Assembly: GCF_028282265.1 (NCBI RefSeq)
Contig: NZ_JANQIH010000102.1
Location: forward strand, 1-44,296
From: Allomuricauda sp.
Lineage (GTDB): Bacteria > Bacteroidota > Bacteroidia > Flavobacteriales > Flavobacteriaceae
Direction: 5' to 3'
Length of the DNA: 44,296 bases
Made by a program: the position numbers and the translations under genes
In this document: one piece after another, positions 1 to 44,296 of the stretch
Position numbering within the stretch: the stretch's first letter is position 1
Layout of the letters: every line of letters starts with the position of its first letter
Notes under the pieces: generated by a model
Databases searched by the model: none
What the model was told of the DNA's origin: nothing
The model's input: the letters and a program-made list of their open reading frames with translations, nothing else

Positions 1-2486
1 GGATGCTCCAGACGGTCATTTTTTGACAATATCAAATGCGTTTTCCACAGAAGTTCGTGTTTGTTGATGCCCGTGAACCGAAAAGCATCAATACGAATCA
101 AAATGGAGAGTTGTTCTACAGAAATAAAAACCCGGTCCAAAAAATCTTCCAGCGAGATGAAGTCTCCATTTTTCAACCGTTCCGTGACAATCCGTTCCAT
201 GACCCGACTTTCGAGATCACGTAGATACATCATTCCCAAATAAATGCCTTTTCCGCAGATGCGATTGACAATGACACTGTTGTTGATGCAGGGCGGATGT
301 ATGGTAGCTCCCATCATACGTGCATCGTGAATGTAGAATTCAGAGCGATAAAAACCACCTCCGTTATTCAGTACGGCCACCATGTATTCCAACGGAAAAT
401 AAGCTCTCAAAAACAAGCTCTGATAGCTTTCCACCGCATAGGAAGCGGAATGTCCCTTGGCAAAGGCGTAACCTGCAAAACTGGCCACTTGGTTCCAGAT
501 TTCAAAAATAAGGGTGTCGGCATAACCCTTTTTTCGGCAGTTGGCAATGAACTTGTCCTTCACTTTTTGGAACTCTTCCCGCGACCGGAATTTACCGCTC
601 ATTCCCCTTCGGAGTACATCGGCCTCTCCTAGGTCCAGATCTGCAAAATGGTGGGCCACTTTGATGACATCCTCCTGATAGACCATAACCCCGTAGGTAT
701 CGGGCATAATGTCCAACATCACGGGATGGGCCTTTTCTTCGGCACGGCCTTCGTTTCGATGTCTTAAGATGTATTCCCGCATCATTCCGCTTTTCGCTAC
801 TCCGGGACGGATGATGGAACTGGCAGCGACCAATCCCAAATAATTGTCGACTTCCAATTTTTTGAGCAACATCCGCATGGCTGGGGATTCTACATAGAAA
901 CAACCCATGCACTGCGCTGTTTTGATGAGGTTGTTGATGGTGATGTCCTCCTTAAAACCTTTGATATTGTGAATGTCGACTTGCTCAAACCTTTTGGGTT
1001 GATTGTAGGCGACAATTTCTAAGGCCTCCTTGATTTTACCCAACCCCCTTTGACCCAAAATGTCAAATTTGTAAAGGCCCACATCTTCAGCAATCACCAT
1101 ATCGTATTGAGTAGTTGGAAATCCCTTTGGAGGAAGGTGAGTGGCTGAAAACCAGTGTAGCGGTTTTTCACTAATTAAGATACCTCCGGCATGAATGCTC
1201 AAATAATTGGGTTTGCCTTTGAGAAGATTGCCATACTTCAAGACAAGTTGTGAAATTCCATCCAACCCATCAAAACTGTAGCGCTCTTCAATTAAAAAAT
1301 CGATTTCTTGGGGAGGGAGTCCGAAGACCTTGCCCAATTCTCGGATAACCCCACGTTCTTTGAAAGTGACATAAGTGCCCAAAAGAGCAACATGGTCAAA
1401 GCGGTCAAAAATATATTGGGTCATGGCAGGGCGGTCCTTCCATGAAAAATCGATATCAAAATCAGGGGGATTGGCCCGATACAAATTGATGAAGCGCTCA
1501 AAGTAGAGGTCCAGTTCCATGGGGTCGACATCGGTGATGCGAAGCAAATAGGCCACGATGCTATTGGCCCCACTGCCGCGTCCTACATAATAAAATCCTC
1601 TATGGCGGGCTTCGGAGACAATATCCCAATTGATTAAGAAATAGGAAACGAAACCCATTTTTTTAATGAGGTCCAACTCTTTGTCCAGCCGGTTTTTGAT
1701 GGATGCATCTACTTCTTCGTAACGATAAGGGAGCCCTTCGTAGCACAGTTTTTCAATGAGCTTTTCGTCCTCTTCCACACTTCCCGAATAGCTTTGGAGA
1801 TTTTGGGGTTTTCGACCTTTTGAAAAATCGAAAAGGATGCCGCACTGATTTAAAAGGCGCTCTGTATTTTCTAAAATAAAAGGGTATTCTGAAAAAGCGG
1901 CAGCTAAATTCTGTACGGGGTACATTTTTTCATCCTCGTCGGCTTCTTCCTCCTTTGGAAGTTTGCTCAACAGCACATTGTTGTCGATGGCCCTTAACAG
2001 GCGATGGGCATTGAAATCTTGTTTGTTTCTGAAAGTGACCGGTTGTTGTACCACCAACTTATCACGAAACTCCATCAATCCAGAGAAAGGGAGCTTGCGT
2101 AAATCCTTGATGGAGACGCCTATGAATTCATTTTTTCGGAAAATGCGCTTTTCATTGAGCATAACCTGTTCAAAAGGGTAGACTATAAAAGCGTTTTGAA
2201 ATTGGGGGGCTTCTTTGGGAATTTCAAGTTCATGATGAAGGTGGTGCGATAAAAAATTGTTGAGTTCCAAATAGCCTTCGTTGTTTTTGGCAATACCCAC
2301 GAAACAGGGCTGTACACCATTCCTGAAATCGATACCGAGTATGGGACTAACGTTAAATTCAGGGGCCTTCCGCACAAAATTCAGGCAAGCTGAAGTGTTG
2401 TTGATATCCGTCAGCACCAATTGGGTTACATGGTTCTGTTGGGCCAATTGCAATAGCTCCTTTTCAGAAAAAGTCCCGAAGCGCAT
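1..2486 (-). CDS. dnaE: DNA polymerase III alpha-type (DnaE) subunit, partial
   Basis: C-family DNA polymerase, open to the window edge (about 828 codons visible; the C-terminus is missing). The catalytic acidic motif PPDFDIDFS is read on the minus strand near 1445-1470, about 340 residues in. That is earlier than in replicative DnaE, which suggests the short, roughly 1000-aa DnaE form. Further in come fingers-type stretches such as YQEDVIKVAHHFADLD and FAKGHSASYA. It lies downstream of dinB on the same strand. Pairing with a Y-family polymerase suggests a translesion role (DnaE2/ImuC-like), which is inference. The first in-frame ATG is at 2486. However, the typical PHP-domain start (LNCHTYYS) is readable in frame just upstream (2487-2510) with no ATG, GTG or TTG before the stop at 2532-2534, so the true start is unclear. 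Confidence 0.9.
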   Translation of the reverse strand, partial: MRFGTFSEKELLQLAQQNHVTQLVLTDINNTSACLNFVRKAPEFNVSPILGIDFRNGVQPCFVGIAKNNEGYLELNNFLSHHLHHELEIPKEAPQFQNAFIVYPFEQVMLNEKRIFRKNEFIGVSIKDLRKLPFSGLMEFRDKLVVQQPVTFRNKQDFNAHRLLRAIDNNVLLSKLPKEEEADEDEKMYPVQNLAAAFSEYPFILENTERLLNQCGILFDFSKGRKPQNLQSYSGSVEEDEKLIEKLCYEGLPYRYEEVDASIKNRLDKELDLIKKMGFVSYFLINWDIVSEARHRGFYYVGRGSGANSIVAYLLRITDVDPMELDLYFERFINLYRANPPDFDIDFSWKDRPAMTQYIFDRFDHVALLGTYVTFKERGVIRELGKVFGLPPQEIDFLIEERYSFDGLDGISQLVLKYGNLLKGKPNYLSIHAGGILISEKPLHWFSATHLPPKGFPTTQYDMVIAEDVGLYKFDILGQRGLGKIKEALEIVAYNQPKRFEQVDIHNIKGFKEDITINNLIKTAQCMGCFYVESPAMRMLLKKLEVDNYLGLVAASSIIRPGVAKSGMMREYILRHRNEGRAEEKAHPVMLDIMPDTYGVMVYQEDVIKVAHHFADLDLGEADVLRRGMSGKFRSREEFQKVKDKFIANCRKKGYADTLIFEIWNQVASFAGYAFAKGHSASYAVESYQSLFLRAYFPLEYMVAVLNNGGGFYRSEFYIHDARMMGATIHPPCINNSVIVNRICGKGIYLGMMYLRDLESRVMERIVTERLKNGDFISLEDFLDRVFISVEQLSILIRIDAFRFTGINKHELLWKTHLILSKNDRLEH

Positions 2487-2596
2487 GCTGTAATATGTGT
2501 GACAGTTTAGATAGATGTTAGAAGTTGGATTTTAGAGGTTAGCCTTTATCAATTTGATGTTCATCGTGTTTTATATTTATCCTTTATCAAGTCGAG

Positions 2597-2692
2597 CTGT
2601 CATATCGAGCGGAGTCGAGATGTGAGATCGACTGTGAAATATTTGGTCTTAAAAATCCTCCGACCGTCTCTTCGACAAGCTCAGAGTGACAG
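2597..2692. repeat. Dispersed-type inverted repeat between dinB and dnaE
   Basis: Two related 26-base arms in opposite orientation. The arm at 2597-2622 reads CTGTCATATCGAGCGGAGTC and onward. The arm at 2667-2692, reverse complemented, reads CTGTCACTCTGAGCTTGTCG and onward. They share CTGTCA-x-x-x-GAGC-x-x-x-GTCGA. Such elements (for example CTTCGACAAGCTCAGAGTGACA) are common intergenic repeats in Flavobacteria. A third related arm lies inside hemW at 14271-14297. The unit begins a few bases beyond the dinB stop codon. Confidence 0.7.
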
Positions 2693-2696
2693 TCGG

Positions 2697-3911
2697 TTAT
2701 TGCTTGCGGTGTGCCAAAACCACAGGGGGCAATCCATTGAAAGGGTTGTGCATTCTGCCAATCGTCTTGGCTCCCATAGCGGATGCCCTAAAAATGCTTC
2801 GGTCGCCAAAACGCTTTCGCACATAGTCCATGGCTTGGTAAAGATTCAAGGTTTCTTCAGTGTCCTCGAATAGGTTGATTTGGTAATTGCCCGATACCAG
2901 ATGGCTAAAACGAATACCGACCAAGCGCACTAGCATCCGTTTGTTGTACAGCCCTTGAAAAAGCTCTAGAATTTTGGGGATAAGGATGTGGTCTGCACTG
3001 GTATAGGGAATTCGAAGCTGTTTGGTATAGGTGTTAAAATCGGAATATCGAATTTTCACGGCGATACATGCTGTGAGCTTATCGCCCCGTCGCAATTGGT
3101 AGGCCAAATTTTCGGTCATGGCGATAAGGATGCCCTTTAGCTTTTTCACGTCAATGGTATCGCGATCAAATGTTCGTTCTGTTGATATGGATTTTCGGTC
3201 GTGGAAGGGGATGACCGGGGTATGGTCAATACCGTTGGCTCTTTTCCAAATTACGGTCCCATTGACTCCCAGCACTCGTTGCATAATATCCATGGGCATC
3301 TCCTGAATGGTCTGAACCTTTCGTATGCCCAAATTTCTCAGGGTCTGATAGGTCTTATCGCCGACCATGGGAATCTTTTTGATGGATAAGGGTGCCAAAA
3401 AGGGCTTTTCCTGTCCGAAATCTATTTTGAGCTGATTATTCGGCTTGGCCTCGTTCGTGGCCACCTTAGACACCACCTTGTTGACTGAAAGCCCAAAAGA
3501 GATGGGCAACCCGGTCTCCCGTATGATTTTTTTACGCATTTCGGAAGCATATTTATAGCAACCAAAAAAGCGGTCCATACCTGATAGGTCGGCATAAAAC
3601 TCATCAATGCTTGATTTTTCGAACAAGGGAACATGTTCCTTGATCATCTCAGTTACTACGTCGGAATATTTACTGTACGTTCCGGCATTGCCGCGTATCA
3701 CAACCGCTTCAGGGCAGAGCTCCTTGGCCATTTTCATGGGCATACCCGAATGTACCCCAAAACCTCGCGTCTCATAACTGCAGGCAGCGACCACGCCACG
3801 GTCACTAGTGCCCCCCACCAATAGGGGTTTATTCTTGAGTTCGGTGTTGATGATACGTTCTACGGAAACATAAAATGTATCTAAATCCAAGTGTAGAATG
3901 GTCTTCTTCAT
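2697..3911 (-). CDS. dinB: DNA polymerase IV (Y-family, DinB)
   Basis: Y-family translesion polymerase of 404 aa. The N-terminus has the metal-binding LDLDTFYVSVE motif. The catalytic SIDEFYADLSG motif gives the second acidic pair, and a helix-hairpin-helix-like stretch (IPMVGDKTYQTLRNLGI) follows near residue 185. The C-terminal little-finger region ends with QINLF, a good match to the beta-clamp-binding pentapeptide, so tethering to the sliding clamp is likely. The start is the first ATG, with family-typical MKKTILHLDLD. It is the promoter-proximal gene of a probable dinB-dnaE unit. Two palindromes in its promoter suggest repression by a damage-responsive regulator that is not in this window. 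Confidence 0.95.
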   Translation of the reverse strand: MKKTILHLDLDTFYVSVERIINTELKNKPLLVGGTSDRGVVAACSYETRGFGVHSGMPMKMAKELCPEAVVIRGNAGTYSKYSDVVTEMIKEHVPLFEKSSIDEFYADLSGMDRFFGCYKYASEMRKKIIRETGLPISFGLSVNKVVSKVATNEAKPNNQLKIDFGQEKPFLAPLSIKKIPMVGDKTYQTLRNLGIRKVQTIQEMPMDIMQRVLGVNGTVIWKRANGIDHTPVIPFHDRKSISTERTFDRDTIDVKKLKGILIAMTENLAYQLRRGDKLTACIAVKIRYSDFNTYTKQLRIPYTSADHILIPKILELFQGLYNKRMLVRLVGIRFSHLVSGNYQINLFEDTEETLNLYQAMDYVRKRFGDRSIFRASAMGAKTIGRMHNPFNGLPPVVLAHRKQ

Positions 3912-3939
3912 TGTTCAGTTGAGAGGAAGAGCAATATAC

Positions 3940-3969
3940 GGAAATATTCCTAAAAATTGGAATTATTCC
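3940..3969. promoter_or_regulatory. Tandem palindromic operators upstream of dinB
   Basis: GGAAATATTCC (3940-3950) and GGAATTATTCC (3959-3969) differ at one base and start 19 bp apart. The second is a perfect dyad. They sit directly upstream of a weak minus-strand -7-like box (TATATTGC, complement of 3931-3938) and cover the place of the -33 element. A repressor bound here would block the dinB promoter. The identity of the regulator is unknown. Confidence 0.55.
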
Positions 3970-4020
3970 ATAAAATGAAACACAATAGTCAATATCTGTT
4001 AATTATCGGAAAATCCTTTA

Positions 4021-4127
4021 TATCTTTGAGTCGTTGTGTTGGATTTCAATTTGTAATGAATTGAAATCAGGTTGAAGCACTAAAAGTGCCGACCAATGAA
4101 AGGCTTTCCATTTGGAAGGCTTTTTTT
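4021..4127 (+). ncRNA. Candidate small structured RNA
   Basis: A perfect TAnnTTTG box (TATCTTTG, 4021-4028) is followed by three hairpins. The first has a perfect 10-bp stem (GATTTCAATT 4042-4051 with AATTGAAATC 4059-4068). The second is GCACT-AAA-AGTGC (4077-4089), extendable by GGTT/GACC at its base. The third is an 11-bp stem with one or two G-U pairs (4099-4109 with 4114-4124) ending in seven T residues, i.e. a rho-independent terminator. No convincing ORF lies inside and neither neighbour is on this strand. A leaderless 15-codon ORF at the 3' end overlaps the terminator and is unlikely to be real. There is no clear -33 box. No match to a named family was recognised. Confidence 0.5.
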
Positions 4128-4156
4128 GTTAGTTCAACCCTAAAGACGGAATCCTT

Positions 4157-5128
4157 TCAATTACCAGCTACACTGTGAGCGACATGATGTATTAGGGAGG
4201 CAGCCAACTTTGCCGTTTGTCCATCGATATCATATTTCGGATTCATCTCAGCAATATCCATACTGATCAATTTTCCGGAATTGATGATGGTCTTCAAACA
4301 TTCCAAAACCATATGGGGCGTGAATCCCATTGGAGAAGCAGCACTTACCCCTGGCGCGTAGGCCGATGAGAATCCATCCAAATCAATGGTTACATACACA
4401 TGGTCCACATTTTGGATGAAAGCATCAATCCAGGTCATGATTTCGTTCAAATAGGGCATTTGAAATGTGTCGGACAATACATAGTTGACTTCCAGTTCCT
4501 TTGCTGTTTGAAAAAGAACTCGGTCATTGGCATCTTTTCGGATGCCCAAGCAGAGGTATTCAAATTTTGTATTTTCTGCCTTGCAATCCATCGCGATTTG
4601 ATAAAAAGGAGTGCCTGAGTTTCCTTCCCCAATCATTTTGCGAAGGTCAAAATGGGCATCAAAATTTATGATTCCAATGGAACGCCCCTTATTTTCTGAG
4701 TGTACATGATTTTTTATCCCTTGATAATGTCCATAGGCCATATCATGACCTCCTCCCAAAACAATAGGAAACTGCTTTTTTTGCAACAGCAAGGTAATGG
4801 CATTGGCAAGTGCTTCTTGGGAAGATTCCATGTCCTTGTTCTTGCAGATAATATCCCCACCATCCAACAGGAATGTATCATTGGGAAGATGATTAGGGAG
4901 CTTACCAAAACTACCTTTTATAGTTTCCGGTCCTTTCTCAGCACCTGGTCTACCCGAGTTGCGTCTCACTCCTTCATCACAGGCGTATCCCAAAAGAACA
5001 ATTGATTTTTTAGGGGTTTCCCGTATTTCTTCCAATGAGATACAGCGCACTTTTTCATGCAGATAGAGTTGTTCTTCAGAAGTTCTTCCAGTCCAGATTT
5101 TTGTATTGGGAGAGCGGTAGTTTTTCAT
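4157..5128 (-). CDS. hutG: Formimidoylglutamase (arginase family)
   Basis: Last enzyme of histidine degradation in this operon: hydrolyses N-formimidoyl-glutamate to glutamate and formamide. It is a 323-aa ureohydrolase with the dinuclear-metal motifs GGGHD, NFDAHFDLR and TIDLDGFSSAYAPGVSA in the expected order. Position in a hut operon, overlapping hutU by 4 nt (ATGA, 5125-5128), makes formimidoylglutamase more likely than arginase or agmatinase. It is the final gene of the hutHIUG unit. The intergenic region beyond it holds a plus-strand RNA candidate and no obvious minus-strand T-run terminator. Confidence 0.9.
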   Translation of the reverse strand: MKNYRSPNTKIWTGRTSEEQLYLHEKVRCISLEEIRETPKKSIVLLGYACDEGVRRNSGRPGAEKGPETIKGSFGKLPNHLPNDTFLLDGGDIICKNKDMESSQEALANAITLLLQKKQFPIVLGGGHDMAYGHYQGIKNHVHSENKGRSIGIINFDAHFDLRKMIGEGNSGTPFYQIAMDCKAENTKFEYLCLGIRKDANDRVLFQTAKELEVNYVLSDTFQMPYLNEIMTWIDAFIQNVDHVYVTIDLDGFSSAYAPGVSAASPMGFTPHMVLECLKTIINSGKLISMDIAEMNPKYDIDGQTAKLAASLIHHVAHSVAGN

Positions 5129-7149
5129 CCTTCGTCAAAAAGAGTATCCAGAATTTTATCATTTACCAGGTGGGGCAGGGTCACTTTAAGATTGGGAGTC
5201 CGTTCCATTTCACGTTGAATGGCAAATAAAGCCTCTTCGTTACGGGCCCAACTTCTTCGGGAGATACCGTTGTTGACATCGTAGAACAACATCTTTTTTA
5301 AACGGCCAGAAGCTTCTTCAGAACCGTCGAGTACCATACCAAACCCACCATTGATGACTTCCCCCCAACCAACACCACCACCGTTGTGGATGGAAACCCA
5401 GGTCGCTCCGCGAAAACTATCACCGATTACATTATGGATGGCCATATCGGCAGTGAACTGGCTGCCGTCGTAAATGTTACTGGTCTCCCTAAATGGGGAA
5501 TCGGTACCACTGACATCGTGATGATCCCTTCCTAAAACAATCGGAGCGGTGATATCTCCGTTTGCTATCGCCTGATTAAAAGCTTCGGCAATTTTTATCC
5601 GTCCTTCAGCATCCGCATAAAGTATTCGGGCCTGCGAACCTACTACCAATTGGTTTTGTTCTGCCTCCGAAATCCATTTGATGTTATCCTGCATCTGCTG
5701 TTGGATTTCCTGAGGGGCATTTGCCTTAATCCGCTGCATTACTTCTAGGGCAATGGCGTCGGTTTTTTTCAAATCTTCGGGAATACCTGAGGTACAGACC
5801 CAACGGAAGGGGCCAAAACCATAATCGAAACACATGGGTCCCAAAATATCCTGCACGTAGGAAGGGTATCTGAAATCCAACTTGTTTTCGGCCATCACAT
5901 CACCGCCTGCTCGGGATACCTCCAATAAAAAAGCATTTCCATAATCAAAAAAGTAAGTACCCTTTGCTGCATGTTTATTAATGGAATTGATTTGCCTTCG
6001 AAGGGATTCCTGTACTTTTTGCTTGAATTCATCTGGGTTTTCTACCATTAGTGCATTCGATTCTTCAAAAGAAAGCCCCACGGGATAATAACCTCCTGCC
6101 CATGGATTGTGCAGTGAGGTTTGGTCAGAACCCAAATGGACAAAAATATCCTCCTCATCAAATCGTTCCCAAACATCGACTACGTTGCCGATATAGGCCA
6201 AGGAAACCACTTCTTCATTGATTGTGGCCTTTCGCGTTCTTTGAACCAAATCTGATAAATCCGTCCAAAGTTCATCAACCCATCCCTGTTGATGACGTTT
6301 TTGGGCTGCTTCGGGATTAACCTCTGCACAAACGGTAATGCATCCTGCAATGTTGCCAGCTTTGGGTTGTGCTCCGCTCATACCTCCGAGTCCCGCCGTT
6401 AAAAAAACCTTTCCCTCGGGAGATTCGTCCCTATCTAATACTTTTCGGAAAGCATTCATGACGGTAATTGCGGTTCCGTGAACTATCCCCTGAGGTCCGA
6501 TGTACATATAAGAACCAGCAGTCATTTGCCCATATTGGGTTACCCCCAAGGCGTTGTACTTTTCCCAATCATCAGGCTTGGAATAGTTTGGAATCATCAT
6601 ACCATTGGTTACTACGACCCGGGGCGCATCTTTGGAAGAGGGAAACAATCCCATGGGATGGCCTGAGTACATATGCAATGTTTGTTCCTCGGTCATTTCA
6701 GCCAGATATTTTAGCGTCAGCAGGTATTGTGCCCAATTTTGGAATACGGCCCCATTTCCACCATAGGTAATCAATTCCTCTGGATGTTGAGCTACCGCAG
6801 GGTCCAAATTGTTTTGAATCATAAGCATAATGGCAGCGGCTTGTGGAGTCTTGGCCGGATAATCAGAAATGGGTCTAGCATGCATGGCGTAACTAGGTTT
6901 AAACCGATGCATATAAATGCGACCATAAGTATTGAGCTCTTCTGCAAATTCAGTAGCCAGTTCTTTGTGCCAAGCTTTGGGAAAATAACGAAGTGCATTC
7001 TGAACGGCCAGCTTTTTTTCTTCTTTGGAAAGAATATCTTTTCGTTTGGGAGCTGGGTTTCCACCTTTGGGATATTCCCTTTTGGGAGGAAGTGCTTCTG
7101 GAATTCCTTGAAGGATTTGTGCTTGAAAATCGGTCAATGTCGTTGTCAT
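5125..7149 (-). CDS. hutU: Urocanate hydratase
   Basis: Converts urocanate to imidazolone propionate with tightly bound NAD+ as electrophile. At 674 aa it is about 110 residues longer than the Pseudomonas and Bacillus enzymes, matching the long form seen in Bacteroidota. Visible family motifs are the glycine-rich GLGGMSGAQPKAGNIAG segment, TYGGNGAVFQNWAQYL near the N-terminus, GFGPFRWVCTSG with the conserved cysteine, and the C-terminal GATWVSIHNGGGVGWGEV. It is separated from hutI by 1 nt and overlaps hutG by 4 nt, so all are expected on one message. Confidence 0.96.
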   Translation of the reverse strand: MTTTLTDFQAQILQGIPEALPPKREYPKGGNPAPKRKDILSKEEKKLAVQNALRYFPKAWHKELATEFAEELNTYGRIYMHRFKPSYAMHARPISDYPAKTPQAAAIMLMIQNNLDPAVAQHPEELITYGGNGAVFQNWAQYLLTLKYLAEMTEEQTLHMYSGHPMGLFPSSKDAPRVVVTNGMMIPNYSKPDDWEKYNALGVTQYGQMTAGSYMYIGPQGIVHGTAITVMNAFRKVLDRDESPEGKVFLTAGLGGMSGAQPKAGNIAGCITVCAEVNPEAAQKRHQQGWVDELWTDLSDLVQRTRKATINEEVVSLAYIGNVVDVWERFDEEDIFVHLGSDQTSLHNPWAGGYYPVGLSFEESNALMVENPDEFKQKVQESLRRQINSINKHAAKGTYFFDYGNAFLLEVSRAGGDVMAENKLDFRYPSYVQDILGPMCFDYGFGPFRWVCTSGIPEDLKKTDAIALEVMQRIKANAPQEIQQQMQDNIKWISEAEQNQLVVGSQARILYADAEGRIKIAEAFNQAIANGDITAPIVLGRDHHDVSGTDSPFRETSNIYDGSQFTADMAIHNVIGDSFRGATWVSIHNGGGVGWGEVINGGFGMVLDGSEEASGRLKKMLFYDVNNGISRRSWARNEEALFAIQREMERTPNLKVTLPHLVNDKILDTLFDEG

Positions 7150-7150
7150 T

Positions 7151-8392
7151 TTATTGGTTTTGAGAGATGGGTTGTCCTTTCTTCCAAACTTGTATGGGCT
7201 TCATTTGCCCTTGATGATATGTGATTTCCTGATAGTTGTCGGTAGGAAACACCACTAAATCTGCTAGACATCCTCTTGCTGTTTTTCCCCTATCGGATAA
7301 GTTCAGCGCTGCTGCTGCCCTAAAGGTGATTCCGCTCAACACCTCTGCATTCGAAAGCTTTTCAAAGGTGCCCAATATACTGGCTTGGGTCAACAGGTCG
7401 CCCATGGGGGCAGATCCAGGATTGTGGTCGCTAGCAATGGACAAGGCTCCACCCGCATCCAAAATCTTTCGGGCGGGGGTAAAGTCACATCCTAAACCTA
7501 AAGAAGCCCCAGGCAAAGCAGTAGCTATGGTATTGCTTTGCGCTAGAATTTGAATTTCTTTTTCCGTGCTGGCTTCCAAATGGTCGGCGCTTATCGCTCC
7601 AAAATCCACCGCAACCTGACTACCACCGGTGGTAAACTGGTCGGCATGTACGGTGATATCGAATCCCATGTCCTTGGCCTTTTGGAAATAGGGTTTGATT
7701 TCTTCCATAGAAAAAGCACTTTCTTCCACGAAGGCATCAACCCGAAGGGTTAGATTTTCGGATTTGAGCAAAGGAAACAGGTTGTTGGCTATCTCATCCA
7801 GATATTCTTTGTCTTGGGACCAATCTTTGGGTTTGATGTGTGCTGCCAAACAGGTGGCTATAAGGTCAACTTTGGTTTTGGAGTTGGCCTGCTTGATAGC
7901 CCGAAGCATTTTCAATTCTTCTTCTACCGAAAGTCCATAGCCACTTTTGACTTCGAGCGTGGTAACACCATTGGCGAGATGCGATTCACTTCTTTCAATG
8001 ATGCCTTTCTCTAAACTCTCTTGAGAAGCTTTTCGGGTCTGGGTTACGGTGTCCCAAATGCCACCTCCGGCCTTGGCAATCTCCAAATAGGTCTTACCCG
8101 CATTTCTATAGGCATAATCCCGGGCACGACTTCCGGCAAAGCAAATGTGTGTATGGGAATCCACGAATCCAGGAAGGCAAACGCTTTTGCCCTCTATAAA
8201 ATGAATATCGGTCGCCTGGTTTTTCAAATCTTCAAAAATACCAACGGCCACGATTTTTCCTTCGGAAACCAATACCCCACCTTTTTCGATTATCTTCAAC
8301 TGCTCATCTTTTAAGGCTCCTTTGACAGGAAGGCTTGTCATGGGCAGCAGCTGTGAAAATGGACCGATCAACTGAACTTTGCGCATTCTCAA
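7151..8392 (-). CDS. hutI: Imidazolonepropionase
   Basis: Amidohydrolase-superfamily enzyme that opens the imidazolone ring to give N-formimidoyl-glutamate. It is 413 aa, the usual length. Motifs in order: PGFVDSHTHICFAGSR (metal-binding HxH), LEVKSGYGL (substrate binding), ITVHADQF (metal histidine), ISADHLE, and ASDHNPGSAP (metal aspartate). The start overlaps the hutH stop by 4 nt (8389-8392), a sign of translational coupling. It acts between HutU and HutG in the pathway. Confidence 0.96.
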   Translation of the reverse strand: MRMRKVQLIGPFSQLLPMTSLPVKGALKDEQLKIIEKGGVLVSEGKIVAVGIFEDLKNQATDIHFIEGKSVCLPGFVDSHTHICFAGSRARDYAYRNAGKTYLEIAKAGGGIWDTVTQTRKASQESLEKGIIERSESHLANGVTTLEVKSGYGLSVEEELKMLRAIKQANSKTKVDLIATCLAAHIKPKDWSQDKEYLDEIANNLFPLLKSENLTLRVDAFVEESAFSMEEIKPYFQKAKDMGFDITVHADQFTTGGSQVAVDFGAISADHLEASTEKEIQILAQSNTIATALPGASLGLGCDFTPARKILDAGGALSIASDHNPGSAPMGDLLTQASILGTFEKLSNAEVLSGITFRAAAALNLSDRGKTARGCLADLVVFPTDNYQEITYHQGQMKPIQVWKKGQPISQNQ

Positions 8393-9969
8393 TAAGTTTC
8401 AAATTCTTCCAGAAAGGGAGCTTCCCATTCGAGATTATTGGTCTTCATGGTTTGCTCCACAAGCTCTATGATTTCTCCACTTTCGAGCATGGCGACCCCT
8501 TTTTCAATATCATGGGCAAAAACACGATCTTTCTCTGCGAAGGGAACCTTGGTCCGAATATGCTTATGAATTTCGTCCAAAACAACCCCTGATTTTAAAG
8601 GTTTTCGGTATTCAAAAGCCTGAGCTGCGGTCAGTAGTTCAATAGCCAATATTTTCTCTACATTGTCTAAAATGTGAAGTGCTTTACGTCCGCTAATCGA
8701 GCCCATGCTCACATGATCCTCTTGACCCAACGAGGTGGGGATGCTATCGGCACTTGCAGGAAAGCAAAAACTTTTATTTTCACTGACCAGAGCAGCCGAA
8801 GTGTATTGCAAGATCATATAGCCCGAGTTGATTCCTGTATCTTCCATCAACAATTTTGGTACGCCTGGACTGTTTCCTTCAAGGGCTAAATAAATGCGAC
8901 GGTCAGAAATATTGCCTAATTCCGCCGCGGCTAAAGCAGCGTAATCCAGAACCATGGCCAAAGGCTGTCCATGGAAATTTCCACCGCTTATGGTCAATTC
9001 TTCGTCAATGATTACCGGATTGTCCGTTACGGAGTTCAGTTCAATTTCCAAAAGCTCTTTTAGGTGTAACCATGCGTTTCGAGACGCCCCATGAACTTGC
9101 GGAATACACCTGAGCGAGTAGGGGTCTTGCACGCGCTCACAGTCGATATGGTCTTCCAAGATTTCGGATCCTTGCAGCAGCGTTCGAATGCGTTTCGCCA
9201 CATGTTGGTTGCCTTTAAATGGGCGAAGCTCATGCAATTCATTAAAGAAAGGCTTCATAGAGCCTTGGAGTCCTTCCAGCATCATAGCACCTATAATGTC
9301 GGCGTGTTTGAGGCAATGCTGTAACTTTTCAAGAATCACCACCGCGTGGGCGGTAATGAACTGGGTGCCATTGATCAGAGCCAATCCCTCTTTGGGTCCA
9401 AGTTCAATGGGTTTTAAACCTGCTTCAGTGAACAATTGTTCTGTCGTAATAATTTTTCCCTTATACTGTACTTTACCCAAGCCTATCAATGGTAAAAACA
9501 AATGGGAGAGCGGTGCCAAATCCCCTGATGCTCCCACCGAGCCTTGCCGGGGTACAACTGGTATGGCATCACTTTCAATATGCCAAAGGATTCTTTCAAG
9601 CGTTTCCATTCTTATACCCGAAAAGCCTTTTGCCAACGCATGTACTTTTAGAATAAGCATCAATTTAGCAAGCTGGTCGGAAATAGGTTCCCCAACACCT
9701 ACACTATGGCTTTGCAAAATATTTGATTGCAGTATGGTGGTTTCCTCTTTAGATATGCTCGTAGTACAAAGGGGTCCAAATCCCGTATTAATTCCATAGA
9801 CCGGTTCCTCCTTATCTACTATGTTTTGTACGATTGCACTACTTTTTTTGATACGGGTTTTGGTTCCTTCGGAAAGAAATCCGACCGTTTGCCCAGAGCA
9901 GATGGATAGGGCCTGACTCGCGGTCAAATGGTCTTCACCGTACGAGAATGATTCTGGTTTAGGTTGCAT
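8389..9969 (-). CDS. hutH: Histidine ammonia-lyase
   Basis: First step of histidine catabolism: deaminates L-histidine to trans-urocanate. It is 526 aa with GSVGASGDLAPLSHL, whose Ala-Ser-Gly forms the MIO electrophile. It also has YGINTGFGPL with the catalytic tyrosine, GNFHGQPLAMVLDY, and the late QEDHVSMGSISGRK motif. It is the promoter-proximal gene of hutHIUG. The 85-bp region to the divergent nitroreductase must hold its promoter. TACTTTTA, read on the minus strand, is a weak -7 candidate. No HutC-type regulator is adjacent. Confidence 0.96.
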   Translation of the reverse strand: MQPKPESFSYGEDHLTASQALSICSGQTVGFLSEGTKTRIKKSSAIVQNIVDKEEPVYGINTGFGPLCTTSISKEETTILQSNILQSHSVGVGEPISDQLAKLMLILKVHALAKGFSGIRMETLERILWHIESDAIPVVPRQGSVGASGDLAPLSHLFLPLIGLGKVQYKGKIITTEQLFTEAGLKPIELGPKEGLALINGTQFITAHAVVILEKLQHCLKHADIIGAMMLEGLQGSMKPFFNELHELRPFKGNQHVAKRIRTLLQGSEILEDHIDCERVQDPYSLRCIPQVHGASRNAWLHLKELLEIELNSVTDNPVIIDEELTISGGNFHGQPLAMVLDYAALAAAELGNISDRRIYLALEGNSPGVPKLLMEDTGINSGYMILQYTSAALVSENKSFCFPASADSIPTSLGQEDHVSMGSISGRKALHILDNVEKILAIELLTAAQAFEYRKPLKSGVVLDEIHKHIRTKVPFAEKDRVFAHDIEKGVAMLESGEIIELVEQTMKTNNLEWEAPFLEEFETY

Positions 9970-10004
9970 TAAGAAATCGATTTCGTAGAGCTAAAAGTAT
10001 TCAT

Positions 10005-10012
10005 TAAGTTTG
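10005..10012 (+). promoter_or_regulatory. Candidate promoter -7 box for the nitroreductase gene
   Basis: TAAGTTTG matches the Bacteroidota -7 consensus TAnnTTTG. A TTTCG at 9981-9985 lies 19 bases upstream, in the place of the -33 element. The start codon is at 10055, giving a leader of about 40 nt. Confidence 0.45.
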
Positions 10013-10054
10013 ATATAAACGAGAACAAAATCCATTTGAAAAGTAGTATTTCCT

Positions 10055-10606
10055 ATGATATTTGAACTGATTGAGCGCCGACGCGCCATATTCCCAGCGC
10101 AATACAATGAAGAACCCATCGACAGAGCGACCATTGAGAAAATTTTGGAAGCTGCCAACTGGGCCCCCACCCATAAAAAAACCGAACCTTGGCGCTTTAA
10201 AGTGCTATTGGGGGAGCGTAAAAAGGAGTTGGGCGTGTTTCTTTCCAAAAAATATCAAGAGGTCGACCCTAAGCCCAAACAAATCAAAATCAAAAAGCTT
10301 CAAGAAAACCCTGTCCGTTCGGCTGCGGTGATTGCCATTTGTATGCAGCGCGACCCCAATGAAAGTCTTCCAGAGTGGGAAGAATTGGCCGCTACGGCCA
10401 TGGCTGTGCAAAATATGTGGCTTTGCTGTACCGAGCTGGGAATTGGTTGTTACTGGAGTTCACCGGCGCTCATTAAATATATGGATGAGTTTTTTAATTT
10501 AAACGAAGGTGAGAAATGCCTCGGCTTTTTCTATATGGGGCATTATGATGAGAAAATTCCTGAGTCCGCTCGGAGACCAATTTCAGAAAAGGTGGAATGG
10601 CTTTAA
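10055..10606 (+). CDS. Nitroreductase-family flavoprotein (YdjA-like)
   Basis: 183-aa FMN-dependent oxidoreductase of the small nitroreductase subgroup. The N-terminal IERRRAIFPAQYNEEPID and AANWAPTHKKTEPWRF segments are the FMN-phosphate-binding region. ATAMAVQNMWLCCTELGIGCYW is the conserved middle helix and dimer region, and LGFFYMGHYDE follows near the C-terminus. The physiological substrate cannot be read from sequence. It is divergent from hutH and converges, with only 2 nt between stops, on the DUF456 gene. Confidence 0.88.
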   Translation: MIFELIERRRAIFPAQYNEEPIDRATIEKILEAANWAPTHKKTEPWRFKVLLGERKKELGVFLSKKYQEVDPKPKQIKIKKLQENPVRSAAVIAICMQRDPNESLPEWEELAATAMAVQNMWLCCTELGIGCYWSSPALIKYMDEFFNLNEGEKCLGFFYMGHYDEKIPESARRPISEKVEWL

Positions 10607-10608
10607 TG

Positions 10609-11121
10609 CTATGAGAAAGTGAAAAGCGCTACTCGATATTCCCAGACCTTTACTATGAATAACCCGAAGTAAACTACGGCCACTACAAATTTTAAAAACG
10701 TTCCGGTCATGAAACCAACGAAGGATCCAAAGGCCGCTTTTAACGCGGTCTTTTGGTCCGCTTTGTTGATAAGCTCTCCGACCAATGCACCGACGAAAGG
10801 CCAGATGACTATCCCGAAAACGCCCAAAATCGGAAAGAAGATGGCTACTAAGAGTCCAATAATGGTTCCCCACATACCGGCTTTGCTACCTCCAAATTTT
10901 TTGGTTCCCATAGCAGGAATGATATAATCCATTACGGTGATGATAACGGCAATGGCCAAGGTAATTCCCAGTACCCACCAATCATCGGGCACTGCCTTGG
11001 TCAAGTACAACAGCAAAAGTCCTATCCAGCTTACGGGTGGACCTGGGAGCACTGGTAAAAAACTGCCCAGAATTCCCACAAACATCAAAATAAGACCTAA
11101 AACAACTAAGACGATATCCAT
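10609..11121 (-). CDS. DUF456 family membrane protein
   Basis: 170-aa hydrophobic protein with about five membrane segments and glycine-rich loops. The opening VLGLILMFVGILGSFLPVLPG and the central KFGGSKAGMWGTIIGLL, followed by FVGALVGELI, are typical of DUF456, whose role is unknown. Upstream on the minus strand, TATATTTG (complement of 11145-11152) is a perfect -7 box, so it is probably transcribed alone. Confidence 0.85.
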   Translation of the reverse strand: MDIVLVVLGLILMFVGILGSFLPVLPGPPVSWIGLLLLYLTKAVPDDWWVLGITLAIAVIITVMDYIIPAMGTKKFGGSKAGMWGTIIGLLVAIFFPILGVFGIVIWPFVGALVGELINKADQKTALKAAFGSFVGFMTGTFLKFVVAVVYFGLFIVKVWEYRVALFTFS

Positions 11122-11151
11122 TGATTGGGTTTGTTTGGTTAGACAAATATA

Positions 11152-11176
11152 AGCTTGAAATGTTACAAGCTTTTTT
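11152..11176 (+). terminator. Hairpin followed by T-run between DUF456 and blaI-type gene
   Basis: AAGCTTG (11152-11158) pairs with CAAGCTT (11166-11172) and is followed by further T residues to 11176, like a plus-strand terminator. No plus-strand gene ends nearby; the closest stops at 10606. It could end read-through antisense to the DUF456 gene, or be fortuitous. It overlaps the minus-strand -7 box of the DUF456 gene. Confidence 0.3.
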
Positions 11177-11237
11177 AACTAAAAAATTAGTTTAAACTAA
11201 AAATTTAGTTATATTTGTTTGAACTAAAGAGTTAGTT
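11177..11237. promoter_or_regulatory. Three BlaI-type operators flanking a -7 box
   Basis: Three 16-bp palindromes of the form AACTAA-N4-TTAGTT: AACTAAAAAATTAGTT (11177-11192), AACTAAAAATTTAGTT (11195-11210) and AACTAAAGAGTTAGTT (11222-11237). A perfect -7 box TATATTTG (11210-11217) lies between copies 2 and 3. The expected start site falls in copy 3, about 15 nt before the ATG. This is the layout expected for autorepression by the downstream BlaI-family protein. Confidence 0.85.
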
Positions 11238-11238
11238 G

Positions 11239-11607
11239 ATGAAAGAAAAACAGCTTACAAGAGCAGAGGAAGAGGTCATGAAAATCCTTTGGGACTTGGA
11301 AAAAAGCAACGTTTCGGGAATCGTCGAATGTTTCCCTGAACCCAAACCCAAGTACAACACCGTATCGACCATCGTTCGGATATTGGAGAGCAAGGGATTT
11401 GTGGGGCATGAGAAAAAGGGTAAGGGTCACTTATACTATCCCCTTATCAAAAAATCAGATTACAGTAATCAATCCCTAAACAAATTGATGGATGGATACT
11501 TTCAAGGCTCGTTCAAGAGTATGGTTTCATTTTTTATGAAGAAAAATGATATCAGTATCCAAGAACTCGAATCTATTCTAGAACAAATTAAAAAAGGAAA
11601 AGAATGA
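11239..11607 (+). CDS. BlaI/MecI-family transcriptional repressor
   Basis: 122-aa winged-helix repressor. The N-terminal LTRAEEEVMKILWDLEK and the recognition region YNTVSTIVRILESKGFVGHEKKGK are hallmarks of the BlaI/MecI/CopY family. The C-terminal helices should dimerise. I chose ATG at 11239; the in-frame TTG 3 nt upstream lies inside operator 3. Its stop overlaps the M56 gene by 4 nt. The repressor probably binds the three palindromes just upstream and is released when the partner peptidase is active. The name reflects family only; no beta-lactamase gene is present. Confidence 0.93.
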   Translation: MKEKQLTRAEEEVMKILWDLEKSNVSGIVECFPEPKPKYNTVSTIVRILESKGFVGHEKKGKGHLYYPLIKKSDYSNQSLNKLMDGYFQGSFKSMVSFFMKKNDISIQELESILEQIKKGKE

Positions 11608-12863
11608 TAATCTACCTAATTGAAATAGCTGCTTTTCACTTTGTTTTCCTACTACTGTATGATTTTTTCCTCGCTAAGGATACTTTTCATCAATGGAAAA
11701 GAATCTATTTGCTGGGGGCATTTACACTTTCCCTTATACTACCTTGGGTGTCACTCGATTTTTTTCAATTGAAGGTTCTGGAAAAGCTCCCCATACAGGA
11801 TTTTTCACCTTTCTTTTTGGAAAATATAACTGTTTTTGCCTACGCACAAGAAAGGGGCTTCTCAACCCTATTAATTTGGAAATACATAATTCTACTAGTT
11901 GGGTCTTCGATTACCGCCATCTTTTTTGCATTTAAATGGATTAGCTTATATAAACTAAAAGGCAATGCCATTTCCACAAAGCGCGAAGGCTATACTGAAT
12001 TCATAATCTCAGATAGTAGGATTGCATTTTCGTTTTTAAAAATGATTTTTCTGGGGGATAAAATCAAGGGTCAACAAAAGGAAAACATCGTTCGACATGA
12101 ATTGGTCCACATAAAGCACAGGCATTCAATTGACTTACTTTTCTTCGAGATCATGCGCATACCTTTTTGGTTTAATCCTATGGTATATGTGTATCAAAGA
12201 CGAATGTCAGAGTTGCATGAATTTATTGCCGATGAGGAGGTTTTAAAGAATACAAAAAGAGATCAATATCAGCATTTGTTGGATGAAGTATTTCAAACAC
12301 AAAACATCAGTTTTATAAATCAATTTTTTAAAAAATCATTAATTAAAAAACGAATAGTCATGTTGCAAAGAAAGAAAACTAAACCGATTTTAAAATCCAA
12401 GTATTTGATGGTTTTACCAATGGTGGCAGTTATGCTGTTTTATGTTTCCTGTAAAGAGTCATCAGATAATTCAGAGCTTACGGAAAGCTCTTTAACGGCG
12501 ATTGAAAAGGAAAAAAAAGAAGTGCCCTTTATGGTTGTGGATGAAGTTCCAGTATTTCCTGGGTGTCAAGACGTCCAGGACAAAAGGGAGTGTTTTATGA
12601 AGGGTATGCAAGCTCATGTTGAAAAATATTTCAAGTATCCCAAGGAAGCTCAAGAGCAGAAAATTGAAGGTCGCGTAAATGTTTTGTTTTTCATCACCGA
12701 AAATGGCGATGTCGCTGGGGTAAGAACTAGAGGGCCTCATCCATTGCTTGAAGACGAGGTGAAACGTATCATTGCTCAACTGCCCCAAATGAAGGCTGGC
12801 ACGCATAAGGGTAATCCGACATCAGTGCCCTTTTCAATGCCCATAACCTTTGAACTCGACTGA
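11604..12863 (+). CDS. BlaR1-like M56 metallopeptidase with C-terminal TonB domain
   Basis: 419-aa membrane protein. Several N-terminal membrane segments lead to the zinc motif HELVHIKHRHS (His165/His169), with the downstream FIADEEV acidic motif. A further membrane segment follows near residue 270 (YLMVLPMVAVMLFYVSC). The C-terminal third has the VPVFPGC...ECF cysteine motif and a TonB-C fold (FKYPKEAQEQKIEGRVNVLF to PITFELD). Instead of the penicillin-binding sensor of classical BlaR1 it carries a TonB-like domain, so it probably senses or energises an outer-membrane or periplasmic process. It likely inactivates the repressor encoded upstream. Confidence 0.9.
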   Translation: MIIYLIEIAAFHFVFLLLYDFFLAKDTFHQWKRIYLLGAFTLSLILPWVSLDFFQLKVLEKLPIQDFSPFFLENITVFAYAQERGFSTLLIWKYIILLVGSSITAIFFAFKWISLYKLKGNAISTKREGYTEFIISDSRIAFSFLKMIFLGDKIKGQQKENIVRHELVHIKHRHSIDLLFFEIMRIPFWFNPMVYVYQRRMSELHEFIADEEVLKNTKRDQYQHLLDEVFQTQNISFINQFFKKSLIKKRIVMLQRKKTKPILKSKYLMVLPMVAVMLFYVSCKESSDNSELTESSLTAIEKEKKEVPFMVVDEVPVFPGCQDVQDKRECFMKGMQAHVEKYFKYPKEAQEQKIEGRVNVLFFITENGDVAGVRTRGPHPLLEDEVKRIIAQLPQMKAGTHKGNPTSVPFSMPITFELD

Positions 12864-12932
12864 TATTTAGAATCCTTCGTAAGGCGCCTATTCTTTAAAA
12901 AATCGTATTTTCAGCCCAACAACTGAGGCACT

Positions 12933-13409
12933 ATGCAGAAGTTTTTTGGGATATGGTTATTGGGTTTATTGGCCTCGTGCAACGTATTTGTTTCAAAAGA
13001 GGAAACCACCAAGAATATGGTCAATGAAGAGCTTCTGGAAATTGATTGGAACGATGTAGATCAGTATCCCTTATTCGAAGGCTGCGAAGAAAGTTTGGAC
13101 AAGATGGCCCAAAGACGATGTTTTGAGGAGGCTATGTTGGGGTACTTTTCTGAATCGCTTAAAGAGTTAAGATTTCAAGTGGATAATGATTTGAATGATA
13201 CTGTTCATGTGGACTTCTTGATTGATGAACATGGGTTTATCACGGTTCAAAATGTTCAGGAAAAGGAATCGGTTCTGAACGAAATTTCCAATTTCAACAC
13301 GGAGGTCACGCGCCGTTTGAATGACCTTACCACTGTAGCTCCTGCTTTGAAAAGAGGGGTGCCCGTAAGTATAAAGTTTCGACTTCCAATTGTTTTAAAC
13401 ACAAATTGA
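12933..13409 (+). CDS. Putative lipoprotein with TonB-C-like region
   Basis: 158-aa protein with a lipoprotein signal (MQKFFGIWLLGLLASC; cysteine at residue 16). Its mature part keeps a motif shared with the upstream M56-TonB protein: YPLFEGC followed by RRCF, against VPVFPGC followed by RECF. After this comes a beta-rich segment (VHVDFLIDEHGFITVQNVQ) and FRLPI near the end, resembling a TonB-C fold. It therefore looks like a free lipoprotein derivative of the M56-TonB C-terminus, possibly working with it. Function is otherwise unknown. Confidence 0.65.
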   Translation: MQKFFGIWLLGLLASCNVFVSKEETTKNMVNEELLEIDWNDVDQYPLFEGCEESLDKMAQRRCFEEAMLGYFSESLKELRFQVDNDLNDTVHVDFLIDEHGFITVQNVQEKESVLNEISNFNTEVTRRLNDLTTVAPALKRGVPVSIKFRLPIVLNTN

Positions 13410-13412
13410 GTT

Positions 13413-13964
13413 TTGGTCAAGGAAAAAATCATCTTGGGAATTGATCCAGGGACAACGGTAATGGGTTTTGGAATCATCAAAGTCCTGAATAAAGAAATGC
13501 ATTTTGTTCAGATGAACGAACTGCTTCTTCGAAAATATCCTGACCCATATGTAAAGCTCAAGTTGATTTTTGAACGTACGATTGAGTTGATTGATACGTT
13601 TCATCCTGATGAGATTGCCATTGAAGCTCCATTCTACGGTAAAAATGTGCAGTCGATGCTCAAGCTGGGTAGGGCACAGGGAGTCGCCATGGCTGCCGGA
13701 CTTTCCAGACAAATTCCCATTACCGAATACATGCCCAAAAAGATAAAAATGGCCATAACGGGCAATGGAAATGCTAGTAAGGAGCAGGTTGCCAAAATGC
13801 TTCAAAGCGTGCTTAAGCTGAAAACATTACCCAATAATTTGGACAGTACGGATGGCCTCGCCGCAGCGGTCTGCCATTTTTACAATGAAGGTAGAATTGA
13901 TGGCGCTACCCGATATACAGGCTGGGAGGCGTTTGTGAAAAAGAACCCTCAAAAACTGGGCTAA
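13413..13964 (+). CDS. ruvC: Crossover junction endodeoxyribonuclease RuvC
   Basis: Holliday-junction resolvase of 183 aa. The catalytic acids are seen in ILGIDPGTTVMGFG (Asp), AIEAPFYGKNVQSMLKLG (Glu) and the C-terminal DGLAAAVCHFY (Asp). The only reasonable start is TTG at 13413, 3 nt after the preceding stop; the next codon is GTC and the family N-terminus (KEKIILGID) follows at once. Its stop overlaps the hemW ATG by 1 nt (TAATG). Confidence 0.95.
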   Translation: MVKEKIILGIDPGTTVMGFGIIKVLNKEMHFVQMNELLLRKYPDPYVKLKLIFERTIELIDTFHPDEIAIEAPFYGKNVQSMLKLGRAQGVAMAAGLSRQIPITEYMPKKIKMAITGNGNASKEQVAKMLQSVLKLKTLPNNLDSTDGLAAAVCHFYNEGRIDGATRYTGWEAFVKKNPQKLG

Positions 13965-15130
13965 TGGCCGGCATATACATTCATATTCCTTTTTGCAAAC
14001 AGGCATGCCATTATTGTGATTTTCACTTTTCTACACAGATGCGTACCAAGGAGGCTATGCTTATAGCGCTCAAAAAAGAGATAGAGCTCCGAAAAAATGA
14101 GTTGGGTGGTGAAGCCGTTGAAACCATCTATTTTGGAGGTGGAACCCCATCGCTTCTTTCTGGAAAGGAACTGGCCCAAGTTATTGAAGCGGTTTACCGG
14201 AATTTTAAAGTGGTCGATAGTCCTGAAATTACTCTAGAAGCGAATCCAGATGACCTGGTATTTTCAGAATTGTCATCTCGAGCAAGGTCGAGAGATGTTT
14301 TAAAACAATATGCACAAATTGGAATCAATCGCCTTAGCATCGGAATCCAATCCTTTTTTGATGACGATTTAAAGTTGATGAACCGCGCTCACAATGCTAA
14401 CGAAGCCGAAGCATGTATTGAAATGGCGAGCAACTGTTTTAATAATATTTCCATTGACTTGATTTATGGGATTCCCCATTCAGATAACCAAAAATGGATG
14501 GCCAATATCAAGAAAGCACTTTCTTTTGAAGTTCCACATATATCGAGCTATGCTCTTACCGTTGAGCCCAAAACGGCTCTCAAGAAATTCATTGAAAAAG
14601 GACTGGTCCCTGATGTAGATGATGAACAGGCCCAAGAACAGTTTCACCTTTTGCTTGATACTTTAGAAGGAGAAGGCTATGTCAACTATGAAATCTCGAA
14701 CTTTGGAAAACCAGGATTCTTTTCAAAGAACAACACTTCCTATTGGCTTGGAGAAAAATATCTCGGAATAGGGCCTTCAGCCCATTCCTTTGATGGAAAG
14801 GTGCGAAGTTGGAATATCCGAAACAATATCAAGTATATCAAATCTGTGGAATTGGAAGAGCTGCCTTTAGAAAGAGAAACCTTATCTGCAACAGATAGGT
14901 ACAATGAATACGTAATGACCGGATTGCGGACCATTTGGGGAGTATCCTTTGAAAAAATTGAAGAAGACTTCGGGTCCACTTATTTATCCTATTTAAATGA
15001 ACAAGCAGAGAAGCATATTAATGAGCATTTGTTGTTTGTGGACGGGAACAAGCTATTGGCCACTAAAAAAGGAAAGTTTTTGGTAGACGGAATTGCTTCC
15101 GACCTTTTTATGGTTAACTTGGTAAAATGA
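13964..15130 (+). CDS. hemW: HemW-like radical SAM protein (haem chaperone)
   Basis: 388-aa radical SAM protein. The 4Fe-4S cysteines are CKQACHYC (Cys11, Cys15, Cys18) and the SAM-binding glycines are in IYFGGGTPSLL. EANPDDL, INRLSIGIQSF, IDLIYGIPHS and GIGPSAHSF are family motifs. The HemW-type CxxxCxxC and the lack of the CPDH-specific extra cysteine context favour HemW, a haem-trafficking protein, over oxygen-independent coproporphyrinogen oxidase. Residues about 103-112 (SSRARSRDV) are an extra segment encoded by a palindromic repeat (14271-14297). The gene overlaps the next one by 4 nt. Confidence 0.92.
   Translation: MAGIYIHIPFCKQACHYCDFHFSTQMRTKEAMLIALKKEIELRKNELGGEAVETIYFGGGTPSLLSGKELAQVIEAVYRNFKVVDSPEITLEANPDDLVFSELSSRARSRDVLKQYAQIGINRLSIGIQSFFDDDLKLMNRAHNANEAEACIEMASNCFNNISIDLIYGIPHSDNQKWMANIKKALSFEVPHISSYALTVEPKTALKKFIEKGLVPDVDDEQAQEQFHLLLDTLEGEGYVNYEISNFGKPGFFSKNNTSYWLGEKYLGIGPSAHSFDGKVRSWNIRNNIKYIKSVELEELPLERETLSATDRYNEYVMTGLRTIWGVSFEKIEEDFGSTYLSYLNEQAEKHINEHLLFVDGNKLLATKKGKFLVDGIASDLFMVNLVK
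14271..14297. repeat. Palindromic repeat inserted in frame in hemW
   Basis: The element begins TGTCATCTCGAGCAAGGTCG and forms a hairpin (CATCTCGA against TCGAGAGATG). It matches the arm at 2598-2622 (TGTCATATCGAGCGGAGTCG...). It lies between conserved hemW motifs EANPDDL and INRLSIGIQSF, which are about 9-10 residues further apart than usual, and adds residues read as LSSRARSRDV without breaking the frame. Confidence 0.7.
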
Positions 15131-15876
15131 TTGCCACGGTCACACATAAGACCAAGAACTATCGAATAGACCTTTTAAAACCCATCGATATCTCATTGCC
15201 CCTTGTTGGTGGCGAAAACAATGTGAATGCTTGGTATTTAAAACCTCCGGTGATTGAGCCGCACAGTGAGCAAGGTTTTGTAGGTCAAGTGGCGCAGGGA
15301 GGTGCGGTCAACTTCAACGATATTCGGTTTAACCCACACTCCCATGTGACCCATACTGAATGTCTAGGGCATATAACCGAAGAATTCCATTCTATAAACC
15401 ATAACTTAAAGCAGTACTTCTTTTTGTCTGAATTGATTACTGTGGCGCCCGAACAGAAAGGTGAGGATTTGGTTATTTCTATGGCTCAGTTGGAATACGT
15501 ATTGGGAAATAAAAAACCCGAGGCCCTTATTATACGGACCATCCCAAATACGGATGACAAGAAATCAAAGGATTATTCCAATACAAACCCGCCCTATCTT
15601 TTGGAAGACACTATTCATTTTTTGGTAAATCACGGGATTGAGCATTTATTAATAGACCTACCTTCGGTAGACCGAGAAAGAGACGAGGGCCGGCTGGCCG
15701 GTCACAAAGCATTTTGGAATATCGAAGGGAATCCACGAACCCATGCCACGATTACCGAACTAATTTTTGTGCCCAATTCGATATTGGATGGTACCTATCT
15801 ACTCAATCTTCAGGTAGCACCCTTTGAAAATGATGCTGCTCCAAGTAGACCTGTCCTGTACGAACCCATCAATTGA
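15127..15876 (+). CDS. Cyclase-family metal-dependent hydrolase (kynurenine formamidase-like fold)
   Basis: 249-aa member of the cyclase family that includes kynurenine formamidase. The metal-binding region is seen as NPHSHVTHTECLGH, a variant of HxGTHxDxPxH, and the later HLLIDLPSVDRERDEG and GHKAFWN segments fit the family. The start overlaps hemW by 4 nt, suggesting translation from the same message. The exact substrate is not predictable; no tryptophan-degradation genes are nearby. Confidence 0.8.
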   Translation: MIATVTHKTKNYRIDLLKPIDISLPLVGGENNVNAWYLKPPVIEPHSEQGFVGQVAQGGAVNFNDIRFNPHSHVTHTECLGHITEEFHSINHNLKQYFFLSELITVAPEQKGEDLVISMAQLEYVLGNKKPEALIIRTIPNTDDKKSKDYSNTNPPYLLEDTIHFLVNHGIEHLLIDLPSVDRERDEGRLAGHKAFWNIEGNPRTHATITELIFVPNSILDGTYLLNLQVAPFENDAAPSRPVLYEPIN

Positions 15877-15910
15877 GTCATTTGTAATACAATATTTTTA
15901 TATTTAGTCA

Positions 15911-16534
15911 ATGGATGATGTTTTGGATGCCATATTGGGTCTCATTCTGGGAGCCGTACTCATGTACTGGCTCTTTTCTCTTTTTCGAAGGAAAAAAAAC
16001 AAGGAACTCACCGAAAGACAGTCTACTGTATTATTGGATAAGATCAGGAACGTGGCCAAACTCGTTTCAGTTGAGGGCGATTTCGCAGAAATTTATCATT
16101 ACGAAAATACCAAGGAGCGGTTTATGAGCTTATTCAGTAGCAAGAAAAAAGCACTCATTGTGATAAAGGCCAGGGCCCAAATTGGATATGATTTAAAAAA
16201 GTTGGATTTGAAAGCGGATACAAATGGTAAAAAAATCATTCTAAAGAATTTTCCAGAACCTGAAATTCTGTCGATTGAACCTGAGCTGCAGTTTTACGAC
16301 ATAAAAAATGGACTGTTTAATAGCTTTTCGCCAAAAGACATGACCCAACTGAATGCAGAGGCCAAGGAACACATCAAACAAAAAATACCCGAAAGCGGAT
16401 TAATGGATTCTGCCCGTAAAGAAGCACTTCAAGCGGTGCTTGTGGTTGAGAAAATTGTCGAAACCATTGGGTGGACCTTAGATTATTCGGCTTTGGAAAT
16501 ATCAGAGAGCGATCAAAAACTATTGGAATCCTAA
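15911..16534 (+). CDS. DUF4230 domain protein
   Basis: 207-aa protein with one N-terminal membrane segment (ILGLILGAVLMYWLFSLF) followed by a basic RRKKNK stop-transfer stretch. The soluble domain fits DUF4230, with AKLVSVEGDFAEIYHY, ARAQIGYDLKKLDLK and ILSIEPELQFYDIKNG. Function is unknown. A candidate -7 element TATATTTA (15899-15906) lies only a few bases before the ATG, so a start there would give an almost leaderless message. Confidence 0.8.
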   Translation: MDDVLDAILGLILGAVLMYWLFSLFRRKKNKELTERQSTVLLDKIRNVAKLVSVEGDFAEIYHYENTKERFMSLFSSKKKALIVIKARAQIGYDLKKLDLKADTNGKKIILKNFPEPEILSIEPELQFYDIKNGLFNSFSPKDMTQLNAEAKEHIKQKIPESGLMDSARKEALQAVLVVEKIVETIGWTLDYSALEISESDQKLLES

Positions 16535-16541
16535 TACCATT

Positions 16542-16946
16542 ATGAAAACAAAACACTTAGTCTTTTCTATTATTGTAATACTGTGTTTGAAAGGATATTC
16601 ACAGTCAAATGATGATTTAAAAACATTCGACCCCGCTTTTACACATACGGTCTTTTTTTGGCTTAAGGACCCTGATGATAAAGAGGTACGTAAAAAGTTT
16701 GAGGCTTCGCTGAAAAACTTTCTTGCCAATTCGAAATTCGCGAAAACCAATTTTATCGGGACACCTCCTAAGGCGACCCGCGATGTGGTCGATGGCTCAT
16801 TTACGTATTCTCTCATTGTCACCTTTGAATCGGCTGAAGCCCAAGATGGATACCAAAATGAGGAAGCCCATTTAGTTTTCATCGAGGAGTGTAAGGACCT
16901 TTGGGAAAAGGTATTGGTTTATGATGCGTTAGGATTAAAGGAATGA
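16542..16946 (+). CDS. Dabb-domain secreted protein
   Basis: 134-aa protein with a cleavable signal peptide (MKTKHLVFSIIVILCLKGYSQ). The mature part has the stress-responsive alpha/beta barrel (Dabb) signature: HTVFFWLKDPDD at the start, SFTYSLIVTFESAEAQDGYQ, then HLVFIEECKDLWEKVLVYD. Role unknown. It lies 7 nt after the DUF4230 gene and overlaps the next by 4 nt. Confidence 0.82.
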   Translation: MKTKHLVFSIIVILCLKGYSQSNDDLKTFDPAFTHTVFFWLKDPDDKEVRKKFEASLKNFLANSKFAKTNFIGTPPKATRDVVDGSFTYSLIVTFESAEAQDGYQNEEAHLVFIEECKDLWEKVLVYDALGLKE

Positions 16947-17302
16947 ACGTAGAGAGCTTGAGGGAGTATTGCTTGCAGAAGAAGGGAGTCACCGAAGAGT
17001 TTCCGTTTGATGCGGAGACTTTGGTGTTCAAGGTTATGGGCAAGATGTTTGCTCTGATAGCCCTTGAACGTATGCCACCGCAATGCAACCTAAAATGTGA
17101 CCCCGAAAGGGCCATCGAGCTTCGAGAGGAATACGACGGTGATATCATCGAAGGATACCATATGAGTAAAAAACATTGGAACACACTATTTTTGGATAGG
17201 TTACCACCAAAATTGATATGGGAATTGGTTGACCATTCGTATGATTTGGTAGTGGCAAAATTCCCCAAATCCATCAAGGAGCAATGGAAATCCTTGGAAT
17301 AG
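16943..17302 (+). CDS. MmcQ/YjbR family protein
   Basis: 119-aa small protein of the MmcQ/YjbR family (CyaY-like fold, possible DNA binding). Typical motifs are the opening LREYCLQKKGVTEEFPFD, the strand VFKVMGKMFALIAL, GYHMSKKHWNTLFLD and the C-terminal HSYDLVVAKFPKS. The start overlaps the Dabb gene by 4 nt. It is the last gene before the signalling locus; 118 bp without an obvious terminator follow. Confidence 0.88.
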   Translation: MNVESLREYCLQKKGVTEEFPFDAETLVFKVMGKMFALIALERMPPQCNLKCDPERAIELREEYDGDIIEGYHMSKKHWNTLFLDRLPPKLIWELVDHSYDLVVAKFPKSIKEQWKSLE

Positions 17303-17420
17303 AAGCCACTTGCTCAACGAAACAACTCTACCATTCACCGACAGTTTTTCAGAATTTAACTTATTTGTAGTCTTTTTCTGAGAGTTATTTTCCACTTTTG
17401 TATCCTAAATATAAACTATC

Positions 17421-17819
17421 ATGAATGTTCTGTTCATTGAAGATGATATGATTGAGACGATGAAGTTGCAAAGAGCAATTTCAAAGTTCGACAGTAAGCA
17501 TCGGATAACCGAAGCAAAAAATGGAGAGGAAGCCTTGGAGATTTTGAACCAAGGAAACCTTCCAGATATTATTCTATTGGATTTGAACATGCCCAGAATG
17601 AGTGGAACAGAGTTTTTGGGTAAGCTAAAGTCCGATGAACGACTTAAATATCTTCCAACTATCATTTTGACCACTTCTGAAAATCGTGTGGATTTGTTAA
17701 AATGCTTTGAGATAGGTATAGCTGGTTACATTATAAAACCTTTAAAATATGAGGATTATGAATCCAAGTTGAAAAAGGTTTTTGATTATTGGGAAATCAG
17801 CGAATTGATCAAAGCCTAA
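17421..17819 (+). CDS. Stand-alone receiver-domain response regulator
   Basis: 132-aa CheY/Rcp1-like receiver with nothing else attached. It has the acidic pocket IEDD (Asp8/Asp9), phospho-acceptor Asp54 in LLDLNMPRMSG, the switch Thr in TTSEN and the Lys of IIKPL. It carries no output domain. The H-NOX gene follows 76 bp later on the same strand. The HPt gene downstream (22988) needs a receiver as partner, and neither adjacent kinase has one, so this protein may be the missing shuttle receiver. That role is inferred. Confidence 0.92.
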   Translation: MNVLFIEDDMIETMKLQRAISKFDSKHRITEAKNGEEALEILNQGNLPDIILLDLNMPRMSGTEFLGKLKSDERLKYLPTIILTTSENRVDLLKCFEIGIAGYIIKPLKYEDYESKLKKVFDYWEISELIKA

Positions 17820-17877
17820 CAAAAAACAGCATTTCACAACATTCTTTTTAGCATAGGTAGTACAATTCCTACTTTTA
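17814..17877 (+). promoter_or_regulatory. H-NOX operon promoter with TCACAACA element
   Basis: TCACAACA (17834-17841) lies 28 bases before a -7-like box TACTTTTA (17870-17877), the same spacing as in three other promoters of this window. A weak upstream copy GCCTAACA (17814-17821, only AACA well conserved) overlaps the end of the receiver gene. The leader to the ATG at 17896 is about 12-18 nt. No good -33 element is visible, which fits activator dependence. Confidence 0.55.
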
Positions 17878-17895
17878 AATCATAATATTCTTATT

Positions 17896-18438
17896 ATGAA
17901 GGGAATTGTATTTACCGAATTCTTGGAAATGGTGGAATCCACTTTCGGATTGGAGACCGTGGATACCATTATCGAGAACTGTGACCTTCCGTCAGAGGGT
18001 GTATATACCTCTGTCGGCACTTACAACTTTAATGAAATGGTCAGCCTGTTATCTGAGTTGAGCGTTCAAACCGGAATCTCACAGGAAAACCTGCTGTATT
18101 CATTTGGACACTATCTCTTTACCAGTCTGGCGAATGCCCACCCTGATGTTGTGGCCAACTACAAATCCCCAATCGCATTGCTCAATTGTATAGAGGACCA
18201 TATCCATGTACATGTTAAGAAGCTATATCCTGATGCAGAATTACCAGAATTCAAAATCCTTTCCAAAACAGAAAAGACCCTTGAGATGATTTATAGCTCG
18301 TCAAGAGGTCTTTATGCCCTGGCACACGGTCTTATTGTGAAGACCTTTGAGCACTTTGGTAAAATGGTGAATGTCAACTATAAACTCTTGAATGAAAACG
18401 GAACCGAAGTCAAGTTTACGCTTGTCCAAAAAGGATAG
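17896..18438 (+). CDS. H-NOX haem-based gas sensor
   Basis: 180-aa haem NO/oxygen-binding protein; starts with the family-typical MKGIVFTEFLEMVE. The proximal haem ligand is predicted as His104 in DHIHVHVKKLYPDAELP, which lines up with IHLEVNKLY of known bacterial H-NOX proteins. The haem-propionate motif YxSxR is Tyr133-Ser135-Arg137 (YSSSR). Bacterial H-NOX proteins bind NO and control a co-encoded kinase or cyclase, and here the next gene is a histidine kinase overlapping by 47 nt. Whether oxygen also binds cannot be told from sequence. Regulated by the TCACAACA promoter upstream (inferred). Confidence 0.94.
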   Translation: MKGIVFTEFLEMVESTFGLETVDTIIENCDLPSEGVYTSVGTYNFNEMVSLLSELSVQTGISQENLLYSFGHYLFTSLANAHPDVVANYKSPIALLNCIEDHIHVHVKKLYPDAELPEFKILSKTEKTLEMIYSSSRGLYALAHGLIVKTFEHFGKMVNVNYKLLNENGTEVKFTLVQKG

Positions 18439-20791
18439 CAACGATGTGTCCATATTAAAAAGGGCCTTAAACCGTGAGCGGAAAGCAAGAAAGGCCGCCG
18501 AGAACCTCCTGGAAAATAAGTCCAAGGAACTCTATGACGCCAGCTTGCACCTAAGAGAGGCCAATGGGCGCTTGGAAAGTCTTTTGAACAAGCAAGGAAC
18601 TCCATTGGACAGTGCTTTTATCAATATCATTGACCCCTACGTAGTTATGGACCTTAGCGGTAAGGTGGTCAACATGAACACCTCGGCAAAAGAGTTTTTA
18701 GGGTTTGATCATACGAAAAGCGATGTGTTTCTTTCGGGACTGGTCCATCCCGATTTTGTGGAATATACCGCGGAATCATTCCAGACACTGCTTCAAGTTG
18801 GAATTTTAAAAAACTACTCTGCAAAGATATTTACGAAGGACAAAGTTGAGAAGCACGTTAATATTAACGCGAGCCTTATCTATAATAATGAAGGGCGGCC
18901 CATTGCAGCCCAAGGAGTAATTCGAGATATTACCCAAGATATTGAAATTAGAAAACTTCTAGAGGACCAGAAAAAACAACAGGACATTATTGTAGAAAAT
19001 TCTCCTTTGGGAATTCTTCTAATTGTTCAAGATAAAATAGTTCGTGCCAATAATTCCTTTATCGAGCTGTTGGGATATACTGAAATTGAACTCACCAAAC
19101 TTTCACTGGATGATATTTCAACTTTAGAAGACAGCGAGCTTTACGAAACACTTCTGAAAAAAAGCTTCGAAGAGGATACCAACCTTACCATAATTCGGAA
19201 GTTCTTCAAAAAGGATGGGGAAGCCCTTTATGGAAAAACCTCGGTCAGCTCCCTTTTTGATGAAAACGGGGAGATATCATACAGTGTTGCACTGATCGAG
19301 GACATTACCCAAGAAAAGATTTCTGAAGAAAAGCTCAAGGCTTCCGAGGAACGGATGACCACCCTTATCAAGAACCTTCAGTCTGGGGTTCTATTGGAAG
19401 ATCAAAATCGTAAAATAGTCTTGGCCAACCAGAAGTTCTGTGATCTCTTCGGAATTCCGGTATCTCCCGAAACCCTTAAGGGAGTCAATACTGCAAAATC
19501 CATCCATAAATACAAGCATCTTTTTATGGAACAGGACGAGGTTGCACGAAGAATGGATTATGTCTTGAAACAGAAGGAAATGGTTGCCGCAGACGAGATG
19601 GAACTGGTGGACGGCAGAACTTTTGAACGGGATTACATCCCACTGTTCAATAATGGAGAATATCAAGGCCATCTATGGAGTTATCATGATGTTACCCTAA
19701 AGAAGAACTATCGTAAGAATCTGGAAATCCAAAAGGAAAAATACGGTAGCATCATTGCAAACATGAACCTCGGACTAGTTGAGGTGGATACCGAAGAAAA
19801 TATACTAATGGTCAACCAGAGTTTTTGCGAAATGATAGGGTACTCATCCATAGAACTTATCGGAAACAATGCCAAGGACGTTATTCAAATCGTAGGGGAT
19901 GATAGAGAAAAAATAAAGGACCACACACTCAAAAGACTTCGTGGTGTATCAGATTCCTATGAAGTCGGTGTGATTACCCGAAGTGGTGAAAAGCGGTTTT
20001 GGCTTATCAGCGGAGCGCCCCGATATGACGAGATTGGAAATATAGTGGGCTCGATAGGTATCCATCTGGACATTACAGAGCAGAAGAATCTGGAACTTCA
20101 AAAAGAGAATCTCTTAGTTGAATTGGAAAATAGTAACAAAGGGCTTCAAGAGTACGCCCATATCGTTTCCCATGATTTAAAGTCACCTTTGCGAAGCATA
20201 AGTGCTTTGTCCACCTGGCTTTATGATGACTATAAAGATCAGTTGGATGAGACCGGGCGTTACAACCTTCAAATGATTCAGGAGAAAATCGAAGGGATGG
20301 ATAAACTCATAACCGGGATTCTGAAGTATTCTACGGTTGACAATAATACTCTCGATACCACTAAGGTAGATGTGAACGAGGTCATACATGAAATTAAGGA
20401 GATTATCTATATCCCTGAGCATGTGAACATAAAAGTGGTGAGAAAACTTCCGACAATCAATGCCGATAAGACCATGGTGCACCAATTGTTCCAGAACTTT
20501 TTGAGTAATGCTGTCGTCAACATTGAAAAATCAAAAGGTCTTGTAGAGATTGACTTCAAGGATCGAAATACGCATTGGGAATTCTGTGTTAAGGATAATG
20601 GTGTTGGTATACCTGAAGAGTATCATCAGAAAATATTTGAGGTATTTCAATCCATCGGTAACAAAGAACGGTCCACAGGGATTGGCCTTTCGATTGTAAA
20701 GAAAATTATTGACCGATATCAGGGAGAAGTGTGGTTGGAAAGCGAAATAGGAAAAGGAACGACCTTCTACTTTACTCTGGCAAAAAACTAA
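18392..20791 (+). CDS. Multi-PAS sensor histidine kinase, H-NOX-associated
   Basis: 799-aa cytosolic kinase. The N-terminal helix (ILKRALNRERKARKAAE, about residues 20-70) resembles the start of NosP/H-NOX-linked kinases such as NahK. Four PAS-like domains follow at about 75-190, 202-315, 325-450 and 455-580. The dimerisation/phospho-acceptor helix has His594 (IVSHDLKSPLRS). The ATPase domain shows DNGVGIP and TGIGLSIVKK. There are no membrane segments and no receiver, so phosphate must go to a separate protein. The start lies 47 nt inside the H-NOX gene, implying coupled translation and supporting H-NOX as its sensory partner. A GTG about 18 codons later is an alternative start. Confidence 0.92.
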   Translation: MKTEPKSSLRLSKKDSNDVSILKRALNRERKARKAAENLLENKSKELYDASLHLREANGRLESLLNKQGTPLDSAFINIIDPYVVMDLSGKVVNMNTSAKEFLGFDHTKSDVFLSGLVHPDFVEYTAESFQTLLQVGILKNYSAKIFTKDKVEKHVNINASLIYNNEGRPIAAQGVIRDITQDIEIRKLLEDQKKQQDIIVENSPLGILLIVQDKIVRANNSFIELLGYTEIELTKLSLDDISTLEDSELYETLLKKSFEEDTNLTIIRKFFKKDGEALYGKTSVSSLFDENGEISYSVALIEDITQEKISEEKLKASEERMTTLIKNLQSGVLLEDQNRKIVLANQKFCDLFGIPVSPETLKGVNTAKSIHKYKHLFMEQDEVARRMDYVLKQKEMVAADEMELVDGRTFERDYIPLFNNGEYQGHLWSYHDVTLKKNYRKNLEIQKEKYGSIIANMNLGLVEVDTEENILMVNQSFCEMIGYSSIELIGNNAKDVIQIVGDDREKIKDHTLKRLRGVSDSYEVGVITRSGEKRFWLISGAPRYDEIGNIVGSIGIHLDITEQKNLELQKENLLVELENSNKGLQEYAHIVSHDLKSPLRSISALSTWLYDDYKDQLDETGRYNLQMIQEKIEGMDKLITGILKYSTVDNNTLDTTKVDVNEVIHEIKEIIYIPEHVNIKVVRKLPTINADKTMVHQLFQNFLSNAVVNIEKSKGLVEIDFKDRNTHWEFCVKDNGVGIPEEYHQKIFEVFQSIGNKERSTGIGLSIVKKIIDRYQGEVWLESEIGKGTTFYFTLAKN

Positions 20792-20805
20792 AAAATAAAT
20801 AAACA

Positions 20806-21933
20806 ATGAAGATAATTCAGGCAAAACGCACAGCAAAAGACAATTGGGTTTTTGAACAGGAAGAGACGTTGAAAGAACCTTTGGTTTTGGTTTTTGGGGA
20901 CCGATACTTACTGGAAGATGACAATTTACATAATGAAATTCGGCAAATGTACCCCGATGGACATCTCGTTTTTGGATCCACTTCTGGTGAAATCATGGAA
21001 ACCAATGTTTATGAAGGAAGCATAACCTTGACCGCTATTGAGTTTGAAAAGACGAAGTTCACGATCAAGAACACAAATGTTTCCGACTTTGCCTCCATTG
21101 AGGAAATGGGAAAGGCAATTTCCAAAAGCTTTGACCCCGAAAATTTGGAACACTTATTTGTGGTTTCTGACGGAAGCTTCGTAAATGGAAGTGGTCTTAT
21201 TGAAGGCATGGAGTCCATATCAGGATTTCAAACTTCTATTACCGGGGGTCTTTGCGGAGACGGTGCCCGTTTTGAAAAAACATTGGCTTCTTACAATGAG
21301 AACCCAAAACAAGGCGAGGTAATCGCTATCGGATTTTATGGCGATGCGCTCGAAGTATCCTATGCCAATTATGGGGGCTGGACGCCATTTGGCCCAGTCC
21401 GTACCATTACCAAATCAGAGGACAATGTGCTTTTTGAAATTGATGGGAAACCTGCGTTGGACCTTTATAAAAAGTATCTGGGAGAACGTGCAAAGCAATT
21501 ACCGCAAGCAGCCCTTTTATATCCTTTGACAGTGCAACAACTCGACAAGCAAGAACCCTTGGTTCGTACTATTCTGACCATAGAAGAGGAAAACAGTTCA
21601 ATGGTTTTGGCAGGTGATGTACCAGAAGAATCAAAGGTGCAATTGATGATGTCAACCGTTGATGATATTGCTGAGGGCGCTTCCAAAGCAGCCCAATTGG
21701 CTATGCAGGGAAGAAAGAAAAAACCTGAGTTGGCCATTTTGGTGAGTTGCGTGGGTAGAAAATTGGTCTTGGACCAAAGAACCGAAGATGAAATAGAGGA
21801 AGTAGCAGAAATCATTGGTGATCAAGCAGCCATAACCGGATTTTATTCCTATGGGGAAATGGCTCCTTTTGCAGGAAAAAATGAATGCCAACTGCACAAT
21901 CAAACCATGACATTAACCTTATTGAGTGAATAA
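20806..21933 (+). CDS. FIST-domain protein (NosP-like candidate NO sensor)
   Basis: 375-aa soluble protein with FIST_N (about residues 20-215; LVFGDRYLLED, FGSTSGEIM, GLIEGMESISG) and FIST_C (about 225-360; FEIDGKPALDLYKKYLG, AILVSCVGRKLVL, GFYSYGEMAPF). The FIST family includes NosP, a haprotein that senses NO and controls kinases of the NahK type. Here the stop codon directly abuts the ATG of a kinase gene, just as nosP pairs with nahK. Haem binding by this member is not proven by sequence, and other ligands are possible. It shares an operon with H-NOX, giving two possible NO inputs. Confidence 0.88.
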   Translation: MKIIQAKRTAKDNWVFEQEETLKEPLVLVFGDRYLLEDDNLHNEIRQMYPDGHLVFGSTSGEIMETNVYEGSITLTAIEFEKTKFTIKNTNVSDFASIEEMGKAISKSFDPENLEHLFVVSDGSFVNGSGLIEGMESISGFQTSITGGLCGDGARFEKTLASYNENPKQGEVIAIGFYGDALEVSYANYGGWTPFGPVRTITKSEDNVLFEIDGKPALDLYKKYLGERAKQLPQAALLYPLTVQQLDKQEPLVRTILTIEEENSSMVLAGDVPEESKVQLMMSTVDDIAEGASKAAQLAMQGRKKKPELAILVSCVGRKLVLDQRTEDEIEEVAEIIGDQAAITGFYSYGEMAPFAGKNECQLHNQTMTLTLLSE

Positions 21934-23007
21934 ATGCATTCGTTGCTAAAACGACAAATCAAAAAACACCTTCCCGAGGAGCTTTCTGGGGATGAAGCCT
22001 TGGAAAACTTTTTCGCGGCTATCAGCAAATCGTACTCAGATTTTGATGAAAAGTTGAAGATGATTCAGAGGGCCACCTTATTGAGTTCGGAAGAACTTTA
22101 TGAGGCCAATCTGCGATTAAATCAAGAAACCCAGAGCCAACGCAAAGTACTGAAAGCTTTGAGCAGAGCGGTAGCTTCCATACAGCATGAGGAAAATGGT
22201 TGTTCAAGTGAGGAATTTGAATTGGATCATGAAAAATTGGTTCACGATATCGAAAAGCAAGCCCATAGGCTAGTTGAAATTACCGAAGAAAAAGATGTGT
22301 TGCTCAAAAACTTGGAACAACAGAATGAGTCTTTGAACAACTATGCCCATATGGTATCACATGACCTTAAATCCCCGATTAGAAATGTACACTCGTTGGT
22401 AAGCTGGGTATTTGAAGATGGTAAGGACAGCTTCAACGAACAGAGTACAGAAAACGTGGAGCTGATATTTCAAAACTTGACAAAAATGGACAGTTTGATT
22501 GATGGCATATTGCGACACTCAACCATCGATTCTTTACAAGAACAATCCTCGGCCATAGATTTGTATTCCCTAATTGATGAGATCGAAAGAACCATATATG
22601 TGCCTGACAATGTTACCATTAAAAAGAGCAAGGACCTTCCCAAAATGTATGCCGGAAAGTACAGAATGGAACAGCTCTTCAAAAACTTAATGACCAATGC
22701 GATTGCGGCTTGTGAAGACAAACGTGATGGAATGGTAGCCATTGACGTAAAACCCGAAAAGGATGGGTGGCTTTTTACGGTTACAGATAACGGAAAAGGA
22801 ATCCCCAAGCATCTTCAGACAGGGATTTTTGATATGTTCAAAAAATTGGAAAATAACTCCAGTGCCACGGGTATTGGCTTGGCATTGGTAAAGAAAATAA
22901 TCAATTACCATAAAGGGGATATTTGGCTTTCATCCCATGAGGACAGGGGCACAACCTTCTTTTTTACCATAAAAAATAACCTTTCATATGGAACGACCAA
23001 ATCTTGA
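21934..23007 (+). CDS. Sensor histidine kinase, FIST-associated
   Basis: 357-aa soluble kinase. The N-terminal helical region (about 1-140: LLKRQIKKHLPEEL, LSSEELYEANLRL) is of the type found on FIST-linked kinases and has no PAS or membrane segment. The phospho-acceptor is His143 (MVSHDLKSPIRN). The ATPase domain has NLMTNAIAAC, DNGKGIP and TGIGLALVKK. No receiver is attached. It starts on the base after the FIST stop codon and overlaps the HPt gene by 20 nt, so sensor, kinase and phosphotransfer protein are physically linked. Confidence 0.92.
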   Translation: MHSLLKRQIKKHLPEELSGDEALENFFAAISKSYSDFDEKLKMIQRATLLSSEELYEANLRLNQETQSQRKVLKALSRAVASIQHEENGCSSEEFELDHEKLVHDIEKQAHRLVEITEEKDVLLKNLEQQNESLNNYAHMVSHDLKSPIRNVHSLVSWVFEDGKDSFNEQSTENVELIFQNLTKMDSLIDGILRHSTIDSLQEQSSAIDLYSLIDEIERTIYVPDNVTIKKSKDLPKMYAGKYRMEQLFKNLMTNAIAACEDKRDGMVAIDVKPEKDGWLFTVTDNGKGIPKHLQTGIFDMFKKLENNSSATGIGLALVKKIINYHKGDIWLSSHEDRGTTFFFTIKNNLSYGTTKS

Positions 23008-23308
23008 CTACATCAAGGAGATTTCAGGAGGAAACGAAGAATTTGAAAAGAGATTCTTGACCATCATCCAGAATGAATTTCCGAAGGAGAAGAGTGATTA
23101 TCTAGAAAATTTGCAGCAAGAAAATCTAGAGGAATCTGCGAAGATAGTTCACAAGATAAAACACAAACTAGGTATTCTGGGTTTACAGGAGGGCTATCGT
23201 TTGGCCATTAAATACGAAGAGGACCTAAAGTTTGGGAATACGAACTTGGAAAAAGATTTTCAAGAGATATTACATACGGTGGAAGAATTCATTGTTAAAA
23301 TCGCTTAA
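22988..23308 (+). CDS. HPt (histidine phosphotransfer) protein
   Basis: 106-aa all-helical protein with the HPt signature: phospho-acceptor His55 in AKIVHKIKHKLGILGL, the Lys three residues later and the LG turn. HPt proteins pass phosphate between receiver domains. The start lies 20 nt inside the kinase gene and the LytTR gene begins 1 nt after its stop. The likely chain is kinase to stand-alone receiver (17421) to HPt to LytTR regulator. This mirrors the use of HptB downstream of NahK in Pseudomonas, though the architecture differs. Confidence 0.88.
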   Translation: MERPNLDYIKEISGGNEEFEKRFLTIIQNEFPKEKSDYLENLQQENLEESAKIVHKIKHKLGILGLQEGYRLAIKYEEDLKFGNTNLEKDFQEILHTVEEFIVKIA

Positions 23309-23309
23309 A

Positions 23310-24020
23310 ATGAAAAGTATAATCGTAGATGATGAAGCCAGTGCCAGGGCTATTGTGAAGGAGCTTTGCAGGAAAATCCCTGAAATGGAGGTGCGTGCCG
23401 AGTTTCCAAATGCCTTAGAGGCATTGAAGTTTTTGAAGAATGATGAGGTAGACCTGATTTTTTTGGATATCCATATGCCCAAACTTACCGGGATTGATTT
23501 CATTGAGACCTTGCAGAACCCTCCTAAAATTGTTCTCACTACTTCTGACAAAAATTTTGCCATTGAGGCCTACGAGTATCCGTTCATTGTAGATTATTTG
23601 GTGAAGCCCATAACCCCCGAACGTTTTGAAAAATGTATAACCAGGCTTGAAGGCGCCTTTGAAAAAGATGATTTGAATAGTCAATTAGGCGGAGGAACAC
23701 ATGGGCAAGAAGAAGAGTTGTACATTAATATCGATCGCAGGCTCATTAAACTGAAATTAAGGGATATTTTGTTGATAGAAGCAAAAGGAGATTACATTGA
23801 AATTCAAACCAATGATAAACGCTATCGTGTGCACTCTACCTTGAAGAAAATCAAAGAAAAACTTCCGGAATCTCGTTTTTTACAGATTCACCGATCCTTT
23901 ATTATCAACTTCACCCAAATCGTCGACATTCAAGACAACAGTGTTCTTATAGAAAGAAATGTTATCCCAATAAGCCGATCCAACCGCCCTGAATTGATGC
24001 AGAGATTGAACTTGTTATAA
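23310..24020 (+). CDS. LytTR-family response regulator
   Basis: 236-aa regulator. The receiver spans about 1-120 with phospho-acceptor Asp53 (IFLDIHMPKLTG), switch Thr in TTSDKN and Lys in LVKPI. The LytTR DNA-binding domain covers about 135-236 with ILLIEAKGDYIEI, YRVHSTLKKIKEKLP and FLQIHRSFIINFTQI. I chose ATG 23310 over an earlier frame extension because it gives the family N-terminus (MKSIIVDDE) and a 1-nt gap to the HPt stop. LytTR dimers bind direct repeats about 21 bp apart, the geometry found at several promoters in this window; it is the best candidate to bind them, including the promoter of its own operon. Confidence 0.93.
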   Translation: MKSIIVDDEASARAIVKELCRKIPEMEVRAEFPNALEALKFLKNDEVDLIFLDIHMPKLTGIDFIETLQNPPKIVLTTSDKNFAIEAYEYPFIVDYLVKPITPERFEKCITRLEGAFEKDDLNSQLGGGTHGQEEELYINIDRRLIKLKLRDILLIEAKGDYIEIQTNDKRYRVHSTLKKIKEKLPESRFLQIHRSFIINFTQIVDIQDNSVLIERNVIPISRSNRPELMQRLNLL

Positions 24021-24128
24021 AAAGAAGGAAAAATACTACAATAATTAGATGTTCATCCGTTAGTATATAAGGCCCTATATGAAAATGTTAAAATAATTGA
24101 GTTACGAACTACTAAACCGTTTTAGCAT

Positions 24129-24431
24129 ATGTCTTTGGAAATACGAGAGAACCATGGAATCTTTGAAATTTTAGGAAAAGTATCATCACAGCATGTAAAT
24201 TCACTTCATGTTTACTTTGAATCCATTCTTGAAAACCATGAAAGCTTTGTGGTAAGTTTGGAAAAGGTCACCCAGATGGATTCAGCTGCGGCGCATTTTT
24301 TCGAAGGCTTATATCAAAAATCTGCCCGACTCAACAAAGTAGTTTCCTTAATAGGTCGCCAAAATGAAAATGTTTTGGAAACCATGAATACCACCAAGAC
24401 CAACTACATTTTAAGTTCAGATAGGGTATAA
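24129..24431 (+). CDS. STAS-domain protein (anti-sigma-antagonist-like)
   Basis: 100-aa single-domain protein with a STAS-like fold: an opening beta strand (IFEILGKVSS), ESFVVSLEKVTQMDSAAAHFF, in which the Ser after Asp is the position phosphorylated in SpoIIAA-type proteins, and KVVSLIGRQNENVLETM. No anti-sigma kinase or PP2C phosphatase is in the window. The 108-bp gap upstream could hold a separate promoter but none is clear. STAS proteins also occur in polysaccharide loci, for example SypA in Vibrio fischeri, which gives a possible role here. Confidence 0.7.
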   Translation: MSLEIRENHGIFEILGKVSSQHVNSLHVYFESILENHESFVVSLEKVTQMDSAAAHFFEGLYQKSARLNKVVSLIGRQNENVLETMNTTKTNYILSSDRV

Positions 24432-24451
24432 CTCTCAATAAGATTTTCGTT

Positions 24452-25297
24452 ATGAAGGTAACCTCGTACCAACCCTATTTTGGGATGAATCCCAGACAAT
24501 TGGAAGACTCGGATTTTGAGCGTTTGACCACCTACTTTGATTTGTTGGGCAAGGTGCAAAAACCCGTGGTGAGCCTCATCACACCGGTTTATAGGTCGAA
24601 AGAAACCCTTTTGGCTCATATTGCCTCTTTGGCAAATCTCAAAACCATTATCCCCTACGAGGTAATTTTCGTCGAAAACAATGCAGACGAGGAGAGTTTA
24701 TCCATATTGCATCAACTTGGTGCGAAGGTAGTTAGCCAACCTGAACAGGGTATTACACCTGCACGACAGAGAGGGCTTGAAGAGGCAAGAGGTACCATTG
24801 TATGTTCCATGGATCCCGATACGATTTACGACCCCTACTACATAGATCATATGGTGCTCCCATTTTTTGAAGATAAAGATTTGGTTCTTACTTACTCGGT
24901 TTCTAAAAGCTATGAAAATGATTTCCAGCTTTCCTCGAAAATGAGGATACGAAACAAGCTTAAAGAGGTTTATTTCCGATTAAAAATGAGAAAGGGATTC
25001 ACCTCTCGAATCAAACATATTCGTGCGGTCTGTATGGCCATAAAAAGAGACGTTCTACTACCGATAGGTTACGAAACAGATTTAAGAGCGGTTTCAGGTT
25101 GTGATGATGGTATGTTGGCCATGCATCTTCATGGGAAAGGAAAGTTTCGTTATGTGTCTGTGGATGTGTATACCGCACTTCCTCCAAAACGAGAGCCTGG
25201 TAAGCCGTTCCCATTTTGTAACGAAAGGTTTTTTAAGACGAACACTTCGGTGGAGCAGGTGTACAGAAGTATGGAAGTCGATAGAATCCCAGAATAA
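24452..25297 (+). CDS. Family 2 glycosyltransferase
   Basis: 281-aa GT-A-fold enzyme. After a 35-residue N-terminal extension come VVSLITPVYRSKETL, YEVIFVENNADEE, GITPARQRGLEEARG and the DxD motif in CSMDPDTIYDPYY. It has no membrane segments. It lies 20 nt after the STAS gene and before the EPS operon promoter, so it may be co-transcribed with STAS. Sugar donor and acceptor are unknown. Confidence 0.85.
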   Translation: MKVTSYQPYFGMNPRQLEDSDFERLTTYFDLLGKVQKPVVSLITPVYRSKETLLAHIASLANLKTIIPYEVIFVENNADEESLSILHQLGAKVVSQPEQGITPARQRGLEEARGTIVCSMDPDTIYDPYYIDHMVLPFFEDKDLVLTYSVSKSYENDFQLSSKMRIRNKLKEVYFRLKMRKGFTSRIKHIRAVCMAIKRDVLLPIGYETDLRAVSGCDDGMLAMHLHGKGKFRYVSVDVYTALPPKREPGKPFPFCNERFFKTNTSVEQVYRSMEVDRIPE

Positions 25298-25425
25298 AAC
25301 CAAAGCTTGACCAAAGCAGTTTTCCGTTTTCTTAAATCAGGATGTGCATTGCTTATTCCTCAAAACCATTGCCATTTCTTTGGTCGATGAGCCTTTAAAA
25401 ACCAACACCTCCGATTAATTCAAGC

Positions 25426-25490
25426 TTACAACAAGTTGCCTTGGTTTTACAACATAGAATTATGGATAAGTAATATTTATCCTACTTTTC
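25426..25490 (+). promoter_or_regulatory. EPS operon promoter with perfect tandem TTACAACA repeats
   Basis: TTACAACA occurs at 25426-25433 and 25447-25454, starts exactly 21 bp apart. A -7-like box TACTTTTC (25483-25490) begins 29 bases after the end of the second copy. A dyad GGATAA-N7-TTATCC (25464-25482) sits just before the -7 box. The -33 region is poor. The ATG of the receiver gene is at 25528. Shared design with the promoters at 33837 and 43013 points to a common activator, probably LytTR-type. Confidence 0.75.
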
Positions 25491-25527
25491 AAGTGTATTT
25501 AGTACTACAACCCCAAAAAAGTATATC

Positions 25528-25893
25528 ATGAAGATTTTAGTAGTTGATGACAAACAATCCCTTAGTGAGTTGGTGAGCCAATTTTTGGGCCAATCTTACA
25601 ATGTGACCACTATGGAAGATGGCTTGGCGGCCCTGTCCTGGATGCAGGATGGAAATATTCCGGATCTGATTATCACGGACCTTGAAATGCCCAATATGGA
25701 TGGGTTTGAGTTAATCAAAAAAGTAAAGGAAAGTGGATATTTCTCTGATGTTCCTATCATCGTTTTAAGTTGTAGGGACAGTAGCGCCGACCGAATTCAA
25801 TGCCTTAAACTTGGTGCAGACGACTATTTGGTAAAACCCTTCAATCCTGAAGAACTGCTTATCCGGGTAGAAAAACTTCTAGTTCGTACTTAG
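25528..25893 (+). CDS. Receiver-domain response regulator heading the EPS operon
   Basis: 121-aa stand-alone receiver with phospho-acceptor Asp51 (IITDLEMPNMDG), acidic pocket VVDD, switch Ser in VLSCRDSSA and Lys in YLVKPFNPEEL. It has no output domain. It lies 4 nt upstream of the pseudo-receiver-fused sugar transferase, so it may bind or regulate that enzyme by receiver-receiver contact. That role is inferred from context. It is first in the operon driven by the tandem-repeat promoter. Confidence 0.92.
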   Translation: MKILVVDDKQSLSELVSQFLGQSYNVTTMEDGLAALSWMQDGNIPDLIITDLEMPNMDGFELIKKVKESGYFSDVPIIVLSCRDSSADRIQCLKLGADDYLVKPFNPEELLIRVEKLLVRT

Positions 25894-25897
25894 GACC

Positions 25898-27091
25898 ATG
25901 GAAATTGTATCCGATAAAAAAATTCGCCTCCTATATGTGGGGGAGAACAAGAGTGTTGAAGATCAGTTTCAAAATAGTTCGCCTGCTGTAGATTTTCATA
26001 GGGAAAAAAATGCACTGCTCGCGATAAAATGGTTGGAAGAAAATCAGGGTGTGGATGCTATCTTATGTGAAAAACAAATTCCCGGACAATCAGGTATCGA
26101 GTTCCATAAAATCCTGCGAAAGCGTTTTGCGAATGACCATGCCATTCCCTTTATCTTGATTGCTGAGGAAAGAAACAAAGAAGACCTTTCAGAAGCGGTA
26201 AAAAGCGGGATAGATGACTTTTATGTCCATCCGCTTTCCACTTCCAATGTTTTAGACAGGGTACGGTTCCTAAAGGAACTCAAGGCCAATTTGAAACAGG
26301 AGAAGATAGTGCCTCCCGATGGCGCTATAAAAGAATATAGAATAGGGTTTTGGAAAAGGAGTTTTGACATAGCTGTTGCTGGATTGGTGCTGCTTTTGGC
26401 CTCTCCCTTTTTGCTCTTAGTGATATTGGCTATTCGCTTGGAATCCAAAGGAAAAGTGTATTACATCTCAAAGAGAGTAGGAACCGGATATAGGATTTTT
26501 GATTTTTACAAATTGCGTTCCATGTATCCAGATGCCGATAAGCGATTGAAGGAATTCCAGCATTTGAACCAATATGTGCACGATGACGATACTAATGAAG
26601 TAGTAAAAACACCTCAAGAGGAAACAAAAACCTCAGGAACTGTACTTTTTGGTGACGATAGTGAGGTGGATGAATTACAGCATAACAACCAGAGACGTGA
26701 AAGTGCGAAAAGTGCTTTTGTAAAGTTTGACAACGACCCACGAATCACAAAAGTGGGCAAGGTTATACGAAAGTTGAGCATTGACGAACTCCCACAATTG
26801 ATAAATGTATTGAACGGGGATATGTCAATCGTAGGGAACAGACCTTTGCCCTTATATGAAGCTGAGGTGTTGACCACGGACGAATGGACCAATCGTTTCA
26901 ACGGTCCAGCGGGTATCACAGGATTGTGGCAGGTTGAAGCACGGGGACGAAGCTCAAAAATGTCCCCGGAAGAACGAAAACAACTGGACATCAAATACGT
27001 AGAATACGCAAATAGCAAAAACGCATTTCTGATAGATATGTGGATTGTGCTTCGAACCTTTAGAGCGGTCTTTCAAAAAGAAAACGTGTAA
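25898..27091 (+). CDS. Pseudo-receiver fused to a polyprenyl-phosphate glycosylphosphotransferase
   Basis: 397 aa. Residues about 8-125 look like a receiver domain with a broken active site: the phospho-acceptor position is Glu58 (ILCEKQIPGQSG), the acidic pair is reduced to GE, and the Lys-Pro is VHP. Residues 150-182 form the membrane hairpin of the monotopic phosphoglycosyl transferases, followed by YKLRSMYPDAD. A hydrophilic insert runs about 210-272. The catalytic Asp296-Glu297 lies in LSIDELPQLINVLNGDMS, then GNRPLP and GITGLWQVEARGRS. It should load the first sugar phosphate onto undecaprenyl phosphate to begin EPS synthesis. Glu58 may mimic a permanently phosphorylated state. The stop overlaps the next ATG (TAATG). 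Confidence 0.9.
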   Translation: MEIVSDKKIRLLYVGENKSVEDQFQNSSPAVDFHREKNALLAIKWLEENQGVDAILCEKQIPGQSGIEFHKILRKRFANDHAIPFILIAEERNKEDLSEAVKSGIDDFYVHPLSTSNVLDRVRFLKELKANLKQEKIVPPDGAIKEYRIGFWKRSFDIAVAGLVLLLASPFLLLVILAIRLESKGKVYYISKRVGTGYRIFDFYKLRSMYPDADKRLKEFQHLNQYVHDDDTNEVVKTPQEETKTSGTVLFGDDSEVDELQHNNQRRESAKSAFVKFDNDPRITKVGKVIRKLSIDELPQLINVLNGDMSIVGNRPLPLYEAEVLTTDEWTNRFNGPAGITGLWQVEARGRSSKMSPEERKQLDIKYVEYANSKNAFLIDMWIVLRTFRAVFQKENV

Positions 27092-27828
27092 TGACGAAAT
27101 ACTGGGGCATCTTATTGATTTTATTGACATTGCAAACTATTAAAGCGCAGTCTATCAATGATTTTATTGAAAAGGGATTACGGGAGAACGACATCAGCAA
27201 AAAGCTTCCCCCGTTGGACACCCTAATTTCAATGGCCAAAGAGTATTCCCCGTTTATTAAAGTGACCGTTTCGGAACAGCAGTATCGTGACGGTGTTGTA
27301 TCCTTTGAGCAAAGAGCCTGGTTGGAATATATCAATCTTGAGGCTGGTTATAACTATGGGATATTTGATAACCTTAGTAATTCCCAGATAGCGGGTGACC
27401 CTCAAAGTCAGCAGTTGTTCTCCAGTGAACAAAGCAGATATAATGTAGGAGTCTCTGTCCGTTTGCCACTTTCGGCCATAATCAATCGGAGGGCTAGGAT
27501 TTTAAGTGCGAAAGGTGAAGCGGAAAAGGCCCGTTTTGAAACCCAGGTGGCCGAAGTGGAACTGGAGCAAAAGGTAGTTGAGCTTTACAACAACCTGTTG
27601 AAGCATCATCGCATGTTCTTTATTTCTGGTTCAATTGTGGACAATTTTAGGGTGCAATCGCTAAGGGCCGAAAAGGATTTTGCCAACGGGGTCATCAATG
27701 TTACGGAATACACGCGCCTACAACAAATGATGAACCAGGCTACTATGAATTTTGAATTGCAACGGTCCGAATTTGTTTCCTCCGTAATGGCTTTGGAAAA
27801 CATTACCGGAGCCGATTTGAATATCTAA
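27091..27828 (+). CDS. Half-size TolC-family outer-membrane protein
   Basis: 245-aa secreted protein with signal peptide MTKYWGILLILLTLQTIKAQ. It has a single TolC-like repeat: LISMAKEYSPFIKVTVSEQQY, beta-like VGVSVRLPLSAI, and long helices (AEKARFETQVAEVELEQKVVELYNN; ATMNFELQRSEFV; numbering about 140-240). Usual TolC proteins have two such repeats in 410-480 aa. It sits between the sugar transferase and the Wzc-like gene, where a Wza-type export porin is normally found. No Poly_export/SLBB gene is present in this window, so it may provide or support the outer-membrane exit. This is inference. Confidence 0.8.
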   Translation: MTKYWGILLILLTLQTIKAQSINDFIEKGLRENDISKKLPPLDTLISMAKEYSPFIKVTVSEQQYRDGVVSFEQRAWLEYINLEAGYNYGIFDNLSNSQIAGDPQSQQLFSSEQSRYNVGVSVRLPLSAIINRRARILSAKGEAEKARFETQVAEVELEQKVVELYNNLLKHHRMFFISGSIVDNFRVQSLRAEKDFANGVINVTEYTRLQQMMNQATMNFELQRSEFVSSVMALENITGADLNI

Positions 27829-27829
27829 A

Positions 27830-30061
27830 ATGAAGTTTAACCTATTATTCTTTGTTCGCCTTTTACTACGGCATATCAGCCTGTTGATTGCCGTTCCCAT
27901 TATTTTGGCCTCTATGGTATTTTACCTTACCCGAAACGAGCCAAAAGTCTTCAATTCAAAGGCTCGAATTTACACGGGAATTGCTACAGGGTCTAACATT
28001 GAATTGGAGAATACCAAGATAGACTTTAGGGCCACCAATACAGCTTATGACAACCTTTTAAATCTTATCAAGGCTCGTACCACCATTGAGATTGTCGGTC
28101 TCAAATTATTTACCCAACATATGGTGTTGGACAGTGCAGATGTTAAGATAATCTCTTCAAAAAAGTACGGGGAATTAATGCAAATCGTTCCTGATGAAGT
28201 CAAACAATTGGTGGTAAAAGGAGATATCGAAAAGACTTATGAGAATTTTACAAGATTAAAAAATTCCGACCACACCAATTTTATTTACCAGCTCATCAAT
28301 CTGGACCACCCGGATTATAGCATTGAAAAGATTCTGGGACGAATTGGCCTCAGAAGAATCTCGAACAGTGACTTTGTGGATATCGACTTTGAGTCGGAAG
28401 ACCCAGCCATTTGCCAAAATACCCTTTTGATTCTCTGTGAGACCTTCGTGAGACTCAATGCAGATATCAAGGCAAACCAGTCGGATGCCGTAGTGCGATA
28501 TTTTGAAGGGCAACTCAACAAATCGACAGGGCATTTACGAGGGGCTGAAGATGAATTGCTAGATTTCAATAGAACGAACAACATCATCAACTACTACGAA
28601 CAGACCAAACATATTGCGGCCGAAAAAGAGGAATTTGAAATAAAATTCTTTGAAGTGCTTCGCAAGTACCATGCTTCAAAGGCCGTGCTGGAAACTTTGG
28701 AATCTAGGTTAGAGGCCCATGAGTTGAAAAGGATTTCCAGCCAGAGCATTATGAATCTAAGAAAAGAACTTTCACAACTCAATTTTGAGGTCTCCATGAA
28801 AACCCTTGGGTTAGAACAAGATTCAACGCAAGCTCTTAAAAACGCCAGAGATGTAGCCGAAAAAAAAGAACGTATTCGACAGCTAGAACAACAAATGGCT
28901 TCCAATGTAGACACCCTTTACAAAACCGATTTTGATACCAAAAGCATTGCTTCCACAAGTATTCTGGCTGATTGGTTGCAAAAAACCATTGAGTACGAAG
29001 GCTATGATGCGCAGTTAAAGGTAATGGAACAAAAAAGGGAGGAATTCAAGGAGTTGTATCAAGAATTCTCCCCCCTGGGAGCAACCATGAAACGTCTGGA
29101 ACGAAAAATCGATATCGCCGAAAGGGAATATTTAAGTCTTCTCCACAGCTTAGGATTGGCCAAATTGAGACAACAAAATGTGGAGTTGAAATCCAACATT
29201 AAATTGACAGAGGTTCCGTTTTATCCGATCAGCCCAAAACCCAGTAAGCGGATGCTGTTGGTCATTGTAGCCTTTATGGCAGGTTTTGTTCTCGTGGCGG
29301 CTACCATCCTTGTTCTGGAACTTTTGGATGGAAACATTAACACAGCTGCTCGTGCTGAGGATAAAATCGGACTTAAGGTCTCTTCCATTTTCCCGGTAAT
29401 AAGCAACTCAAGTAAAAAGATAGACTACGATTATCTTCAAAACAAGGCGGTCAATGCCATTTCGCGAAATATTATTCTAAACCAGTTCAAAAAGGAAAAA
29501 GAAAATGAGCCCGTGGTCAATATGCTCTTTTCAACCCAAGAAACCGAAGGAAAGACGTTTATCTGCAGGCATCTCATCGCAAAACTCTGTGAGCTCGATT
29601 ACAGGACGTTACATATAACCTATGACGAAGAAGACATAGGTCTTTCCAATGACTACTACACCAAGTTGCGCTATGCTGTCAGCGACCAGTTGTATAAAAT
29701 ATCTTGTATAAAAGAGTTTGATAAAAATCAAATTATTGAAAGTTTTGATGATTTTGATTTCGTCATCTTGGAAATCCCAAGCATTATCAAAAATCCATTT
29801 CCTGTTAAGTTGGCATCCACCATGGACTATACATTTCTGGTTACACGGGCCAATAGAGCATGGGGTGAGGCAGACAAGAACGCCCTTGAGCTTTTTAACG
29901 AAGCTACCACCGGTCCCGAACCCACAATCATTTTAAATGGGGTCAAAGTATTGGAAATGGAGACAGTGGTTGGTGACCTTCCCAAAAAGAGGTCGATTAT
30001 AAGAAAATGGGTGAAAAAGGCAGTTCAGTTTCGATTTTTCACCAAAACCTCCGTGGCCTAA
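27830..30061 (+). CDS. Wzc-like chain-length/export protein with degenerate kinase domain
   Basis: 743-aa inner-membrane protein. A membrane segment at about 15-32, a large periplasmic region with coiled coils (about 220-450) and a second membrane segment at about 473-497 preceded by the proline-rich FYPISPKPSKR give the Wzz/Wzc layout. The cytosolic domain resembles a BY-kinase but is altered. The P-loop region reads STQETEGKT (Lys575). The Walker B position is FVILEIPS with Glu648 in place of Asp. The C-terminus has no tyrosine cluster. It probably controls chain length and export without being an active tyrosine kinase. The stop overlaps the flippase ATG. Confidence 0.88.
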   Translation: MKFNLLFFVRLLLRHISLLIAVPIILASMVFYLTRNEPKVFNSKARIYTGIATGSNIELENTKIDFRATNTAYDNLLNLIKARTTIEIVGLKLFTQHMVLDSADVKIISSKKYGELMQIVPDEVKQLVVKGDIEKTYENFTRLKNSDHTNFIYQLINLDHPDYSIEKILGRIGLRRISNSDFVDIDFESEDPAICQNTLLILCETFVRLNADIKANQSDAVVRYFEGQLNKSTGHLRGAEDELLDFNRTNNIINYYEQTKHIAAEKEEFEIKFFEVLRKYHASKAVLETLESRLEAHELKRISSQSIMNLRKELSQLNFEVSMKTLGLEQDSTQALKNARDVAEKKERIRQLEQQMASNVDTLYKTDFDTKSIASTSILADWLQKTIEYEGYDAQLKVMEQKREEFKELYQEFSPLGATMKRLERKIDIAEREYLSLLHSLGLAKLRQQNVELKSNIKLTEVPFYPISPKPSKRMLLVIVAFMAGFVLVAATILVLELLDGNINTAARAEDKIGLKVSSIFPVISNSSKKIDYDYLQNKAVNAISRNIILNQFKKEKENEPVVNMLFSTQETEGKTFICRHLIAKLCELDYRTLHITYDEEDIGLSNDYYTKLRYAVSDQLYKISCIKEFDKNQIIESFDDFDFVILEIPSIIKNPFPVKLASTMDYTFLVTRANRAWGEADKNALELFNEATTGPEPTIILNGVKVLEMETVVGDLPKKRSIIRKWVKKAVQFRFFTKTSVA

Positions 30062-31404
30062 TGTTGGGAAAGCTTAAAAATATCGGTAAAGAAAAAAATC
30101 TTTCCTCGCTGGTGGCTAATGTAAGTGTTGCTTTTTTGGGGTTGTTGAGCTTTATGTTGTTGACCCGTCAATTGAGCAAAGAACTTTTTGGGGAATGGGT
30201 GCTTTTCATCACCCTAGCCACCTTTGTCGACCTTTTACGCTTTGGATTGACAAGAACCTCTTCGGTAAGATTGTTATCCGGCGCCAATGATGAAAAAAAG
30301 AAAACCATTTTAGGGGCATCCTTTCGAATCAATGTGGTTCTCTTACTGGTTTTGACTCTTTTCTGTTGGCTTCTTTACGGACTGGTGAGTCTTGTAGATT
30401 TTGAAATCAACAATGGATATCTTTTATTTTTGATTTACTACCCATTTCTGGCGCTATCCAACTTAAGTTGGAACAATGCCATGTCACTTTTTCAAGCGGA
30501 ACAAAATTTTAGCAGGATGATGGTGGTGCGTCTTTCCAATGTCGGCTTGTTCTGTATCTTTTTGGTGGCCAACTATGTTTGGCTCGGCTTGGGTTTGATA
30601 GAAATTATTTGGGTAAACATCATTGTCAATGCCATCTCTGGTTTGTGGTGCTCAGTAAGAAATTGGGATGGACTTCTGTACCTTACCCATGCCAAAAGAA
30701 AGGTTGAAAAAGAACTTATCAACTTCGGAAAATATTCCATGGGGACTTTGATAAGTTCAAGCCTTTTGAAGAGCTCCGATACCTTGATCATAGGCATGAG
30801 TCCTTTTCTAGGTTCGGCGGGAATCGCCATGTACGCCATCCCGCTAAAACTAACGGATTTGTTGGGTATCCCCCTGCACAGTTTTGCTATGACGGCCTAT
30901 CCTCGAATGTCCAAAAATTGTATCGATGGAAATATTAGCGGTGCCAAAAGAGTCTTTTATTCCTATGTGGGTATTGTGACCCTTTTGTTTTTTCCAGTTG
31001 CCCTTGCAGCGTTCATTATGGCCGAACCTTTGGTGTTGATTTTGGGTGGAGATGAGTATAAAGATGCACTTCCATTGTTGACTCTGATATTTCGAGTGTT
31101 TACCATATATACCATGCTACTCCCTTTAGATCGTTTCACGGGAGTTCTTTTGGATAGCATCAACAGGCCCAAACTGAATCTGTACAAGGTATTGGTTATG
31201 ACATTTGCCAATATGGTCCTTAACCTAATCGCGGTTTTTGTTTTGAAGAGTCTAGTGGCGGTGGCAGTCGGAACTGTTTTGTTCACTTTAATGGGAATTT
31301 TTATGGGTTTCCGTTATCTGAAAAGGGAAATTCAAGTGAAGGGAAGGGACATTGTTTCTGAGAGCATGTTGTTTTTGAAAAACCTAAAAACCCATTTAGG
31401 CTGA
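30061..31404 (+). CDS. Wzx-type polysaccharide flippase
   Basis: 447-aa integral membrane protein with about 12-14 segments, of the MATE/MOP polysaccharide transporter family. Typical features are the N-terminal SLVANVSVAFLGLLSFMLLTRQLSKELFGEW and LLKSSDTLIIGMSPFLGSAGI in the middle (both longer helices, quoted in part). It should flip the lipid-linked repeat unit across the inner membrane. ATG 30061 is preferred because it forms a TAATG overlap with the preceding stop; an in-frame ATG at 30007 would add 18 charged residues inside the Wzc-like gene. The stop overlaps the polymerase ATG (TGATG). Confidence 0.88.
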   Translation: MLGKLKNIGKEKNLSSLVANVSVAFLGLLSFMLLTRQLSKELFGEWVLFITLATFVDLLRFGLTRTSSVRLLSGANDEKKKTILGASFRINVVLLLVLTLFCWLLYGLVSLVDFEINNGYLLFLIYYPFLALSNLSWNNAMSLFQAEQNFSRMMVVRLSNVGLFCIFLVANYVWLGLGLIEIIWVNIIVNAISGLWCSVRNWDGLLYLTHAKRKVEKELINFGKYSMGTLISSSLLKSSDTLIIGMSPFLGSAGIAMYAIPLKLTDLLGIPLHSFAMTAYPRMSKNCIDGNISGAKRVFYSYVGIVTLLFFPVALAAFIMAEPLVLILGGDEYKDALPLLTLIFRVFTIYTMLLPLDRFTGVLLDSINRPKLNLYKVLVMTFANMVLNLIAVFVLKSLVAVAVGTVLFTLMGIFMGFRYLKREIQVKGRDIVSESMLFLKNLKTHLG

Positions 31405-32882
31405 TGAGTCCTTTTGAAGCTACACAAGGGTCTGATTACTTGAGGAAGCCACTTCCCATTCTCATCGTTCTATCCATCGCATTGGCATCAGGACATTTGA
31501 CGGCAACAAGGGGTCTAGTGGCTGGAATTGCTATTATGATGCTGCCATTTGTTTTTCTGTATTTGGGAGCACTATTCGTGAATCCAAGGATTGGTGTAGT
31601 CACCGTACTTATCTTCAATTTCTTTGTGCTCGGCATAGGAAGATACATCCCCATGACATGGGGCTTGCTAATGGATGGGCTTATGGTGTTGATGTATTTA
31701 GCTTTGTTTTTTAAGGCCTTTCGCTTAAAGGTACCTTGGGACCGGGCTAAATCACAGCTTACCTTATTGGCCTCGGTTTGGTTTGGCTATGCCATTTTTC
31801 AGATTGTGAATCCAGAAGCAGTTAGTATTGCCGCTTGGTTTTATGCCATGAGGGGATTGTCGTTGTATATGTGGCTTTTCATCCCTTTGGTTTTTATCCT
31901 TTTCAATAAACCCAGAGACCTGCATTTGTTTTTTGTGATTTGGGGAGCACTCTCCTTTTTGGCCACATTGAAGGGAATGCAACAACTCATTTTCGGGGTG
32001 GACTCGTACGAACAAGCTTGGTTGGATGCTGGGGGTGCTGTTACCCACGTCCTCTTTGGAAAGCTGAGAATATTTTCTTTTTACTCCGATGCAGGACAGT
32101 TTGGGGCGTCCCAGGGACATACAGGGGTTGTATTTGGCATTTTGGCACTTTTTGCAAAAAATAGAAAGATGCAAGTTTTGTTCGGTATAGTTGCTGTGGC
32201 CGGACTTTTAGGAATGATGATTTCCGGAACCCGAGGAGCTATTGCCGTACCAGCAGCAGCTGGGATTATGTTCTTGATTGTTCGAAAGCATATTCCCAGT
32301 ATTGTACTTGGTGCACTTTTGGGGATTGGTGTTTTCGTATTCTTCAAATACACCACTATTGGAAATGACAATGATCAAATTCGAAGGATGCGTACCGCTT
32401 TCGACCCCAATGATGCCTCATTGCAGGTGCGGCTTGAAAATCAAGCTAAGCTAAGCGGTTATTTATCATCAAGACCATTTGGCGGGGGAATAGGTTCCAC
32501 CGGAAACTGGGGCAAACGGTTTTCGCCGAACACCTTTTTGGCCAATACGGCCACCGATAGTTGGTTTGTTGCAGTCTGGGCGGATACCGGAATCGTCGGA
32601 CTTTATTTGCATTTGTTCATCTTATTTTTTGTCATCATCACAGGGGCTTATAATGTGATGTTTAAAATCCGGGATGGTTGGCTAAAAGGACAGATTACGG
32701 CATTGGTCTGTGGCATGTTCGGAATTATGGCCGCCTCTTACGGGAATGGGGTGTTTGGTCAATTTCCGACCTGTATCCTCATGTATGCCGGAATGGTGTT
32801 CATGTTTATTGCTCCAAAACTGGACAGACAAATTCTTGAAGAAAAACAAAGGGCTGGAGAAGCACTTGAACTTACCCCATAA
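31404..32882 (+). CDS. Wzy-like polysaccharide polymerase (O-antigen ligase family)
   Basis: 492-aa membrane protein with about 12 segments and one large periplasmic loop, as in the Wzy_C/O-antigen ligase family. The loop region includes FSFYSDAGQFGASQGH and SGTRGA before it, and FGGGIGSTGNWG within the second loop. Placement directly after a flippase favours a Wzy polymerase that links repeat units in the periplasm rather than a ligase. The start overlaps the flippase stop. Confidence 0.85.
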   Translation: MSPFEATQGSDYLRKPLPILIVLSIALASGHLTATRGLVAGIAIMMLPFVFLYLGALFVNPRIGVVTVLIFNFFVLGIGRYIPMTWGLLMDGLMVLMYLALFFKAFRLKVPWDRAKSQLTLLASVWFGYAIFQIVNPEAVSIAAWFYAMRGLSLYMWLFIPLVFILFNKPRDLHLFFVIWGALSFLATLKGMQQLIFGVDSYEQAWLDAGGAVTHVLFGKLRIFSFYSDAGQFGASQGHTGVVFGILALFAKNRKMQVLFGIVAVAGLLGMMISGTRGAIAVPAAAGIMFLIVRKHIPSIVLGALLGIGVFVFFKYTTIGNDNDQIRRMRTAFDPNDASLQVRLENQAKLSGYLSSRPFGGGIGSTGNWGKRFSPNTFLANTATDSWFVAVWADTGIVGLYLHLFILFFVIITGAYNVMFKIRDGWLKGQITALVCGMFGIMAASYGNGVFGQFPTCILMYAGMVFMFIAPKLDRQILEEKQRAGEALELTP

Positions 32883-32898
32883 CCTAAAATACCAACCC

Positions 32899-33783
32899 AT
32901 GAAACCACTTGTGTCAATCATCACTATTAACTATAATGAATCTGGAGTTACTTTGGAGCTATTGGAATCCATCCGAAAACTATCGTATCCCAATATTGAG
33001 GTATTGGTGGTGGATAATGCTTCCCCAAATGATACTCCTGATGTCATCAAGGAAAACTATCCTGAGATAAAACTGATAAAAAGCCCAGAAAACTTAGGTT
33101 TTGCTGGAGGCAACAATTTAGGGGTAAAAGAAGCCAAAGGGGAGTACCTTCTTTTCATTAACAACGATACCATAGTCCCCGAAGGTTTTATCGAACCCTT
33201 GGTGGAGACACTTCAGTCAGATGAAACCATTGGCATGGTGAGCCCTAAAATTAAATTTCATTGGGATACTACCCTAATACAATATGCAGGTTACACGGCT
33301 ATGAACAAATGGACCATTCGTAACAACAGCATCGGGTATCATCAAACAGACAATGGGGATTATGATGTAGCTGGGGAAACCGAATCCATTCATGGTGCGG
33401 CAATGATGGTTCCGAAAAGGGTAGTAGACAAGGTCGGGATGATGACCGAGATTTACTTTTTGTACTATGAGGAGCATGACTGGGCCGAAATGGTGAAACG
33501 GGCAGGTTATAGAATTTTCTATCAACCAAAATCATACATTCTTCATAAGGAATCTGTATCTACCGGAAAGTTCAGTCCATTGAAAACCTATTATATCTCA
33601 AGAAATCGGATTCTTTTTGCACGTAGGAATTTTAAATCCTTGGAACTATTTGTAAGTCTGCTGTTTCAGTGTTTTGTCTCTATCCCCAAAAACAGTTTAA
33701 AACATTTGTTGCGAAAAGAGTTTGACCATTTTAAAGCGCTTTGGAAAGCTATCTCTTGGAACTTGACCCATAAAGCGGTGTAG
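32899..33783 (+). CDS. Family 2 glycosyltransferase (rhamnosyltransferase-like)
   Basis: 294-aa GT-A enzyme with LVSIITINYNESGVTLELL, VLVVDNASPNDTP, LGFAGGNNLGV and the metal-binding LLFINNDTIVPEGF, then IHGAAMMVPKRV and YYEEHDWAEMVKRAG. This pattern is common in WbbL-type rhamnosyl- and related transferases. ATG 32899 gives the family N-terminus MKPLVSIITI; an upstream extension of the frame runs through the polymerase gene and is rejected. It is the last gene of the run that starts at 25528. Confidence 0.9.
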   Translation: MKPLVSIITINYNESGVTLELLESIRKLSYPNIEVLVVDNASPNDTPDVIKENYPEIKLIKSPENLGFAGGNNLGVKEAKGEYLLFINNDTIVPEGFIEPLVETLQSDETIGMVSPKIKFHWDTTLIQYAGYTAMNKWTIRNNSIGYHQTDNGDYDVAGETESIHGAAMMVPKRVVDKVGMMTEIYFLYYEEHDWAEMVKRAGYRIFYQPKSYILHKESVSTGKFSPLKTYYISRNRILFARRNFKSLELFVSLLFQCFVSIPKNSLKHLLRKEFDHFKALWKAISWNLTHKAV

Positions 33784-33836
33784 AATAATACCAAGCTTCC
33801 GTCTTACTGGAAATTTTATAGAAGTAGAAGGCTCAT

Positions 33837-33903
33837 TTACAACAGGATTGATGCGCTTTACAACAATTACTTTTCTTTCCAAAAATGTAAGATAATATTT
33901 ACA
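33837..33903 (+). promoter_or_regulatory. ugd promoter with perfect tandem TTACAACA repeats
   Basis: TTACAACA occurs at 33837-33844 and 33858-33865, starts exactly 21 bp apart. A -7-like box AATATTTA (33894-33901) begins 29 bases after the second copy ends, as in the other three promoters. The -7 region is embedded in TGTAAGATAATATTTACA (33886-33903), found again with one change upstream of rfbB. The ATG of ugd is at 33955. Confidence 0.75.
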
Positions 33904-33954
33904 TAAAAATATTTTAACTCTTCCATTAATAAATCTATAAAGATATTTTAAACC

Positions 33955-35307
33955 ATGAACATTACAGTTGTTGGAACAGGTTATGTAGGACTGGTAACGG
34001 GAACCTGCTTTGCCGAAACGGGAATCAACGTGACCTGCGTTGATATCGACGAGAAAAAAATTGAAAAGCTCCGTAACGGGGAGGTACCTATATACGAGCC
34101 AGGATTGGACTCACTTCTGGAACGAAACATAGATAAAGGGCGTATTCATTTCACAACCAGCCTCGAAAAGGGAATCCAAGAAAGTGATGCCGTATTTATC
34201 GCTGTGGGTACTCCACCCGATGAAGACGGAAGTGCTGACCTAAAATATGTGCTTGGGGTTGCCCGAGAGGTAGGGCAGCATATGCAAGACTACAAGGTAA
34301 TCATTACCAAAAGTACGGTACCCGTAGGAACCTCATTCAAAGTAAAAGCAGCTGTGGAGGAAGAATTGGCGAACAGAAAAGTTCGTATCCCATTCGATGT
34401 TGCCTCCAACCCAGAATTTTTAAAGGAGGGAAGTGCTGTGGATGACTTCCTTAAGCCTGACAGAATCGTTGTTGGAGTAGAAAGTAAAAGGGCCGAGAAA
34501 GTGATGCGAAAGCTGTACAAACCGTTCCTGATGAACGGTCACCCCTTATTGTTCATGGACATTTTCTCTTCGGAGATGACCAAGTATGCCGCCAACTCCA
34601 TGTTGGCCACTAAAATCAGTTTTATGAACGATATCGCCAACCTATGTGAATTGGTAGGAGCAAATGTTGATTTAGTACGTAAAGGAATTGGTTCAGATTC
34701 CAGAATAGGGAACAAGTTCATTTATCCAGGAACCGGTTATGGGGGAAGTTGTTTCCCTAAAGATGTTCAAGCCTTGGTTCGAACTGCTGACGAATACGGT
34801 CACTCTCTAGAAGTTTTAAAAGCAGTCGAAAGTGTTAACTATCGCCAGAAATCCATTTTGGTGGAAAAAATTAAACAACATTTTGGTGAGAATCTTAAGG
34901 GCAAACAATTTGGCTTATGGGGATTGTCTTTCAAACCCAAAACAGATGATATGCGCGAAGCACCGTCCTTGGTCATCGTGGACCAATTGGTTGCTTTGGG
35001 AGCAACGGTCCGAGCCTACGACCCCGTAGCGATGGAGGAAGCGAAACGCATTTTAGGGGATAAGATTGAATATGCCAAGGATGAATATGATGCCATAATC
35101 GATGCTGATGCCTTGATATTGGTGACCGAATGGTCAGAATTTAGAATGCCCAACTTCCGAATATTGGAAAAGCTTATGACCAGTAAGACCATTTTTGATG
35201 GTCGTAATGTCTACGATACGGAGGAAATGGTGGAGCTTGATTTCACATATTACAGTATTGGTAGAGAAGTGGTTAAGAATACAGAAGTGGAAACCATTAA
35301 CGCTTAA
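33955..35307 (+). CDS. ugd: UDP-glucose 6-dehydrogenase
   Basis: 450-aa NAD-dependent enzyme that oxidises UDP-glucose to UDP-glucuronate. The N-terminal Rossmann motif is VVGTGYVGLVTG, NPEFLKEGSAVDDF and KYAANSMLATKISFMNDIAN are family signatures, and the catalytic Cys266 lies in TGYGGSCFPKD. The C-terminal domain has GLSFKPKTDDMREAPS. Its product feeds the next gene. It is driven by the TTACAACA promoter and probably starts a second EPS operon running to about 41752. Confidence 0.96.
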   Translation: MNITVVGTGYVGLVTGTCFAETGINVTCVDIDEKKIEKLRNGEVPIYEPGLDSLLERNIDKGRIHFTTSLEKGIQESDAVFIAVGTPPDEDGSADLKYVLGVAREVGQHMQDYKVIITKSTVPVGTSFKVKAAVEEELANRKVRIPFDVASNPEFLKEGSAVDDFLKPDRIVVGVESKRAEKVMRKLYKPFLMNGHPLLFMDIFSSEMTKYAANSMLATKISFMNDIANLCELVGANVDLVRKGIGSDSRIGNKFIYPGTGYGGSCFPKDVQALVRTADEYGHSLEVLKAVESVNYRQKSILVEKIKQHFGENLKGKQFGLWGLSFKPKTDDMREAPSLVIVDQLVALGATVRAYDPVAMEEAKRILGDKIEYAKDEYDAIIDADALILVTEWSEFRMPNFRILEKLMTSKTIFDGRNVYDTEEMVELDFTYYSIGREVVKNTEVETINA

Positions 35308-35316
35308 CGCAACAAC

Positions 35317-36285
35317 ATGAAAAGAATATTGGTCACGGGAGGTGCAGGTTTTGTAGGCTCACATTTGTGCGAAAGACTGTTGGACGATGGCAATGAGGTC
35401 ATCAGCATGGACAACTATTTCACGGGAAGAAAAAGCAAGATTGTCCATTTACTGGAGAACCCCTATTTCGAAATCATCAGACATGATGTAACCTTACCAT
35501 ACTTTTTGGAGGTGGATGAAATCTACAATCTAGCTTGCCCAGCTTCTCCTGTTCATTACCAGCATAATCCTATCAAGACCATAAAAACATCGGTTCTTGG
35601 TGCCATCAATATGTTGGGTTTGGCGAAGCGGATAAAGGCAAAAATATTGCAGGCTTCCACGAGCGAAGTATACGGAGACCCCGAGATACATCCTCAGCCC
35701 GAGGATTACTGGGGACATGTGAACCCAATTGGAATCCGCTCTTGCTATGATGAAGGGAAGCGATGTGCCGAATCCCTTTTTGTCAATTACCATCAATCCA
35801 ATGATGTACTGGTCAAGATTGTTCGCATTTTCAATACCTACGGACCTCGAATGGAACCAGATGATGGTAGGGTGGTTTCCAACTTTATCATGCAGGCCCT
35901 ACAAGGAAAAGATATTACCGTTTTTGGTGATGGAACCCAAACGAGAAGCTTTCAGTATGTAAGTGATTTGGTAGATGGTATGATCAAAATGATGGACACT
36001 GAAGATGAGTTCATTGGCCCAATTAATATTGGAAACCCTGGTGAGTTTACCATGTTGGAATTGGCAGAGAACATCATTGACCTTACCGGTTCAAAATCAA
36101 GAATCATTCATCTACCCCTGCCTTCAGATGACCCAATGCAACGCAAGCCCGATATTTCATTGGCCCAGGAAAAATTGAAGGATTGGAAGCCTAGAGTGGA
36201 CTTGAGAACAGGTTTGGGTAAGACGATTGAATATTTTGATAATCTACTCAAGGAAAAATCAATCAAAGAACTTATTGAAGGCTAG
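35317..36285 (+). CDS. uxs: UDP-glucuronate decarboxylase (UDP-xylose synthase)
   Basis: 322-aa short-chain dehydrogenase that turns UDP-glucuronate into UDP-xylose and CO2. It has the NAD-binding [31 protein letters not shown], the TSEVYGDP strand and the catalytic YDEGKR (Tyr-x-x-x-Lys). NTYGPRM and DGRVVSNFI are typical of UXS rather than of 4-epimerases. It lies 9 nt after ugd, so the pathway UDP-glucose to UDP-xylose is complete. The polymer probably contains xylose and/or glucuronate. Confidence 0.94.
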
Positions 36286-36308
36286 CCTTAAGCAGTATCT
36301 GTTTTAAT

Positions 36309-37517
36309 ATGGATGTTTTGAAAATGGTATTGAATGCGATAGAGTTCCTTTTGATAGGGTACTTCGGCTTTGCATCCATCTACGTTTTTGTTTTCTCGTT
36401 TGCCGGTCTTTTCAAGGCAAAAAAGAGAAACGAAGTTTTGGAGAAGCAACGAAGATTTGCCGTTTTGATTCCTGGTTATAAAGAGGATAATGTAATCGTC
36501 GAGGTTGCTAAACAGGCTCTAAAGCAAAACTATCCGACCGAGTTTTACGAAGTAGTAGTGATTGCTGATTCGTTCCAAGAAGAAACACTTCGAAAATTAA
36601 GGGATTTACCCATTAGAGTGGTGGAGGTTTTTTTCGAAAAAAGCACTAAGTCCAAAGCTTTGAACAAAGCGATGGAGGCTATCGGAAACGATTATGACGT
36701 AGCCTTGATATTGGATGCCGACAATGTAATGGAACACAACTTTTTGCAAAAAGTCAACACGTCCTTTAATCAAGGATACAAGGTGGTGCAAGGACACCGT
36801 ATTGCCAAGAATATCAATACTCCTTTCGCTATTTTGGATGCTCTCAGTGAAGAAATCAACAACCATATTTTTAGAAAGGGACATCGTGTTCTCGGACTTT
36901 CCTCTGCCCTAATAGGCTCCGGAATGGCCTTTGACTATCATTTTTTCAAAAAGACCATGGCCAAGGTGAATGCCGTGGGCGGATTTGATAAAGAACTTGA
37001 ACTCAAGCTGCTCAAAAACAGAATCCGTATAGAATATTTACAAGATGCATTGGTACTGGATGAAAAAGTGCAAAAATCAGAAGTCTTTGCAAATCAACGT
37101 AAACGATGGTTGTCTGCCCAGTTCATTTATTTTGGACGATACTTTTCATCAGGCATCAAGGAGCTATTTCTTAGGGGCAACATCGATTTTTTCGATAAGG
37201 TCTATCAAATGGTATCTCCGCCAAGAGTGCTATTGTTGGGATTGGTTTTTGCTTTTTCGCTTTTCTATTTCATTTTAGGCGATTTGCTGAAGAACTCTGT
37301 TCTGGCCATACCACCAAGCGTATGGTATTTATGTTTAGCGTTGATCATACTAGCATTTTTCTTTGCCGTGCCCAAACGATTTTATACGAGGTCCACCCTA
37401 AAAGCGGTACTAAAGCTGCCCAACGCTTTCTTGCTCATGTTTCTATCACTTTTTCGATTGAAAGGGGCCAATAAAAAATTCATTCATACCCAACACGGAA
37501 CCGCCAATGGCAATTAA
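36309..37517 (+). CDS. Membrane-bound processive-type family 2 glycosyltransferase
   Basis: 402-aa enzyme with an N-terminal membrane segment (about 10-35), a GT-A domain (FAVLIPGYKEDNVIVEVA, ALILDADNVMEHNF with DAD, GSGMAFDYHFF, GGFDKELELKL) and QRKRW, the QxxRW-type motif of processive synthases. Two or three membrane segments follow at about 300-390. This is the cellulose/hyaluronan-synthase-like topology. The sugar is unknown. Its stop lies within the first codons of the next ORF. Confidence 0.88.
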   Translation: MDVLKMVLNAIEFLLIGYFGFASIYVFVFSFAGLFKAKKRNEVLEKQRRFAVLIPGYKEDNVIVEVAKQALKQNYPTEFYEVVVIADSFQEETLRKLRDLPIRVVEVFFEKSTKSKALNKAMEAIGNDYDVALILDADNVMEHNFLQKVNTSFNQGYKVVQGHRIAKNINTPFAILDALSEEINNHIFRKGHRVLGLSSALIGSGMAFDYHFFKKTMAKVNAVGGFDKELELKLLKNRIRIEYLQDALVLDEKVQKSEVFANQRKRWLSAQFIYFGRYFSSGIKELFLRGNIDFFDKVYQMVSPPRVLLLGLVFAFSLFYFILGDLLKNSVLAIPPSVWYLCLALIILAFFFAVPKRFYTRSTLKAVLKLPNAFLLMFLSLFRLKGANKKFIHTQHGTANGN

Positions 37518-37518
37518 G

Positions 37519-38676
37519 ATGAAAATAGGAATCGAAGGACAACGACTTTTTCGGAAGAAAAAACATGGGATGGATATGGTGGCTTTGGAGCTTATCAAAA
37601 ACCTCCAAAAAATTGATTCAAAAAACGAATATGTAATCTTTGTTCGACCCGATGTGGATGACACCTGTATTCCCGATGCTCCAAACTTTAAGATTGTCGA
37701 ATTGCAATCCAAATGGGGTTACCCAGGTTGGGAACAGATGGCATTGCCTAGAGCAGCTTATCAGGAAGGATGTGACATTTTGCATTGTACCAGTAACACG
37801 GGGCCGCTTTTTTCAAAAGTTCCCTTGATTACCACATTGCACGATATCATTTACTTAGAAAGTATTAGCCTTTTTAAAAGGGAAGGCACTTGGTACCAGA
37901 AACTCGGTAATATGTATCGTAGGTATTGCGTGCCACCTGTTGTACGAAGAAGCAAGAAAGTCATTACTGTGTCCAATTACGAAAAGGAACGCATAAACAA
38001 GCACTTTGGATTTGATGGGGAAAGATTGACAGCGATTTATAATGGTGTTGGAAGTCACTTTCAAAAAGTTACTGACGCCCAACAGCTAGGAAGAATTAAA
38101 GATAAATATGCCCTACCGGATAGATTCTTTTTCTTTTTAGGAAATACCGACCCCAAGAAAAACACCAAAGGAGTACTAAAGGCCTTCGCCGATTTCAATA
38201 AGCGCTATCCCAACCAATATCGGTTGGTGATGTTGGACTATGATCAATTTGAGCTTTTCAAATTGCTTTCTTCGCAAAACATTGAGGAGATTCAAGACCT
38301 CATTCACCTTACAGGTTACGTTTCAAACACCGATTTGCCGGCAATAATAAGCCAGGCTTCGGTCTTTTTGTATCCCTCACTTCGTGAAAGTTTTGGCATT
38401 CCTATTTTGGAGGGGATGGCCTGTGGAGTTCCCGTGATTACATCAAACACCTCGTCAATGCCCGAGGTTGCCGGTGAGGAAGCGGCCGTTTTGGTAGATC
38501 CATTTGATACCTCACAAATCACAGAAGCACTGATAAACGTAATAGAAGATGAAGCCTTGACCGAGCTATTGGTTGAAAAAGGAATTCAGAGAGCCAAGCA
38601 TTTTTCATGGGAGGCCATGGCCAAAAATGTCTTGGAACTATATGAAAAGGTGCATTACGAACTACAACACAGCTAG
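37519..38676 (+). CDS. Family 4-type glycosyltransferase
   Basis: 385-aa GT-B enzyme. The N-terminal IGIEGQRLFRKKKHGMDMV is typical for mannosyl/glucosyl transferases of EPS loci. The C-terminal donor-binding part has FFFLGNTDPKKNTKGVLKAF, LTGYVSNTDLPAII, FLYPSLRESFGIPILEGMA (the EX7E-type motif) and PVITSNTSSMPEVAGEAA-like residues. ATG 37519 follows the previous stop by 1 nt; an in-frame ATG at 37507 overlaps it and is also possible. Confidence 0.9.
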   Translation: MKIGIEGQRLFRKKKHGMDMVALELIKNLQKIDSKNEYVIFVRPDVDDTCIPDAPNFKIVELQSKWGYPGWEQMALPRAAYQEGCDILHCTSNTGPLFSKVPLITTLHDIIYLESISLFKREGTWYQKLGNMYRRYCVPPVVRRSKKVITVSNYEKERINKHFGFDGERLTAIYNGVGSHFQKVTDAQQLGRIKDKYALPDRFFFFLGNTDPKKNTKGVLKAFADFNKRYPNQYRLVMLDYDQFELFKLLSSQNIEEIQDLIHLTGYVSNTDLPAIISQASVFLYPSLRESFGIPILEGMACGVPVITSNTSSMPEVAGEEAAVLVDPFDTSQITEALINVIEDEALTELLVEKGIQRAKHFSWEAMAKNVLELYEKVHYELQHS

Positions 38677-38677
38677 T

Positions 38678-39871
38678 ATGATCAAAGATCGAGATATTGT
38701 CGTAATAGGAATTCAGGCCTGGGATATTGAGATTGGCAGCAACTGCAAAAATATTGCAAGAGAATTTGCCAGACATAACCGTGTGCTCTATGTGAATCCA
38801 CCTTTGGACAGAGCAACCTTGCGAAGGGATAAACATAATGAAAAGGTGCAAAAAAGGATTCGAATTCGGAACGGGCAGGAAGAAGGTTTGGTCAAAATAG
38901 AAGAGAAGCTGTGGAATCTTTATCCGAAATCCATGACTGAATCCATCAACTGGATTCCTTTTCATGGGCTTTTCAAGATATTGAATAAAAGAAATTCCAA
39001 AATTTTTGCCGAAGACATTAAAGGAGCCATAAAGGAACTTGGGTTTGAAAATGTTCTTCTTTTCAATGACAGTTCCATGTTTTTGGGATTGCACCTAAAG
39101 GAATTTTTAACCCCTCAGAGTTATACCTATTACATGAGGGATTACCTCATAAAGGTGCCTTACTGGCAAAGGCACGGAGAGCGCATTGAGCCTCAAATAT
39201 TAGCCAAAGCGGACACCGTGGTCAACAATTCAACATTGTACGCAGAGTACGGGTCAAAATATAACCCCAATAGTTTTATGGTAGGGCAAGGATGCGATGT
39301 GAGCCTTTTTAATGATGAAGGGAATAACATAGAGATTCCAAAGGAATTTGAATCAATTCCCAGACCCATTTTAGGATATGTCGGCTATTTAACAAGTATG
39401 CGTCTCGACCTGGAACTCTTGGAATATTTGGCCACTCAAAGGCAAAATTGGAGTATTGTTTTGGTCGGTCCCGAAGATGAGGATTTTCGTAATTCACGAT
39501 TGCACGAGTTGGACAATGTCTTCTTTTTAGGAAGTAAAGACGCTTTGGAGTTGCCAGCCTATGTTAAAGGGTTTGATGTGGCCATGAATCCACAAGTAGT
39601 AAATGATTGGACCATCGGAAACTATCCTAGAAAGATTGATGAATACTTGGCAATGGGGAAACCTACTTTGGCCACAAGAACCAAAGCAATGGAAATGTTC
39701 GAAAATCATGTGTATTTGGGCTCAAACCAAGAAGAATACCTTCAGTTGGCTGAAAAAGCGCTAGCAGAAAACTCAGAATTTTTAGAAGAACAACGTATCG
39801 CCTTTGCCAATGGTCATACGTGGGAAAACAATGTTTTGGCCATATATGAGGCTATCAAAAAATCAGCGTAA
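38678..39871 (+). CDS. GT-B-fold glycosyltransferase (TuaH-like)
   Basis: 397-aa protein. The N-terminus (IVVIGIQAWDIEIGSNCKNI, REFARHNRVLYVNPPLDR) matches the group annotated as TuaH-like glycosyltransferases. The C-terminal domain has PILGYVGYLTSMRLDLELL, VLVGPEDEDFRNS, NVFFLGSKDALELPAYVKGF, and PRKIDEYLAMGKPTLAT. ATG 38678 is 1 nt after the preceding stop; an upstream extension of the frame lies inside the previous gene and is less likely. Donor and acceptor unknown. Confidence 0.82.
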   Translation: MIKDRDIVVIGIQAWDIEIGSNCKNIAREFARHNRVLYVNPPLDRATLRRDKHNEKVQKRIRIRNGQEEGLVKIEEKLWNLYPKSMTESINWIPFHGLFKILNKRNSKIFAEDIKGAIKELGFENVLLFNDSSMFLGLHLKEFLTPQSYTYYMRDYLIKVPYWQRHGERIEPQILAKADTVVNNSTLYAEYGSKYNPNSFMVGQGCDVSLFNDEGNNIEIPKEFESIPRPILGYVGYLTSMRLDLELLEYLATQRQNWSIVLVGPEDEDFRNSRLHELDNVFFLGSKDALELPAYVKGFDVAMNPQVVNDWTIGNYPRKIDEYLAMGKPTLATRTKAMEMFENHVYLGSNQEEYLQLAEKALAENSEFLEEQRIAFANGHTWENNVLAIYEAIKKSA

Positions 39872-39881
39872 AACCAATAAA

Positions 39882-40520
39882 ATGGGTTTAAAGGAAAAAG
39901 TTAAGGGAAGTCAAGGACTAAAATCATTCGTTTACTGGCTTATCGTACCTAAAAATCAGGCAAGGCCTCGACTTTGGGTGCAGTGGTTTGTCAACCCTTT
40001 TTATCACAAAAAAGGAAAGCGTTCCAGAATTTGTAGAAGAACCCGTATGGATGTTTTGCCGTGGAACACCTTTGAACTCGGCTCCGATTCAACTATAGAA
40101 GATTTTTCAACCATTAATAACGGAGTAGGCGCCGTTAAGATAGGAAGCCGCACCAGAATCGGACTCGGGAATACCTTAATTGGACCCGTGACCATTGGGG
40201 ATGACGTTCGATTGGCCCAAAATGTAGTACTGTCCGGACTAAACCATAATTACGAAGATGTATCCCAGCCCATTCATGCCCAAGGTGTATCCACATCGCC
40301 CATTGTTGTGGAAGCAGAGACTTGGATTGGGGCCAACACGGTTGTTGTGGCTGGAGTTACCATAGGCAGACACAGCATTGTAGCTGGAGGCAGTGTAGTT
40401 ACCAAAGATGTTCCTCCTTACTCTGTTGTTGTTGGTAATCCGGCAAGGGTAGTGAAACGCTACAATGCTGAAACCAAAACCTGGGAACGGGTAAATCAAA
40501 AGAAACTGGTAGCCGTATAA
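39882..40520 (+). CDS. Hexapeptide-repeat (LbH) acyltransferase
   Basis: 212-aa protein. Residues about 60-195 form a left-handed beta-helix with repeated [LIV]G-x4 units (VKIGSRTRIGLGNTLIGPV, VTIGDDVRLAQNVVLSG) and the maltose/galactoside-acetyltransferase-type active-site region GLNHNYEDVSQPIHAQG with a catalytic His. The end has GGSVVTKDVPPYSVVVGNPAR. It probably O-acetylates a sugar of the repeat unit. ATG 39882 is chosen because it follows the previous stop by 10 nt; a longer frame would overlap that gene. Confidence 0.88.
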   Translation: MGLKEKVKGSQGLKSFVYWLIVPKNQARPRLWVQWFVNPFYHKKGKRSRICRRTRMDVLPWNTFELGSDSTIEDFSTINNGVGAVKIGSRTRIGLGNTLIGPVTIGDDVRLAQNVVLSGLNHNYEDVSQPIHAQGVSTSPIVVEAETWIGANTVVVAGVTIGRHSIVAGGSVVTKDVPPYSVVVGNPARVVKRYNAETKTWERVNQKKLVAV

Positions 40521-40543
40521 CCTAAACCTCAAATCATTTTCAA

Positions 40544-41752
40544 ATGGAGTTTTTAAAATATTTCTTCTGGATTTCCCTATTCATCATTTTCTATTCCTAT
40601 GTCGGGTATGGGATTCTTCTCTTTGTAATCATTAAAATCAGAAGAATGCTCGGACTGGGAAAACCCTTTCAAGGGAATGAAGATTATGAACCGGAAGTAA
40701 CCCTATTTGTTAGTGCATTCAATGAAAAAGGCTACTTGGATAGAAAGGTCAAAAATTCGCAAGGCTTGAACTATCCGAAAGAAAAAGTAACCCAAATTTG
40801 GGTGACCGATGGTTCTGATGACGGAACTCCTGACTTGCTGAAGCATTATGAAAATGTACAGGTTTACCACAAGGACGAGCGGGCAGGCAAAATTGCAGCC
40901 ATGAACCGAGGAATGGAATTTGTAAAAACTCCGATTGTGATTTTTTCCGATGCGAATACGGATTTAGGTGAAAACTCTATCCAGGAGATTGTTCGACTCT
41001 TTAGAAACCCTAAGGTAGGTTGTGTTTCCGGAGAAAAACGCATTTATTCCAAAGAAGCAGATGGTGCCGCTGGAGCAGGAGAGGGTATTTATTGGAAATA
41101 TGAATCACAATTGAAAAAATGGGATGCCGAGTTGTATTCTGTTGTTGGTGCTGCTGGAGAATTATTTGCTATTAGAACCGAACTTTGGCAACAAGTAGAG
41201 CGTGATACACTTCTTGATGATTTTATGATTTCGTTGCGTGTGGCAATGAAGGGGTACACCATACAATATAACCCAGAGGCATACGCTATTGAAACGGCTT
41301 CGGCCAATGTAAAGGAAGAATTGAAGCGAAAAGTTAGAATTTCTGCAGGGGGTATTCAATCCGTAGTACGACTAAGAAAACTGCTTAACTTCTTTAAGTA
41401 TGGAACACTATCATTTCAGTACATATCGCATCGTGTACTACGATGGACACTAACGCCACTTTTATTATTGTTGATCATACCGGCCAACTTTACGTTAGCC
41501 TTTGATGAGGGACTTTTTTTATTGGGAATATTTAGCTTTCTTTTTTGGGGACAAGTCACTTTTTACTGTGCTGCCTTGCTTGGATGGCTATTGGAAAACC
41601 GACAAATCCGTTTGAAGGCTCTGTTCATTCCTTACTATTTCTTCATTATGAACCTGTCCGTTTTCCTAGGTTTTCGAAGGTATTTGAAGGGAAGCCAATC
41701 GGTGAACTGGGAAAGAGCCAAAAGAGGGGTAAGTACAGAGGCTGTAGCTTAA
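40544..41752 (+). CDS. Membrane-bound family 2 glycosyltransferase
   Basis: 402-aa enzyme with an N-terminal membrane segment (about 5-32), a GT-A domain (VTLFVSAFNEKGYLDRKV, IWVTDGSDDGTPDLL, IVIFSDANTDLGENS, GAAGELFAIRTELW, LLDDFMISLRVAMKG) and at least three C-terminal membrane segments. The usual QxxRW is replaced by a KRKVRISAGGIQS region, so processivity is uncertain. It is the last plus-strand gene of the ugd run and meets the minus-strand receiver-kinase gene with a 4-nt tail overlap. Confidence 0.88.
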   Translation: MEFLKYFFWISLFIIFYSYVGYGILLFVIIKIRRMLGLGKPFQGNEDYEPEVTLFVSAFNEKGYLDRKVKNSQGLNYPKEKVTQIWVTDGSDDGTPDLLKHYENVQVYHKDERAGKIAAMNRGMEFVKTPIVIFSDANTDLGENSIQEIVRLFRNPKVGCVSGEKRIYSKEADGAAGAGEGIYWKYESQLKKWDAELYSVVGAAGELFAIRTELWQQVERDTLLDDFMISLRVAMKGYTIQYNPEAYAIETASANVKEELKRKVRISAGGIQSVVRLRKLLNFFKYGTLSFQYISHRVLRWTLTPLLLLLIIPANFTLAFDEGLFLLGIFSFLFWGQVTFYCAALLGWLLENRQIRLKALFIPYYFFIMNLSVFLGFRRYLKGSQSVNWERAKRGVSTEAVA

Positions 41753-42882
41753 TCTTCTTCTTGGAACAACGGAAGGTCAAAATAAAAAGTACTTCCCTCA
41801 CCCAATTCGCTTTTGATTTTTAGTGTACCGCCATTTTTATTTACAAAACTTTGACACAGTACCAAACCGAGACCGGTACCTGGTTCTTTTTCGGTGCCCA
41901 ATTTGCTGAAATGTTCATTAGGGTTCAATATTTTCTTAATGTCCTCCTTTGAAATTCCATTGCCGTTATCCACTACTTCAAGTGTGATTTTGCCTTTTGT
42001 CAATTTTCCATTGATATGTATGGTACCCTCTACGGGAGTAAATTTAATGGCGTTGGAAACCAAATTGCGAAGTACGGTTTTGATCATGTTGTTATCGGCA
42101 AAGGCAAAAGTGTTTTTGGGCACATTGTTGGACAAAACGATTTTTTTATGTTCGCTGCCCAGCTTTAAAAGACGCAAGGTCTGTTCTACCAATTCGTATA
42201 CATCGAGTTTTTCAGGAATAATCTGTATTTGATCACTTTCCGATTTGGCCCAACCAAGCAAATTTTGAAGCAAATTAAGCGCCTCATCCATGGTTTTCAA
42301 AAGCCCAAATACCGTTTCATCAAGAAACTTATCATCTTTAGGGTCAACAATGCCCCTCATAATAAAATCCATTTTCAACTTGGCAGCACTCAAAGGTGAA
42401 CGAAGGTCGTGACCAATGATAGAGAACATTCTGTCCTTTAAGTCATTGGACTGTTTCAGGTTTTTGGCCTGCTTTTCAATCTGATTTTTGGCGCGAACGA
42501 GCTCTACATGGGTATGTATGCGGGCTATGAGTTCCTGTTCATTAAAAGGTTTTGTGACATAGTCTACCCCGCCCACTTGAAACCCCTTTACCTTGTCTTT
42601 TACATTGACTTTTCCTGTTAGGAAAATGATTGGAATATCCCTGAACTTCTTGAGCTTCTTTATCTTTTCGCATAGCTCAAATCCCTCAATGCGTGGCATG
42701 ATAACATCCAGAAGAATTAAATCGGGCTTTCGTTCTTGTAAAAGTTCAAAAAAGTAGTCATCGTCGCTAGTGCCGACGTATTCATAATCATTTCTTTCAA
42801 GAATGAACCGCAACAGCTCCAAATTGAGCTGTTCATCATCAACGGCAAGGATATATGGTTTTTCCGTAACTTGGTTCTCCAT
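41749..42882 (-). CDS. Receiver-histidine kinase (REC-HisKA-HATPase)
   Basis: 377-aa soluble protein with an N-terminal receiver (VDDE; phospho-acceptor Asp59 in LLLDVIMPRIEG; Thr89; Lys111 in VTKPF), a short coiled coil, HisKA with His158 (IIGHDLRSPLSAAK), and HATPase (NLVSNAIKFTP, DNGNGIS, TGLGLVLCQSF). The receiver at the N-terminus suggests it is itself controlled by phosphorylation. It is the only minus-strand gene within the EPS region. TACTTTCG (complement of 42905-42912) is a weak -7 candidate; the tandem TTACAACA element is absent at the expected distance. Its link to the EPS genes is positional only. Confidence 0.92.
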   Translation of the reverse strand: MENQVTEKPYILAVDDEQLNLELLRFILERNDYEYVGTSDDDYFFELLQERKPDLILLDVIMPRIEGFELCEKIKKLKKFRDIPIIFLTGKVNVKDKVKGFQVGGVDYVTKPFNEQELIARIHTHVELVRAKNQIEKQAKNLKQSNDLKDRMFSIIGHDLRSPLSAAKLKMDFIMRGIVDPKDDKFLDETVFGLLKTMDEALNLLQNLLGWAKSESDQIQIIPEKLDVYELVEQTLRLLKLGSEHKKIVLSNNVPKNTFAFADNNMIKTVLRNLVSNAIKFTPVEGTIHINGKLTKGKITLEVVDNGNGISKEDIKKILNPNEHFSKLGTEKEPGTGLGLVLCQSFVNKNGGTLKIKSELGEGSTFYFDLPLFQEED

Positions 42883-42973
42883 GTAAGATACAAAAGACCT
42901 TACACGAAAGTAGGAAAAAGATTTTGGTTAGATACGAATTCACGTTCATCAAATCAAAGGAAAGGTTAATTAA

Positions 42974-43018
42974 TTGGCAGGCGAATGCTTTAATCCTATA
43001 TTATGCAGGTCCTGCCAA
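42974..43018. repeat. Nested dyad between receiver-kinase and rfbB
   Basis: TTGGCAGG (42974-42981) and CCTGCCAA (43011-43018) are perfect inverted repeats 29 bases apart. The right arm overlaps a second palindrome GCAGGTCCTGC (43005-43015). It lies about 90 bp from either start codon and overlaps the weak upstream activator-type repeat of the rfbB promoter. It could be an operator or part of a mobile repeat. No second copy was seen in the window. Confidence 0.4.
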
Positions 43019-43078
43019 CAAAAAAGGACATTTCACAACATAAATTGAGCACATCAATATTGTAAGATTATATTTACA
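43013..43078 (+). promoter_or_regulatory. rfbB promoter with TCACAACA element
   Basis: TCACAACA (43033-43040) lies 28 bases before the -7-like box TATATTTA (43069-43076). A weaker upstream copy TGCCAACA (43013-43020, six of eight bases) starts 20 bp earlier. The -7 box is inside TGTAAGATTATATTTACA (43061-43078), 17 of 18 identical to the ugd promoter. A TTG at 43045-43047 could serve as -33 element. The ATG is at 43105. Confidence 0.7.
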
Positions 43079-43104
43079 AAATAAGTATTGCAAAAGAAGT
43101 TTTC

Positions 43105-44142
43105 ATGACACACATTTTAGTTACCGGGGGAGCGGGTTTTATAGGCTCGAATTTCGTGCCCTATTATCTGCAGTCTCAAGAAGATGTACATGTAGTCAAT
43201 TTGGACGCCCTTACCTATGCCGGTAATCTAGATAACCTTGAAGAGATAGAAAACCACCCAAGATATACCTTTATTAAAGGTGACATTTGTGACCGAAAAC
43301 TGGTGGAAAAGATTTTTGAACGATATGATATTAAAGGGGTTATCCACTTCGCAGCGGAATCTCATGTGGACAATTCCATAGCAAACCCAGATGCGTTTAT
43401 GCAGACCAACATCATCGGTACATTTAACCTGGTGGATGTGGCAAAAAGGCATTGGATGGTGAGCCCTGGGGTATACAAGGAAGCTTATAGGCGTTCGAGA
43501 TTTCTTCATGTTTCCACAGATGAGGTTTATGGTACACTGGGTAAGGAGGGACTTTTCTCTGAGACAACACCCTATGCACCCAACAGTCCTTATAGTGCAT
43601 CAAAGGCTTCTTCTGATTTTATTATAAGAAGCTATCATCATACCTACGGTATGAATGTGGTGACTACCAATTGTTCCAACAACTACGGACCAAAGCAACA
43701 TGATGAAAAGCTGATTCCAACTATCATAAGAAAAGCACTTTCTGGAGAAGAAATACCGATTTATGGAGATGGCTCCAATATTCGGGATTGGCTTTATGTT
43801 CTTGACCATTGCAAGGGAATCGATTTGGCCTATGCGAAAGGAGTTTCTGGTGAAACCTATAACATTGGGGGACGAAACGAAAGAAACAACCTTTATATCG
43901 CACAAAAAGTATGCGATATCTTGGATAAGAAACATGCTAAAGCCGACGATTCTTCTTATGGGAATCAAATCACTTTCGTCAAGGATAGGGCTGGACATGA
44001 TTTCAGATATGCCATTGATGCCAACAAAATTGAAAGAGAGCTAGGCTGGAAAGCGGATGAAAACTTCGAGACCGGAATTGAGAAAACCATCGATTGGTAT
44101 TTGAAAAAATTCATTGATAACAAAGCCAAAAGTCTAACCTAG
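43105..44142 (+). CDS. rfbB: dTDP-glucose 4,6-dehydratase
   Basis: 345-aa extended short-chain dehydrogenase, second step of dTDP-L-rhamnose synthesis. Motifs: [19 protein letters not shown] (NAD binding), LDALTYAGNLDNL, FAAESHVDNSI, STDEVYGTLG, YSASKASSDF (catalytic Tyr-x-x-x-Lys) and NCSNNYGPKQHDEKLIP. The rfbA start follows 38 nt downstream, so the rest of the rhamnose pathway probably lies beyond the window. It is preceded by a promoter of the shared EPS design. Confidence 0.96.
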   Translation: MTHILVTGGAGFIGSNFVPYYLQSQEDVHVVNLDALTYAGNLDNLEEIENHPRYTFIKGDICDRKLVEKIFERYDIKGVIHFAAESHVDNSIANPDAFMQTNIIGTFNLVDVAKRHWMVSPGVYKEAYRRSRFLHVSTDEVYGTLGKEGLFSETTPYAPNSPYSASKASSDFIIRSYHHTYGMNVVTTNCSNNYGPKQHDEKLIPTIIRKALSGEEIPIYGDGSNIRDWLYVLDHCKGIDLAYAKGVSGETYNIGGRNERNNLYIAQKVCDILDKKHAKADDSSYGNQITFVKDRAGHDFRYAIDANKIERELGWKADENFETGIEKTIDWYLKKFIDNKAKSLT

Positions 44143-44180
44143 TCAGAGTAAAACATTAACCGAGGTTATAAACCTATAAC

Positions 44181-44296
44181 ATGAAAGGAATCATATTAGC
44201 AGGAGGCTCAGGAACCCGTTTGCACCCCATCACACTTGCGGTAAGCAAGCAACTCGTTCCCGTATACGACAAGCCCATGATTTATTATCCCTTGTC
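44181..44296 (+). CDS. rfbA: Glucose-1-phosphate thymidylyltransferase, partial
   Basis: First 38 codons only, cut by the window end. The nucleotidyltransferase signature [19 protein letters not shown] is followed by [18 protein letters not shown], which is diagnostic for RfbA. It makes dTDP-glucose, the substrate of the upstream RfbB. It is on the same strand 38 nt downstream of rfbB and likely in the same operon. Confidence 0.95.

What the first reader, a model, noticed from the sequence alone, without database searches (positions are those of the whole stretch)
25426..43076. A shared tandem-repeat promoter module controls the EPS genes with fixed geometry
TTACAACA/TCACAACA sits exactly 28 bases upstream of a -7-like box at four promoters: 17834/17870, 25447/25483, 33858/33894 and 43033/43069. 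At the ugd and EPS operon promoters a second perfect TTACAACA starts exactly 21 bp upstream (33837, 25426). At the rfbB and H-NOX promoters a degraded copy lies 20 bp upstream. Repeats two helical turns apart are the known binding layout of LytTR dimers, and a LytTR response regulator (23310) is encoded in between. The -33 boxes are poor, which fits an activator-dependent regulon. The sequence is only a partial match to the published LytTR consensus, so the binder is inferred.
Basis: partly seen in the sequence, partly recalled or inferred. Interest (0 to 1): 0.93.

Follow-up and report, generated by a model that had tools for sequence, protein, structure and literature searches.

The report
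Conserved LytTR switch: slime, small RNAs
The same pair of short DNA repeats, 21 bases apart and 28 bases before a predicted promoter box, sits in front of slime-sugar genes here and in front of small-RNA-like genes, tiny-protein genes and a sensor-kinase gene in many related flavobacteria, and is likely the docking site of one response regulator that would switch them on together.

Summary
In the genus (Flagellimonas/Allomuricauda by its nearest named loci) TYACAACA pairs are spaced N13 in 107 of 142 listed pairs; the next commonest spacing has 7. In other genera TAnnTTT begins exactly 28 nt after the second repeat at 51 of 86 sites; offsets other than 28-29 have at most 4. The layout (9-bp TTYACAACA, 12-bp spacer) is the published LytTR layout. 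The named binder is doubtful: the top site lies beside another LytTR regulator ("LytTR-C", contig C300) and its TPR-HisKA_2 kinase, as in 28 of 30 genera. The exact pair occurs in 9 of 10 genera with LytTR-C only and in 4 of 56 with the window's LytTR only. But genera with and without LytTR-C form two clades (40 tested), so this may be one evolutionary event; binding is untested. Other sites lead into sRNA-like genes without Rfam match (20 loci tested) and a 33-35 aa peptide gene (17 sites).

The parts
25425..25433 (+). distal 9-bp repeat CTTACAACA, EPS operon promoter
   Evidence: conserved in relatives
25446..25454 (+). proximal 9-bp repeat TTTACAACA, EPS operon promoter (12-bp spacer)
   Evidence: conserved in relatives
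25483..25489 (+). predicted -7 box TACTTTT, 28 bases after the proximal repeat
25528..33783 (+). EPS genes: receiver-only regulator, receiver-sugar transferase fusion, outer membrane export protein, chain-length-type protein, flippase, Wzy-like protein, glycosyltransferase
   Evidence: Pfam and NCBIfam
33836..33844 (+). distal repeat TTTACAACA, ugd promoter
33857..33865 (+). proximal repeat TTTACAACA, ugd promoter
33894..33902 (+). predicted -7 region TAATATTTA before ugd (nucleotide sugar dehydrogenase, 33955-35307)
43013..43020 (+). degraded distal repeat TGCCAACA, 20 bp upstream of the proximal one, rfbB promoter
43032..43040 (+). proximal repeat TTCACAACA, rfbB promoter
43069..43075 (+). 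predicted -7 box TATATTT, rfbB (dTDP-glucose 4,6-dehydratase, 43105-44142)
17814..17821 (+). very weak distal repeat, H-NOX promoter (4 of 8; overlaps the preceding stop codon)
17833..17841 (+). proximal repeat TTCACAACA, H-NOX promoter
   Evidence: conserved in relatives
17870..17876 (+). predicted -7 box TACTTTT before the H-NOX gene (17896-18438) and the relay genes after it
23310..24020 (+).

Best explanation
The module is a tandem direct repeat of TTYACAACA with a 12-bp spacer, 28 bp upstream of a predicted -7 box, and it is most likely the binding site of LytTR-C, a LytTR response regulator encoded elsewhere in the genome (contig C300:189-944), which is predicted to activate transcription there. 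Inferred steps: the TPR-HisKA_2 kinase encoded next to LytTR-C phosphorylates it; a LytTR-C dimer covers both repeats on one face of the DNA, the proximal one just above a poor -33 element (roughly -49 to -41), and helps RNA polymerase with the main sigma factor open the promoter. It would raise expression of its own kinase (positive feedback), of short terminator-ended RNAs and of a small-peptide gene, and in this genus of the EPS, ugd and rfbB genes and the H-NOX/FIST relay. EPS would so be tied both to an unknown signal read by the LytTR-C kinase and, through the H-NOX/FIST relay and its own LytTR, possibly to nitric oxide. Shown: the motif, its geometry, its conservation, its neighbours and its co-occurrence with LytTR-C. 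Not shown: binding, phosphorylation, activation, the signal.
For: Geometry: N13 in 107 of 142 listed genus pairs; TAnnTTT at +28 in 51 and +29 in 8 of 86 sites of other genera. Blind test: the model from 49 sites of other genera ranks the C300 LytTR-C/kinase site 1st and the four window sites 2nd, 3rd, 9th and 11th genome-wide, and finds only these four in the window. Adjacency: a module scoring 17 or more of 20 lies within 1.5 kb downstream of LytTR-C in 28 of 30 genera (own included; 0 of 600 shuffles), in 27 of the 28 wholly before the kinase match, and 15 of the 28 have more than one; in the genus 54 of 107 N13 sites are 289-1211 nt from the LytTR-C gene. Co-occurrence over 199 genera: exact pair in 33 of 36 with LytTR-C, 7 of 163 without; 9 of 10 with LytTR-C only against 4 of 56 with the window LytTR only. 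H-NOX promoter: 18 of 18 against 0 of 18. LytTR-C has receiver and LytTR domains, its neighbour TPR, HisKA_2 and HATPase. Published LytTR sites: repeats of 9-11 nt, spacer 11-13, no common sequence (PMC4847170, passages); in LytTR Regulatory Systems mostly 12 bp apart, just upstream of -35, with low conservation of the repeat letters (PMC6193735, passages).
Against: No binding or expression data. On a tree of the window-LytTR family, the 20 LytTR-C+ and 20 LytTR-C- genera are one clade each, so the co-occurrence may be one evolutionary event, and that family could itself have changed specificity at the split. EPS promoters do not use TTCACAACA as proximal repeat (TTTACAACA 20, TTGACAACA 7, TTTGCAACA 2 of the 29 loci with a module, read), while 29 of 30 sRNA-G promoters do: a second binder at EPS is possible. 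In 4 of 4 checked EPS genomes without a local window LytTR, an ortholog lies elsewhere. Genus genome G009 has no LytTR-C in its assembly yet keeps an sRNA promoter of this kind. 3 of 36 LytTR-C+ genera have no exact pair, and 7 of 163 without LytTR-C have one. At the receiver gene (RR) of the EPS region only 3 of 8 LytTR-C+ loci of other genera passed the same rule (0 of 4 in LytTR-C-), and upstream of FIST none did. H-NOX has in effect one repeat.
Confidence: 0.7

Rival explanations
1. The window's own LytTR (23310-24020) binds the EPS, ugd, rfbB and H-NOX sites, alone or in competition with LytTR-C, which serves the TTCACAACA sites elsewhere.
For: It is encoded between the target promoters and has the same domains. 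It is local in 25 of 32 EPS loci and present elsewhere in 4 of 4 checked genomes of the other 7. EPS sites have T or G where other sites have C. Its C+ and C- versions are separate clades, so its specificity may have changed.
Against: In 18 of 18 LytTR-C- genera the same H-NOX operon lacks the proximal repeat with -7 box, and the model finds nothing better than E 0.098 in 20 such neighbourhoods, against 21 matches at E 0.008 or better in 20 LytTR-C+ ones (the model was trained on sites of LytTR-C+ genera). The exact pair persists in 9 of 10 genera without this protein. Of 33 genus genomes that have N13 sites and are not among its 32 carriers, 31 were examined for it.
Confidence: 0.22
2. Another factor fixed in the same clade, such as a different activator or an alternative sigma factor, reads TTYACAACA.
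For: Clade-level co-occurrence cannot name the binder; H-NOX promoters keep one repeat plus the -7 box, like a two-part promoter.
Against: 9-bp repeats with 12-bp spacer are the LytTR layout; the site lies beside LytTR-C in 28 of 30 genera; a sigma factor would not need a second copy exactly 21 bp upstream (inference).
Confidence: 0.06
3. Chance repeats in A+T-rich promoters.
For: Copy number alone in the window is unremarkable.
Against: Spacing, -7 distance, conservation and the blind genome ranking.
Confidence: 0.01

Closest known systems
LytTR-family operators (YpdB, AgrA, HdrR/BrsR)
   Same: Two direct repeats of about 9 bp with 12-bp spacer just upstream of the -35/-33 region, at the regulator's own operon or partner and at other targets (PMC4847170, PMC6193735, passages).
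   Different: Repeat sequence TTYACAACA was not in the passages read; Bacteroidota -7 box at a rigid 28-bp distance; targets are EPS, sRNA-like and micropeptide genes; LytTR-C in 36 of 199 genera sampled.
AgrA-RNAIII of Staphylococcus aureus
   Same: A LytTR response regulator acting through direct repeats on its own operon and on a regulatory RNA (PMC4227749, passages).
   Different: Here several short RNA kinds, a HisKA_2 TPR kinase and EPS targets; no homology claimed beyond the LytTR and receiver domains.
H-NOX / FIST (NosP) nitric oxide relays that control biofilm
   Same: The window's H-NOX, FIST, kinase, Hpt and LytTR genes lie before the EPS operon. The biofilm link of H-NOX is from the abstract start of PMC8738867 in a search listing; FIST as NosP is recalled.
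   Different: In this clade the relay's promoter itself carries the proximal repeat, so the relay would be a target as well as an input.
Rfp18 and other sRNAs of Flavobacterium psychrophilum
   Same: Flavobacterial sRNA conserved in a genus (PMC9723704, passages).
   Different: No link to a LytTR module in the passages seen; sequences not compared.

Membership tests
LytTR-type operator | two direct repeats of 9-11 nt separated by 11-13 nt | tested here: met
   9-bp TTYACAACA, 12-bp spacer: the base before the second 8-mer is T in 107 of 109 N13 pairs; 49-site alignment; definition from PMC4847170, passages
LytTR-type operator | fixed place just upstream of the promoter | tested here: met
   28 nt to TAnnTTT in 51 of 86; the promoter boxes are predicted
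LytTR-type operator | located at the regulator's own operon or partner gene | tested here: met
   28 of 30 genera downstream of LytTR-C, 27 wholly before the kinase match
LytTR-type operator | bound by a LytTR protein | not testable with these tools
   needs a DNA-binding assay
Target of the window LytTR (23310) | module present wherever this LytTR and its operon are | tested here: not met
   0 of 18 LytTR-C- genera at H-NOX; exact pair in 4 of 56
Target of LytTR-C | module present wherever LytTR-C is, absent without it | tested here: inconclusive
   exact pair in 33 of 36 with, 7 of 163 without, but the two sets are one clade each among the 40 genera put on a tree
Known Rfam RNA families | match at gathering score | tested here: not met
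   20 loci: only Flavo-1 at L160:1-72 (-), outside the sRNA-like genes

The most novel reading that the evidence does not exclude
LytTR-C is a clade-wide matrix switch of flavobacteria that works through RNA as much as through promoters: besides EPS it fires terminator-ended RNAs carrying repeated CCCAAAU, CUUAACC and CCUACUU motifs, which act as multi-site decoys for an RNA-binding protein or as antisense to mRNA leaders, a Bacteroidota counterpart of the GacA-RsmY/Z logic (recalled) built on a LytTR regulator.
Probability: 0.27. Interest if true: 0.86.

Novelty: new variant of a known kind. Interest (0 to 1): 0.74.

Why it matters
As far as my searches show (listings), no LytTR operator has been described in Bacteroidota in the open-licence papers held. 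Here one operator with rigid geometry, one candidate regulator and eleven ranked sites in a single genome make EPS control directly testable. The same code leads to sRNA-like genes found in 67 of 69 genus genomes and to a conserved micropeptide; the RNAs had no Rfam match in the 20 loci tested, and the peptide was too short for the protein search.

Tried and rejected
Counting TYACAACA alone: not significant, dropped as evidence. G009 as a natural LytTR-C knock-out: rejected, because its sRNA promoter differs from the consensus by one base only (L318), so the gene may simply be in an assembly gap. Phylogenetic profile as proof of the binder: weakened, because LytTR-C+ and LytTR-C- genera are one clade each on the tree. 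EPS loci without a local window LytTR as a test: uninformative, because orthologs lie elsewhere in 4 of 4 genomes checked. Papers: the listings (11 of 12 papers; 20 of 49; 2 of 2; 12 of 42; 8 of 8; 10 of 19) show no title on a LytTR operator or this motif in Bacteroidota; one search found no paper. Open-licence PMC only, and the unlisted papers were not seen. Of the 7 genera with a pair but no LytTR-C, three (G151, G178, G188) look like CAACAA coding repeats by eye; all 7 were left in the counts. The listing was cut by the tool, so its 142 genus pairs, from 58 of 71 genus genomes, are not all. The sRNA-like count (49 of 137 sites) rests on my own terminator rule, and 6 of the 49 (L152, L176, L186, L192, L204, L214) precede the kinase gene, where the hairpin may be an attenuator. 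Micropeptide: I looked only at 17 sites picked, out of 137, for a 33-35 aa ORF before a terminator.
Full report
1. Observation. The repeat copies and four promoters are as described. Three -7 boxes fit TAnnTTT; the ugd one is TAATATTT. The two upstream copies at rfbB and H-NOX are weak (6 of 8 and 4 of 8).

2. Genome. The exact spaced pair occurs three times: twice in the window and once at C300:1230. That third site lies between a LytTR response regulator gene (L004:189-944, here called LytTR-C: receiver and LytTR domains) and a kinase gene with TPR, HisKA_2 and HATPase domains (L004:1377-3431).

3. Geometry in relatives. With the spacer left free from 4 to 30, 107 of 142 listed pairs in the genus have N13, and the next commonest spacer has 7 (the listing was cut by the tool). 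The base before the second copy is T in 107 of 109 N13 pairs, so the unit is TTYACAACA, 9 bp, with a 12-bp spacer. In other genera TAnnTTT starts 28 nt after the second copy in 51 of 86 sites and 29 nt in 8; no other offset scanned exceeds 4. In 51 genus sites away from LytTR-C, 17 are at 28 and no other offset exceeds 3; the sRNA-G promoters among them mostly have TACTTTC or TACATTC in the same place.

4. Blind ranking. A sequence-only model was built from 49 promoters of other genera, taken from the 86 for a -7 box at exactly 28 and for at least 10 differences from each other. In the whole own genome its best matches are C300:1228 (kinase; E 6.5e-7), window 25426 (3.3e-5), window 43016 (4.0e-5), C190:8561 (5.3e-5), C175:6356 (5.5e-5), C232:1940 (1.4e-4), C40:13017 (0.0026), C54:5582 (0.0030), window 33836 (0.0044), C196:9640 (0.0093) and window 17820 (0.04). 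C190 and C175 lead into sRNA-like sequence with a terminator, C232 into a TPR protein, C40 into a frame with PAS domains, C54 into a 228-aa ORF without Pfam match, C196 into two ORFs of 32 and 35 aa and then a terminator-like hairpin.

5. Conservation of the window's promoters. In the 32 named EPS loci the EPS module scores 16 or more of 20 in 28, 15 in L069, and 11 or less in L078-L080, the most distant ones. All 25 with a local window LytTR are among the 28. At H-NOX the proximal repeat with its 28-nt distance is kept in 20 of 21 loci. A module scoring 16 or more lies within 3 kb upstream of ugd in 26 of 26 loci, but in 13 of them it is about 2.1 kb upstream, before another gene, so it is not the ugd promoter everywhere. 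The rfbB promoter was not followed in relatives.

6. Which regulator. LytTR-C is at least 90% identical and full-length in 67 of 69 genus genomes, split in G029 and missing from the G009 assembly. The window LytTR has an ortholog (64% or more) in 32 of 69. Over 199 genera of the family, LytTR-C (E 1e-60) is in 36 and the N13 pair in 40: 33 of 36 with it, 7 of 163 without. Split by both regulators: both 24 of 26, LytTR-C only 9 of 10, window LytTR only 4 of 56, neither 3 of 107. A module lies downstream of LytTR-C in 28 of 30 genera, in 27 of these wholly before the kinase match, and 15 of the 28 have two or three. The window-LytTR neighbourhood was fetched from 20 genera with and 20 without LytTR-C. 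Counting a proximal repeat of 8 or 9 of 9 with the -7 box in register (or a total of 16), the H-NOX promoter passes in 18 of 18 and 0 of 18 that have the gene and enough upstream DNA; most of these have no real distal repeat. Upstream of the receiver gene 3 of 8 and 0 of 4 pass, upstream of FIST 0 of 9 and 0 of 10. The promoter model gives 21 matches at E 0.008 or better in the first set and none better than 0.098 in the second; it was trained on sites of LytTR-C+ genera. Caution: on the tree of the window-LytTR family the two sets are one clade each, so these are not independent trials. The genera and genus genomes that have LytTR-C and the module but not the window LytTR are the stronger argument.

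7. Rest of the regulon. Of 137 N13 sites examined (86 in other genera, 51 in the genus), 49 in 36 genomes lead into a terminator within 450 nt with no ORF of 30 aa or more before it; 6 of these precede the kinase gene. Three kinds of sRNA-like sequence were seen. (a) In other genera: 30 sequences grouped together, of which the 23 longer than 140 nt hold CCCAAAT 31 times (shuffle mean 0.5), CTTAACC 23 (0.4) and CCTACTT 21 (0.3). (b) In the genus, about 130 nt: a covariance model from 13 sequences, 12 of them from the genomes searched, finds it in 67 of 69 genomes at E 1.7e-6 or better. Upstream of the 30 best loci the module scores 17 or more with the -7 box in register in 30 of 30; 15 of the 30 are from genomes where this site was not found by the exact pair. 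Covariation support for its fold is slight (3 of 35 pairs with changes on both sides). (c) A short kind seen in L215, L266 and the own genome at C175. Twenty loci covering the three kinds gave no Rfam match on them at gathering score. Seventeen further sites lead into a 33-35 aa ORF ending KLFML and then a terminator. A relative of the LytTR-C kinase is the first large gene after the exact pair in 11 other genera.

8. Mechanism. With the -7 box at -12 to -5 (PMC9723704, passages), the proximal repeat lies at about -49 to -41 and the distal at -70 to -62. AgrA's promoter-proximal repeats are centred near -60 (PMC4227749, passages). A T-rich stretch about 20 bp before the -7 box is the only -33-like feature of the 49 promoters. 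This fits an activator-dependent promoter. Binding, phosphorylation and activation are inferred.

9. Verdict. A real, clade-wide operator of LytTR type; likely regulator LytTR-C rather than the window's LytTR; regulon wider than EPS.

Noticed in passing
L216, L223, L229, L232, L299-L328 and own genome C190:8429-8559: sRNA-like gene of about 130 nt in 67 of 69 genus genomes, ends in an intrinsic terminator; no Rfam match at gathering score in the loci tested.
   Followed up: partly
L140-L213 (other genera), for example L160 with three tandem copies, L208 with two: A second sRNA-like kind with repeated CCCAAAT, CTTAACC and CCTACTT motifs, sometimes in tandem copies each with its own module.
   Followed up: partly
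L141, L146, L157, L173, L219, L221 and 11 more: Conserved 33-35 aa ORF ending KLFML directly after the module, then a terminator. In about 13 of the 17 a GNAT-like gene follows, judged by eye; only the one in L146 was run against Pfam.
   Followed up: partly
own genome C196:9640 (L280): Two neighbouring ORFs of 32 and 35 aa with similar-looking sequence after a module-like promoter, then a terminator-like hairpin.
   Followed up: no
window 25898-27091: Sugar transferase of the EPS operon with an N-terminal receiver domain (Response_reg and Bac_transf), next to a receiver-only protein.
   Followed up: no
L049-L077, EPS promoters: Proximal repeat at EPS is TTTACAACA, TTGACAACA or TTTGCAACA in 29 of 29 loci, never TTCACAACA, unlike the sRNA and H-NOX promoters.
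   Followed up: partly
downstream of LytTR-C, L081-L110: 15 of the 28 loci with a module have two or three of them in tandem before the kinase gene, some leading into short terminator-ended leaders.
   Followed up: partly
L160:1-72 (-): Flavo-1 RNA (RF01705) at the edge of a locus with three tandem sRNA-like genes.
   Followed up: no
L329-L348: The H-NOX...LytTR operon exists in many genera without LytTR-C and has no TTYACAACA repeat at its H-NOX promoter there, so that promoter differs between the two clades.
   Followed up: yes
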